Of a stretch of DNA of 47,596 nt, positions 1-47,596 are shown in pieces; positions within the stretch are counted from its first letter, which is position 1; each line of letters opens with the position of its first letter. Made by a program: the position numbers and the translations under genes. This DNA comes from Microcaldota archaeon (GTDB lineage: Archaea; Micrarchaeota; Micrarchaeia; Micrarchaeales; CABMGC01), in the NCBI GenBank assembly GCA_027365175.1, contig DAHXNY010000005.1, positions 1 to 47,596 on the forward strand, in the 5' to 3' direction. The notes beneath the pieces are model-generated. The model did no database searches and was not told where the DNA came from. It was given only the letters and a program-made list of their open reading frames with translations.

Positions 1-2
1 CA

Positions 3-530
3 ATAGATGTGGTAAAGTTACTCATGAGGTTCAATATAGGATTCATAATCCCAATGAGGGGCAAACGGTTGAAAAAGAAAAAGGGCGGCTACCGTACCAC
101 TTATCACATGAAAAGTACTTCAAACGGAAAACCTACAAGTCAGTTGGTTAGTGCCGTCAGTGTAATAAAATACAATCGTGGAAAACGTTTCAAACATCAC
201 GGCGCAATGCAGCTTTGCTTCATAATCTACAGAGTGAATTTCAGTCTTCGTCAGATTGCAGAATTCTATCGTAGAAGATTCGGCATCGAATCCAGTTACA
301 AACTCGACAAAGCTATAAGGGCAAGAACCAGTTCACGTAACCCTGCAATAAGGATGTTCTTGTTCAATGTAGCAGTACTTATCCAAAACATCTGGGTGGA
401 GGTAAAATTATTATTCTGCAAACGGGTATGCAAAACGTCTGCACTGATGATAACATTGCATGATTTTGCAAACATACTGGTTTATTGGGTAAGAAGATAT
501 TATGGGGAGAACGTAGGCGTTGGCCCATAA
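3..530 (+). CDS. ISH3-like (IS4 superfamily) transposase, C-terminal part, cut by window edge
   Basis: The reading frame is open to the left edge; the first possible start inside the window is GTG at 9, but upstream codons are also open, so the gene is truncated by the window. Counting from that GTG, the protein carries an exact Y-(2)-R-(3)-E-(6)-K signature (Y87, R90, E94, K101) in FYRRRFGIESSYKLDKAI, which supplies the catalytic glutamate of the DDE triad in IS4-type transposases. The following stretch (RTSSRNPAIRMFLFNVAVL) is typical of the ISH3 family. The two catalytic aspartates would lie outside the window. The element cuts and pastes DNA. Whether this copy is intact cannot be judged. 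Confidence 0.85.
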   Translation: MDVVKLLMRFNIGFIIPMRGKRLKKKKGGYRTTYHMKSTSNGKPTSQLVSAVSVIKYNRGKRFKHHGAMQLCFIIYRVNFSLRQIAEFYRRRFGIESSYKLDKAIRARTSSRNPAIRMFLFNVAVLIQNIWVEVKLLFCKRVCKTSALMITLHDFANILVYWVRRYYGENVGVGP

Positions 531-544
531 AGAACATGTTCTTT
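529..544. terminator. Palindrome over the transposase stop codon
   Basis: A perfect 16-bp palindrome (AAAGAACATGTTCTTT) covers the last two bases of the stop codon and is flanked on both sides by GGCC (522-525 and 546-549). As RNA it would fold into a hairpin just past the transposase. It may act as a terminator or belong to the IS end; the sequence does not decide between these. Confidence 0.4.
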
Positions 545-593
545 TGGCCTTAAGATCAGAGTAACTTCAGTGTGAATACTGCAGTTATAACAT

Positions 594-720
594 AAATGGC
601 TTTGAAACAGAAAGCACCACGTAAAAATTTCTCACACCACAGGACGTACATAGATCGAATGATCCTCAATTTAGTCGACTATAAGCAATAGAATGACGCC
701 CATTATGACCAACTACTGGA
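594..720. repeat. 127-bp repeat, inverted copy at 47470-47596
   Basis: This stretch is identical over 127 bp to the reverse complement of the last 127 bases of the window. The match stops at 720/47470 and, on the other side, runs off the end of the window, so the true repeat may be longer and could include the transposase. The simplest reading is that both ends of the window lie in copies of the same IS in opposite orientation, with 720 near the IS boundary. Confidence 0.9.
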
Positions 721-862
721 ATACGTAAACAAAAAGAAAATGCAATCTGAAAATGAACTAAATCCTAAATTATCTAAAGAGTTTATGACAGGATATCCTG
801 GAATAGCACATTTTATGCTAAGATACTCGGATTCATCGGTAAAACACTTCTCCTTACTATAA
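596..862 (+). pseudogene. Broken small reading frame downstream of transposase
   Basis: An ATG at 596 opens 31 codons (MALKQKAPRKNF...) ending in TAG at 689-691. The same frame then stays open for 56 more codons to TAA at 860, with a protein-like composition (HYDQLLEYVNKKK, FMTGYPGIAHFMLRYSDSS). The first 125 bp lie in the repeat shared with the right edge, including the TAG, so both copies carry the stop. In the right copy the frame ends soon after the repeat boundary. It may be a decayed IS passenger gene or a second transposase fragment; I do not recognise it. It fills most of the gap 531-869. Confidence 0.35.
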
Positions 863-869
863 TATGTTA

Positions 870-2954
870 TCAAGATTTACTTAATGACTTCAAATACCAA
901 AAATCCTCATCTCTTGTTATCTCAGAATTTTTATTCAAATTATCTAAAATCATGTTCCGTTCATAATTATACCTTTCCCCTATCGCCCCTACCTTGCTGA
1001 ACATATAAAATGCATTCTGATGCCAGTCTTTCAATACTTTGTAATATTCTATCCCTTTTAGTAATTTATTTCTCTGATTAACAGGTAACTTATGCATATC
1101 TAATTCGAGGTCTGCATCTATTCTATATAAGAACTCAGGAAAGCTTAAATTTAAGTCATCCAACAGGTTAGCCACATTTTTAAACAGAGCGTATGGTGCA
1201 TGTCCTTTGCAAATATATTCATCTATGAGTATGTATGTGGAATAAGCCCGTCTTAAGTATAGTATCTTGTTTAGATAATCCATATATTTTACAGCTCTTA
1301 TTTTTTTAGATCTATTGACGTATTCCTCAGAAAGTTTTAGATATCTTTTACATAATCTTGACAATTTTAGAGGATTAAATAAACTTACCTCATAAAACGC
1401 ATTTTCATACAGCCTTTTTGTTGTGATGTCCTTTATATTATCTAAATACATGCTGTAAAGAAACCATTTTTCAACACTCCCATACTCTATCTTAACATCT
1501 TTACTGTTCAATTGATATTTTACCTCATTTTTACTTACATGTCGTTTAGAATAAACAATGATCTTATCGGATAATACCTCGTAATAAACATCCATAGTTT
1601 TTATCTTTAACGTTCTCATTTTTCTAAAGTACAACAAAGTTCCCCATTCAAGTTGATCTTTATCCTGCACAATCTTGATGTGATGGGCTTTATTTCCACG
1701 AATAACTACTCCTAAATCTCCATTAACTGTTACGAGATTACCTTTTTTTAGAATCTTTGTTGCTTTAGCCACTCCAACAACACATGGTTTATTAAGTTCT
1801 CTAGATACTATCGCAGCGTGAGAAAGCAACCCACCCTCTTCAGTCACTATACCTCCTGCCAATCTAATTTGGTTAATAAAATCCATATTGGTATATTCTG
1901 CAACCATTATACTGCCTTTTTTAACATCCTCTTCCGGGGAGCTAATTACAGATACGGTACCACTTACAACTCCTGCTGAAGCTGCATAGCCATGTAATAC
2001 ATTTCCCCTTACTGATAAATGACGATGTAACTGAGATCTAGGCATAGATGTTATATCTCTAGATTGTAATATGTGTAGTTCATCGTCTTTCAATGCCCAT
2101 TCTATATCCTGTGGCTTTTTAAACAACGATTCAATATCTTTAAATTTTTGCGATAATGAACGTATCGATGACTCATCTAGAAATGTGCTGATTTCTTCAT
2201 TAGTCTTTACAATTTCGGTTCCATTATATTTATTCATAACAAATTTTATCTTTTGTTTTGCAATAACATCAAAATTAATACTCTTATCATTTAAACTTAA
2301 GATGATTCTTGTTGGTGTTATTCTACCAGATACCAATCCCTCATTCAGGCCTAAAACTGATTCTATTATGATCTTCTTATTACGTGATGTGTCTACAAAT
2401 GCTACTCCGGATATCTCTCCAGGTATAAATTCTTGAAAAACTATCGCAACTCTTAATTTATTTATAGGTACACGGAACCCTTCACAATATTTTATAACGC
2501 TGTACTCAAATGCGGACGCATAGATATCTTTTATGCCAGAAGATATGCCTCTTTTATTTATGTTAATTATACTCTTGAATTGACCTGCAAAGCTTGACGT
2601 TTTTATATCTTCAACTTCAACAGAACTACGTAGAATCAAATGCTTATTTGATAAACCTGATCTTTTGATATATTCGTTTATTTTAAACAACATCGGTTTG
2701 GACAAATCTCCATTCTCTATCATCCTTCTTATCTTTATACACCAACTTCTTTTTGCATCTGTATCTAATTTTTCAAATATCTTTAGCTCATCCTTCAAGG
2801 AATTATGATCTATGAAATAATCAAATGCTTTTGTAGTAAGTATAAATCCTCGCGGTACTTTAAAACCAGCTTTAGCTAGTTTATTCAACGCATACCCTTT
2901 GCCCCCAACTAATGACCGCGGTAAACTTTTCTTATCTGCAATATCAATTATCAT
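870..2954 (-). CDS. PEP-synthase-like phosphotransferase with novel C-terminal domain
   Basis: 694 residues. The N-terminal ~305 residues form a PPDK/PEP-synthase ATP-grasp nucleotide-binding domain (VGGKGYALNKLAKAGFKVPRGF at the start, LILRSSVEVEDIKTSSFAGQ in the middle, IEWALKDDELHILQSRDI at its end). Residues ~320-420 are the swiveling phosphohistidine domain with GGIVTEEGGLLSHAAIVSRE; the catalytic His is near residue 378. The PEP/pyruvate-binding TIM barrel of true PEP synthase is absent. Instead there are ~270 residues rich in Tyr, Lys and Leu that I do not recognise. The order differs from rifampicin phosphotransferase, whose His domain is C-terminal. It probably moves phosphate from ATP via His to an unknown acceptor. 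The gene is far richer in A+T than its neighbours and sits beside IS remnants, which suggests horizontal acquisition. Confidence 0.8.
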   Translation of the reverse strand: MIIDIADKKSLPRSLVGGKGYALNKLAKAGFKVPRGFILTTKAFDYFIDHNSLKDELKIFEKLDTDAKRSWCIKIRRMIENGDLSKPMLFKINEYIKRSGLSNKHLILRSSVEVEDIKTSSFAGQFKSIININKRGISSGIKDIYASAFEYSVIKYCEGFRVPINKLRVAIVFQEFIPGEISGVAFVDTSRNKKIIIESVLGLNEGLVSGRITPTRIILSLNDKSINFDVIAKQKIKFVMNKYNGTEIVKTNEEISTFLDESSIRSLSQKFKDIESLFKKPQDIEWALKDDELHILQSRDITSMPRSQLHRHLSVRGNVLHGYAASAGVVSGTVSVISSPEEDVKKGSIMVAEYTNMDFINQIRLAGGIVTEEGGLLSHAAIVSRELNKPCVVGVAKATKILKKGNLVTVNGDLGVVIRGNKAHHIKIVQDKDQLEWGTLLYFRKMRTLKIKTMDVYYEVLSDKIIVYSKRHVSKNEVKYQLNSKDVKIEYGSVEKWFLYSMYLDNIKDITTKRLYENAFYEVSLFNPLKLSRLCKRYLKLSEEYVNRSKKIRAVKYMDYLNKILYLRRAYSTYILIDEYICKGHAPYALFKNVANLLDDLNLSFPEFLYRIDADLELDMHKLPVNQRNKLLKGIEYYKVLKDWHQNAFYMFSKVGAIGERYNYERNMILDNLNKNSEITRDEDFWYLKSLSKS

Positions 2955-3025
2955 ATGCTTGACCGTTTATCACTAATATCGGATAACACATTATTTTATA
3001 ATCTCCGTGCAAACCTAAATTCTAT

Positions 3026-4204
3026 CTATTCAATAGCGACTACCTTTGCAAGGCCCTTTAGGTAAAGGTACATTGCAGGTGCAGTCTCTATGACAACCTC
3101 CTCTTTGGTGTAAGGGCCGTACTCATTGCCGTTCATGTTCAGAACATTCTTTGTATCTGTAATTATCTTCACACTGCCTTCCTTGAAAGCTACTGCATCC
3201 TTCATCGGGTCGAAGCGCTCCATATTCCTATATGCTGCCATCTTCCGCGCAATCAATCCTGAGCCTCCATGAATGGATCCTGCAAGCCTTATCATGTGCC
3301 CGGTATCATTTGTGACGTTCTTGTCTATCCTGTCGCTCTGAGCCACCGCCTGCTTCTCTATAACAGATTTCCAGAAGTCAGCCTTGTTCTTTATGTAGAC
3401 CATGTCCCAGTTACCATTCCTTATTCCCATCTCTACGAGAGACCTCTTCTCATACAGCTTCCTTGCAATGCTCTTGTCTATTCCCATCTGCTCAAGGCTC
3501 TCCTTTCCATTATTCATTATACTTATGAATTTTCTTGCGACCTTTCCTCTCCACCCTTTCTCCTCAGGCCTGGGGCCAACGAGCTTCCTTATCTTCGAGC
3601 CTCGCACCATCTCCTCCCTGAATATCTGTTCAAAATCTATGCCGTGCCCTGCAATATAATCGCTCACCTCCTTCCTCGCATCAGTATCCAGCTTCATCAC
3701 AACATCGTCCTTCACATGGACGTGGTATCCCCTGTTTCCAGAGAAGTTTACCATTATCTCATTATCAGAGAATCCAAAATCAGGTATCAGGAAATCCTCT
3801 ATCAGTTTGAAGGTCTCCTCCTTTACCTTCTCAAGGCAGTTGCTGCATACCCATGAGCCTCCGTGCACCTTCTGGCAGTCAAGATGCATATCATTCGCGT
3901 CCAGATCAAAGATTAATTCAGAACCTATCCATCCCTTTGCGCTCATCGGCCTTCCTGCAGGGAAGTGGTAGTATGCAGAAGAGCATGAGACGTAAGGCGG
4001 AGCATTTGCAATCATGTACTTTCTGAATTCATCATCGGATTTGAACTGCATGTGCCTGTATGCAATCTTCCTTTCAAGATCCCCTATGCCAAACTCCCTT
4101 TCCTCTATACGGTCTGGGAAGTATGCATTGCTCTTCCTATAAAAGTCAGAGAGGAGCTTAGACAACAGAGACATACCAAGATCTGCGGTGGCCATCAAAT
4201 CCAC
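3026..4204 (-). CDS. priS: DNA primase small (catalytic) subunit PriS
   Basis: 392 residues, in the family range. It makes the RNA/DNA primers for replication with PriL, which is not in this window. The metal-binding DxD is visible as D100/D102 in ELIFDLDAND, the zinc site as C110, H114, C120 and C123, the nucleotide-binding motif SGNRGYH at 155-161, and a RLAGSIHGGSGL motif near residue 305 matching the family RLPGSLHGKTG. A TATA-like TTTTATATA lies ~20-30 bp upstream, so the mRNA has little or no leader. ATG codons at 4204 and 4195 both fit; I kept the first. It is divergent from pth2. Confidence 0.96.
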   Translation of the reverse strand: MDLMATADLGMSLLSKLLSDFYRKSNAYFPDRIEEREFGIGDLERKIAYRHMQFKSDDEFRKYMIANAPPYVSCSSAYYHFPAGRPMSAKGWIGSELIFDLDANDMHLDCQKVHGGSWVCSNCLEKVKEETFKLIEDFLIPDFGFSDNEIMVNFSGNRGYHVHVKDDVVMKLDTDARKEVSDYIAGHGIDFEQIFREEMVRGSKIRKLVGPRPEEKGWRGKVARKFISIMNNGKESLEQMGIDKSIARKLYEKRSLVEMGIRNGNWDMVYIKNKADFWKSVIEKQAVAQSDRIDKNVTNDTGHMIRLAGSIHGGSGLIARKMAAYRNMERFDPMKDAVAFKEGSVKIITDTKNVLNMNGNEYGPYTKEEVVIETAPAMYLYLKGLAKVVAIE

Positions 4205-4273
4205 ATATCATTATCAATATATAAAACAGCAATAATATTAGATAATAAGTAAGAGTCTAAGTAAGAATCTGGA

Positions 4274-4642
4274 ATGAATGATTATATGGTTGAGATAAAA
4301 CAGGCTATAATAATAAGGGCGGACATAGAGATGGGTAAGGGAAAGACAGCGGCCCAGGCAGCCCATGCATCGCTTATGAGCTACTTCGAAGCAGAGAAGA
4401 AGGACAGGAAGATAGCAGAGGAGTGGCTAAAGACAGGAGAGAGGAAGATAGTGCTCAAGGCGAACGATGAGACGGAGCTGAAGAGGCTCTTCGAGGCGTT
4501 CAAGTACAAGGGCGTACCATGTGCGCTTGTATCAGATGCAGGGCTGACACAGCTTCCTCCCGGCACAGTAACTGCTCTTGGCGTAGGCCCGTGGACAAAG
4601 GAGGAGATAGACAAATTCACATCTGCACTGAAGCTGCTTTAG
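4274..4642 (+). CDS. pth2: Peptidyl-tRNA hydrolase, Pth2 type
   Basis: 122 residues, the usual length for the archaeal/eukaryotic Pth2 family, which recycles peptidyl-tRNA released by stalled ribosomes. Family motifs run the whole length: KQAIIIRADIEMGKGKTAAQAAHA near the N-terminus (residues ~8-31), ERKIVLKANDETEL in the middle, and the glycine-rich VSDAGLTQLPPGTVTALGVGP near the end. A second ATG at 4286 would give MVEIKQ and is an equally good start. Confidence 0.96.
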   Translation: MNDYMVEIKQAIIIRADIEMGKGKTAAQAAHASLMSYFEAEKKDRKIAEEWLKTGERKIVLKANDETELKRLFEAFKYKGVPCALVSDAGLTQLPPGTVTALGVGPWTKEEIDKFTSALKLL

Positions 4643-4726
4643 CACGTTGCTATTTGCACAAAACGCTTAAGAACCAGACCAATGCACACTAATCCTTGTA
4701 ATATCAAAGTTTAGCAAGGAGATAGT

Positions 4727-5437
4727 ATGCAATCCGAAAAGCCCGCACACGAAGTTCTAATAGAAAATGCACGTTCAAGGCAGAGGTTCTCTGCGGAAGC
4801 ACATGCAAAAGACTCTGGACGATCAGAGATGGAGAGACTAGCGAGAGAGAGGCTATACGAAGACAGAAGCGCAAGAGCATTAATATTCTCTAAAAAAGAG
4901 AATCATGCAAGGGAGAATGCGCCATGGGCCTTCGAGATCACAGATGCCTTTTCAGCCAGGATAAACTGCGGGGACAGCGGAGCAAAGGTGCACATACATC
5001 TGGAATTCACCCAGTTCGAGACTGTGCGAGGTCCGAAAAAAGTAGATGATTATGCTTCAGGATTGCTGTCAGCTACATTGCATCTGGAAGCAGAGCCAAA
5101 TCTGCCAATGGATGAAATGACCAGATGGACAGAAGAGATGCGCACTTCCATAGTCAGGGATGCGAACGGGTTGGTAAGCAGGCATACTGGCGTGCGAAAA
5201 CCATACTGCCAGAAGGGACTAGTTGTAGAATTCGTAGCACGAATCGGCGTAGAGCACGCAGAGCAGAATGAGGAAGAGACATGGAAAAAGACATACTCTC
5301 CAACTGAAAAAAAGAAGGAGGAGATAAGCCAGTTTCTTGGATTCGTAGAGCGAGCTGTAACAGATTACAATGCCGAAGTTTCGAGGCATTCTGGTCTGCA
5401 GAAAGAAAACGGTCTTTCAGGTCTTGCAAGGGAGTAA
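4727..5437 (+). CDS. Hypothetical soluble protein, lineage-specific
   Basis: 236 residues preceded by a good Shine-Dalgarno (AAGGAGAT, 7 bases from the ATG), so it is a real gene. The N-terminal ~60 residues are highly charged and probably helical (RSEMERLARERLYEDRSARA). The middle (residues ~65-185) alternates hydrophobic and polar residues like a beta-rich domain, and the last ~50 residues are again charged and helical. It has no signal peptide or membrane segment. I do not recognise a family. Codon use matches the housekeeping neighbours, so it is probably resident, not recently acquired. Confidence 0.75.
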   Translation: MQSEKPAHEVLIENARSRQRFSAEAHAKDSGRSEMERLARERLYEDRSARALIFSKKENHARENAPWAFEITDAFSARINCGDSGAKVHIHLEFTQFETVRGPKKVDDYASGLLSATLHLEAEPNLPMDEMTRWTEEMRTSIVRDANGLVSRHTGVRKPYCQKGLVVEFVARIGVEHAEQNEEETWKKTYSPTEKKKEEISQFLGFVERAVTDYNAEVSRHSGLQKENGLSGLARE

Positions 5438-5470
5438 TCAATTCTCTACAACAGCGGCTTCCAAGAAGGG

Positions 5471-5478
5471 TTTAAATA
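5471..5478 (+). promoter_or_regulatory. TATA box for the 5506 small membrane protein
   Basis: TTTAAATA sits 28 bp upstream of the ATG at 5506. With archaeal spacing, transcription would begin within a few bases of the start codon, giving an essentially leaderless mRNA. Confidence 0.6.
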
Positions 5479-5505
5479 CATTAGCTGTAACCTTGTTTCG
5501 GTTAT

Positions 5506-5685
5506 ATGAGCGAAGTTGGAAATGACAATCAGGTAAATTATCAGCAGCCTGCAGCTCAATCAATGCCTCAGCAGAGCCAGGCTCCTATACCTCCTGTACA
5601 CCATCATAAGCTGGCGTTCATCCTGGGCATAATAGTGGTAGTTGTGGTAATTGCAGTAATAGGCGCAATACTGTCGGTATCATAA
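5506..5685 (+). CDS. Small tail-anchored membrane protein, 59 aa
   Basis: The frame reads a Gln/Pro-rich hydrophilic head (MSEVGNDNQVNYQQPAAQSM, PQQSQAPIPP), a short His-rich link (VHHHK), and one very hydrophobic helix (residues ~36-58, rich in Ile and Val) that ends two residues before the stop. This is the layout of a C-terminally anchored protein with its head in the cytoplasm. A clear TATA box at 5471 supports expression. Its function is unknown. It is not part of a neighbouring operon and is separated from rpl1 by ~180 bp. Confidence 0.7.
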   Translation: MSEVGNDNQVNYQQPAAQSMPQQSQAPIPPVHHHKLAFILGIIVVVVVIAVIGAILSVS

Positions 5686-5867
5686 GAGATGCATCATCCG
5701 GACTACAGGACACAAGCCCATTAAGAGTGCAATGCGTATTCGGCCTGCCAAAAGAGGCAGACTGCATACCTGCGCGCCGCGATATCAGAGATAACTTTAT
5801 TAATATTATCATTTAATTCATATTGCTTATTTTCCCGCAGTACTGCAGCTTTGCAGGAGGGATTAAC

Positions 5868-6497
5868 ATGGCAGAAGATTTGGAGAGACTCACTAAGTTC
5901 ATTGAGGAGAATAAAGGAAAGAGGAAGTTCAAGCAGACTGTAGAGCTTGCCATAAACTTCAAAGGAATAGACTTCTCAAAGCAGGACAACAAGATTAACC
6001 TAGAGGTAACGCTGCCTCATGGGAAAGGGAAATCATTGAAGATAGCCGTATTCACGAACGACAACAATGTTGCCAACGAGGCGAAGCAGAACAACATGGA
6101 GGTAATAACCGGCAGTGAGATAGATGCTATAGCAAATGATCCAAAGAGGCTCAATGGCCTTCTTGAGTATGAGCTTATAGCCCAACCCCAGCTCATGCCT
6201 ACTATAGCAAAGAGTTTGGGACAGTTCCTCGGCCCGAGGAACAAGATGCCAAAGCCTCTTATAGGCTCAACCCTGAAGACGATGTCAAACGACCTTACAA
6301 AGAAGATTACGCTTAAGACCAAGGGAAAGAACATTCCGACGGTGCACTGCGTGGTAGGCACTGAGGACATGAATGTCAACGACATACACGAAAACATAAA
6401 GGAGATAGTCAACAGCATAAACAGGAAGCTCGGAGGCAATCACATACGATCCCTATACGTGAAGTTTACCATGAGCGAACCGCTAAGGTTCATATAA
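5868..6497 (+). CDS. rpl1: 50S ribosomal protein L1 (uL1)
   Basis: 209 residues from the ATG at 5868. I prefer this start to upstream ones because GGAGG lies 8 bases before it and the protein then begins MAEDLERLTKFIEENK, as in other archaeal L1 proteins. Family signatures include GQFLGPRNKMPKPL in domain II and LKTKGKNIPTVHCVVGTEDM near the end. L1 forms the mobile L1 stalk of the large subunit at the E site. It is first in an L1-P0-P1 operon. In methanogens L1 represses its own mRNA; whether it does here cannot be told. A TATA-like TTTATTAATA lies near 5791-5800. Confidence 0.97.
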   Translation: MAEDLERLTKFIEENKGKRKFKQTVELAINFKGIDFSKQDNKINLEVTLPHGKGKSLKIAVFTNDNNVANEAKQNNMEVITGSEIDAIANDPKRLNGLLEYELIAQPQLMPTIAKSLGQFLGPRNKMPKPLIGSTLKTMSNDLTKKITLKTKGKNIPTVHCVVGTEDMNVNDIHENIKEIVNSINRKLGGNHIRSLYVKFTMSEPLRFI

Positions 6498-6506
6498 GGT
6501 GTACAT

Positions 6507-7379
6507 ATGATGTTAAAAGCTCAAAAGGTTGAATTTGTCGAGAAGCTCAAGAAAGAGATAAAGACATACAAGACCGTAGGCATACTTCCTATACATGAGG
6601 TTCCAGACAGGCTGACGCAGAAGGCAAAGAACCTGCTCAAGCCTGACACCAAGATAATCGTGTCAAGGAAGAAGCTCATAATGAAGGTTCTTGAGTCAGA
6701 CCCTCAGCTGAAGAGGCTGGCTGAGCACATAGATTCAAACTTCGCACTGATAATGTCGAACAGGAGCCCTGAGGAGCTGAACGAGATAATAAGCTCAAAC
6801 AGGATAAAGCTCAGTGCAAAGCCAAACCAGATCTCTCCTGATGACATAAGCGTAGAGGCGGGGGAGACGACCATAGCTCCGGGCCAGGCAGTTACCGACC
6901 TCAAGACTGCAGGCATAGACGTGCAGATACAGAAGGGGAAGGTAGTCATATCAAAATCAAAGGTACTTGTAAAGAAGGGCACAAAGATAAGCGTGCCTAT
7001 ATCAAAAGCGCTGAAGATGCTTGATATAATGCCATTCGAAGCTGGCACTCAGGTGCGCGCTCTCATAAGCGAAGGCATACTATATCACGGACTTGCGCTC
7101 AAAGTCAACGCTGAATTCCTGAGGAACGAGATATCGAGAAGCTTTGCACAGGCATGCGCGATAGCCTCAACAGCAGGAATGATAACAGAATACAATATAA
7201 AGGAGAACATATCAAAAGCATACATATCTGCTCTGGGCTTAGGTCTGGATGCTAAGGTATACGAGCCGGAGATAGCAGAAAGGCTTCTGGCACAGGCGGT
7301 AAGGGAAGCGATGTCAGTAAATGCGCTTCCTAAGGCAGCTCCTGAAGCAGCTGCTTCAGACACGGAGAAGAAAGAGTGA
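6507..7379 (+). CDS. rpl10: Ribosomal stalk base protein P0 (uL10)
   Basis: 290 residues. The N-terminal ~100 residues are the 23S-rRNA-binding domain, followed by the archaeal/eukaryotic insertion domain (about 105-190) and helical segments (SAYISALGLGL-type region, ~235-270) that dock dimers of P1. The tail is Ala/Glu/Lys-rich but lacks the full conserved acidic motif seen in many P0 proteins. A GGTG Shine-Dalgarno right after the rpl1 stop precedes tandem ATGs at 6507 and 6510. It couples the translational GTPases to the ribosome together with P1 downstream. Confidence 0.96.
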   Translation: MMLKAQKVEFVEKLKKEIKTYKTVGILPIHEVPDRLTQKAKNLLKPDTKIIVSRKKLIMKVLESDPQLKRLAEHIDSNFALIMSNRSPEELNEIISSNRIKLSAKPNQISPDDISVEAGETTIAPGQAVTDLKTAGIDVQIQKGKVVISKSKVLVKKGTKISVPISKALKMLDIMPFEAGTQVRALISEGILYHGLALKVNAEFLRNEISRSFAQACAIASTAGMITEYNIKENISKAYISALGLGLDAKVYEPEIAERLLAQAVREAMSVNALPKAAPEAAASDTEKKE

Positions 7380-7405
7380 TACTAACTAGATAAAGGTGTA
7401 AAAGA

Positions 7406-7705
7406 ATGGAATACATATACGCTGCGTTATTGCTTGATGCGGCAGGAAAGGAAATAGACGAAAAGAGCTTAGAAGAGGTAGTGAAGGCAGCAGGACTCAG
7501 CCCTGACGAAGCCATGGCAAAGTCAGTCGCAAAGTCGCTGAAGGGAGTGAACATAAAGGATGTTATAAAGAACGCACAGAGCGTTCAGGCAGCAGCTCCA
7601 GCAGCTGCAGCGGCTCCGGCGGCGGCAAAGAAGGAAGAGAAACCTGCAGAAGAACATATGAGCGAAGAGCAGGCAGCAGGAGGACTCGCAAGTCTGTTTG
7701 GCTGA
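7406..7705 (+). CDS. rpl12: Ribosomal stalk protein P1 (archaeal L12)
   Basis: 99 residues with the expected three parts: a helical N-terminal dimerisation domain (MEYIYAALLLDAAGKEIDE), an Ala/Pro hinge (~residues 61-75), and a charged tail ending in GGLASLFG, the motif that contacts elongation factors. GGTG lies 7 bases upstream of the ATG. It is last in the L1-P0-P1 operon; L11, often first in such operons, is missing here. A weak GCAG...CTGC hairpin follows the stop. Confidence 0.96.
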   Translation: MEYIYAALLLDAAGKEIDEKSLEEVVKAAGLSPDEAMAKSVAKSLKGVNIKDVIKNAQSVQAAAPAAAAAPAAAKKEEKPAEEHMSEEQAAGGLASLFG

Positions 7706-7762
7706 TTGCAGTTTAATCTGCTATCAGACAATATACCTGTGGAGCTCTTGAAAGCGCATACA

Positions 7763-7771
7763 CTATTTAAG
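7763..7771 (+). promoter_or_regulatory. TATA box for the ferredoxin gene
   Basis: CTATTTAAG, about 40 bp before the ATG at 7809. Between them are AACTATC (7791-7797) near the expected transcription start and GGTG at 7799-7802, seven bases from the ATG, which decides that start. Confidence 0.6.
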
Positions 7772-7808
7772 CGTTTTCCAGCAAATGTCTAACTATCGGT
7801 GTGTCTAA

Positions 7809-8165
7809 ATGCAAGTATACGTAGAAAAACCAAAATGTACCGGATGCCACCACTGCTTTGATGTGTGCCCGGTTGCAGTATTCGAGATGAAGGACAGGCA
7901 AAGCCCTGACGTTAACAACGATGTTGCACCAGCAGAGGAGCAGTGGAAGGGCCAGACGCTCCCTGATGTAAAGGCAAAATGGGAGAATGTACAGGACGGC
8001 CACAAGCACTTCGCTCAGGCGAGCGACGGCACGAGTGGAGGAATCTCCGTTGCAGTGCAGGGTCCTGCATGCATCCTGTGCCAGGCATGCCTGGTAGAGT
8101 GCGAAGGCGAGTGCATAGTCATAACCGACGACACAAACAACGTCTACAGGTCAATATACAAGTAA
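7809..8165 (+). CDS. Ferredoxin with two [4Fe-4S] cluster motifs
   Basis: 118 residues. The first cluster motif is CTGCHHCFDVCP (residues ~10-21), the classical C-x2-C-x2-C-x3-CP. The second, CILCQACLVEC, has the same spacing but Glu replaces the usual Pro, followed by an extra Cys (EGEC). About 60 residues, rich in charged residues, separate the motifs, far more than in simple 2[4Fe-4S] ferredoxins; archaeal zinc-type ferredoxins also have extensions, but I cannot confirm a zinc site. It likely carries electrons for 2-oxoacid oxidoreductases or similar enzymes. It is a single-gene transcript with its own promoter and a downstream hairpin. Confidence 0.88.
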   Translation: MQVYVEKPKCTGCHHCFDVCPVAVFEMKDRQSPDVNNDVAPAEEQWKGQTLPDVKAKWENVQDGHKHFAQASDGTSGGISVAVQGPACILCQACLVECEGECIVITDDTNNVYRSIYK

Positions 8166-8189
8166 ACATTCAAGGAATCCAGGAAGCAG

Positions 8190-8207
8190 CCCTGCTTATC
8201 CGCAGGG
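8190..8207. terminator. Stem-loop between convergent genes
   Basis: CCCTGC (8190-8195) and GCAGGG (8202-8207) form a perfect 6-bp stem with a 6-base loop, between the ferredoxin stop and the end of the convergent methyltransferase gene. The plus strand is T-rich downstream. It could end transcription from both sides. Confidence 0.5.
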
Positions 8208-9134
8208 TCACTTCCCAGAGCTCTTTGCCATTCTTTTCCTTTCTTTTATTCTTTTAGCGCCCGTATCCTTCCTCTTGCCCTTATTCTTATTCTGTCTCTT
8301 CCCAATCCTTATATCGAGGACTATCTCAGAAGTATCCTTCGAATAAGGCCTTACAATCCTCCTTCCAACAACCCTTGCAGTAAAGCCCATGCTTTTTGCA
8401 AGCTCTCTCGCCATCTTTCCACTCTCTGAGAAGGGATCTTCAGACCTTCCAAACGAGTAATAGTGTATTACGCATCCGTTTCCTGCAGCAATAATCGCAC
8501 TCCCAAGGAAGCTGTCTGCGCTCATCGGCAGCGGCATAACTATCCTGTCCGCCCAATCTGCCATGCTTTCCACAACATCCTTCGCATCTCCCAGAACCGC
8601 TCTCACGTTAGCTATCTTGTTGATCCTTATGTTCTCGAGCATATACCTGTAGGAATCCCTGTTCAGCTCCACTGCAACTATCTCCGAGCCCCTGTTCCTC
8701 TTTGCTATCTCTATTGCAAAAGGCCCGACTCCTGCGAACATGACTATGACATTCTCGTTGTCCTTCGACAACTCCGTTATCCTCTTCCTCTCAAAGGATA
8801 ACCTCGGGGAGAAGAAGGTCTTCCGTATGTCAAACCTGAAGGTGCAGCCATTCTCCTTATAGTCGGCGATGAAGTTCCTCTCTCCTGCGACAAATTCAAA
8901 CACTCTCTTCCTGTATCTGCCCTTTACCGCTCCTGCCTTGCTCACAACAGTCATCACATTCTTATTGACCTTCATCACAGCGTCTGCTATTATCCTGCCC
9001 TTCCTTCCCTGTTCTCCGATAATGGCTATGCTTCCGAGGACATCGTATCCTCTGACTGAAGAATCGTATTCCTCCTTCAAGCCCTTCCTGAGCAGCTCCC
9101 TATAATCAGATTTTATCTTATCCATGGGATGCAC
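8208..9134 (-). CDS. Trm5-like tRNA (guanine-N1/wyosine) methyltransferase
   Basis: 308 residues. The fold of the Trm5/Tyw2 class I methyltransferases is recognisable: FFSPRLSFERKRI before the SAM-binding motif I MFAGVGPFAIEIAK (residues ~137-150), an acidic EIVAVELNRDSY, and a MPLPMSA motif at the site of the family NLP. Enzymes of this group methylate or modify G37 next to the anticodon. The NLP Asn is Met here. The last ~35 residues are a Lys/Arg-rich tail. The GTG start follows a GGAG by 7 bases; ATG at 9125 is an alternative. It lies 21 bp after the DUF373 gene on the same strand and may be cotranscribed. Confidence 0.85.
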   Translation of the reverse strand: MHPMDKIKSDYRELLRKGLKEEYDSSVRGYDVLGSIAIIGEQGRKGRIIADAVMKVNKNVMTVVSKAGAVKGRYRKRVFEFVAGERNFIADYKENGCTFRFDIRKTFFSPRLSFERKRITELSKDNENVIVMFAGVGPFAIEIAKRNRGSEIVAVELNRDSYRYMLENIRINKIANVRAVLGDAKDVVESMADWADRIVMPLPMSADSFLGSAIIAAGNGCVIHYYSFGRSEDPFSESGKMARELAKSMGFTARVVGRRIVRPYSKDTSEIVLDIRIGKRQNKNKGKRKDTGAKRIKERKRMAKSSGK

Positions 9135-9155
9135 GATGCGGCTCCTGCGAGAGAA

Positions 9156-10409
9156 TCACTGCTTGATTATTACCTTGTCTGAAAGGTCTATTATCTTGTC
9201 AATGCTGTATGTGATCGGGCTTCCTAAACCTGTGTTTATTATCATCCTGCCCCTCTTAAGGTCCACTCCTGCTATCTTGCCTATCATTGCCCCGAGGTCA
9301 TTGACGACTATCTTGCCTTTGAGATTCTTTTTCCTTATAAGACGCCTCCTCATCACTCTGGACGCACCAGATACTGCTATGCCTATCAGCATGGCCAATA
9401 TTATATAGTCGACAAGCTGGCTGAAGTATATCTGGCCCATGAACCATTCCGTAAACGAGTAAAGCAGGGTCCACAGTATTATCGCAGAGCCTATGAATAT
9501 CGCATACTTGAAGGTGCGGAAGTAATACCTCGCGTCCCTTACATCTATGAATCTGCCTATCAGATAGAGGATCAGTATTATCGGCAATACCACCAGGAAG
9601 CCCTCTACCATATATGCTATAGACACCGCCTGGTTTCCTGTTATCATTAATTTTGTCGCGTAGTTGTTCGCAGCTATGAAGACTCCTGTAATTGCAAATA
9701 GTATGGCACTCATATAGAAGACAAAGGACATGCGGTCTATGCTGAATCCCAAGCCCTTGAAGGAGTTTATCAGAGCCTCTTCAAGCCCGAAGCCCTTTGC
9801 AAGCAGGTATATGCCTATCAGGGCGACCGGAAGTATCCATCCTGTGCCCAAGAAGTAGCTCACTGCAAACAGTATCAGGATCAACGCCGGAAGGCCGAAG
9901 ACCGTCCTTGCAAAGTGCGGCTCCTTCAGCTTCTCCATTATCGCATAGTATGTATTCTCAGCTCCCTCGGCCTGCTTTATGATAACCTGCTGAACGCTGC
10001 TTATCTTTACCCGTGACTGTATTATGGGAAGCACTCTTTCGTCGCTAGGCCCGTCAGTCACCAGTATGCACTCGTCGCTCTTGTACTTGTTCAGCACGAG
10101 CTCCAGCTGCCTTGCCACCTCTTTATCGGCCTCATAGCCCTCCTTCTCTGAGCCTGTTACTGTCGCAACCTCTACCAGATAACCATCATCCTTCATCTTG
10201 TCATACAGATGCACGGCATAGAACATGGTGTTTGAATCCGAGTCTTCAGGGTCGGCAAGCGCGAGCTGCGCAGCGCCGTTCAGGTTCTGCACCCTTCCCA
10301 TGAGGGGTCCGCTTATCCCTGTCTTCCTGTAAAGATCGTTGTCTATGTCTATCGCTAGTATCAGTATGTTTGAATCCTTGCTCTTTATTCTAGGCTTAGT
10401 AAGCGGCAT
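9156..10409 (-). CDS. DUF373 family membrane protein
   Basis: About 417 residues. The N-terminal ~160 residues are cytosolic and match the archaeal DUF373 family (ILILAIDIDNDLYRKTGI, CILVTDGPSDERVLPIIQSR). Six or so membrane helices follow (residues ~165-390), ending in a short soluble tail. The function of this widespread archaeal family is unknown; the Asp-rich N-terminal motifs suggest nucleotide or metal binding. I start at the ATG at 10409 because a TATA box (TTTTAAATC, 10438-10446) lies ~30 bp upstream, giving a nearly leaderless transcript; a TTG at 10418 is possible. Confidence 0.8.
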   Translation of the reverse strand: MPLTKPRIKSKDSNILILAIDIDNDLYRKTGISGPLMGRVQNLNGAAQLALADPEDSDSNTMFYAVHLYDKMKDDGYLVEVATVTGSEKEGYEADKEVARQLELVLNKYKSDECILVTDGPSDERVLPIIQSRVKISSVQQVIIKQAEGAENTYYAIMEKLKEPHFARTVFGLPALILILFAVSYFLGTGWILPVALIGIYLLAKGFGLEEALINSFKGLGFSIDRMSFVFYMSAILFAITGVFIAANNYATKLMITGNQAVSIAYMVEGFLVVLPIILILYLIGRFIDVRDARYYFRTFKYAIFIGSAIILWTLLYSFTEWFMGQIYFSQLVDYIILAMLIGIAVSGASRVMRRRLIRKKNLKGKIVVNDLGAMIGKIAGVDLKRGRMIINTGLGSPITYSIDKIIDLSDKVIIKQ

Positions 10410-10437
10410 TATTCTCAATTAAATAAGCCGAAGAAGA

Positions 10438-10446
10438 TTTAAAATC
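10438..10446 (-). promoter_or_regulatory. TATA box for the DUF373 gene
   Basis: TTTTAAATC on the minus strand between the upstream ATPase stop (10456) and the DUF373 start. It gives the DUF373 gene its own promoter, so it need not belong to the secretion-like cluster. Confidence 0.5.
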
Positions 10447-10455
10447 CCTCTACTC

Positions 10456-12024
10456 TCAATCAGGCTTTGAGACCAGGAAGGTCTTAGGGTCATATTTGGC
10501 ATTGTCGTTGACTATCTGCATCACCTTGTCCCTGTTCTTGTAATAGTTGGCTATCACCGAACCTGACTCATTTACAGAGAGCACATCATTCGCAAGCATC
10601 CAGTTGAGGATCTTTGACTTCTCCCCTATGTCCTCTATAACCTCGTTCTTCGTATATCCGCTATACAGCGATATGGTATCAACGAGCCTTGTCAGCTCCG
10701 ACACCTGCACAAAGGAATCTCCCCTAAGGTTCCATCTGTAGATGACATTCGCCTCTCCGTTCTTCTCTATCTCTCCGAATTCAAAGAGCCTTCTTATCCC
10801 AAGCCTTCTGTGCCTGAAGAGCGCTATTATGCCCCCTATGGCATTAAGCATAATCTTAGGTATCTCTATAGGCGGATTGGTCATTCTTATTATCGCATCC
10901 TCTGCGTTATCTGCGTGAAGCGTTCCGTACACGGAGTGCCCGGTATGCACTGCCTCGAAGAGCGTCTCCGCATCCTTCTTGGTTCTTATCTCTCCTACAA
11001 TGACTATATCGGGACGCTGCCTCAATGCGTTTATCATGAGGTTGTAAAGCACTATCTCTCCCTTTCCCTCAGGGTTTGCCTGCCTTGTAAGCATGGGCAC
11101 CCACTGCACAAAGTCAGGTATGGTGAGCTCCTTTGTCTCTTCGATAGTTATCACTCTCCTGTTTGCAGGCACGAATATGGACATGGCATTAAGGAAGCTT
11201 GTCTTTCCGCTTGCAGTCCCGCCGCTCACTATCAGGCTTATCTCATTCTGAACGCAGAGCCATATGAGGGATGCGATCTCAGGAGATATCTCCTTGCTCT
11301 TTATGAGCAGAGGCATGGTCCAAGGGTTCTTGGAGAATTTTCTTATCGTGATCGTATTTCCCTTCTGCGATATGGGGAATAAGGTAGCGTTGACTCTCGA
11401 ACCATCCGGAAGCTCCGCATCCATGAGCGGGGCTATGTTGTTTATCTGCCTTCCAACCAGTCTTCCTATATGCTCCGAGATGTCGTATATGGTCGCCTCA
11501 TCGAATATCCTGACGTTTGATTTGCACCAGCCGAACTTCTTGTGGAATATCCATATCGGCTCCTTTGCTGTGTTTACGGTAATCTCTTCAAGGTGGTCAT
11601 CGGCTATGAATACCTCAAGGTCTCCCATGCCAAGCATCATGTTCTTTATGTAAGAGATGAGCGCTTCCTTTACGGACTGCTCAGTTCCTGGAAGATACTT
11701 GTTTATTATCAGATTGGCAGCTTCTATGTACTTATCCCTCATCTTTTCCATGTATTCGGTATTTGTGACCTTTGAAGTGTCTATGGGAACAAGCGAGAGG
11801 AGCTCCGGCTTTATCGACATGAGTAGTATTCTTGTGGCATCCCCTATTCCGGGCATGCTTACTTCATATATCGGTACGAACTCTCCCTTGTCTATTATGT
11901 TTATGTTTGCAGTCATTCCCTGCACATTAAGCGTATAAGATTCGTAAATCCCATTTGCATCAGGCTGCGGGCCTACCCGCTTGCTCAAGTCCTCCTGCTC
12001 CTCCTTCTTATCTGCCAACAACAC
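10456..12024 (-). CDS. VirB11/GspE-type secretion ATPase
   Basis: 522 residues. An N-terminal domain (~1-240) precedes a RecA-like ATPase core: Walker A GGTASGKTSF near residue 270, an Asp-box RRVITIEETKEL, Walker B PDIVIVGEIRTKKDAE near 340, and the His-box HTGHSVYGTLHAD near 360. These define the hexameric ATPases of type IV secretion, type IV pili and archaella. The C-terminal ~110 residues are an unusual extension. It starts two bases after the upstream coiled-coil gene, with AGGTG across the junction; GTG 12024 or the TTG codons at 12021/12018 could be the start. Next to the VirB2/VirB4/VirB6-like genes it probably powers assembly or transport by that machine. An ordinary archaeal type IV pilus ATPase is the alternative, but no TadC/PilC-like platform protein is present. 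Confidence 0.88.
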   Translation of the reverse strand: MLLADKKEEQEDLSKRVGPQPDANGIYESYTLNVQGMTANINIIDKGEFVPIYEVSMPGIGDATRILLMSIKPELLSLVPIDTSKVTNTEYMEKMRDKYIEAANLIINKYLPGTEQSVKEALISYIKNMMLGMGDLEVFIADDHLEEITVNTAKEPIWIFHKKFGWCKSNVRIFDEATIYDISEHIGRLVGRQINNIAPLMDAELPDGSRVNATLFPISQKGNTITIRKFSKNPWTMPLLIKSKEISPEIASLIWLCVQNEISLIVSGGTASGKTSFLNAMSIFVPANRRVITIEETKELTIPDFVQWVPMLTRQANPEGKGEIVLYNLMINALRQRPDIVIVGEIRTKKDAETLFEAVHTGHSVYGTLHADNAEDAIIRMTNPPIEIPKIMLNAIGGIIALFRHRRLGIRRLFEFGEIEKNGEANVIYRWNLRGDSFVQVSELTRLVDTISLYSGYTKNEVIEDIGEKSKILNWMLANDVLSVNESGSVIANYYKNRDKVMQIVNDNAKYDPKTFLVSKPD

Positions 12025-12026
12025 AC

Positions 12027-13229
12027 CTACTTGCCAAGCTCCTCAACCTTCTTGGTAAGTTCTTCTGAATGCATGTTCATAGCGGATAGGAGCTCCTTTG
12101 CCTTTCTCGCTCTGGCCTCGAACTTCAGCATTGCCTCATCTCTCTTCGCATCAGTCATCTTTGACGATAATGCCCGTATGCCATCAAGTATGCTGCTCAG
12201 CTCCTTCTCCAGGGCCTTCTGCTCCTCTTTTATGGTGTCCAGGTCTGCCTGCACCTCTCCTACGCTGCTTGCAAGAGTCGCCCCCTTGCCAACCTTGACC
12301 TTTATATCCGATATATTCCTCTTTATGAAGCTGAAATCCGCTTCTGACGACTTCGTTATCGCGTCTATCTCATTCCTGTACCTTGTTATCTCATCGACAA
12401 AGTGCTCTGCCCTTTTCGCAGCGCGCTGCCCGCTCAATCTAGAGTCCTTATAATACTTCGAGCTCTGCTCCTGTACGCTCTGTATCTGCTGCGCCTGCAG
12501 CTTTGCAAGCTCCGAAAGCTCCTCTATCTTCAGCAGTATCTTGTCCGACTGTGCTTTCGAGAGCTTCCTGTATTCCTCTATGCTCTTCTCATTTGCCTTG
12601 TTGAACGCATTCAGTCCCTCCCTGAATATGCTTATCTCATTCCTTATGTCCTGTATCATCGCGTTTGCTCCTGAGCTATCAAGGCTGAATTTATTGACGC
12701 TCTCAGAGTATTTGTTGATATCAGAAAGGCTTGCGTCTATGACTGCCTGAAGCTTCTCCAGCTCAGTCCTCCTCGCATCTATCCTCTTGTATGCCTTCTC
12801 CACCCTTCTCTCTATATCTGAGATGCGCTTTATCGAATCATACATCTGCTTGTTCTTCGTCTTGAAGAGCTCCTCTATTCCCTTCATGGATTTTGAGTAT
12901 TCGTCTATCTGCCTTGTAACCCTGCTGAGCACCGCATCCTGTGCAGATACGTCTGCAACAAGGTCTGCCTTCTTTACCTCGTCAACTCTCTTCTGCGCCT
13001 CTATCACATCGGCGCTCTTGGAAGTGCTGTCTGCAGGCGTCACATACATCTTTCCAAGCTTGTACGTTATCTTGACTATGTTGGCTTTTTCTAGGATCTT
13101 GACAAGATCTGTCATCGTGTCTTCTCCTATTCCCAGGTTTGCTGAGAGAAAGGAAACCTCCGTCTCCCCATTCTTCTTAAGATATGCGACAAGTCGGTCA
13201 ACGCTTGTCTCTATTGATTTATCAGCCAC
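12027..13229 (-). CDS. Winged-helix and coiled-coil protein of secretion cluster
   Basis: 400 residues. The first ~65 residues look like a winged helix (VDRLVAYLKKNGETEVSFLS, then LEKANIVKITYKLGKMYVTP). The rest is almost continuous coiled coil rich in Lys, Glu, Ser and Asp (residues ~75-400), with no membrane segment. It starts with GTG ~30 bp after a TATA-like TTTTATAAA, so it is probably leaderless, and it forms a two-gene operon with the VirB11-like ATPase. Its size and architecture suggest a cytosolic scaffold for the ATPase. I recognise no named family. Confidence 0.75.
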   Translation of the reverse strand: MADKSIETSVDRLVAYLKKNGETEVSFLSANLGIGEDTMTDLVKILEKANIVKITYKLGKMYVTPADSTSKSADVIEAQKRVDEVKKADLVADVSAQDAVLSRVTRQIDEYSKSMKGIEELFKTKNKQMYDSIKRISDIERRVEKAYKRIDARRTELEKLQAVIDASLSDINKYSESVNKFSLDSSGANAMIQDIRNEISIFREGLNAFNKANEKSIEEYRKLSKAQSDKILLKIEELSELAKLQAQQIQSVQEQSSKYYKDSRLSGQRAAKRAEHFVDEITRYRNEIDAITKSSEADFSFIKRNISDIKVKVGKGATLASSVGEVQADLDTIKEEQKALEKELSSILDGIRALSSKMTDAKRDEAMLKFEARARKAKELLSAMNMHSEELTKKVEELGK

Positions 13230-13375
13230 TGAGTACGCCCGATATGGTATGTTTGATTATGTTTATAAAATTAACCCTAAGGAAAGCGGAACAGAAATTT
13301 ATATTATAGCAAGAGGGCATTTCCTTTAATCTGCACGTATATCGGGACAATACAATCCAGAGCATTGCAAGCGGG

Positions 13376-13452
13376 CATAAAAGCAGTACAGAACAGGCAG
13401 CAAGTACAGAACAGGCTGTATAAAAGCAGTATAAATTAGGTATAAAGCAGCA
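13376..13452. repeat. Direct-repeat cluster in the divergent intergenic region
   Basis: Two repeat types are interleaved. AGTACAGAACAGGC occurs exactly at 13385-13398 and 13403-13416. [C/T]ATAAA(A)GCAG[T/C]A occurs at 13376-13388, 13419-13431 and 13441-13452. They lie in the 332-bp gap (13230-13561) between the divergent ATPase and pilin operons, which otherwise holds the two promoters and no gene that I can see. They may be operators controlling both halves of the cluster. Confidence 0.6.
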
Positions 13453-13520
13453 TAAATGATACATATGGTGCCTTCCTGTGTGCACGGCTGTTTTTAATCC
13501 TTATGCCGTCCATTAGAAAG

Positions 13521-13530
13521 CTATTTAAAG
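13521..13530 (+). promoter_or_regulatory. TATA box for the pilin gene
   Basis: CTATTTAAAG about 35 bp upstream of the ATG at 13562, followed by CCAACTATC (13538-13546) near the expected start of transcription and by GTGG five bases before the ATG. Confidence 0.6.
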
Positions 13531-13561
13531 GTGGACGCCAACTATCATCTATAGTGGTTTA

Positions 13562-14023
13562 ATGAATTGGACTACAATTAGGACAACTTTGGTAAAAGTA
13601 CTGATGATGAACAAGATGCTGCTTCTGGTGGCCATGTTTGCAGGAGTAGTACTCGCATCCGCGCAATTTGGAGGCTTCGGTACGGGAGGAGTAAGCTCAT
13701 TCAACACAGCGCCTGTGCAGCAGACGCTCTGCAACGTAATATCAGCAGTGCAAGAGGTAGTGGGCGTAATAGCAATACTGCTCTTCGTTCTCGGCGGAGT
13801 CATGTATGCAATAGCGCATATGATGCCTAGCGCAGGACAGCTAAGAGGAAACCTGCAGGGATGGTCTATGGGTATGATAGTCGGAGGAATAGTAGGCTTG
13901 ATACTGGTAATACTGGCTCCTGGAATAGTCACCTTCATAATAGGCAATGGACTTTCACAGACAGTTAATGGAGGCACAATAACATCTGCCTGCACAGGTC
14001 TCGGACTATTCGGAGGTTTCTGA
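13562..14023 (+). CDS. VirB2/TrbC-like pilin candidate
   Basis: 153 residues. A signal peptide (LLLVAMFAGVVLASAQ, cleavage near residue 35 after ASA) leads into a short glycine-rich stretch and then two long hydrophobic helices (~60-88 and ~97-122) joined by a short polar loop with MPSAGQLRGNLQGW. This is the size and plan of VirB2/TrbC-type pilins, including the archaeal CedA1 group that polymerises with lipids. One Cys lies before the first helix and one near the C-terminus, which could form a disulfide. It has a strong TATA promoter and a strong terminator of its own, as expected for a subunit needed in many copies. The family assignment rests on architecture and neighbours. Confidence 0.72.
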   Translation: MNWTTIRTTLVKVLMMNKMLLLVAMFAGVVLASAQFGGFGTGGVSSFNTAPVQQTLCNVISAVQEVVGVIAILLFVLGGVMYAIAHMMPSAGQLRGNLQGWSMGMIVGGIVGLILVILAPGIVTFIIGNGLSQTVNGGTITSACTGLGLFGGF

Positions 14024-14045
14024 AAATCTAGATGATATGAAAAGC

Positions 14046-14079
14046 GGGTGGGGGTTCTCCCCGCCCCTTTTTTCTTTTT
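14046..14079 (+). terminator. Intrinsic-type terminator after the pilin gene
   Basis: GGGTGGGG (14046-14053) pairs with CCCCGCCC (14059-14066) through an 8-bp stem with one G-T pair and a 5-base loop, followed directly by a tract of T with a single C (14068-14079). It separates the pilin mRNA from the membrane-protein genes downstream. Confidence 0.8.
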
Positions 14080-14186
14080 ATTTATCTATAATGCCAATCC
14101 TGCAAAACCAATCTAAGCTTGTAAAATAAGCATATGCTTTAAATAAGTTCTTTGAATCTTAATATTGCGGTGTTTATCTGGGAAGT

Positions 14187-14933
14187 GTGCTTGCTGACTC
14201 TTTTGAAACTTATAAGTCAAACATAAGGCTTGTCCTTCTCTTTTCAATACCATTCATAATCGCATTCCTTATTCCTCTAATAGCGGTGCATGATGCATAT
14301 GTGAGCGCTGGAGGAATCTTCCTCAGGACGGCAAACCTCTTCCACAATCCAACTCCACTGGGATTGAGCATAATAGCGATTGCCGAGTTCTTCTCCCTCC
14401 TGTTCATCAGCCTTGCATTTGTGCTGATAAGCCTGATAGTCAAATCAAAGAGAACCCATGTGCGCATAGGGCAGATGGCCTTCAAGGAGATAGAGAAGAA
14501 CATAAGCAAGGTCTTCATAGTGCTGCTGATATATACATTCATACTGCTGCTTGCAAACATAGCTGGATATTATCTGGGATACGAAGCGCTCTTCACAATA
14601 GTAGTCGGGATTGTAGGCATAATACCTATCTTCTATGTCCCGAGTGCGATAGTGGTAGATGGCAAGAGCATATCAAGGGCAGTAAAGGAGAGTGTAAAGT
14701 TGATAGCGCAGGAGCCGCAGTACTTCCTGATATGGATAGTAAGCGCCATAGTGGTCATATTCATAGTGGATTTTGCATCAATACTTGCGTCTATAGCTGT
14801 CTTGGGGCCGCTGACAGGAACGACAGTCTCAGAGTACCTGGTCCTTATCCTAAACTCATTATTCATACTGCCATACTTCATAATCTTCATAGCAGAGGCA
14901 TATATGAAGAAGTTCAAGCTCCTCAAGCACTGA
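14187..14933 (+). CDS. Six-helix integral membrane protein
   Basis: 248 residues with about six membrane helices (near 15-33, 60-85, 108-130, 133-155, 185-210 and 215-240) and a basic C-terminus (YMKKFKLLKH). The central motif PSAIVVDGKSISRAVKESVKL resembles multi-pass proteins related to the membrane domain of glycerophosphodiesterases (DUF4013/DUF7847-like), which often accompany other membrane systems. It starts with GTG; the next upstream in-frame stop is at 14160, and TTTAAATAA at ~14138 is the likely TATA box. It does not share the motifs of the six VirB6-like paralogs. Its role in the cluster is unknown. Confidence 0.7.
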   Translation: MLADSFETYKSNIRLVLLFSIPFIIAFLIPLIAVHDAYVSAGGIFLRTANLFHNPTPLGLSIIAIAEFFSLLFISLAFVLISLIVKSKRTHVRIGQMAFKEIEKNISKVFIVLLIYTFILLLANIAGYYLGYEALFTIVVGIVGIIPIFYVPSAIVVDGKSISRAVKESVKLIAQEPQYFLIWIVSAIVVIFIVDFASILASIAVLGPLTGTTVSEYLVLILNSLFILPYFIIFIAEAYMKKFKLLKH

Positions 14934-14970
14934 ATAATCTATTTATAAATTATGCAGGAGCAACTATATC

Positions 14971-16263
14971 ATGCGACTGCAAGCTCTTGTATTATTAACG
15001 GCATTTGCAATACTAACAGGGCTTCTTCACGCATCGCTCTTCATAACTCCGCCGAGCTACTATACTTTAGTATCAAACTCTCCAAATCCATGCACTCCTG
15101 TAATCACTACCGGAGGTGCAATTCCCAGCACAGAGGGCGGAGGCGCCATACTGACCTCTCTTCCTACAAACTCTTACGTAATCGGATTTGTAATGCTCGC
15201 CCTTGTCCTGTCAATAATGGTAGTTGCGATCGTCTACATGCTGGGCAAGGTCTTCCCAAGCACAGGACTGCTCGGCTGGGTGAACCAGGAGTACTGGGAA
15301 ATCGCAAAATCCGGAATCATAGTAGTAATAATATTCTCACTTCTTCTCTTCATCAGCAATATCGGAGTAGCACTGACAAACACTCCTGTCACTGCTTACA
15401 GTAAAACAGACACGTACCTTAACAACATGAATGGACTGCTCTATTCCTCTGAAACCTATCTTCTTACTGCTGACTCGTATGTTGCAGCAGGATGGTGCAC
15501 TCTAGGCAGCGTAAATTTCGGAGTGGCACTCCTGAACTCTTTAAAAATAGAGTATTATGTTCCAATACCTATACCAATAATACTCACGGGTCTCAAGTTC
15601 GGCACAAAATTCTCAATTCTCTCCACACCTACGCTTCTGGCAGGCAGTGATAATACTATCGGACAGCTTCAGTCAATGATGGTGGATCTGATTTTAGGGC
15701 TATACTATCCCGTATCGATGATAATACTCGTGTTGATAGAGGCACTCCCGATAATAGTGTGGGTAGGCCTTGGTTTCTTCATACCTATCGGGCTTGTCTT
15801 CAGGGCACTGCCGATTTTAAGGGGGATAGGAGGTACGCTTATAGCTACGGGCATCGCAATGGCAATCCTATTGCCTATGGTGCTGGTCGTATTCAATTAT
15901 CCTGTAACTCAGGTCTTCCAAGGCGTTCTGCCCATACAGACTATAACTCCATCTTCTACATGCAATTTCGGAAGCACTGTGATAAGCTATGCATGCAAGG
16001 CATTCATGTTTGTTATAAATGGTGAAAATGCATATATTGGAAATGGTGTGAGAGTGATATACTCGCTTGGGTGGGGCTTTTCTGCATTCGACGGCCTGTA
16101 TACCATACTTAACGCGCTTACTCCGTACTCTGTATTCATGCTGCTCCAGTTAATCTTATTCATCCTAGATGCGATAATAATCAATGCAATAGCAGACAAT
16201 ATAGCAAAGGCGCTCGGAGGAGGAATAAAGTTAAGCCTTGGCGGTAAGTTAAAACTCATATAG
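14971..16263 (+). CDS. VirB6/TrbL-like polytopic membrane protein, paralog 1
   Basis: 430 residues. A signal peptide (MRLQALVLLTAFAILTGLLH) precedes a two-helix hairpin (residues ~71-127) with a polar turn containing WVNQEYWEIAKSG. The second half holds four or more helices around GLVFRALPILRGIGGTLIA (residues ~274-292), the arginine/glycine motif found in all six paralogs of this array. External loops contain Cys residues that could pair (SSTCNFGS, ISYACKAF). The layout fits VirB6/TrbL/CedA, the inner-membrane channel of type IV secretion. GCAGGAG lies nine bases before the ATG, and a TATA-like TATTTATAAA precedes it, so this may be the first gene of the six-gene run. Confidence 0.72.
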   Translation: MRLQALVLLTAFAILTGLLHASLFITPPSYYTLVSNSPNPCTPVITTGGAIPSTEGGGAILTSLPTNSYVIGFVMLALVLSIMVVAIVYMLGKVFPSTGLLGWVNQEYWEIAKSGIIVVIIFSLLLFISNIGVALTNTPVTAYSKTDTYLNNMNGLLYSSETYLLTADSYVAAGWCTLGSVNFGVALLNSLKIEYYVPIPIPIILTGLKFGTKFSILSTPTLLAGSDNTIGQLQSMMVDLILGLYYPVSMIILVLIEALPIIVWVGLGFFIPIGLVFRALPILRGIGGTLIATGIAMAILLPMVLVVFNYPVTQVFQGVLPIQTITPSSTCNFGSTVISYACKAFMFVINGENAYIGNGVRVIYSLGWGFSAFDGLYTILNALTPYSVFMLLQLILFILDAIIINAIADNIAKALGGGIKLSLGGKLKLI

Positions 16264-16270
16264 GGATATC

Positions 16271-17431
16271 ATGTTTTTCTTGTTTGCAACTAATGCATCA
16301 TACGCCGGCTGCAGCTTCGGCGGAGTAGATGCTAATAACTGGGTGCAGATAAACGCTCTGCTGCTTGTCATAGCAATAGCGCTTGGCGGCGTATTCTATG
16401 CTTTCAGCAACATCCTGCCACCGTCCCAGGGAGAGAAGATGAAGGGCATGGTAAAGGCGGAAATATTCCAAGGAGTAATAGGAATAGTGATAGTGGGCAT
16501 ACTCCTAACATCCGCAGTTGCATGGTGCAACATCGGATCATCTCTAACAAGTTCTGCTGGCCTAGGTGCAAGTAATCCTATGTCATTTTCCGAGTCCTAT
16601 CTGCAGAATCTCCTGTTCACCAAAGGCTTCTCCCTGTTCGGCTCTCTTTATTCAGAATCTGCTCTTTTAATGATTGACGGAATCCTTGTATCTCATATAG
16701 CGACCTTCCTACAGCGCTTAGAAGCAAGCTTCCTGCCCGTTCAATTAACGCTATCACAAGGTATTGCAAACACTCTTGAGTCATACTCTCTTGCTTTCGG
16801 CACAACCTTCTTTACCATATTCGCAATAGTGTCTGGTATAATATTTGTAATATATCTTACGCTGCCCATGGTCTCTTCTCTAGCGCTTACTGTTGTGGTG
16901 CCTACTGCGATAGCCATGCGCATGGTACCATTCTTTGGACCAAAGGTGCGCGAGGTATCCGATGCCTTCATGTCGATAGCAATAGCTGCATACTTTATCT
17001 TTCCTTTGATGATAGTGATGAACAGTCTTCTGATATCCTATCTATATACTTCATGCGGTGCCACAGTATCCACCTGCAACCCTTACTCCAGTTACCTGGG
17101 AAGCTATCCTCTGCAAAACCTGCCGGTGAATTCATTCTTCAATACTCCTGCAACTTCTCTAGGGGGCGGATTTTCCCTGCCTGCAAATTTCTTCGCGGGA
17201 ATAGTAAGCGGCAACGGCGGCATTCTGGGGGCTTTAGAGATGCTGTTTAAGAACATTATACTGTTTCCGCAGGTGCTAGTGTCCTTCTCTCAGGACATAG
17301 CGATATTCACATTCCAGGGGGTATTTCTTATAGGCCTAGACATATTGGTGACTGTGGCATTTGCACAGGCGCTTACTCTAGGACTAAATTCAGTGTCTAC
17401 ATATGTTTCCGGAGGAGGCTTCTGGGGCTGA
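16271..17431 (+). CDS. VirB6/TrbL-like polytopic membrane protein, paralog 2
   Basis: 386 residues, starting 7 bp after paralog 1. The N-terminus is a short signal-like stretch (MFFLFATNASYAGCSF). Residues ~30-80 are the shared hairpin, and here the likeness to the pilin is strongest: ALGGVFYAFSNILPPSQ against the pilin VLGGVMYAIAHMMPSAGQ. The arginine motif is degenerate (AIAMRMVPFFGPKVREVSDA, ~214-233), with the GG of the other paralogs missing. Three Cys lie close together in the last external loop (SCGATVSTC region). The C-terminus is Gly-rich. Operon position and motifs link it to the transport channel. Confidence 0.7.
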   Translation: MFFLFATNASYAGCSFGGVDANNWVQINALLLVIAIALGGVFYAFSNILPPSQGEKMKGMVKAEIFQGVIGIVIVGILLTSAVAWCNIGSSLTSSAGLGASNPMSFSESYLQNLLFTKGFSLFGSLYSESALLMIDGILVSHIATFLQRLEASFLPVQLTLSQGIANTLESYSLAFGTTFFTIFAIVSGIIFVIYLTLPMVSSLALTVVVPTAIAMRMVPFFGPKVREVSDAFMSIAIAAYFIFPLMIVMNSLLISYLYTSCGATVSTCNPYSSYLGSYPLQNLPVNSFFNTPATSLGGGFSLPANFFAGIVSGNGGILGALEMLFKNIILFPQVLVSFSQDIAIFTFQGVFLIGLDILVTVAFAQALTLGLNSVSTYVSGGGFWG

Positions 17432-17437
17432 TATCTT

Positions 17438-19051
17438 ATGAGACTACGCGCAATACTTTCATTATTCCTCTTGGCTGCAGTTATTCCATACTCTATAGTG
17501 CAGGCTTCAACTACAAACTTCATAACGCCGTCAACCAATCTTAACATATGGCTGCCTGCTGTAGTAGTAGGCCTTGTGCTAAGTTTTGCGCTCATAGGCA
17601 TATACTATATGACAGGATACCTGTTCAACAATAAGGCTATACGGGCCGGAGCAACTGCAGAATTCGGAAAGCTGATAGGCATAGCAATAGTGGTAATGGT
17701 CATAATATGGGTCTTCTACGTATTCGGTTCGGCAATCCAGTTTACCTCTCCAACGAGCCAGACTCAGATGACAAACATCTGCAATCAACTGGCCAATTCA
17801 AATATAAACTTCCTCAGCACGAATAATAAGCTAAACCCTCTGCCTCCCGGAGCAACCATATGCAATGATATCATAGATCCATCCTCAACTACAAATGCCC
17901 TCACAAGGAACATAGACTACGGGCTCGGGTCTGTATATGTCATAGAAGACAATCTTACCAACCAATCTGTAACATCTCTGAACGCAGTGTATATGTTCTC
18001 CTCAATGCTAGCTTTTCTAAGAGGATATGTGGAAAAAGATGCAGTATGCTTCCCTGTAGAGTGCCTGGTACCCGATGTTCCAAGCCTGTTCAGCCTAGAC
18101 ATAACAGCTTCGCCTTTTTCAGGATATCAAATAGCAAATACTGTACCTGGCGTATTGGGAATAGAAGCAAACCTTATATTCTACTTCCTGCTCTTCCAGC
18201 TTGTACTGATAATGCTGATGCTGCTTTTATGGCCTTACCTCCTTGCAGCAGGGCTTATATTCGAGACTAATATGTTCACAAGAAGGATAGGCGGACTGCT
18301 AATAGCAATTGTCATATCAAGCATGCTGATCTATCCTACCATATTCCTATTCGAATACACATCACTCAATAATATAGGAAACCTTCAGCCATACGGCGCA
18401 TCATCTATACCTAACCTTGCACTATGCGGTGCGCCTCTCGGGGCAACCGTTTACGTCACGCCTCAACTTACCGGCAATCCGAATACGGGGGTATTCTGTT
18501 ATACTGAGGCAAAACAGCTGCCTCTTAGCTACATATACAAGGCCACTCTTCCCGACCAGTACAAAGACATGGTGCCAATTATCTATTCTAAATATCCTCC
18601 AAACACAATGGTGCCGGCCTGCCCTACTAAGAATGCCGAAGGCTTATGCTTCTTCCAGAAGAACCTTAACTTCTATGTATTTCCAAATATCGAAGATATA
18701 CTAAACCTATATTTCACATGGCCTGCAGGAGGCAATCTGTTAAGTTTTGAGGCAATATTCATAGTTCCTGGAGTAAGCACACTTACAAGTGTTGTAAACG
18801 CCATAGCTGCATTCACAAGTCTGCTCTCAGGCAATTTCATAGGCTCGTTCCCATCATTTGCATATTACTATGTTGACCCAACACACGTTATAGCAGCGAT
18901 ACTTGCACTTATCAACGTATATGCGATAGAGGCTGTCACAGGATTCATACTGCCGATATTCAACATATTGATATTGATATCATCAATATTGGAAATATCA
19001 AAACTTCTCGGAGGAGAAGGGAACATACTGGGTCTCAGCAGATTCATATAG
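17438..19051 (+). CDS. VirB6/TrbL-like polytopic membrane protein, paralog 3
   Basis: 537 residues, the longest of the six. It has a signal peptide (MRLRAILSLFLLAAVIPYSI), then the hairpin (~36-95, with YYMTGYLFNNKAIRAG in the turn), a ~110-residue external loop with four Cys, and the arginine motif LIFETNMFTRRIGGLLIAI at ~272-290. A second large external domain (~300-440) contains further Cys, Pro and Tyr. It starts 6 bp after paralog 2. The two large outer domains suggest that this paralog makes contacts outside the membrane. Confidence 0.7.
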   Translation: MRLRAILSLFLLAAVIPYSIVQASTTNFITPSTNLNIWLPAVVVGLVLSFALIGIYYMTGYLFNNKAIRAGATAEFGKLIGIAIVVMVIIWVFYVFGSAIQFTSPTSQTQMTNICNQLANSNINFLSTNNKLNPLPPGATICNDIIDPSSTTNALTRNIDYGLGSVYVIEDNLTNQSVTSLNAVYMFSSMLAFLRGYVEKDAVCFPVECLVPDVPSLFSLDITASPFSGYQIANTVPGVLGIEANLIFYFLLFQLVLIMLMLLLWPYLLAAGLIFETNMFTRRIGGLLIAIVISSMLIYPTIFLFEYTSLNNIGNLQPYGASSIPNLALCGAPLGATVYVTPQLTGNPNTGVFCYTEAKQLPLSYIYKATLPDQYKDMVPIIYSKYPPNTMVPACPTKNAEGLCFFQKNLNFYVFPNIEDILNLYFTWPAGGNLLSFEAIFIVPGVSTLTSVVNAIAAFTSLLSGNFIGSFPSFAYYYVDPTHVIAAILALINVYAIEAVTGFILPIFNILILISSILEISKLLGGEGNILGLSRFI

Positions 19052-19058
19052 TGTTTTT

Positions 19059-20222
19059 ATGAGAGGATTTGTAGCATCGTTTGCAGTTCTCGCGGTTGTG
19101 TTAGCTACGACTCTGCATGCGGCAAGCATCAGTCTTCCTCCAGGACAGAGCGTCTTTAGCTGCACGACATTGTTTGCAAACAGCGTCAATGGACAGCCTC
19201 TGGTAAGCCCTGCGATAGCCGCCTACTCTTCTTACACCGGACTCATATCTGTCGCACTTCTGGTAGTATTAATGATGTTCATGGTAATGGCAATAATATA
19301 TGCTCTTGGCATGGCATTCAGGTGGAACATGCTGATGAATCTTGCTAAGAGCGAATACCTAGAAGGGTTCGTAAGCATAATGATAATACTATTCATAGCG
19401 GGAGGAATTGCAGCTTTCAGCGGAGCGGAGAGTGCAATAGGCAATATATTTTCTACAACTACAGGGACAACTGTTCCAGGAACCTTCCAGACGCTGTATA
19501 CATCTTTATGCAACAACATATTCAGTAAGATGGTGATACCGGGATTCCTCATGGTCTTATGGACAGACGTGAACAAGCTTATGGTCTCTTTGATATCAAG
19601 CTTCACACTAACATTTGAACCTGGGGGCATGGGCATTTCCGTCGCACCATTTGCTGGTTTTTCTAGTCTAAACCAGTTGATATGGATTGAGAGCGGAATT
19701 GCAACATTCATGGTTGCAGGAGGAGGCCTTCTGATAGTATTATTATTTGTAATATACTACCTATTCCCCATCTTCCTGTTTCTCGGACTTGTGCTCAGGA
19801 CCTTTCCATGGACAAGAGCTGCAGGAGGCGCATTCATAGCAATCTTCATTGCGTTTTATGTACTGTTCCCTGCAATAATGTATCCGTTTACAGTCCCATA
19901 CTCTTCAAGCAGCGCCCCAAGCAGCAATGCGCTTGCCGTATGCAAATCAGGAACTTCAAACTGCCCATCAGGAATAGGCCTTGCTCTTGGCTCTTTCACA
20001 CAGTATTTAGGGGTGATAAATCTTGATTTAGGCTATTCTGAGTATACAAATCTATTGTACTTCTCCCAGCTCCTAATCTATATTGTATTAGATTTTATGG
20101 GTCTGGTAATAGCCTTACTAATATCTTATGATACTGTAACTATATTCGGTAAGCTCCTCGGATCGAATTCAGTAAATGGCAGAGGCATAATGAACAAGGT
20201 GCTGACAGGAGGCAAAAAATGA
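19059..20222 (+). CDS. VirB6/TrbL-like polytopic membrane protein, paralog 4
   Basis: 387 residues. It has a signal peptide (FVASFAVLAVVLATTLHAA), the hairpin at ~60-115 with the turn FRWNMLMNLAKSEYLEGF, and the arginine motif GLVLRTFPWTRAAGGAFIAI at ~243-262. Outer loops hold Cys pairs (VFSCTTLF and later AVCKSGTSNC). The C-terminus is basic (MNKVLTGGKK) and probably cytosolic. It starts 7 bp after paralog 3, with GTG just upstream of the ATG. Confidence 0.7.
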   Translation: MRGFVASFAVLAVVLATTLHAASISLPPGQSVFSCTTLFANSVNGQPLVSPAIAAYSSYTGLISVALLVVLMMFMVMAIIYALGMAFRWNMLMNLAKSEYLEGFVSIMIILFIAGGIAAFSGAESAIGNIFSTTTGTTVPGTFQTLYTSLCNNIFSKMVIPGFLMVLWTDVNKLMVSLISSFTLTFEPGGMGISVAPFAGFSSLNQLIWIESGIATFMVAGGGLLIVLLFVIYYLFPIFLFLGLVLRTFPWTRAAGGAFIAIFIAFYVLFPAIMYPFTVPYSSSSAPSSNALAVCKSGTSNCPSGIGLALGSFTQYLGVINLDLGYSEYTNLLYFSQLLIYIVLDFMGLVIALLISYDTVTIFGKLLGSNSVNGRGIMNKVLTGGKK

Positions 20223-20234
20223 GGCAAGAATGAG

Positions 20235-21341
20235 ATGAACACGCTTGGTAACTTTTCAGGATTCATCTTCTCAGCAGCATGCTCTATCACCAACATACTG
20301 TCCTCTCCGTATACATTCTGGTTTCCGATAGTCGTCCTGGCTGCAATCGCTGTAATACTTGTTGCGATAGTAATAAGCATGCTTGCACCATTGCTAGGCA
20401 GGAATAATCTCGTACCATGGGCAAGGATGAAGGCTTATGAAGAGATAGCCACTGTAATAATCGCGATCATCTTCCTGGGTTTTTCATCAATAATATGTGC
20501 TTTCAATCCTGTTCCGGCATTAGGCTCCATAGGGCTGGTGCCTCAAAGCTGCTCTGGATCAGGAAGCGTCACTATAGATAACATATGGGGACTTGCAACA
20601 TGTAACATGTACACATTCAACCTGAATTTTGTACATATACTTACTGTAGGCTATTGGTTGAGCATGCTCGATACGTTTGGACCTAAGGTAAGCATAGATG
20701 CCACATTAGGCGGTGTGGGCGCATCAACATCAGCATCGTTCACTACAGGCCCAAGCACCCTTTATCTATCTCCTCTATTAGACATTCTGATTGGAGAAAT
20801 GACAGTCTCGATGCTGCAGGTAATATTATTATCGTCTTCAGCCATCCTGTTCTCGTTTCTTATAGGGATAGGATTAATAGCAAGAGCCTTCGGCACCACA
20901 AGGACCTTTGGTAACGCAATGATTGCGTTGGGCATCGGAATAGGCCTGATATATCCGTTGCTTGTAAGTGTCAGCTACGGTTTCATAAACACGACATTCA
21001 GTAATATAGTAAGTGCAGAAGGCACTGCCTTTACCAGCCTTATTGGCAACACTGCAATAACCTTTGGCAGCATCATATTATTACTGTCTCAACTGTTTGC
21101 ATCTACAACTTTTGCATCTACAACTCTCGTATCTACTACTGCACTTTCATTTGGAACCGGGATAGTGGCACAGATATGGAATATTATAAGCCTATTCATA
21201 CTTCTGGGATCGATAGTGGCATTCGGCCTTATATTCATACCTGCCTTGAATTTCATGATACTTGAAGCCTTCGTAAGAGACTTCTCAAGTGCACTGGGAC
21301 AGCAGGTATCATTTATGGCTATGTTAACGGGGGTAATTTAG
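20235..21341 (+). CDS. VirB6/TrbL-like polytopic membrane protein, paralog 5
   Basis: 368 residues. This paralog lacks a clear signal peptide; an amphipathic start (MNTLGNFSGFIFSAACSITN) leads into the hairpin at ~30-85 with the polar turn LVPWARMKAYEEIATVI. The arginine motif is GLIARAFGTTRTFGNAMIAL (~214-233), with GN in place of GG. Two Cys in the first outer loop (SCSGSG, ATCNMY) could pair. A Thr/Ser/Phe-rich repeat (FASTTFASTTLVSTTA, ~293-308) is peculiar to it. Its stop is immediately followed by the start of paralog 6, so the two are translationally linked. Confidence 0.7.
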   Translation: MNTLGNFSGFIFSAACSITNILSSPYTFWFPIVVLAAIAVILVAIVISMLAPLLGRNNLVPWARMKAYEEIATVIIAIIFLGFSSIICAFNPVPALGSIGLVPQSCSGSGSVTIDNIWGLATCNMYTFNLNFVHILTVGYWLSMLDTFGPKVSIDATLGGVGASTSASFTTGPSTLYLSPLLDILIGEMTVSMLQVILLSSSAILFSFLIGIGLIARAFGTTRTFGNAMIALGIGIGLIYPLLVSVSYGFINTTFSNIVSAEGTAFTSLIGNTAITFGSIILLLSQLFASTTFASTTLVSTTALSFGTGIVAQIWNIISLFILLGSIVAFGLIFIPALNFMILEAFVRDFSSALGQQVSFMAMLTGVI

Positions 21342-22433
21342 ATGAGAAATGCAAGCATATATCTAATAACAGTTATCTTTTCGATAATGCTAATGGGCAT
21401 TGCAAGTGCGCAATCAACAACCTCTTCAGCATGCAGTGCCGGAAGCGCAATACAAAATTCTGCCCCTTGGTACTGCAGCCAGATAAACGTGCAAGCCCAG
21501 AGCGTATGGGTGCAGTGGGCTCCGCTTGCAATAATCGTAGCTACTCTTGCTTTTATGCTGGCAGTACTGATATTCATGGCAGGCATTGCTACGAAGAATC
21601 AGAAAATAAGAAACTTCGGAGTGGGGGAGATGTACGAGGCAATTGCATCAATGCTGATAGCTGCTGGCTTCCTGTTTATAATGGCAGTTCTTTTCGGGTT
21701 AATACCATCAATCGTTACGGGTCCGGTAAATCCATACAATACCTCACTCAGTTACATATCTGCAACTATAAACACTACAAGCTCACTGGCTTCAAGGCTC
21801 TTCATAATAAGCGCTCTGGATAGGTATTATGCAAGCATAACTCCGCAGGTATGCTTCCTAAACAGCCTGATAACAGTGTGCTCCCCGAAGGCATTCAGGC
21901 CATTCGGAGTAACAATACTTTTATTTTACTGGCCCGCGTGGGCGCTTACCCAATTCCTTCTTGATGCACTGATATCCCTCTACACGCAATACTACTTCAT
22001 ACTGTTCTTCCTTTACGCCGGCATACCTGTATTCCTGATACCAGGCATAATCCTCAGGGCCTTCCTGCCTACGCGTGGAGTGGGAGGAATGATGATAGCT
22101 ATAGCAATAGGCTTCTTCCTGGTCATGCCAGTTCTCTTTTCAGTTGCATACTACTTTACTAATCTAGGTGCGCTTAAAGCCCTGTCCAATACCTATTCTA
22201 CAATAACACAGTATGGCGCAGGTGCAGGTGCGCAGGCAAATGCAATCTCACCATACTCTCCATTAGTACTGGCTGTTTCAAATGCAAACGGCGTAATGAA
22301 CAGTTTCTGGCTCTCCATACTATTCTTCCCTGCGCTTATACTTGCAATAACCTACACTGCAGTGACAAACATCGCAAATCTCATAGGCGGAGCAGGTACA
22401 TGGTCCAACAAGAGACTAACCTCTTTAGTCTGA
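21342..22433 (+). CDS. VirB6/TrbL-like polytopic membrane protein, paralog 6
   Basis: 363 residues. It has a signal peptide (YLITVIFSIMLMGIASAQ), two Cys soon after it (SACSAGS, WYCSQ), the hairpin at ~60-115 with the turn NQKIRNFGVGEMYEAIASML, and the arginine motif GIILRAFLPTRGVGGMMIAI (~236-255), the best conserved of the set. It is the last gene of the six-gene run and meets the convergent gene at 22454. Together the six genes span 14971-22433 with gaps of 0-12 bp. Confidence 0.7.
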   Translation: MRNASIYLITVIFSIMLMGIASAQSTTSSACSAGSAIQNSAPWYCSQINVQAQSVWVQWAPLAIIVATLAFMLAVLIFMAGIATKNQKIRNFGVGEMYEAIASMLIAAGFLFIMAVLFGLIPSIVTGPVNPYNTSLSYISATINTTSSLASRLFIISALDRYYASITPQVCFLNSLITVCSPKAFRPFGVTILLFYWPAWALTQFLLDALISLYTQYYFILFFLYAGIPVFLIPGIILRAFLPTRGVGGMMIAIAIGFFLVMPVLFSVAYYFTNLGALKALSNTYSTITQYGAGAGAQANAISPYSPLVLAVSNANGVMNSFWLSILFFPALILAITYTAVTNIANLIGGAGTWSNKRLTSLV

Positions 22434-22453
22434 GCTATAAATATGACATTGTC

Positions 22454-23164
22454 CTAATGCATGTGCCATGGATGGTCGCACCGTCTATCTCTACACTCAT
22501 TCTCTTCTCTCTCATGTCTTTCTTCAGCTCTGGCTCTTTCGTAGTTAACCGTGTCAAAACGCGTATCTTGCCATGCTTCTTTCCTATCTGATTCCTTCTC
22601 CTGTCCTTTTTCTTCTTTTTCCTCTCTATATGATTTAGGATCAGCACCACCATTACTATGTCTTCCGAATAAAAATCCATATACTATTAAGAATAAGCCG
22701 ACACTTCCAATAATCTCAAGGTATTCTTCTACTTTTTTCTCAACTTCTTTACGGTATGAAGAATCTGTAGCAAACCTAATGGTATCATGTATAAACTCAG
22801 AAATGTCTGATGCAGCTTCCTGCCAACCAGATTCATATACTGGATTAATTCCGTAAGCCCTGTATATTCTTTCCGACTTTGCTATAAACTCGGAGGACAA
22901 ATGCTCTTCAGCTTCCCTGCCTGGAGCATCATGAACTGGTGCCATTGATTCTGCACTGTTCAAGTATCGGTATACCAAATGCGTTTCATGTATGGCAACA
23001 ACATCCTCTCTCACGCTGGCCCTGTATTCGACAGATCTAAGCGTGCCAAAAGCACCTCTAACATCTCCACTTCTAATCTCTGTCACAGTGTCAAGTATAT
23101 CTTCCTTCAGCCCAAGATAACCCAGCAAAGGCCACATCATTTTATATGCAGTATCTGCAATCAA
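22454..23164 (-). CDS. Single-pass membrane protein, possibly the 3' part of a frameshifted gene
   Basis: 236 residues from a TTG; the first ATG in frame is at 23140. About 150 residues of soluble helical sequence are followed by one membrane helix (IGSVGLFLIVYGFLFG) and ~60 very charged residues (EEKEEKGQEKESDRK, RARAEERHEREENE) ending in CRDRRCDHPWHMH, a Cys/His cluster that could bind metal. As it stands there is no signal peptide to carry the N-terminal part outside. The overlapping upstream frame (23161-23295) encodes exactly such a signal peptide, so the two probably form one type I membrane protein split by a one-base shift. It is the only minus-strand gene inside the plus-strand secretion cluster. 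Confidence 0.6.
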   Translation of the reverse strand: MIADTAYKMMWPLLGYLGLKEDILDTVTEIRSGDVRGAFGTLRSVEYRASVREDVVAIHETHLVYRYLNSAESMAPVHDAPGREAEEHLSSEFIAKSERIYRAYGINPVYESGWQEAASDISEFIHDTIRFATDSSYRKEVEKKVEEYLEIIGSVGLFLIVYGFLFGRHSNGGADPKSYREEKEEKGQEKESDRKEAWQDTRFDTVNYERARAEERHEREENECRDRRCDHPWHMH

Positions 23165-23295
23165 TGATGCTGTACTGCAGTAGCAACAGCTATGGGCGTT
23201 GCATCAGGCCTTGCATGTGCATCACTCTGCAATGCAACTCCTGCAAGCACTGTTCCTGCTACTGCAGTTAAGAAATGCCTCTTTAACTTTTCCAT
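23161..23295 (-). CDS. Signal-peptide frame, likely 5' part of the 22454 gene
   Basis: 44 codons. The sequence reads a textbook signal peptide: basic start (MEKLKRHF), hydrophobic core (LTAVAGTVLAGVAL), and a cleavage-like QSDAHA before RPDATP. The frame stops at 23161-23163, overlapping the TTG start of the next frame by two bases. A one-base indel here would fuse it to the 22454 frame. It could be a real frameshift mutation, programmed frameshifting or a sequencing error. Confidence 0.5.
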   Translation of the reverse strand: MEKLKRHFLTAVAGTVLAGVALQSDAHARPDATPIAVATAVQHH

Positions 23296-23351
23296 ACTTC
23301 CCAATATAACTGATGCTTTTCCTTATATTTAAAGCATGTGCCATGTAGAGC

Positions 23352-24506
23352 ATGGCTTTTATAAATAAACGACCTATTCCCATTATGTTGTGGCTTCTGG
23401 GGCTCATGCACATTATACTGTCGCTTGGGGACGTAGACGCTCTGATACCAATAATCATAATACTCATACTGATAGCCGCTGCAGGAGGCCTGACAAGGGG
23501 CTTTGACATATTCAGCTTATTCGGTCTCGGCACGCTTGCAGGAATAGGGCTTGGCAGCAAGGCCTCAATGGCATCAAGAAAGACAGGCGCATATGATAAA
23601 AACAGTGGACAGTATAAGGAAGGTTTTATATCCGGGGGGAATAAGTCACTACCGAAAATTATGAAAGACAAAGAGTTATCCGGAACGGAAAAATTCAAGC
23701 GCATGGGATCGGTCAGAGGAGCTAAGTATGGACATACTACGGCCTCACCTAGTTTAGCTGCAGGAGCATATCATAGTTACAGGAGCCTTTCAGGGAAAAA
23801 TAAGGCAAACACCTCTAATCCCAGCCGCAATCTTATACCTGGTCCAAACGTACTGACCAAAGGTACTGCAACAGGCGCAGGCTCGTCTCCGCTTGTGGCC
23901 TCTAAAGCTGCAGCAATAGGCGCTGGTGCAATGACAGTCAAACAGATGAATGATCACATAGCAAACAGGGTAAGGATGGCAGTGTTAAACCCTGAAAAAT
24001 ACGGGCCTAAAAAAAGGACGTCCGAACAGCCTTCCTATCCAATTAAACCTGATTATACTCCAGCTACCAATACCATTCCGTTTTCAAGTGCAGATAATGC
24101 TGTTGGATGGTTACTCTCCGGACGTAGCGGAGCGGCACTAAAAACCTCCAGGATGAGGCAGCTAGCTGCAAACGATCCAGCAGCCTTCAGAAAGGAGTAT
24201 AATAAAATAGTCAGAAGAGAACTATACAGACACATGGTCAATAACAAAATGATAGAAAAAGGATCATCTTTCAGGATGCCTGAAAACGACAGCGAGCGCA
24301 TGAAATTTAGGTATGCAGGCCAGGTATATAAGGAATGGGGGAAAGAATTTAAGCGTTCATACGAAGCTACCCGCAGTAAACCTGCGTCCTTTGAGATCGG
24401 CCTAACACTCAAGCCGAAACATCCGGATCCAGCTACTCATACGTGGGCATACGACAGCGTAACAAAGAAATGGAAATACAAGAAGGAAAGACCGTCAGAA
24501 GAATGA
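23352..24506 (+). CDS. Membrane-anchored basic protein of the secretion cluster
   Basis: 384 residues. Two membrane helices at the N-terminus (~10-24 and ~30-62, with PIIIILILIAAAGGLTRG) are followed by a Gly/Ala segment and ~310 hydrophilic residues rich in Lys, Arg, Ser and Pro, predicted cytosolic by the positive-inside rule. A conserved-looking tail (SERMKFRYAGQVYKEWGKEF) suggests a folded C-terminal part. A TATA-like TATTTAAAG at ~23326 gives a short leader. I recognise no family. Its basic cytosolic part could bind DNA or the acidic coiled-coil proteins of the cluster; this is inference. Confidence 0.7.
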   Translation: MAFINKRPIPIMLWLLGLMHIILSLGDVDALIPIIIILILIAAAGGLTRGFDIFSLFGLGTLAGIGLGSKASMASRKTGAYDKNSGQYKEGFISGGNKSLPKIMKDKELSGTEKFKRMGSVRGAKYGHTTASPSLAAGAYHSYRSLSGKNKANTSNPSRNLIPGPNVLTKGTATGAGSSPLVASKAAAIGAGAMTVKQMNDHIANRVRMAVLNPEKYGPKKRTSEQPSYPIKPDYTPATNTIPFSSADNAVGWLLSGRSGAALKTSRMRQLAANDPAAFRKEYNKIVRRELYRHMVNNKMIEKGSSFRMPENDSERMKFRYAGQVYKEWGKEFKRSYEATRSKPASFEIGLTLKPKHPDPATHTWAYDSVTKKWKYKKERPSEE

Positions 24507-24617
24507 TAGTAAGAGGCAAGCCAAACCTTTTCATTTGAGGTGCATATTGCAGCTATGCCGATAAAACAATGAAATGGTTTATTAAGCTGACCTATTATTT
24601 TATATCAGGTAATCTGG

Positions 24618-25439
24618 TTGAACAAGAACTTTTCTTTCCTTATATTCATAGGCTTCCTCTGCGCAACTTTCATATGTGCGGTTATAATAAGCATATTGCC
24701 TCTGGGATACGCGATCCCGGCAATAATCCTGATGTTCATAGGGCTTCTTCTGGACGTGATAGCGGCGTCTGCCAGATTCTATGCGTACTACTTCGTCCCA
24801 TTCATAAAGCGCAAGAACAATGTGGTCACGCTGAGCAATGAGCCTCCATTCTATGTGACAGCTTCCGGAAATGCGATAATAGTAAGGGCGGAAGAAAACA
24901 CATATGCGAGCGTCTTTGTAAAGATTCCCGTCTATCTCTCTTCCACAGAGATGTCTGACGAGGAGAAGCTAAACTTTGCAAGAGCTTTCTCAAAGATGAT
25001 AACAGTTAACAGCAGATATCCTATGAAACTCGCATCACAGCTATACTATCTAAACAAAGACGAGTATATACGCAGGATAAGTGCAAAGCTGAATGAAGTG
25101 GAGGACAGGTATGACAAGCTGAAGGCCGACAAGACCACTCCTGACAAGCTTCTGAATAGGACAGAAGGAGAGCTGGCAATGTGGCACAATCTCTTCGACG
25201 GCGTGAACAAGTCGCCTTCTCAGAACCAGATGGCATATGCGATGATAAGCGCCCCGGGAGCCAATGAGGAGGAGGCAGTAGCAATAGCAATGCAGCGTGC
25301 AGAAGAGGTTGCGGCAGGGGCAGGTTCAATTTTCGGAGTGACTGCAAGCATAGCTACAGGAGAGGAGATGCTTGCGTTTGTAGAGCCTGAGTATAGCATA
25401 CCTCCTGCAACGATAAGCGAGCTTCTTAAGAAGGGATGA
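24618..25439 (+). CDS. VirB3/VirB4-N-like membrane protein, paralog A
   Basis: 273 residues starting at TTG; no ATG exists between the upstream in-frame stop (24588) and this codon. Two membrane helices (~4-25 and ~30-50) precede a ~210-residue cytosolic domain: a short strand region (FYVTASGNAIIVRAEENTYA), VKIPVYLSSTEMSDEEKLNF, a helix pair with many Lys/Glu, a MAYAMISAPGANEEEAVAIA segment, and ASIATGEEMLAFV near the end. This order resembles the N-terminal non-ATPase half of VirB4/TraC proteins, preceded by VirB3-like helices. It is similar in plan to the next gene, whose start overlaps its stop by four bases (ATGA). It probably anchors the separate VirB4-like motor. Confidence 0.68.
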   Translation: MNKNFSFLIFIGFLCATFICAVIISILPLGYAIPAIILMFIGLLLDVIAASARFYAYYFVPFIKRKNNVVTLSNEPPFYVTASGNAIIVRAEENTYASVFVKIPVYLSSTEMSDEEKLNFARAFSKMITVNSRYPMKLASQLYYLNKDEYIRRISAKLNEVEDRYDKLKADKTTPDKLLNRTEGELAMWHNLFDGVNKSPSQNQMAYAMISAPGANEEEAVAIAMQRAEEVAAGAGSIFGVTASIATGEEMLAFVEPEYSIPPATISELLKKG

Positions 25440-26266
25440 GCATGGACGAAGAGACGATATTCAGAGTTGGCATCACGTTGATATTGGCACTGATGTTCGT
25501 GTCATTCAGCGCAGCTTATGGCCCTCTGTATATACTGGCTCTGGTGTTCTTCATGGCAGCATTTGTGCTAATAATAATCCTAAGCTTTGCAGACTTTGTA
25601 CTATTCCCGCTATTCACAAGGATACTCAAGGTCACGACAGTGCCGGCAAGGGACTATACAATTCCGAAGGAGAATGACGGAATAGTAAAATACGTAAATG
25701 GCCTATATTATGCAACAGGGTACATCACCGCTAATGTCTACAACTATGTCTTCCAGGCAGAACAGATGATTGAAGGGGAGGATACTGAAATGGTAATGGG
25801 GCCTGACAAATGGGAAAAGGCAGTCATGAGCGTGAAATTCCCATTCAAATTCATAGCCATAGGGCAGGCAGTAGACATACAGAAGTACAGGGACGATCTG
25901 GAAGGGAGAAGGGCCTATCTTGAATTTCAGTATTCAAAAAGCGAGAGCGCTCCTAACGTCTCTACATCGGTGCTTGACGACTTAAAAAGAAGAATGCGCG
26001 TCCTTCAGGTGAGGATAGACAGGCTTGGCGCAGGGGAGCGGCCTCTAAGCAGTATGATGTACATAGAGACTACTGCAGTTGGAATAACCTTGAGCGATGC
26101 CATGAGCAAACTTACCCAGCAGGTAGATCAGCTTCAGACAGTATTCAACGTATTCGACCTGAGTCTTGTGAGGGTGGTAGGAAGAGAGATGTACGGCCTT
26201 TACAAGCTGAATTACTACATCCCGACCATGGACGAGATAATATCTTCGTTCCAGTTCCAAAAATGA
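25436..26266 (+). CDS. VirB3/VirB4-N-like membrane protein, paralog B
   Basis: 276 residues. It has two membrane helices (~8-28 and ~30-60), then FPLFTRILKVTTVPARDYTI, a strand-rich part (GIVKYVNGLYYATGYITANV), a helical part with YRDDLEGRRAYLEFQYSKSE, SSMMYIETTAVGITLSDAMS, and a final YKLNYYIPTMDEIISSF. The succession of helices, strand, helix pair and final proline strand matches the preceding protein (IVRAEENTYASVFVKIP, then PEYSIPPATISELL), so the two are diverged paralogs. It is translationally coupled to paralog A through ATGA and lies 41 bp before the motor ATPase. Confidence 0.68.
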   Translation: MSMDEETIFRVGITLILALMFVSFSAAYGPLYILALVFFMAAFVLIIILSFADFVLFPLFTRILKVTTVPARDYTIPKENDGIVKYVNGLYYATGYITANVYNYVFQAEQMIEGEDTEMVMGPDKWEKAVMSVKFPFKFIAIGQAVDIQKYRDDLEGRRAYLEFQYSKSESAPNVSTSVLDDLKRRMRVLQVRIDRLGAGERPLSSMMYIETTAVGITLSDAMSKLTQQVDQLQTVFNVFDLSLVRVVGREMYGLYKLNYYIPTMDEIISSFQFQK

Positions 26267-26307
26267 TAAGTAAATAATATATGTGACCAATGTTTATGTG
26301 AGCGATT

Positions 26308-27813
26308 ATGGGATTGATAAGGATACAAAACGTAATGAGCAATGAGCTTGCAAAGCGCGTCTTCCTTAGCAGACCCCCCGAACCTCCTCCCGAGTTCCTT
26401 CTCAATGACCCTACTGACTCGATATTCATAGGGATAACCAGGAGGTTTGCCGTCCCTCTCACATGGACATTTGCCACTCTGACAAACCCTCACATCTCCG
26501 TAGTGGGAATAACTGGAGCTGGAAAGTCATTCTTCGTAAAGACCTTTCTGATAAGGGCGAGTTATGTATGGAATGCAAATGCGATAATAATAGACTGGGC
26601 AGGCGAGTATAAATCATGGGTGTCACAGAGCGGAGGGAGGGTTGTTGCTCTTGGAAAGGGCGACTTTGTAAACATAATGGATCTTGCAGGGATGAAGCCT
26701 CTGGATAGGGCGAAGCAGATAATGAATTCGCTTGACATACTTACTGATATCACCAGCTTCGCGGAGCAGAGAAGACTTACGGCAGAGGCAATAGAGCAGA
26801 CCTATGTTAACGCCGGTTTTCCTCTGACGCAGATTCCAAAGGATGGGAAAGATGCTCCTACTCTGAAGAATGTAACTGCGCTGCTAGAGGAGAAGCTTGG
26901 GGAAGGGAACTATGCTTATCCTGCAGAGCTTGAGAATGCGATATACAGGCTGAGGGAGTTCTCAAGGGAGGGCGAAGACTACTTTGCAAGGAAGAGCACA
27001 GTCGATCTTGACAAACTGATAACATCCGGTCTTGTTGATATTGACCTTTCTGGCCTTCCTGACGAGAGATTCAGGGCGCTCGCAGGACTATTCATACTGC
27101 AGACATTAAAGGAGAAGATGCGCTTCGAAGGATGGAGCGCCAACAAGGGACTCAAGGCGATAATAGTGCTTGACGAGGCATGGAAGATAGCAAGCGATGA
27201 AAGAAGCGACGCCATTACTATAATAAGGGAGGGAAGGAAGTACCAGTTCGGACTGATAGTGGCATCACAGAACCCTACGGATATAAACGAAGCCATATTC
27301 TCAAACGTCGGCACATCCATAATACTAAGGATCAGGTTCGAGAAGTTCCTCGACTATTTGCAAGGTTCACTTGGCTTCACGGCTTTCATGAGGGATGAGA
27401 TAAGCAGATTCGGGGTGGGTCAGGCAGCTATAGACCTCTCATTCCAGACCTCTATAAAATTCCCATCTGTATTCATAGTAGAGCACATAGTGGGTGAAAT
27501 GCCGCTCAATGTCTATGCCATAACTCTAGGCGACATTCTGCAGGAAAGCGAGATGAGCGATACAAACATGCAGAAGGACTACTATCTGAAGAAGATGGAT
27601 ATAACTGCAAAGCTGGTGAGGACAAATGCCAGCATCGATACGATAAACAGCATAATATTCGACATGGACAAAGCGAACCGTGCAGTAGATGTGAAGAACA
27701 TGGTAATAATACTCGCCAAGAACAATATAAACCGCGAAGCCATAATACAGTTCTTAAGGGAGGTAGGCATACCTGATAATATTATAAGCAGAGTGTTCAT
27801 ATATACAAGGTGA
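26308..27813 (+). CDS. VirB4/HerA-type motor ATPase
   Basis: 501 residues. Walker A is GITGAGKSFF (residues ~67-76). Walker B is IIVLDEAWK with D289 and E290 followed by the AW typical of VirB4/TraC ATPases. IVASQNPTD (~320) is the sensor region, and NAIIIDWAGEYKSW (~90-103) is the HerA/FtsK-superfamily motif after Walker A. It lacks membrane helices and the ~300-residue N-terminal half of VirB4; the two preceding genes seem to supply that half. The last ~40 residues (REAIIQFLREVGIPDNIISR) form a helical motif that is echoed in the next gene. It should drive substrate transfer or pilus assembly in the cytosol. HerA DNA-end-resection helicases are the alternative, but no NurA or Mre11/Rad50 gene is nearby. 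Confidence 0.88.
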   Translation: MGLIRIQNVMSNELAKRVFLSRPPEPPPEFLLNDPTDSIFIGITRRFAVPLTWTFATLTNPHISVVGITGAGKSFFVKTFLIRASYVWNANAIIIDWAGEYKSWVSQSGGRVVALGKGDFVNIMDLAGMKPLDRAKQIMNSLDILTDITSFAEQRRLTAEAIEQTYVNAGFPLTQIPKDGKDAPTLKNVTALLEEKLGEGNYAYPAELENAIYRLREFSREGEDYFARKSTVDLDKLITSGLVDIDLSGLPDERFRALAGLFILQTLKEKMRFEGWSANKGLKAIIVLDEAWKIASDERSDAITIIREGRKYQFGLIVASQNPTDINEAIFSNVGTSIILRIRFEKFLDYLQGSLGFTAFMRDEISRFGVGQAAIDLSFQTSIKFPSVFIVEHIVGEMPLNVYAITLGDILQESEMSDTNMQKDYYLKKMDITAKLVRTNASIDTINSIIFDMDKANRAVDVKNMVIILAKNNINREAIIQFLREVGIPDNIISRVFIYTR

Positions 27814-27817
27814 GTGC

Positions 27818-28123
27818 ATGGCAGGAACCTACATGATAAATAAAATAGAGCTCAAGCGCATACTCAACTCCTTCGGGATTAATATAAGGAGCGTGGAGGG
27901 GCTGCTTGGGACCCTTGATAAGATGCACAAGAACGTCAATGCTATAGAGTTCGCAAAGCTGCTCTTCGGGCTGGGCCTGAAGCAGCTGCAGGTCGAGACC
28001 ATACTAAGGAGAATAGGTGTAGACGACCTTGCAATATCTGATATATTTGATAGGATAGACGAGGATAAGATACACCAGTCATTCGGAAGGGTAGTGGAGC
28101 TGAGTGTTGATATGCAAAGGTGA
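27818..28123 (+). CDS. Small helical protein related to the motor ATPase tail
   Basis: 101 residues, all helical, with no membrane segment or Cys. AAGGTGA overlaps the stop codon of the ATPase and sets the ATG at 27818, so the two are translated together. The segment LKQLQVETILRRIGVDDLAISDIFDRI (residues ~55-81) aligns without gaps to the ATPase C-terminal helical motif (pattern I-x2-(F/I)-LR-x-(V/I)-G-(I/V)-x-D-x2-IS-x-(V/I)-F). It may be a detached copy of that tail that packs against the motor or replaces it in the hexamer. Confidence 0.7.
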   Translation: MAGTYMINKIELKRILNSFGINIRSVEGLLGTLDKMHKNVNAIEFAKLLFGLGLKQLQVETILRRIGVDDLAISDIFDRIDEDKIHQSFGRVVELSVDMQR

Positions 28124-28127
28124 CAAT

Positions 28128-28508
28128 ATGCCCAGCAGCTACTGTATAATATGCGGCAAGAAGAAGGATGGGATAATGGTCGCTGATGACCATGTCTTAA
28201 AAACACTGCGGTGGTTCAAGGAGAATATTACAAAGAACGTGCAGAACAACACGCTTGTTGTGTGCAAGACCTGCTATCCGCAGTACAGCAAGCAGCGCAA
28301 GAAGTATATAAGCAGAAGGACCGCATATGTGGCGCTGGGTATCCTCTTCCTTATACTCTCAGTAATAGTCTCTTCAGGCGCGTGGCCGACTGCATTGTCA
28401 ATAGGCATATTCATAGTAGTACTACTATATGCATTATCACTTATCAATTACATGCCAGGCCTGCGGCTAAAGGAAGCAGGCAAAAAGAGCGGAGCAAGGA
28501 AGAAATAA
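28128..28508 (+). CDS. Zinc-ribbon protein with two membrane helices
   Basis: 126 residues from the ATG at 28128. AAAGGTGA overlaps the previous stop and fixes this start over an upstream frame that would overlap the previous gene. CIICGKKKDG and, ~40 residues later, VVCKTCYPQYSKQRKKY form two CxxC knuckles of a zinc ribbon. Two membrane helices follow (~60-80 and ~85-103) and a basic tail (GKKSGARKK). Both ends face the cytosol. It could tether or sense the motor ATPase at the membrane; this is inference from its place in the operon. Confidence 0.72.
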   Translation: MPSSYCIICGKKKDGIMVADDHVLKTLRWFKENITKNVQNNTLVVCKTCYPQYSKQRKKYISRRTAYVALGILFLILSVIVSSGAWPTALSIGIFIVVLLYALSLINYMPGLRLKEAGKKSGARKK

Positions 28509-28564
28509 GGTACCCTTTTTATTCTTTCATTTATCTATAATAAAGTAATAACGGAGGAGTTGTT

Positions 28565-29290
28565 TTGGCTGAAGATACTATCATACTTCCGAAAGTAGAG
28601 GAATTGCAGCTTGACGGGAAGCTCAAGACCTCATTCCCTGAGATTAAAGCAAAGCTCTCAAAGCTTCCTTTCTATGATATAGGCTCGGATGCCAATTCTG
28701 TGACTGCGGCAAAGGTGGAGAGCAGGAACATAGACAAGATGCCCTACCTGTTCCACATAGTCAAGATCGGCCCTAACAGCATAGATGTCAGTTATTCGAT
28801 AATACCTGATACCAGCGAAAGCATGAGAAGAGCCTATGTGGTAAAGAATCTTGCAGGTATTCTATCATTAATAAGCAACGACTACGAAGTAGACGCGCCA
28901 AAGTTCATGCAGTATATCGATTCTACACTTGGAAATCTGATAGACGGGATCTCGCAGAACTACAATCTGCTGTACAACAAATACGATGCACTTGCCTCAG
29001 AATACAGGGAGATAAAGAGGCTGAACAATGAGCTTGAAGCATCAAACAAGAACATCACCGTACAGATAACACAGCTGAGCGAGGAGGACAAGGAGCTTAA
29101 AGAGGAGCTGGATAAGCTGAAGAAATATTCTGACGAGGCCCTAATGGGACTTGTTCAGGAATGGGTGGAAGTGCACGATAATTCGATAGATACTGAGCAG
29201 TTCGCAAAGAACTATACCGTATCAATACCCAGAGTAGAACAGATATTGAACAAGATGGTCATGCTGGGTTACCTTGAAGTAAAGTCATAG
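28565..29290 (+). CDS. Coiled-coil protein with C-terminal winged helix
   Basis: 241 residues starting at TTG with a strong GGAGGAG six bases upstream. The N-terminal ~110 residues look globular (LPFYDIGSDANSVTAAKVES, FHIVKIGPNSIDVSYSIIPD). Residues ~120-190 are a coiled coil (KRLNNELEASNKNI, EEDKELKEELDKLKKY). The last ~50 residues (VEVHDNSIDTEQFAKNYTVS, LNKMVMLGYLEVKS) read as a winged helix. The architecture mirrors, in reverse order, the 12027 protein at the other end of the cluster. It is probably a cytosolic scaffold or adaptor. I recognise no family. Confidence 0.7.
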   Translation: MAEDTIILPKVEELQLDGKLKTSFPEIKAKLSKLPFYDIGSDANSVTAAKVESRNIDKMPYLFHIVKIGPNSIDVSYSIIPDTSESMRRAYVVKNLAGILSLISNDYEVDAPKFMQYIDSTLGNLIDGISQNYNLLYNKYDALASEYREIKRLNNELEASNKNITVQITQLSEEDKELKEELDKLKKYSDEALMGLVQEWVEVHDNSIDTEQFAKNYTVSIPRVEQILNKMVMLGYLEVKS

Positions 29291-29298
29291 GTTATCTG

Positions 29299-29445
29299 AT
29301 GAGATATGATGTTGTCGTGAAGAGGCGCTTCCAGGACATACGCGTATACAAGGTAATAAAACGCATGAATGACAGATCCAACAAGCTGTCAAGGGCTGTA
29401 ATGAAATTCCTGGAGAAGAAGATGAACGAGGAAAAGGGAGTATAA
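29299..29445 (+). CDS. Small basic protein, 48 aa
   Basis: The frame opens with ATG 8 bp after the preceding stop and encodes a highly basic, mostly helical peptide (MRYDVVVKRRFQDIRVYKVI, then KRMNDRSNKLSRAVMKFLEK) ending EEKGV. About a third of its residues are Lys or Arg. It fits snugly between two cluster genes, has matching codon use and leaves no other explanation for this gap, so I take it as real. It could bind nucleic acid or an acidic partner. No family is recognised. Confidence 0.55.
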   Translation: MRYDVVVKRRFQDIRVYKVIKRMNDRSNKLSRAVMKFLEKKMNEEKGV

Positions 29446-29470
29446 CTGTTTATTTTAGTGGTTAGGTTTG

Positions 29471-31894
29471 ATGAAAAGGAGGAAGCTGTCCAAGACAGTG
29501 GTTATAGGGGTAATTGCAGTAGCCGTCATAGCGGTAATTGCGTTTATCCTGATAGACAACGCCATAAGCAGCGCATTAAGCTCATACCATCCTCCAATCC
29601 CTCCGAGTGCTATAAGCAGTTCCTTAAGCATGCAGAATGCGTTTTTCGGCGATTATGCAAATTCAACAGCATTTGCAGCATATGCAAAACTGAATTACAA
29701 TGAAACCAATGCATCATATGTGAACTTTACATTAAGGGTATTCAAGACCGACCCTGTTCCAAAGATATATCTTGTAGACACGGACAACTACTGCGTAAAC
29801 TGCTTCCTTGGGTCAACCATGGAGCAGGAACTCCAGCATTATCTGAACCAGTACGGGCTCATTCTCAACCAGAGCAGTTTCAACTACATACAGCTTAACA
29901 ACCTGTCATCAGTAGCCCCAAATTCGATAATAATAGTGCCTTCAGGGCTTATCCCTTTATCTTTCCTTCCAATACAGAACAGCTCTTTAAGCGGCTACAA
30001 CTCCTGCCCGTTAAACTACAATTATAGCATAATAAATATGCTGAATAACGGAGACACTATATTCTATGTGGGTGACAATTTCTCAAAAACAGTTTCGTGC
30101 GGCCAGCAGATAATTCAGACCCCTCAGAGCATAATAAATCAGCTTTCAGCAATAGGCATCGGCACGAGGCCTGCCAATGCCACTGACATAAGGGTGGCAA
30201 GTGAGCAGAAATATCTAACCTTCAACTCACCAACATTCCTGTTCACAAGCGGATACATTGCGCCGGCATCAACATATGTCAATGTCTTCAATGGCAGCAT
30301 AGTCGCACTCAGCAATTATCCTTCCAAAGGATGGAAAAATGCATCTGTGCTTTCAAGGGACATAGCTGCGCTCATAGACCTGCACTACTGGAATGACGAA
30401 CTGGCGTCAGGGAGCACAAGAATTACTGCAATAACCAACAAGAGCTCATCAGGGCAGATTGCGCTTGTGACAAACACAACGCAGGCAAGCCTGCAAGCTC
30501 TTACAAACATATCACTGTCAAGCACATATGTGCTGGCAAGCGCGTATTTCTATAATTCCGCAGGTCAGCTGAAGGAGAACAACGCACTGTTCAGGGTAAA
30601 CGGACTCGAAAACGGCTATGTCGATACGATAGCAGCCGTACCGCAGACAATAAGCGAGTACATAAGCGCAGGGGCTACGAACATAACAAACAAATTCGAC
30701 TCATTCCATATCTATATATACAATCTAAGTTACGAAGAGCCTGTGCAGTATCTTTTCATAGGCCAGATGAAACCTAATGTAACGTTCATAAAACCGATAT
30801 CATTCTCTCTTCCTGGAGGCTACTACATAGCCTCGCTCATAGACTCGAACAATGATACATATGCGCGTGCGATCTTCAGGATATACAACACAAATATCAC
30901 TACCGTGCAGCCATTCTCATTCAGCAACAGGACCTTTACATTCTCGCTTCATAGCGGAGGATATCCGCTTACTGGAATTCCCTATAGCATATCCCTTAAC
31001 GGGCAGTACGTGCAAAACGGCACTGTAAACAGCAGCATAATAAGGTACTCTCTTCCAGGAGGCTCTGTACTGAGTTATGGGAACGAGACCTTTACCGTAA
31101 AAGTCTTGGGTGCCACAGAGACAATAATAATGCCTTACACAAACACCATACTAAACATACCTCCATACTATATAGAGTTCGCCATAGCTGTAATTGTTAT
31201 ATTGGTACTGAACAAGATACTCGTCCCTCCAAACATAGACAGATACTACATAAACGTGCAGGAATTCAGGCATACGGACAGGGCAAAGGTCAAGGAGCCT
31301 CCAGAGACAATCCTGAAGGTTTTTGACCAGGTCAACTACTATTATCACTGGAGATATATGCCTCTAACGGCCGAAGAGGTAAAGTCAGGAATATCTGGAA
31401 ATGTTAGATATGGCAACATGCCGATAGCCGTGACATTGCAGAATACATATACCGTGCTTAACAGGATGATGAGAAAAGGACTCGTGGTCGAGGCTGCGGA
31501 TTATTATGCACCTAAAGGCTGGGAAGAGGCATCAAAGCATGACATAGAATACCTTGTAATCTTCAGGAAGCTCAGGGACTACAGCGTCGCCAATGCAATG
31601 CTCTTCACCGACATAGACGCGTATGACAATGTAGACATGATGATAACAAATAAAGGCGTCCAGAACTATGTCTATATATACTCCAGGCTGTCAGAAAACC
31701 AGAAGCTGAGCAACATACCGCTGAGCAAGAAACACAAGACCTTCATAGTCTTCTTAACAGATGAGGACAGGCTTGCATTCATAGACAGACTAAATATCTC
31801 ATACGGAGAGGAGAGCGAAATACTGAGGATGAGCATAGAATCCCTGGATGTAAGGCTCATAGACACAAGCGATCTGGGACAGTTAAGGCTCTAG
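29471..31894 (+). CDS. Large bitopic sequon-rich membrane protein
   Basis: 807 residues from the ATG at 29471 (a TTG just upstream is possible). A basic start (MKRRKLSK) and a membrane helix (~9-29) lead into ~530 external residues rich in Asn, Ser, Thr and Tyr with many N-x-S/T sequons, so it is probably heavily glycosylated. Two Cys close together (YCVNCFLG, ~residue 96) and a pair further on (YNSCPLNY, TVSCGQQ) could form disulfides. A second helix (~566-586) is followed by ~220 cytosolic residues with a winged-helix-like start (VLNRMMRKGLVVEAADYYAP) and a charged end. It closes the plus-strand cluster and spans the membrane, so it may link the outer surface or a partner cell to the cytosolic motor. 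Confidence 0.7.
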   Translation: MKRRKLSKTVVIGVIAVAVIAVIAFILIDNAISSALSSYHPPIPPSAISSSLSMQNAFFGDYANSTAFAAYAKLNYNETNASYVNFTLRVFKTDPVPKIYLVDTDNYCVNCFLGSTMEQELQHYLNQYGLILNQSSFNYIQLNNLSSVAPNSIIIVPSGLIPLSFLPIQNSSLSGYNSCPLNYNYSIINMLNNGDTIFYVGDNFSKTVSCGQQIIQTPQSIINQLSAIGIGTRPANATDIRVASEQKYLTFNSPTFLFTSGYIAPASTYVNVFNGSIVALSNYPSKGWKNASVLSRDIAALIDLHYWNDELASGSTRITAITNKSSSGQIALVTNTTQASLQALTNISLSSTYVLASAYFYNSAGQLKENNALFRVNGLENGYVDTIAAVPQTISEYISAGATNITNKFDSFHIYIYNLSYEEPVQYLFIGQMKPNVTFIKPISFSLPGGYYIASLIDSNNDTYARAIFRIYNTNITTVQPFSFSNRTFTFSLHSGGYPLTGIPYSISLNGQYVQNGTVNSSIIRYSLPGGSVLSYGNETFTVKVLGATETIIMPYTNTILNIPPYYIEFAIAVIVILVLNKILVPPNIDRYYINVQEFRHTDRAKVKEPPETILKVFDQVNYYYHWRYMPLTAEEVKSGISGNVRYGNMPIAVTLQNTYTVLNRMMRKGLVVEAADYYAPKGWEEASKHDIEYLVIFRKLRDYSVANAMLFTDIDAYDNVDMMITNKGVQNYVYIYSRLSENQKLSNIPLSKKHKTFIVFLTDEDRLAFIDRLNISYGEESEILRMSIESLDVRLIDTSDLGQLRL

Positions 31895-31956
31895 CCGATT
31901 AATCTCCGATTGAAAATGCATTGCAGGAAGCAGATCTAAAAGCGCACTTCCTATAA

Positions 31957-33570
31957 CTATTCTTCTGCAGAACTATCTGAAGATGCGCTCTCTACCGCTT
32001 CCTCATCCGCATCCTCCTTTCCCATGTCATACTTGCTCTCCACTATGTGCTTGAGGGAGCTCTCTATCTGCCCCTTGTTCTCCCCGGTAATGTCGCTCAG
32101 ATCTGCGGCAAGCTGCCCAACATATCTCATTATTGTCTTGTACCTGGATTCGCGGACATGCATGTTCCTCTGCTTGTTTATGTGTATCTGCAGCTTCCTG
32201 GCGCACTCCATGATTCCAAGCTTTAGCTCCTCTATTATCTCAGGCTCCTGAGATACAGCCTGCTTTCCTATCCCGTTGTAAGGGATATAAACGCTGGATA
32301 TGTTGACAAAGACGCTTATCGGCTCGTCCCCGAAATCCCTTATCCCATACCTCTTCCATTGGATCTGGTTCACAGCTTCTGTTATCGCGCAGACAGAACC
32401 ATCGAACAATAACGGCACCTTATTTGCAAAACGCATTATGGTCCCTTTCGTTCCTTCCTCGGTCTTCTTGCCCGCGTCTCCCCCATAAGCTATCCCTGCT
32501 TCAACGACAAAAGGTATCCCGCCCTTGAATATCTTTGGCTTTCTTTCCGTCACGCTGATGAACTGCGGGTTTATTATGTTGAGCATCGCGGTCTCCATCT
32601 GCGCTGCACCTATGACTGAGAGTGAATCGGTCTCAGGCGCGATCCACTTGACACTCTTAAAGACCTCAACGAGCTTCTCCGCCTCAGGCCATGTTAATTC
32701 GCGAGGCTTCTTATCAAAATTGATGTCCTTTGCAATTCCTCTAAGTTCGTCTATCTTTGCGGCACTTACCCTTGAGAAGCTCTCCATAAGGAAGGACGAT
32801 ATATTGCCCTTGTCAGTCACATGTGCAAAGTCAAGCAGGTCCCTTGCGTTTATTCCCAGAGGATGCGGTTTGGTCTGTTTTGGCCTCTTTGGCATCTCAT
32901 TAACCGACCTGGGGAAGACTGTCTCTTTCCCATCAGGCTCTATAAGCTTTATTGTTGCATGAGGATTTGACAGGGCAGTACGCTTCACGTATTCAAAGAC
33001 CCCATGGTCGCTCCTTTCATATTTAGTATCTCCGAATTCTCCGCTCACCGATGTGCCTCTGAAGTCCTCAAGCGTTGTCTTCATGTTTGTTATCAGGGGT
33101 TTGTTCGTCTTTATGTCTATTGCAATATCGCACTCGAAGGAGCCCTTTCCTGTTCCGGATCTCGCATGTATGGGTTTCCCCGTGGTTATTGCAGCGAAGA
33201 GTGTGCATCCTCCAGCCCCTATCCCCTGCTGCCCACGCTGCTGAAGATATCTGTGGAACTTTGTTCCTGAGAGTATGCTTGCAAGCGCTTTTCCTATATG
33301 CTTCTGCGGTATTCCAGGCCCATTGTCAGTGACTGTAACAAGGTGCCTGCTCTCATTAACCTCTTTGACCTCTACGCTTATCTCAGGGAATATCCCTGCC
33401 TCCTCGCAAGCGTCAAGAGAGTTAGCCACATACTCGTGCACGACCGTGGTAAGAGATCTCACCTTTCCGGAATAGCCGAGCATCTGGCTGTTCTTCCTGA
33501 AGAACTGCGTTATTGACTGCTCTTTAAACTCCTTGAATATCTCATCAGCGTTTTTCTCTTCGATCGCCAT
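31957..33570 (-). CDS. top6B: DNA topoisomerase VI subunit B
   Basis: 537 residues, the usual length. The GHKL ATPase motifs are clear: VVHEYVANSLDACEEAG (motif I, metal-binding Asn near residue 49), VTDNGPGIP (motif II, ~80-88) and RGQQGIGAGGCTLFAAITTG (motif III, ~111-130). A transducer domain with MRFANKVPLLFDG follows. Most family members have GIGISAAVLY in motif III; here it is GIGAGGCTLF. The last ~20 residues are Glu/Ser-rich. With subunit A it decatenates and relaxes DNA. Subunit A normally follows in the operon but is not next to it here. It lies 4 bp after the KH gene. Confidence 0.96.
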   Translation of the reverse strand: MAIEEKNADEIFKEFKEQSITQFFRKNSQMLGYSGKVRSLTTVVHEYVANSLDACEEAGIFPEISVEVKEVNESRHLVTVTDNGPGIPQKHIGKALASILSGTKFHRYLQQRGQQGIGAGGCTLFAAITTGKPIHARSGTGKGSFECDIAIDIKTNKPLITNMKTTLEDFRGTSVSGEFGDTKYERSDHGVFEYVKRTALSNPHATIKLIEPDGKETVFPRSVNEMPKRPKQTKPHPLGINARDLLDFAHVTDKGNISSFLMESFSRVSAAKIDELRGIAKDINFDKKPRELTWPEAEKLVEVFKSVKWIAPETDSLSVIGAAQMETAMLNIINPQFISVTERKPKIFKGGIPFVVEAGIAYGGDAGKKTEEGTKGTIMRFANKVPLLFDGSVCAITEAVNQIQWKRYGIRDFGDEPISVFVNISSVYIPYNGIGKQAVSQEPEIIEELKLGIMECARKLQIHINKQRNMHVRESRYKTIMRYVGQLAADLSDITGENKGQIESSLKHIVESKYDMGKEDADEEAVESASSDSSAEE

Positions 33571-33574
33571 AAAA

Positions 33575-34072
33575 TCACACGCTCTTTAGCTTTCTCCTTT
33601 CCTTTTCCATTACTGCATAAGCGGTGCTGTGCTTTCCTCCGTCAAGCAGTATGTTTATGCCTGCTTTTGCAATTCTTATTTCATCTATATTGCCTATAAG
33701 GCTTATGGTGTCTCCGTATATCTCTATGGAAGCCCCGCTCACCTCCTCCATATAAATTTTTGCCTTGCCATCGGTGCCGATTATCCTCGCAATCATCCTC
33801 TTCTTCTTTACTTTATTGGATGCTATGTCTCCAACATCTATGCTCTCAAAAAAGTAATCCTCATTAAGCAGCTTAAGGGCAGTGTTGAGTTGGAAGCCAC
33901 GTGCTATCGCCTGCACAATGTTTCTCGTAGTGTATTCGGAGTAAGGCTCTCCATCTATAATAACATCATTTTTGTTCTCTATGGTTATCTTACATTTCAT
34001 GCGCTTCTCTATTGCTGCTATTGCTTTCTTCAATGCAGCCGCTCTTGCCGCAGGTATCAGTATATGCTCCAT
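33575..34072 (-). CDS. KH-domain protein, Dim2/Krr1-like
   Basis: 165 residues from the ATG at 34072; a TATA-like TTAATAAAAA ~25 bp upstream supports this start over a longer frame. There are two KH-type modules: residues ~5-75 (AALKKAIAAIEKRMKCKI, NIVQAIARGFQLNTALKLL) and ~90-160 with ARIIGTDGKAKIYMEEVSGA holding the GxxG loop (GTDG). Archaeal Dim2 proteins bind the 3' end of 16S rRNA and aIF2-alpha. The order KH gene then top6B is conserved in many archaea; the usual upstream rio1 and aIF1A genes are absent. Confidence 0.9.
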   Translation of the reverse strand: MEHILIPAARAAALKKAIAAIEKRMKCKITIENKNDVIIDGEPYSEYTTRNIVQAIARGFQLNTALKLLNEDYFFESIDVGDIASNKVKKKRMIARIIGTDGKAKIYMEEVSGASIEIYGDTISLIGNIDEIRIAKAGINILLDGGKHSTAYAVMEKERRKLKSV

Positions 34073-34487
34073 TATAAACACGCAAATTGCACTGCTTTTT
34101 ATTAAGAACCTTCCGTTGCAAAGCATGACTGCTCATATTTGCCTTCCGATCTGGCCATCACTGTTTACATGTTCTGCCATGCGCTGTTCAGCTTCTCCTG
34201 ACCTCAGTCCGGCACCTTGGTCTCTCTTCCGCTGCCCACCCTCGTCATAGCTGCCAATCCTGCCACATCAGACAGGACCATTGCAATGTGCCAGAGAATA
34301 CTCATAAAGCATTGTTTTCATTATTCATCAATAAACATTATTACCTATCTTCACACATTAAGGTTGCATATCTGACAATGCGTAATAACCATAATAACAT
34401 ACCAATATGCTAATGGGACAGTTTTTTTACTTAAAGGATAGCATCCGACGTAAACAAGTAACTGGAAGTTCCAGTCTATCACGTAAG
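34073..34487. other. Intergenic region without a supported gene
   Basis: The left half (about 34127-34290) is richer in G+C than ordinary spacers here and has short open frames on the minus strand (for example ~44 codons ending near 34138) but no start, no ribosome site and no family likeness. It may be a decayed gene or an unidentified structured RNA. The right half is AT-rich and leads into the promoter at 34488. Confidence 0.4.
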
Positions 34488-34498
34488 CTTTAAATATC
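34488..34498 (+). promoter_or_regulatory. TATA box for the HTH gene at 34551
   Basis: CTTTAAATATC lies ~30 bp upstream of the palindrome at 34519, so transcription should start close to or within that palindrome. Confidence 0.55.
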
Positions 34499-34518
34499 TT
34501 ATAGAATACATACATGAT

Positions 34519-34553
34519 TGAATCATGATTCATTCACAAAGAGTTCATGAATG
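34519..34553. promoter_or_regulatory. Palindromic operator candidate before HTH gene
   Basis: TGAATCATGATTCA (34519-34532) is a perfect 14-bp palindrome. A second inverted repeat, CATTCA (34531-34536) and TGAATG (34548-34553), overlaps it and the start codon. Both use the half-site TGAAT. Their place at the expected transcription start of a winged-helix gene suggests autoregulation. Confidence 0.5.
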
Positions 34554-35072
34554 TTTCACGATTCTGTTATGAGCCGTGTGGGTATGGATACAAACAACCA
34601 AATCACAGAAGAGATTAATAAGCTTCGTGAGGAGATCCGCTTACTTTCGGAAAAGAAGGAATCGGATCAGGGAGCGGGGATGATAGCACTCATAAAGTAC
34701 GTAACAGAAGAGCGGGAAAGGACAGAGAAGCTCCTAATGACAATGGCAGAGAAGATAAGAAGGATGGAAGGCAGGCAGCAGCTCACGGTCCAGGAACCGA
34801 ATTCAGAGAATGCTAAAAAGAAGGGTTTCGAAGAGATAGCTCTTTCAGACACTGACAGGATGATAATAGAATTCGTGCAGACGAAGGGCCTTGCATGTGC
34901 AGATGACATAAGGGATATAATGGGCTATAAAGGAAGAAACGCAGCATGCACAAGGCTGAAGAAGCTCTGCAATGAGGGGCTTCTGCAGAGATTCCAACTA
35001 GGTCACAAGGTTTACTACAGATTTGATGCTGGCAAGGCGACCAACACGCTAATCATATCACCTCCACAGTAA
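34551..35072 (+). CDS. Coiled-coil winged-helix regulator candidate
   Basis: 173 residues (ATGs at 34569 and 34584 are alternative starts). The N-terminal ~80 residues are a charged coiled coil (TEEINKLREEIRLLSEKKE, EERERTEKLLMTMAEKIR), suited to dimerisation. Residues ~98-165 form a winged helix: DTDRMIIEFVQTKGLACADD, then CTRLKKLCNEGLLQRFQLGH and KVYYRFD as the wing. It is probably a DNA-binding regulator. The palindrome over its own promoter is the obvious candidate target. It is followed by a stem-loop, so it is a single-gene transcript. Confidence 0.75.
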   Translation: MFHDSVMSRVGMDTNNQITEEINKLREEIRLLSEKKESDQGAGMIALIKYVTEERERTEKLLMTMAEKIRRMEGRQQLTVQEPNSENAKKKGFEEIALSDTDRMIIEFVQTKGLACADDIRDIMGYKGRNAACTRLKKLCNEGLLQRFQLGHKVYYRFDAGKATNTLIISPPQ

Positions 35073-35079
35073 CTTGATT

Positions 35080-35104
35080 GGGCCTGCATATTCCCCGCAG
35101 GCCC
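35080..35104 (+). terminator. Stem-loop after the HTH gene
   Basis: GGGCCTGC (35080-35087) and GCAGGCCC (35097-35104) form a perfect 8-bp stem with a 9-base loop, 8 bp after the stop codon. There is no long T tract, so it is either a weak terminator or a transcript-end stabiliser. Confidence 0.6.
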
Positions 35105-35201
35105 GTCTACTTATCTGGCATTGGCGTGTATCTTGCCATTCTTTTTACAAAATGGAGAGCTTGTATACTGCAAGTTTTCTGATCTGTTTCTCCATTAAGC
35201 A

Positions 35202-35229
35202 CTTTTAAAAGAGTTGGCATCCAACTATC
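35202..35229 (+). promoter_or_regulatory. Promoter of the DHH phosphoesterase gene
   Basis: TATA box CTTTTAAAAG (35202-35211) is followed by CCAACTATC (35221-35229). The same CCAACTATC sits at nearly the same distance from the TATA box of the pilin gene. Confidence 0.55.
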
Positions 35230-35245
35230 TATCTCGGTGAGTCTT

Positions 35246-36223
35246 ATGGATCCGGAAAATATATTCTCTCTTACGCACCAAAGCGATATAGACGGGGTAG
35301 GGAGCGCAGCCCTGATAAAGATGAGTTATGGGATACCAAACAAGAATATGTTCTTCGCAGATTATTCCCCTGCAAATGTGATAAGGTCAAAGCAGGAGAT
35401 AACCAGGGCTGCAAAAGACGGTGCGGTTCTGATAATAGCAGACCTAGGGCTAAACGAAGCCACAAAGCAGCCTATGCTCGAGCTGATAAAAAATATCAAG
35501 AATAAAAACGGTAGCGTATACTGGTTCGACCATCACATGTGGAGCGATGGCTGGATAAAAGAGGTAGCGTCAAAGTGCGATGCCGCAATAGTCAACGAGA
35601 ATGTAAAGTACTGTGCTACGGAGATAGTAAGGAACGAACTATCCTTAAACAGCGCCTTCTGCAAGAGATTCGCGCGGATCGTGCACTACTCTGATTTCAA
35701 TCTTCGCCCAAAGAACAAGGCGTACATGAAAATGATAATAGAGTATGCGATGAGCATAACTTCATACAGCCAGATAAACGATTACTCTAAACGCAACAAT
35801 AAGCTCAGGCACATCTCCGAGGTGATAAGCAAAGGCAGAATGTCAGACAGCATCATAAGGAAAGACGCTGCGAAATTCGACAAGACCAATACTGTAAGGA
35901 TAAAAGAGCTGATAAGCAGAAGACTCATTGTGCTGGATAAAGTCGCAGTCGGCTTCCAGAAGAGGGTGAATTCAACCCTTGCAGGATCTGAAATCATAAA
36001 GCACAGCGGCAAGGACATCGCAGTATACCTGAATACGGATGACGCCCATGGCCACATAAGGACGAAAGAGGCAGACTGCGTGAAGCTCGCTAACTATTTC
36101 GGCGGAGGAGGGCATCCTCACGCTGCAGGGTTTACCCTAAAGAGAAAATACGACTTCTCAAAAGAATCAGAGAGAAGAAACTTTGCAATGCTTATCGACA
36201 AGAAGGCAAAGGAGCTATGCTGA
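35246..36223 (+). CDS. DHH family phosphoesterase
   Basis: 325 residues from the ATG at 35246; GGTGAG six bases upstream favours this over the GTG at 35237. The DHH domain shows HQSDIDGVGSAAL (metal-binding Asp residues), IIADLGLN and YWFDHHMW (the DHH motif, residue ~98). The DHHA1 domain ends with YFGGGGHPHAAGF, the substrate-binding GGGH motif. Such enzymes cleave single-stranded nucleic acids (RecJ-like, nanoRNase) or cyclic dinucleotides; the sequence alone does not choose between them. Its last 9 bp overlap the end of the convergent aIF2-gamma gene. Confidence 0.9.
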   Translation: MDPENIFSLTHQSDIDGVGSAALIKMSYGIPNKNMFFADYSPANVIRSKQEITRAAKDGAVLIIADLGLNEATKQPMLELIKNIKNKNGSVYWFDHHMWSDGWIKEVASKCDAAIVNENVKYCATEIVRNELSLNSAFCKRFARIVHYSDFNLRPKNKAYMKMIIEYAMSITSYSQINDYSKRNNKLRHISEVISKGRMSDSIIRKDAAKFDKTNTVRIKELISRRLIVLDKVAVGFQKRVNSTLAGSEIIKHSGKDIAVYLNTDDAHGHIRTKEADCVKLANYFGGGGHPHAAGFTLKRKYDFSKESERRNFAMLIDKKAKELC

Positions 36224-37417
36224 CAGGGTGCCGTATCCATACAGTCTCCATCTCTGCTTTATGTTTCTAAGTACGGAGATCTTCATGTGCTTGTCTATGC
36301 AGAAAGCGTGCCTAAGCTTTATGGTCACCACACTCTTCTTTACCTTCTTCACATAGCCGACTACCGTTCCCGTGCCTATTCCCAAAATAACCGGCTCCAT
36401 ATCGGCAAATCCCTGCTTTGGTATATCATCCCTGTTCAGTGAGCTGTAGTTTATCGATATCTCTGTCTTTGATTCAGGGAGCTTTCCAACATGTCCTATG
36501 GTCTGCCCGACAAGCCCGTCTGCCTTAGTTATTGCAGGATCCATATCCGTTCCTATCGCTATCAGCCCTCCGGCTATCGCTTTATCAAGCTTCTCCTCCC
36601 CCGCAGAGATGCTCTCTATAGTAACTATCAGGGGCTTGTAATTCGCATTGCCCTTCTTGTCCTTTGCAACATTTATTCCGGGCCTTAGCTCTGCCTTGTC
36701 TCCAGGCTTGAACGTTCCTCTTATCACAGAGCCTCCTATGACTCCGCCTACTAGGCCATCTATCTCAGTTCCAGGCTTGTTTACGTCAAAAGACCTTGCA
36801 ACATACATTATGGGGTCAGATTCGGTATCCCGTTCAGGCACAGGTATCTTTGCTATCTCTTCAAGCACCATATCGACGTTTATGTTCTTGTTCGCCATTA
36901 CAGGTATTATGACTGCGTCGGCTATCTTGCTGCCCTTGACGAAATCCTTTATCTGGGCGTAGTGCTGCTTTGCCTTATCCTTTCCAACTATGTCTACCTT
37001 GGTCTGCACTATTATGACATTCTTTATTCCCAGCGCATTTATTATCATCAGGTGCTCCTTTGTCTGTGGCATAGGGCACGGTTCAGTAGCTGATATCACG
37101 AAAAGTGCGGCATCTATTATGTTTGATCCGGCTATGGCAGTTGCCATGAGCGTCTCGTGCCCAGGCGAATCAAGCAGGGATACCTTTACTATCTCCTTTG
37201 CACCAGGCTGCTTTTCTGTAGTGTAGATTGTCTTGCCGTCCTTTTCAAAGGTATATATCACTGCATCGGAATAGCCCAGCTTTATGGTCATGCTTCTCTT
37301 AACGCTCTCGCTGTGTATATCGGTCCACTTGTGGGCTATTGCAGCGGTGAGCGTAGTCTTTCCATGGTCCACGTGGCCAAGCGTGCCAATGTTAAGCTGG
37401 CTCTGTTTTATTGTCAT
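36215..37417 (-). CDS. eif2g: Translation initiation factor aIF2 subunit gamma
   Basis: 400 residues. GTPase motifs: G1 GHVDHGKTTL (~14-23), G2 region KRSMTIKLGY, G3 DSPGHE, G4 QTKVD (Thr-Lys-Val-Asp for the usual Asn-Lys-x-Asp) and domain II RSFDVNKPGTE. The C-terminus RWRLYGYGTL is family-typical. It carries Met-tRNAi to the small subunit. The zinc knuckle that normally follows the G2 region (two CxxC pairs) is missing: that stretch reads YTFEKDGKTIYTTEKQ without any Cys. It lies 4 bp after rps6e, a pairing conserved in archaea. Confidence 0.96.
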   Translation of the reverse strand: MTIKQSQLNIGTLGHVDHGKTTLTAAIAHKWTDIHSESVKRSMTIKLGYSDAVIYTFEKDGKTIYTTEKQPGAKEIVKVSLLDSPGHETLMATAIAGSNIIDAALFVISATEPCPMPQTKEHLMIINALGIKNVIIVQTKVDIVGKDKAKQHYAQIKDFVKGSKIADAVIIPVMANKNINVDMVLEEIAKIPVPERDTESDPIMYVARSFDVNKPGTEIDGLVGGVIGGSVIRGTFKPGDKAELRPGINVAKDKKGNANYKPLIVTIESISAGEEKLDKAIAGGLIAIGTDMDPAITKADGLVGQTIGHVGKLPESKTEISINYSSLNRDDIPKQGFADMEPVILGIGTGTVVGYVKKVKKSVVTIKLRHAFCIDKHMKISVLRNIKQRWRLYGYGTLSA

Positions 37418-37421
37418 CTAC

Positions 37422-37811
37422 TTATTCCTCCTTCTTCTCCTTCGGCTTGAACAGCTCCTCTGCGCTATGCGATCCCATCTCGGTTATGAATGTGTTTATC
37501 TGTGATGTATCGTTGCCTATGGTGTTTCCCCTTACGAGCCTCTTGACCCTATAGCCCTTCCTTGACTTTTTTATTCCGGGGCCTCTGCTCAACAGCGGCC
37601 TTGATTTTATCGTGCCGTCTATCTCCTTCCTAGAAGGAGCTCCCGTATTGTCGCTAAGCCCTGTTATCTGGAACTTCATTCCTTCAAGACCTACTACGAA
37701 GCCTTCTAACGAATCTCCTATCTTAAGCCCTATCAACAGGTTCTCCTTTTCCTTAGGCACTTCCAGCTGTGATGTCTTTCCACTCTTCTTGTCAGAGTAC
37801 ACTATCTTCAT
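37422..37811 (-). CDS. rps6e: Ribosomal protein S6e (eS6)
   Basis: 129 residues from the ATG at 37811 (MKIVYSDKKSGKTSQLEV), the standard archaeal length. Family motifs are KIGDSLEGFVVGLEGMKFQI, GLSDNTGAPSRKEIDG and KSRKGYRVKRLVRGNTI. It is a small-subunit protein and cotranscribed with aIF2-gamma, as in many archaea. The acidic and basic tail (FKPKEKKEE) is lineage-specific. An upstream TTG at 37820 would add three residues but has no support. Confidence 0.95.
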   Translation of the reverse strand: MKIVYSDKKSGKTSQLEVPKEKENLLIGLKIGDSLEGFVVGLEGMKFQITGLSDNTGAPSRKEIDGTIKSRPLLSRGPGIKKSRKGYRVKRLVRGNTIGNDTSQINTFITEMGSHSAEELFKPKEKKEE

Positions 37812-37854
37812 GCAAATCAACTATATCTATTTTAGCGTTACTTTAATTGTCATA

Positions 37855-40008
37855 CTACCTATACATACTCTCCGGTTCATCCTTGAACCTTGATATCCTG
37901 TCAGCAAGATCCTTAGGTATTGCAGGCTTTATCTCTTCCAGAGCCTTCTTGAAATCATCCGCCTTGACTATATCGCGATCCGCGCGTATCGCGCTCATGC
38001 CTGCTTCTCTGCACACATTCTCTATCTCCGCTCCGGTATAACTCTCAGTTACCTTCGCAAGCTCCATTATGTCTATGCTCTTGTCAAGCGGCATCCTCTT
38101 CGTATGTATTGTAAATATCTGCTCCCTTGCCTTTTCATCAGGCATAGGTATGTCTATTATCTTGTCGAATCTCCCTGCACGCAGTATGGCAGGATCTATG
38201 GCGTCAGGCCTGTTCGTAGCGGCAAGAACAACAACATTCTTCAGCTCCTGCAGCCCATCCATCTCGGTAAGGAGCGTATCTACGACACGTTCGCTCACAA
38301 GCGAATCTCCCGAATCTCCGCCTCTAGGATGCGCGATAGAATCTATCTCATCGATGAATATTATGCACGGCGCAGCCAGCCTAGCCTTCCTGAATATCTC
38401 TCGTAATGTCTTCTCGCTCTCTCCGACATATTTAGAGAGTATCTCCGGACCTTTTATCGAGATGAAGTTTGATTCTCTCTCAGTTGCTACTGCCTTTGCC
38501 AGCAGGGTCTTTCCGGTTCCGGGAGGCCCTACAAGCAGAAGCCCCTTCACCGGCCTTATGCCCATGTCTTCGAAAGCCTTTGGATTCTTGAGAGGAAGCT
38601 CTATGCTGTCTTGCAGTTCCTTCTTTACCTTTTCAAGTGCACCTACGTCATTCCAGTGCACATTCGGTCTTTCTACAAATACCTCTCTAAGTGCGCTTGG
38701 CTGTATGTTCTTCATCGCCTCAAGGAAATTATCTCTTGATACCTTGAGATCAAGAAGTATCTCATTCGGAATTGACTGTTTGTCTGCAATCTTAGGCAGT
38801 ATGGTCCTGAGAGTTGCCATTGCCGCTTCCCTAACAAGCGCATTAAGGTCTGCTCCAGTGTAACCGTGCGTCTTGTTTGCGAGTTCATCTATGTCAACAT
38901 CCTTCATTGGCATGTTCCTTGTATGTATCTGCAGTATCTCCTTTCTGGCATTTCTTCCCGGAACCCCTATCTCCATCTCCCTGTCGAATCTTCCCGGCCT
39001 TCTCAGGGCAGGATCTATAGCATCAGGCCTGTTCGTAGCGGCAAGCACTATCACCTGTCCTCGCTGACCCATGCCATCCATAAGCGTCAGCAGCTGCGAA
39101 ACCATCCTTCTCTCTACCTCATTGGTGGACTCCTCCCTTCTTGGAGCTATCGCATCTATCTCATCCATGAATATTATCGAAGGCGCTTTCTCATTTGCGC
39201 TCTTGAATATCTCCCTGAGTTTCTCCTCGCTCTCTCCTACAAATTTCGATACGAGTTCAGGTCCGGATATGGATATGAAGTTCGCATCGCTCTCGTTAGC
39301 TACTGCCTTTGCCAGCAGCGTCTTCCCCGTTCCAGGAGAGCCGTAAAGAAGCACCCCTTTCGGAGGCTCTATCCCAAGCCTTTCGAAGAGCTCAGGATAC
39401 CTTATAGGAAGCTCCACAAGCTCCCTTATCTTCTGCTTTGCGTCCTCAAGCCCTCCTATATCCTCATAATGGACATTGCCTACCTTAACTATCGATTCCG
39501 ATACGGGCTCCTCCTTTACAACAAGGTTGGTATCTCTTGTTATCTTCACAACTCCATGGGGGACTACCTGTACTACTATGAAGTTGAAGACTATGCCGAA
39601 CATAGGTATCGGTATGGAATCACCTTTCACAAGAGGCCTTCCATCAAGCCTTTTCTTCGCAAATTCAGGAAAATCAGGAGATAATGGCATCTTCTGGCCC
39701 ACAGGAGGCGCAAGTATGACCTTCTCAGCATCCTTTACGGCTGCTTTCGAAACGAATATCTTATCCCCTATCCCTACGCCAAGGTTCTGCCTTATGTAAC
39801 CGTCTATCCTTATGAAGCCAAGCCCTTCGTCGCTCGGGTGGGACTGCCACGTAATTGCAGCAGTGGACTTCTTCTTGCCCTTTATCTCAATTATGTCCCC
39901 TGATAGGACGTCAAGCATCTTCCTTGATTTTGAATCTATCCTGGCTACGCTCCTCCCTGAATCGGTCACAAGCGCATCTGCCACAGTCAATTCTATGCCA
40001 TCCGGCAT
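37855..40008 (-). CDS. Cdc48/VAT-type AAA+ unfoldase
   Basis: 717 residues: an N-domain of the double-psi barrel plus four-stranded type (~1-175), then two AAA modules. D1 has Walker A GSPGTGKT (~217-224) and Walker [12 protein letters not shown]2 has GPPGTGKT and [16 protein letters not shown]. Both have SRH arginines ([21 protein letters not shown]). It unfolds proteins for the proteasome and other uses. D2 starts [16 protein letters not shown]. The C-terminus ends MYR, close to the aromatic HbYX-like tails that dock on the proteasome. It has its own TATA box and AGGTGA ribosome site. Confidence 0.97.
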
Positions 40009-40045
40009 CTATATCACCTAAGAAAAGAGTTAATTTTCCCGTTGG

Positions 40046-40054
40046 TATTTATAC
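40046..40054 (-). promoter_or_regulatory. TATA box for the Cdc48-like gene
   Basis: GTATAAATA on the minus strand, 38-46 bp upstream of the ATG at 40008. AGGTGA lies just before the start codon. Confidence 0.6.
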
Positions 40055-40119
40055 TATTAGATTCTATACTAAAAGTTAAAAAAGCTTTATAAAGCAGCTT
40101 ATGTTGCCAATTCCACCAG

Positions 40120-41367
40120 CTATTGGGTTGCAGCGCTCCCATTTTTTGCTGTGACCAACTCAACCGCATACGAATTCAGCTTTACCGAACGCACGCCCAC
40201 TGTGCTCTCTCCGGTGGACCAGTCTGCATTCCCGCCTACTGCCATCGGGACCAGCCTGCCCTTATTCTTCTCTTCAACACCAACGTATCCGCTTATCTCT
40301 TTAGCATGAAAGTATGAACCGCCACCGATACCCGTTACCACTAATCCAGTATCATGCAGTTTGTCAAATTCGATCTTTGCGCTCCTCAGCCCATGCATCT
40401 TGTATGACACCGTATCGAACACCACTTCCTTCTTCCAGTCAGGCTTGTAATTCTTAAGGGGTGCTATCCCAAAATTCAGATACACAATATCCTGCTTCTC
40501 TGCAACCCTGATATCAAGGGCGAACCTTATCACTCTGGAGCTCTGCGTATCTCCCCCGCTTATGGTCCACCTGCCATTTTCTTTGCCTGAGCTATAATCC
40601 GGATAAAGATATGTAGGAACGATCCCTGACGATTTTGTAATTTTGCCCTTCCCACTCAACCCGCTCAGTTTAAGGCTGTTAAATTCCTGCTGCGTCACAG
40701 TCTTGCCTTCAGCTGCCTGTGCGTCAAATCTAATCGAGTCCTTGAAAATCTCGGAGACGCTCCCATACGTGTACAAAGGCGTTTCGAACTTCCTGTCTCC
40801 TTTTATAAATACCTGAATCCCGTTCTGCACCCACAGCCACTGGCCTTTTCCATTGCCGCTTATCAGGTGCACATAGGTATTGAGTTGTACCGAAGCGCCA
40901 TTAACCGTTCTACCTCCATTAAGCATCTCAGAAGAATATCCTTTCAACCTGTTTATGTCAACTATGCCGACAATCTCTTCTGTAGCCCTTCCGTTTGTCA
41001 CGGATTCACCCTTTGCAGAGTACTTTGCATTGCTTTTCATGAACTTTGTAAGAACTGTAATGTCATGCTGACTGTATCCGGGCTCATTTACTGCCTGCCC
41101 TGCAAAGGCAACGGGTGAGATAGCCATATACGCTACGGCAGCAGCTCCTGCCAAATTAAGCAGTTTTCTTTTTTTAGAATCATAAACCCTGTCTGATACG
41201 CGTCCAGCATGCCTGATGAACGACTTTGTCCATTCACTCTTGTCATCAAGCTCCGTTTCTATTCCAATCCTGCTTCTTGTACCACCAATGCGGGAAACAA
41301 GATCCTGGGAGCTGCTAATCTCTAATCCGTTCTCCCTATTGCGTTTTTTAGATTTGTGCCCAACCAT
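40120..41367 (-). CDS. Thermopsin-like secreted or anchored protein
   Basis: About 415 residues from the ATG at 41367 (a TTG at 41388 would add seven). A ~65-residue basic and hydrophilic head precedes a signal/anchor helix (LLNLAGAAAVAYMAISPVAFAGQ). The external part (~95-415) has features of the thermopsin family of acid proteases (A5): VQLNTYVHLISG then GQWLWVQNGIQVF, later IVYLNFGIAP and VFDTVSY, and near the end GIGGGSYFHA and ADWSTGESTVGVRS. I am fairly, not fully, sure of this likeness. The long cytosolic head before the hydrophobic segment is unusual for thermopsins and favours an anchored form. It begins 27 bp after the 41394 gene and probably shares its transcript. Confidence 0.55.
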   Translation of the reverse strand: MVGHKSKKRNRENGLEISSSQDLVSRIGGTRSRIGIETELDDKSEWTKSFIRHAGRVSDRVYDSKKRKLLNLAGAAAVAYMAISPVAFAGQAVNEPGYSQHDITVLTKFMKSNAKYSAKGESVTNGRATEEIVGIVDINRLKGYSSEMLNGGRTVNGASVQLNTYVHLISGNGKGQWLWVQNGIQVFIKGDRKFETPLYTYGSVSEIFKDSIRFDAQAAEGKTVTQQEFNSLKLSGLSGKGKITKSSGIVPTYLYPDYSSGKENGRWTISGGDTQSSRVIRFALDIRVAEKQDIVYLNFGIAPLKNYKPDWKKEVVFDTVSYKMHGLRSAKIEFDKLHDTGLVVTGIGGGSYFHAKEISGYVGVEEKNKGRLVPMAVGGNADWSTGESTVGVRSVKLNSYAVELVTAKNGSAATQ

Positions 41368-41393
41368 GAACCCACGATACGCTCTCAATATCT

Positions 41394-43016
41394 TTATTGC
41401 CGCGCAGTCTCATTGGCGAATACAAAAGGCTCATAAGCATCTTGTAACAATTCTTCTCTTCCAGTTGCGTCACTTCCTTCCCATTTCAGCTGAACGCCTA
41501 TTGCTGCAAGCTGTGCTATGACAAGTTCAGACATGTCTGTATAATCCTTTTCATATTCTGCCAAGATGGCCCTGTTCTTTCCGTTAAGCCTCTTCATTAT
41601 CTCTTCATAGTCTTCATTGATCTGTTTTACTACTCTATCACTCATGTTCCCTTCATCGTAGAATAGTACATTTGCTCCGAGCCTCTCATATATGGGCTTT
41701 CCTGATGAGTCTTTGATGTCATAAAGATCCCTCTGCATCTCCCTTATTTCATGTGTGAACATGGGCACCCTGCTAACATTAAACCCTTTCTCCTCAGCAA
41801 GCTGAGCTATCCTCTTGTTAGAATATGAGCCGGCTTCCCCTATCTTCTTCATAAGCGCATCTATTGATTTCTCATGCGATTCGCGTGCTTCTTTATCATT
41901 AGGGAATGTCCTGCCAAGGTTATCCTTCATCTCCAGAAGCAGGTCTTTATACGCGCCTATCTCTATGAAAAGCTTTATGTTGGTATCAGACACCTTTTCA
42001 AGATCTCCAGAGGTAATCTTATCCTTCTCCTTGCCTGACAGATTTTCCAGCATCCTGTTGATTTCATCCATTCTCTTATGTATGTTGGCATCGATTATGC
42101 TGCGCTGCTTCATTATCTTTTCAGGAGTATCAAGCTTCCCTAGGTCAAGTATGAGCGGCTGTTCCTCCGAAGGTTTATGCCGCGAACCCCCGTTTTTCTC
42201 AGCTCTGCCTTCTCCTCTACTGCCATGCCTCTCATTGGCAGATTCACCTTTCTCATTTCCTTCCGCTGCCTTTACTTCAGGTACGGTCTCTGCCTTTTTT
42301 GCAGTGCTCTCATTTTCAGTTGCCTCTTTGCCGGTTTTCTCTTCAGGATAAAGTATCCTCCTAAAAGGAGAATCCTCCCTAAGTTCCGGTCTCTTACTGA
42401 GTGGATCGACGTTATTGGAATGACCGACCAGATTCCTGCCCAGCTCCTCCATAATTGCGACCTTCCTTATTAGCTTGAGATCCTTTGCTATCTGCGGTTC
42501 ATCCTCTTTTTTAGTCTCCTTATTCCTGCCTGTCGATCTATTTCTTGCAGGAGGGCTGAAGTCGTGTATTGCAGTCTCAAGCGCATAAGACGCTGTCTTA
42601 GAATCAGCGCTTGCAAGCTTTTGAAGGTCTCCGGTGAGCTTTGTCACTCTGCTTACCGCATCGTCATAAGCTGATCCTTTTATCTTTTTGACAAATCCTG
42701 AAAAAGACTCCCTAAGCTTACCAGAAGGCACTCCAGAGAGTTTCTTTACCTCTTCCTCCCCTTTTCTTTCAAGTTCAATCCTCTCCTTCACGCTGAGTTC
42801 ACTCTTCCTGCTTGCAGCTCTAACGTGCGTCTGTAGTTCGGTTACCATATCTTCGTAATAATCATGCTTCGCTGAAAGGCTGCTCTTTCTGGAGAAATGG
42901 CTGCCATCAATATCATTTATAGAACGTGAAGCATGAGTGAAATTATTAAGAAGGTCTGCTGCACTTGCTTCTTGTCCGCCAACTACTTTGCTTGATTTTT
43001 TCTTTACGGTTGCCAT
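41394..43016 (-). CDS. Coiled-coil protein with KLF-RLGAN domain, paralog 1
   Basis: 540 residues, soluble. An N-terminal helical part (~1-190), a low-complexity charged linker (~215-300, ESTAKKAETVPEVKAAEGNE), and a C-terminal domain (~340-512) that is shared with the 43180 gene: NIKLFIEIGAYKDLLLEMK, FPNDKEARESHEKSIDALMK, RLGANVLFYDEGNMSDRVVK, and LVIAQLAAIGVQL. The last residues (YEPFVFAN) also have a counterpart in the paralog (FEPLVFGL). GTGGTG precedes the ATG, and a TATA box lies at 43051-43062. I recognise no family; the duplicated domain appears uncharacterised. Confidence 0.75.
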   Translation of the reverse strand: MATVKKKSSKVVGGQEASAADLLNNFTHASRSINDIDGSHFSRKSSLSAKHDYYEDMVTELQTHVRAASRKSELSVKERIELERKGEEEVKKLSGVPSGKLRESFSGFVKKIKGSAYDDAVSRVTKLTGDLQKLASADSKTASYALETAIHDFSPPARNRSTGRNKETKKEDEPQIAKDLKLIRKVAIMEELGRNLVGHSNNVDPLSKRPELREDSPFRRILYPEEKTGKEATENESTAKKAETVPEVKAAEGNEKGESANERHGSRGEGRAEKNGGSRHKPSEEQPLILDLGKLDTPEKIMKQRSIIDANIHKRMDEINRMLENLSGKEKDKITSGDLEKVSDTNIKLFIEIGAYKDLLLEMKDNLGRTFPNDKEARESHEKSIDALMKKIGEAGSYSNKRIAQLAEEKGFNVSRVPMFTHEIREMQRDLYDIKDSSGKPIYERLGANVLFYDEGNMSDRVVKQINEDYEEIMKRLNGKNRAILAEYEKDYTDMSELVIAQLAAIGVQLKWEGSDATGREELLQDAYEPFVFANETARQ

Positions 43017-43050
43017 AGCACCACTTTTATCTTAAATATACTATTTTCTC

Positions 43051-43062
43051 ATATTTAAATAT
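43051..43062 (-). promoter_or_regulatory. TATA box for the 43016 gene
   Basis: ATATTTAAATAT, 35-46 bp upstream of the start codon on the minus strand. It would drive the 41394 gene and probably the thermopsin-like gene behind it. Confidence 0.6.
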
Positions 43063-43179
43063 ACTCATATGCTGCTTCTGTCTAGCTTCCCTGGAAACTA
43101 CAGATAGCGTTTTTTCCCTGAGCCGGTGCCCGGATTTTCTGTATGCCATGCAGAACCGTTTTGCAGCAAGACCTTATGT

Positions 43180-44595
43180 CTACCTTATCCTCTTTCTTGC
43201 TGCATTGTATAACCCAAGCCTCTTCAATTCCTCTTCATTCAATCCGAAGACGAGAGGTTCGAAGATTATTTCATCCTCATAATTAACTGCAGGGTTCACA
43301 ACTGGTGCATGCACTGTTTCCGCAGCCCTGTCCGCACTTGCAGATATGCTGCCCATGCGCTGTTCTGCATTCCTTATTATTTCCTCAGGAGTAATAACGT
43401 CTCCCATATCAATCCGGTTCTTAGCTGCCTTGGCTTCATAAGGCTTCAATACCGGAGGCATCATACTGCCCAGCTGTGCCTCTACGGCATTTTCATTATC
43501 CCTATGCATGGTCTTCATACCATTTTTCATGACATTCTGCATCTCTTCAGGAGACATGCGCACCGCGTCATCACTCTTCCGATCTGTTTCAGCATTACTT
43601 GTCATGATATCATTCACTTCCAAAGGAGAGAGTCTCACCGTGTCATACTCTTTATCATTCACAGGATCAGTAAACATGTCATCAGCCTGTCTTCCTGTTA
43701 CTGCAACGGTCTCTAAGCCTGCACGCACTCCATGCCGCGCTGTGGATTTGGCTTGCGCCGCCTGCTGCGATGAATATGCATCCAGCTGCACCCCTATAAC
43801 TGACAACTCCTTTATTATGTCCATAGATAGCATGCTGCCTCCTACAACTGCAAGCCTGTTAAGGAATTCCCTGTCCTGCTTTGGCAGCCTCTCAGCTATT
43901 TCTATCTCATCGTTTACCATTCTCTCCTGCACAGACTTTGAAGGAACTGCATTCTCAAAACGCACAAGGTTTGCACCAAGCCTTGCGGAGATGCTGTTAC
44001 CGGAATCATCCGTTATTTCTGAAATATTCTTTTTAAGGCTCTTCACGTCCCTTTCCGACATTGGCATCCTGTAGAGATCCCTTTCCTTGTTCTCAGCAAG
44101 CTCCCTCATCGTTTTGTTTGCCGACTTTGCAGCCCTGCCGAGCTCCTTTGCAAGTTCGTCTATCTGTCTCTCCATCTCGATCCTTGAAGCATTATCTGCA
44201 TCTGGAAACTGCTTTGCCATCCCATTCCTTGCATCTACAAGGAAGTTCTTGTAAGCATTCAAATCGACGAAAAGCTTTACATTGGCAGAGGACATGCCCA
44301 TCAGGTAACTATCAAACCTTTCGCGCTTCTTCATCTCATTTGCACTCTCATGCTTCCCTTCAGCAAGCACCCCGGGCCTCTCTATTCTCATTATCTCTTC
44401 CGCAAGGCTGCTAACGCTACTTGCCCTGTTATTTATGCTCTTCAGTATGAACTCCCTCTGCCTGGCAAATGCCTCTACAGAAGGGCTCTCGCCAATCCTG
44501 AGCAGGCCGTCAAGGCCTTTTGCAGGCTGCTCCATACCTATTGTCTTTGCATCATTATGCACTCTGCTTCTCATAGTTTCTATTGCTGTTGCCAT
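43180..44595 (-). CDS. Coiled-coil protein with KLF-RLGAN domain, paralog 2
   Basis: 471 residues, soluble, Met-rich. The shared domain lies at ~100-271: NVKLFVDLNAYKNFLVDAR, FPDADNASRIEMERQIDELA, ARLGANLVRFENAVPSKSVQ, IIKELSVIGVQLDA. The C-terminal half is less ordered and carries two copies of a short motif, VRLSPLEVNDIM and VRMSPEEMQNVM, ~25 residues apart, which look like linear binding motifs. The end (FEPLVFGLNEEELKRLG) parallels YEPFVFAN of the paralog. A GGAAGG ribosome site and a TATA box at 44631-44640 give it its own promoter. Its function is unknown. Confidence 0.75.
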   Translation of the reverse strand: MATAIETMRSRVHNDAKTIGMEQPAKGLDGLLRIGESPSVEAFARQREFILKSINNRASSVSSLAEEIMRIERPGVLAEGKHESANEMKKRERFDSYLMGMSSANVKLFVDLNAYKNFLVDARNGMAKQFPDADNASRIEMERQIDELAKELGRAAKSANKTMRELAENKERDLYRMPMSERDVKSLKKNISEITDDSGNSISARLGANLVRFENAVPSKSVQERMVNDEIEIAERLPKQDREFLNRLAVVGGSMLSMDIIKELSVIGVQLDAYSSQQAAQAKSTARHGVRAGLETVAVTGRQADDMFTDPVNDKEYDTVRLSPLEVNDIMTSNAETDRKSDDAVRMSPEEMQNVMKNGMKTMHRDNENAVEAQLGSMMPPVLKPYEAKAAKNRIDMGDVITPEEIIRNAEQRMGSISASADRAAETVHAPVVNPAVNYEDEIIFEPLVFGLNEEELKRLGLYNAARKRIR

Positions 44596-44630
44596 AATCC
44601 TTCCTCATTATCCATTTCTGGTTTTTTTTC

Positions 44631-44640
44631 CTATTTAAAA
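44631..44640 (-). promoter_or_regulatory. TATA box for the 44595 gene
   Basis: TTTTAAATAG on the minus strand, 36-45 bp before the start codon, with GAGGAAGG between it and the ATG. Confidence 0.55.
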
Positions 44641-44659
44641 TGACCATTCATTCCGTCCT

Positions 44660-45172
44660 TCAGCGCCTTTTTAGAGAGCAGATAAGCGCTTCGGCCCTCC
44701 TGGACCTGTTTTCCGTGCTGAACGTATATGCATAGCGTACTGGTCTTGGCTTATAGACATCTGCACGCAGCACAAGGCAGTCATAGTCGCCTTCAAAGCA
44801 TGCATTGCTTGCAAGTACTGCGTTTATCCCAGGCAAACGCACCGACCTATTCTCAGGTGAAAGTCCGATGAATGCATTCCAGGATATGTTGCGTGTAACC
44901 GTGCCATGCGTGTCCAGCTCCCTGTACTCCATGCGCTCTATGCCTGTCTGCGATGTAAGTATCCAGCCTGCCTTCCTTGCGCCTGCCCTGAAAAAGACAT
45001 TCTGTGCATACTGCCTCTCAAAATCGTCAGGATCCACAAGCATGCAGCCCCTTTCGCGCAATGTGCTCTCAAGGATCTTGACATCCAATGGGAGCGGAAG
45101 TACCTTATCTTCCGATATGTGTATTGAAACTCCCTTATTCTCCTGCACCTGCAAATGCATTATTCCTTCCAT
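44660..45172 (-). CDS. Hypothetical soluble protein
   Basis: 170 residues from the ATG at 45172, chosen because GGAGAG lies just upstream; a longer frame would swallow that ribosome site. It is alpha/beta in appearance, with no signal or membrane segment, four Cys, and a basic C-terminus (RSRRAEALICSLKRR). Short stretches such as SIHISEDKVLPLPLDVKIL and CLVLRADVYKPRPVRYAYTF look well folded. I do not recognise it. It sits upstream of the two paralogous coiled-coil genes on the same strand. Confidence 0.65.
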   Translation of the reverse strand: MEGIMHLQVQENKGVSIHISEDKVLPLPLDVKILESTLRERGCMLVDPDDFERQYAQNVFFRAGARKAGWILTSQTGIERMEYRELDTHGTVTRNISWNAFIGLSPENRSVRLPGINAVLASNACFEGDYDCLVLRADVYKPRPVRYAYTFSTENRSRRAEALICSLKRR

Positions 45173-45260
45173 AATCTCTCCAAATATCAATCCTGCCTCC
45201 GATCAATCCAGCCTTTTGCCTTATACATCATATCAGACCTGGGCTCTGTCCGTTATGCAT

Positions 45261-45572
45261 TTAACCTGTGGCATTATCTTTAGAATATGGCATATCTGTC
45301 CTGACAATGGCCTTGAATATATGCGAGCTATCCTTATCTACAGAAAAACCGTCCCCTTCAGAGGTATCAAAATGTATCCCTCTCAATTCCTCCTTCAGCA
45401 TTGGATAGAGCAAAACGGCTTCCTCCGCCTCCTTTCTGCTGAACATCCTTAGCCCTGCACTATCGAATGCCTTTTTACTCTCGCTTACATTAGACATATT
45501 TATTGTTGGGGCTATTACCACTCTGCAGCCTCCGACTCTTACCTCTCTATATTCCATCATTTTTGTTATCAT
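45261..45572 (-). CDS. Small hypothetical protein
   Basis: 103 residues from the ATG at 45572 (the ATG codons at 45560 and 45557 are alternatives). The start MITKMMEYREVRVGGCRVVI is beta-like, followed by a helix rich in Glu (FSRKEAEEAVLLYPMLKEEL) and an acidic tail. No membrane segment is seen and no family recognised. It lies 88 bp before the 44660 gene on the same strand, and a DtxR-type box lies ~100 bp upstream of its start. Confidence 0.55.
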   Translation of the reverse strand: MITKMMEYREVRVGGCRVVIAPTINMSNVSESKKAFDSAGLRMFSRKEAEEAVLLYPMLKEELRGIHFDTSEGDGFSVDKDSSHIFKAIVRTDMPYSKDNATG

Positions 45573-45670
45573 TGCCAACTACCTGTTGCCTTTTCAGAGC
45601 AAATGCCTCCGAATCTCAGCACATATAAACAAGTAAAAGCTGTGAACATCCTGATTTATAAATATAACGG

Positions 45671-45685
45671 TTAGGCTCAGCCTAA
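45671..45685. promoter_or_regulatory. Perfect inverted repeat resembling a DtxR/IdeR metal box
   Basis: TTAGGC-TCA-GCCTAA. DtxR/IdeR and the archaeal MDR1 repressors bind palindromes of the form TTAGG...CCTAA. On the minus strand it lies directly before a TATA-like TTATATTTATAAA (about 45655-45667), where a repressor would block the basal factors. A second, wider inverted repeat (CGGTTA 45668-45673, TAACCG 45701-45706) overlaps it. The 251-bp gap 45579-45829 holds no other feature except the rpl40e promoter. Confidence 0.5.
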
Positions 45686-45829
45686 TTCGCCATATGCCGA
45701 TAACCGATTATCATACAGTTTTGCAGAATGCCATGGCAGCGCAGATAGCATAAGATTTTTAATATTGCTCTTTCATAGTTAGTTGTAGTATTAGGTTCTA
45801 TTCTTAGATCCAAAAATCAAGTGCTTAGT

Positions 45830-45982
45830 ATGGGAAAGTTTCCAATAGCAGACGCGCAGCTGTCCAAGATCTGGATCTGCAGAAAGTGCAAAGGCAGGAA
45901 TAAGGCAGGTGTGGAGAAATGCCAGAGATGCGGCTATAAGTATCTGCGTCCTAAGAGAAAGGAGAAGAGAGTAAAGAAGTGA
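45830..45982 (+). CDS. rpl40e: Ribosomal protein L40e (eL40)
   Basis: 50 residues: MGKFPIADAQLSKIWICRKC then KGRNKAGVEKCQRCGYKYLR and a Lys/Arg tail. The two Cys pairs (CRKC and CQRC) form the zinc finger, and the length is standard for archaeal L40e, which binds near the sarcin-ricin loop of the large subunit. TTTTTAATAT at ~45756-45765 is the probable TATA box, which would give a leader of about 40 bases. Confidence 0.95.
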   Translation: MGKFPIADAQLSKIWICRKCKGRNKAGVEKCQRCGYKYLRPKRKEKRVKK

Positions 45983-46002
45983 TATTCCTCTGAGATGAGA
46001 TA

Positions 46003-46227
46003 ATGGTAGATTTAAATCCTATAGAGAGCCTTGTAGTTCAGTCTATGAAAGAAATAGGCGCGACAAGCGAAGAGAAGAAGAAGACAGCAGATGACATAGC
46101 AAAGAAGTGCAACAGGCCAAAGAGCATGGTAAACAACGCACTGGTATCCCTCGCAGGAAAGGGTGTGGTAAAGCGCGTTGTAAGGGAGAAGGCCTCTGGA
46201 TATTATGTAATACCTGGAACGGCGTAA
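46003..46227 (+). CDS. Small winged-helix protein
   Basis: 74 residues, one compact helix-turn-helix domain: LNPIESLVVQSMKEIGATSE, then KKTADDIAKKCNRPKSMVNN and ALVSLAGKGVVKRVVREKAS with GYYVI as the wing. It resembles the tiny DNA-binding or RNA-polymerase-associated winged-helix proteins common in archaea. It lies 20 bp after rpl40e and 4 bp before the next gene, so the three are probably one transcript. Its target is unknown. Confidence 0.75.
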   Translation: MVDLNPIESLVVQSMKEIGATSEEKKKTADDIAKKCNRPKSMVNNALVSLAGKGVVKRVVREKASGYYVIPGTA

Positions 46228-46231
46228 CAGC

Positions 46232-47125
46232 ATGGCCGGTACTGATTCTATAGAATTCTTTGCAAACTATGATGGCTGGATAGAGAGCCGCAACATGGAT
46301 ATCACTGATTCTACAAAGCCTTCAGAGATAGCACACGAGCTTGCAACAATAAGGGAAGCAGTAGATAAGAGGGCATTTGATATACTCGGGGTAGACACAA
46401 AAGCTATCGAGTCTTATGCTGAAAAATTCTCAAAATCTTTTCCTAGGAACGATTACAAGGCACTCCCGGTCGTATACAAGTCATTGGGCTCTGCAGAGGC
46501 GGTCTCTGAAATACTAAAAGCCTCAAAGAACAGAGAAGAACTGAAACCTTTTGCAAAGGTCTATCTTCTGAGAACTACAGTCAAAAAACTCGGACTATAC
46601 TGGTACGTGCCTACGGACATAAAGGCTCTCGAATCGAAGGCAAAACCCCAAAAATCAGGGAATGCCCCTTATTCTGGGATAGCATTCATGGCAAAGTACA
46701 AAGAATGGATATCCATAAAGAAGCTTTCGATAGACAAGGAGACAAAGCCGGAGGAGGTTGCCGCGCATCTTTCCACTATACGGATGACAACTGACAGGAA
46801 GCTGCCGCAGATACTGGGAATCAACACCGAAGATCTAGATGCATATGCGGCTGATTCTACAAACAACATGCGGAAGAGCGTCGCCAATATAGAAAAGATA
46901 GTCGGCATTCTATGCAGCGATGAAACAAAAAAGCGCATAAGTTCTTCAATTCCTTCAGAATCGGTAAGAAGCATAGCTGTGATCTATCTCTCCAGCAGGA
47001 TGTTCCAGAACATCAAGGTTGACTTTGAAGTAAGTCCTGACACGCTTATGGATATGTTCCCCGGTCTGAAGATACCGAAGCCAAAGGGGCGTATGCCAGG
47101 GCAGAAGAAAAAGCAGAAGAAGTGA
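46232..47125 (+). CDS. Internally duplicated hypothetical protein
   Basis: 297 residues made of two similar ~130-residue units. Unit 1 (~8-135) begins FFANYDGWIESRNMDITDST and contains HELATIREAVDKRAFDILGV; unit 2 (~148-275) begins FMAKYKEWISIKKLSIDKET and contains AHLSTIRMTTDRKLPQILGI. Each ends with a (K/V)-(V/I)-YL helix followed by a short proline strand. The C-terminus is a basic tail (KGRMPGQKKKQKK) that might bind RNA. There is no membrane segment. The family is not recognised, but its linkage to rpl40e hints at a translation- or RNA-related role. Confidence 0.7.
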   Translation: MAGTDSIEFFANYDGWIESRNMDITDSTKPSEIAHELATIREAVDKRAFDILGVDTKAIESYAEKFSKSFPRNDYKALPVVYKSLGSAEAVSEILKASKNREELKPFAKVYLLRTTVKKLGLYWYVPTDIKALESKAKPQKSGNAPYSGIAFMAKYKEWISIKKLSIDKETKPEEVAAHLSTIRMTTDRKLPQILGINTEDLDAYAADSTNNMRKSVANIEKIVGILCSDETKKRISSSIPSESVRSIAVIYLSSRMFQNIKVDFEVSPDTLMDMFPGLKIPKPKGRMPGQKKKQKK

Positions 47126-47173
47126 ATAAGCAAGGTATATAGATTATCCCTGTTTTTAATAATACTGAATCAA

Positions 47174-47246
47174 GGGGAGTTAGGCTAGCTTGGTAGGCTT
47201 CAAGCTTTGGGAGCTTGCGACCCGCGTTCAAATCGCGGACTCCCCA
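47174..47246 (+). tRNA. tRNA-Pro (TGG)
   Basis: A 73-base cloverleaf. Acceptor GGGGAGT (47174-47180) pairs with ACTCCCC (47239-47245); the discriminator is A. Anticodon stem CAAGC/GCTTG encloses TTTGGGA with anticodon TGG at 47208-47210. T-stem CCGCG/CGCGG encloses TTCAAAT. There is no intron, and CCA is not encoded. GTATATAG at ~47135 is a possible TATA box. Confidence 0.97.
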
Positions 47247-47276
47247 GATTCCTTTCGGGGTTATAATACATGCTAC

Positions 47277-47323
47277 ATTTCACCCACTTTAGGGCGGATA
47301 TCCCCCCGATTTCACCCACCCTA
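47277..47323. repeat. Short direct repeat between tRNA-Pro and the IS copy
   Basis: ATTTCACCCAC occurs at 47277-47287 and 47309-47319. TAGGG (47290-47294) and CCCTA (47319-47323) are also inverted to each other. The 223-bp stretch 47247-47469 holds no gene; it may be debris of past insertions beside the tRNA. Confidence 0.4.
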
Positions 47324-47469
47324 GACTGATCCTTGCCAAAACCTGAGAAATAGCCTGATTTTGGAGAAAAACGAGACTTTCTAGTAAGCTATTTACAGAT
47401 GAAAGTTTGGTAGTATTTTATTTTTAGAACATACTGCGAAAGGTCTGTACTTTTCCATTTTTTTGTTAA

Positions 47470-47596
47470 TCCAGTAGTTGGTCATAATGGGCGTCATTCT
47501 ATTGCTTATAGTCGACTAAATTGAGGATCATTCGATCTATGTACGTCCTGTGGTGTGAGAAATTTTTACGTGGTGCTTTCTGTTTCAAAGCCATTT
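47470..47596. repeat. Inverted copy of the 594-720 repeat, running off the window
   Basis: These 127 bases are the exact reverse complement of 594-720. The repeat continues beyond the window, so an inverted IS copy, with its transposase outside, is the likely neighbour. Identity without a single change points to a recent insertion or to an assembly that ended in a repeat. Confidence 0.9.

Follow-up and report, generated by a model that had tools for sequence, protein, structure and literature searches.

A gene cluster at positions 13562-31894 of the window, the whole 47,596-nucleotide stretch of Micrarchaeota DNA that was analysed, is considered with more confidence than doubt to encode a chromosomal translocator resembling type IV secretion systems (T4SS) and related to Ced and Ted, in which one channel gene gave rise to six paralogs that would form a joint ring acting at host contact, and DNA import is favoured as its activity. 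The window spans an entire contig of a genome of 795 kb and 89% completeness, which its named relatives assign to the Micrarchaeota. The parts of the machine are of known kinds. A literature search, with preprints and most subscription journals outside its scope, found no description of the Micrarchaeota system, nor of its ordered set of six, its phylum-wide spread or a one-channel form alternating with it.

The gene cluster and its limits

A sequence-only reading of the DNA had proposed that a DPANN archaeon carries a type IV secretion-like machine. Sequence upheld this proposal for the pilin and motor, fold comparison for the adaptors, and co-occurrence with these parts for the channel set. 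The open reading frames of the cluster agree with the earlier description. The cluster, placed at 10456-31894, proved real with borders revised to 13562-31894, while the ATPase and coiled-coil protein CC1 upstream lie outside the machine. Within the new limits are the pilin, M0, M1-M6, two variable genes, B3a, B3b, B4, H101, Z134, CC2 and BIG (Table 1). The gene order is common to about 20 genomes from two families, indicating that the arrangement is not by chance. Downstream of the machine are Top6B-like and KH-like genes, a position kept in relatives of two families. Profile comparison revealed no similarity of M0 to M1-M6, and profiles of VirB8 and VirB10 matched no protein in the cluster. 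Family and structure searches returned no solid match for BIG, a protein that probably exposes a large domain outside the cell and keeps its C-terminus in the cytoplasm.

The ATPase had been taken for a VirB11/GspE-type component of the machine, an assignment overturned by family scores and by the neighbours of its relatives. The top NCBIfam match was to FlaI (1e-74, versus 9e-39 for VirB11), and TadB/TadC-like platform genes stand beside the copies in relatives; the VirB11 reading was rejected on these grounds. The ATPase was matched in 40 of 40 relatives, with close orthologs in nearly all that are mostly distant from the motor, and it adjoins the machine only in its own genus and a few close relatives. 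It was paired with CC1 in all eight relatives inspected, with two T2SSF-like platform genes next in seven of them (platform genes, whether T2SSF-like or TadB/TadC-like, were assigned in relatives from the printed sequence). The T2SSE ATPase and T2SSF platform that characterize an archaeal type IV pilus were thus found for this ATPase and its relatives only and not for the machine. Since FlaI is the top-scoring family and the neighbours are platform genes, the protein is read as a type IV pilus ATPase whose gene secondarily adjoins the machine.

Table 1. Features of the cluster and the adjacent genes, with positions in the window
Feature	Position	Strand	Basis or remark
VirB2/TrbC-type pilin (predicted)	13562..14023	+	Pfam TrbC, PDB TrwL, VirB2 profile
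M0, conserved polytopic membrane protein, accessory, outside M1-M6 family	14187..14933	+	Syntenic in both families
M1, putative channel paralog, position 1	14971..16263	+	Profile comparison and tree
M2, putative channel paralog, position 2	16271..17431	+	Profile comparison and tree; pilin-like N-terminus
M3, putative channel paralog, position 3	17438..19051	+	Profile comparison and tree
M4, putative channel paralog, position 4	19059..20222	+	Profile comparison and tree
M5, putative channel paralog, position 5	20235..21341	+	Profile comparison and tree
M6, putative channel paralog, position 6	21342..22433	+	Profile comparison and tree; AlphaFold model
X236, variable gene between channel set and adaptors	22454..23164	-	Only two close relatives, 29-38% identity
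X384, variable gene, N-terminal hydrophobic stretch	23352..24506	+	Few relatives, 42-69%
B3a, putative adaptor, N-terminal hydrophobic stretch and soluble domain	24618..25439	+	B3b paralog
B3b, putative adaptor, like VirB4 N-terminal region	25436..26266	+	AlphaFold and Foldseek
B4, VirB4/CedB/CedD-type motor ATPase (predicted)	26308..27813	+	Domain and NCBIfam matches
H101, small, homologous to motor C-terminus	27818..28123	+	P=97.6%
Z134, cysteine-motif and membrane protein	28104..28508	+	Syntenic phylum-wide
CC2, coiled-coil protein	28565..29290	+	Syntenic phylum-wide
BIG, 808 aa, two hydrophobic stretches	29468..31894	+	Syntenic phylum-wide
Type IV pilus assembly ATPase, adjacent, outside machine	10456..12024	-	FlaI match; neighbours elsewhere
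CC1, coiled-coil partner of pilus ATPase, adjacent, outside machine	12027..13229	-	Pairing with ATPase in 8/8

Pilin, motor and putative adaptor proteins

The pilin matched the Pfam family TrbC/VirB2 with E=4.5e-6 and 27.2 bits, just below the cut-off of 27.9. Comparison of the pilin family profile with PDB identified TrwL/VirB2 of R388 (E=0.0024), and comparison with a VirB2 profile built from eight plasmids gave P=94%. These three matches bear out the VirB2/TrbC-like pilin of the sequence-only reading.

The VirB4/HerA-type motor was likewise correctly recognized, as the protein contains matches to the AAA_10, TraG P-loop and HerA domains. The NCBIfam matches were led by CedD (1e-19), CedB (2e-18) and TraC (3e-15), with HerA lower at 4e-14; the CedB and CedD matches, the best obtained, are far below cut-off at 70.5 of 600 bits. 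The search against PDB matched a solved VirB4-like protein (4ag5), with HerA structures scoring higher there, and the motor aligned with a VirB4 C-terminal profile at P=95.9%. The VirB4-type motor ATPase and the VirB2/TrbC pilin by which a VirB-type T4SS is recognized are thus present, and the matches show the relationships of the predicted pilin and motor at the level of sequence. The small protein H101 resembles the motor C-terminus in profile comparison. A motor from HerA-NurA DNA repair accompanied by membrane proteins that are unrelated transporters is hardly credible, for although HerA domains match the motor too, CedD, CedB and TraC outscore HerA, and in expanded as well as minimal loci the motor gene lies in tight linkage with those for a VirB2-type pilin and VirB4-N-like adaptors.

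Identity of the motor is 60-96% across the order. So highly conserved a VirB4-type motor would be difficult to account for unless it had a substrate or worked in pilin assembly, a result which argues against the machine being a contact or attachment organelle in which a pilin filament is combined with a channel conduit for small molecules and no macromolecular substrate is moved. That alternative is judged improbable, even though a pilin is present, other DPANN archaea show filaments and attachment organelles whose composition is unknown (PMC11420986), and ARMAN cells are reported to have pili-like contacts (PMC5498576).

The two proteins encoded between X384 and the motor gene, B3a and B3b, are paralogous (P=97.8%, profile comparison). 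An AlphaFold model of B3b (mean pLDDT 77) was searched with Foldseek, and ranks 1-5 were all VirB4 entries of R388, with probabilities of 0.90-1.00 and E values of 0.008-0.074, the TM-score being only about 0.3. The sequence-only reading of two VirB3/VirB4-N-like membrane proteins therefore stands as regards paralogy and the resemblance of the B3b fold to R388 VirB4, but not as regards sequence, profile comparison having found no VirB3 or VirB4 N-terminal match for either protein. The predicted fold indicates that B3a and B3b may be adaptors with a VirB4-N-like domain.

The putative channel proteins

The six polytopic proteins encoded at 14971-22433 are mutually homologous, with pairwise profile probabilities of 95.8-99.5% for every pair. 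This confirms one half of the earlier claim of six VirB6/TrbL-like channel proteins; the other half, the relationship to VirB6/TrbL, is without direct support from sequence. Searches for VirB6 by Pfam, by PDB profile and by profile-profile alignment to nine VirB6 proteins from plasmids found no match to M1-M6, nor do they have a Pfam family or a noteworthy sequence match in PDB. From evidence that is weak, we infer that the channel family may be of the VirB6/CedA kind.

Hints toward the channel identity were obtained from three sources. M2 is pilin-like at its N-terminus (P=91%, with unrelated membrane controls below 1%). CedE was the best NCBIfam match of 50 channel proteins, with E=2.5e-4 in one member. 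The AlphaFold model of M6 (mean pLDDT 78) retrieved R388 VirB6 with Foldseek at rank 6 with a probability of 0.72, which is not significant.

One channel gene or six

A second locus in the same genome (G000:C22) encodes a pilin and one each of the channel, adaptor and motor proteins. The four-gene operon in the order pilin-channel-adaptor-motor, with a single channel gene, was found at seven of seven such loci (L072, L052, L209, L210, L220, L221, L223), one in the genome of the window and six in further genomes. CedB was the top NCBIfam match for both motors of minimal operons that were scanned (n=2). The minimal operons contain the same component types as the CedA/TedA channel and CedA1/TedC pilin, and are likened to them by component type.

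Profile counting of the tandem sets yielded exactly six channel genes in 32 of 32 uncut clusters, the window included; the sixth gene of L171 was masked by the overlap filter in one count and visible in another. Two smaller sets, of three and four channel genes, both reach contig ends. Labelling by BLAST identified M1-M6 once each in eleven more clusters. Some genomes carry two sets of six, the maximum being two per genome, and several have two channel sets beside a single close motor ortholog, so sets and motors are not matched one to one in a simple way.

A FastTree phylogeny of 160 channel proteins, each labelled by position (1-6) or as minimal, explains the seven labels with 8 changes, where 6 is the minimum and shuffled labels need 105 on average. 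Positions 2, 3 and 5, like the minimal proteins, each formed one side of a branch. The branches are long and such branches are readily joined by FastTree, so that the deep order among the positions is unsure while the clustering by position is not. Since the channel proteins group by position, the ordered set of six is old. Counts and tree together show a fixed number and order of the six paralogs, and the ancestral form was probably the four-gene operon with one channel gene. The result amounts to a strong structural prediction, namely six different channel subunits or one and, in the counted clusters, never another number.

Comparison of two related genomes, G001 and G002, revealed 84-91% DNA identity in both flanks and 67% in the M1-M6 block, whereas the window and G002 are 83% identical in DNA across M1-M6. 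In their proteins the two genomes are 97-98% alike for M0, B3a, B3b and B4 and 53-77% for M1-M6. The lower identity of the block relative to its flanks suggests that the six travel or diverge together. In one species the block has diverged as a whole, apparently through joint exchange. The pattern fits replacement of M1-M6 as a unit, and fast evolution in one lineage could also have produced it. Hydropathy and identity were without clear correlation in M1-M6 of G001; fast-evolving loops are therefore not claimed.

Comparison with known systems

The closest likeness is to Ced of the Sulfolobales (CedA, CedA1, CedA2, CedB, CedD, CedE) and Ted of the Thermoproteales, which share a VirB2-type pilin, a polytopic channel and a VirB4-type motor (PMC9905601, PMC11868833). 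Like the Micrarchaeota machine, both are without VirB8 and VirB10, and gain of paralogs has already been noted in them for CedA/CedE and CedB/CedD. At its N-terminus CedA is similar to the pilin CedA1 (PMC9905601), as M2 is to the pilin of its cluster. The Micrarchaeota machine differs in its six ordered channel paralogs, in having adaptor and motor in separate genes and in the additional H101, Z134, CC2 and BIG. The sequence-only reading was right that Ced is much simpler, with one or two channel genes in Ced and Ted versus six. DPANN archaea are not mentioned in the Ced/Ted paper (PMC9905601), and with the present results the archaea in which T4SS-like machines occur would include Micrarchaeota.

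The VirB/VirD4 T4SS of R388 shares the pilin and motor, and the adaptor fold resembles its VirB4, but R388 has a single VirB6 gene, the product of which forms a pentamer, together with VirB8, VirB9, VirB10, VirB11, VirD4 and a relaxase (PMC9259494). The T4SS of Patescibacteria is likewise chromosomal, widespread in an ultrasmall host-dependent phylum and mostly without relaxase; it belongs to the bacterial MPF_FATA lineage, and in the parts of that report consulted a six-channel set is not described (PMC12102498). The SPEARE-associated ATPases of nanohaloarchaea are also VirB4-type motors in DPANN archaea; the SPEARE motor is fused to giant Ig-repeat proteins, and the sections consulted describe neither a pilin nor a channel set (PMC10266531).

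Proposed mechanism

The proposed core would comprise a VirB2-type pilin, membrane channel proteins, VirB4-N-like adaptors and a VirB4/CedB-type motor. A single channel gene would have been multiplied in Micrarchaeota into six position-specific paralogs, suggesting a route from a one-gene channel to a multi-gene ring. M1-M6, one of each, would assemble as a hexameric ring on the hexameric motor, with B3a and B3b coupling the ring to the motor and the pilin assembled through the ring. In R388, a six-fold VirB4 goes with a pentameric VirB6 ring (PMC9259494), so a hexamer does not necessarily follow from a count of six genes, and the six-to-six match is suggestive only. The more specific proposal, in which six different position-specific VirB6/CedA-like subunits form a ring on a six-fold motor, predate the Micrarchaeota radiation, alternate with a single-channel form and constitute the host-contact conduit of the phylum, is offered tentatively, with slightly more doubt than belief.

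We infer the hetero-oligomer, the host contact and the substrate and direction of transport; the machine may act upon touching the host, with import of DNA as the favoured activity. The earlier observation that VirD4 is absent was sustained, with PF02534 unmatched in the genome of the window (89% complete), and ComEC was not found in 40 relatives. Together with the CedB/CedD-like motors, these results favour a Ced-like importer at host contact.

T4SS-like machines elsewhere export proteins, and a rather unlikely alternative is that the Micrarchaeota machine exports effector proteins or other molecules into the host and does not import DNA. The motors are most like the DNA-import ATPases CedB and CedD, and neither an effector candidate nor a coupling protein was found; export would nevertheless require no relaxase or VirD4 and would accord with the probable outside domain of BIG and with a symbiont dependent on host contact (PMC8975820). 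As regards the favoured DNA import, Candidatus Micrarchaeum harzensis is described as being in direct contact with its host, with few transporters and with gaps in its DNA, RNA and lipid pathways (PMC8975820), deficiencies which would make import useful.

Distribution in Micrarchaeota

The motor was found in 39 of 40 relatives and, phylum-wide, in 245 of 295 sampled genomes (89 of 96 good genomes), matches which show phylum-wide presence of the predicted machine. The complete chromosome of Ca. M. harzensis A_DKE (L136) encodes M0, M1-M6, B3a, B3b, B4, H101, Z134, CC2 and BIG in this order, M0 being cut by the locus edge. Proteins of DPANN contact structures have yet to be identified and exchange of material with the host is an open question in the field (PMC11420986); a named gene set that is phylum-wide and also present in a cultured symbiont-host pair is a candidate for this exchange.

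Remains of conjugative elements, suggested by the homology to conjugation parts, by the conjugative islands mentioned in the Mia14 paper (PMC5498576) and by the block exchange to which the G001/G002 pattern points, are a very improbable origin of the cluster in view of its strong conservation and the absence of VirD4 from the genome of the window. A mobile-element reading in general is disfavoured by near-universal presence, by fixed synteny with the housekeeping genes Top6B and KH and by viral contigs, in which no match to the machine was found. In one relative (G036) the set of six, the motor and the adaptors are located at separate places, and all are retained.

Divergence and neighborhood of the six channel genes

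Comparison of the loci from two relatives, L070 of genome G001 and L033 of G002, revealed a DNA identity of 67% across M1-M6, the tandem genes for six mutually homologous putative channel proteins, whereas the flanks on either side were 84-91% identical. Since both flanks are better conserved than the genes they enclose, the results suggest that the six genes were exchanged as one block. The variable gene pair between M6 and the adaptor gene B3a is possibly of the cargo or immunity type.

Features at and beyond the six-channel set
Feature	Location	Remarks
Variable gene pair separating M6 from B3a	window 22454-24506	few relatives only; poorly conserved
DUF373 gene near six-channel set	window 9156-10418	Pfam 7e-86
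DUF373 gene near six-channel set	L200 2135-3358	read by eye
Second, minimal operon, same genome as window	G000:C22, locus L072 4804-7821	pilin, one channel, one adaptor, one motor

A DUF373 gene lies close to the six-channel set in two distant families, that of the window and, as read by eye, that of L200. Where the set is separate from the motor (L192, L194, L202 and L207), inspection by eye placed a LeuRS-like gene next to it in all four loci and FtsZ-like genes also beside it in two.

Minimal operons and other genes

The motor of the L072 minimal operon is CedB-like and only 283 aa long. The minimal operon of G027 (L052) is flanked by a gene (3753-4538) whose product has a type IV pilin-like start and by another (10155-12401) encoding a second HerA-like protein, which is 748 aa long.

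Two adjacent large proteins encoded at window 41394-44595 have a similar stretch in common, as judged by eye; relatives were not found among the loci compared. A probable transposase fragment, also recognized by eye, occupies the contig edge (window 9-530).
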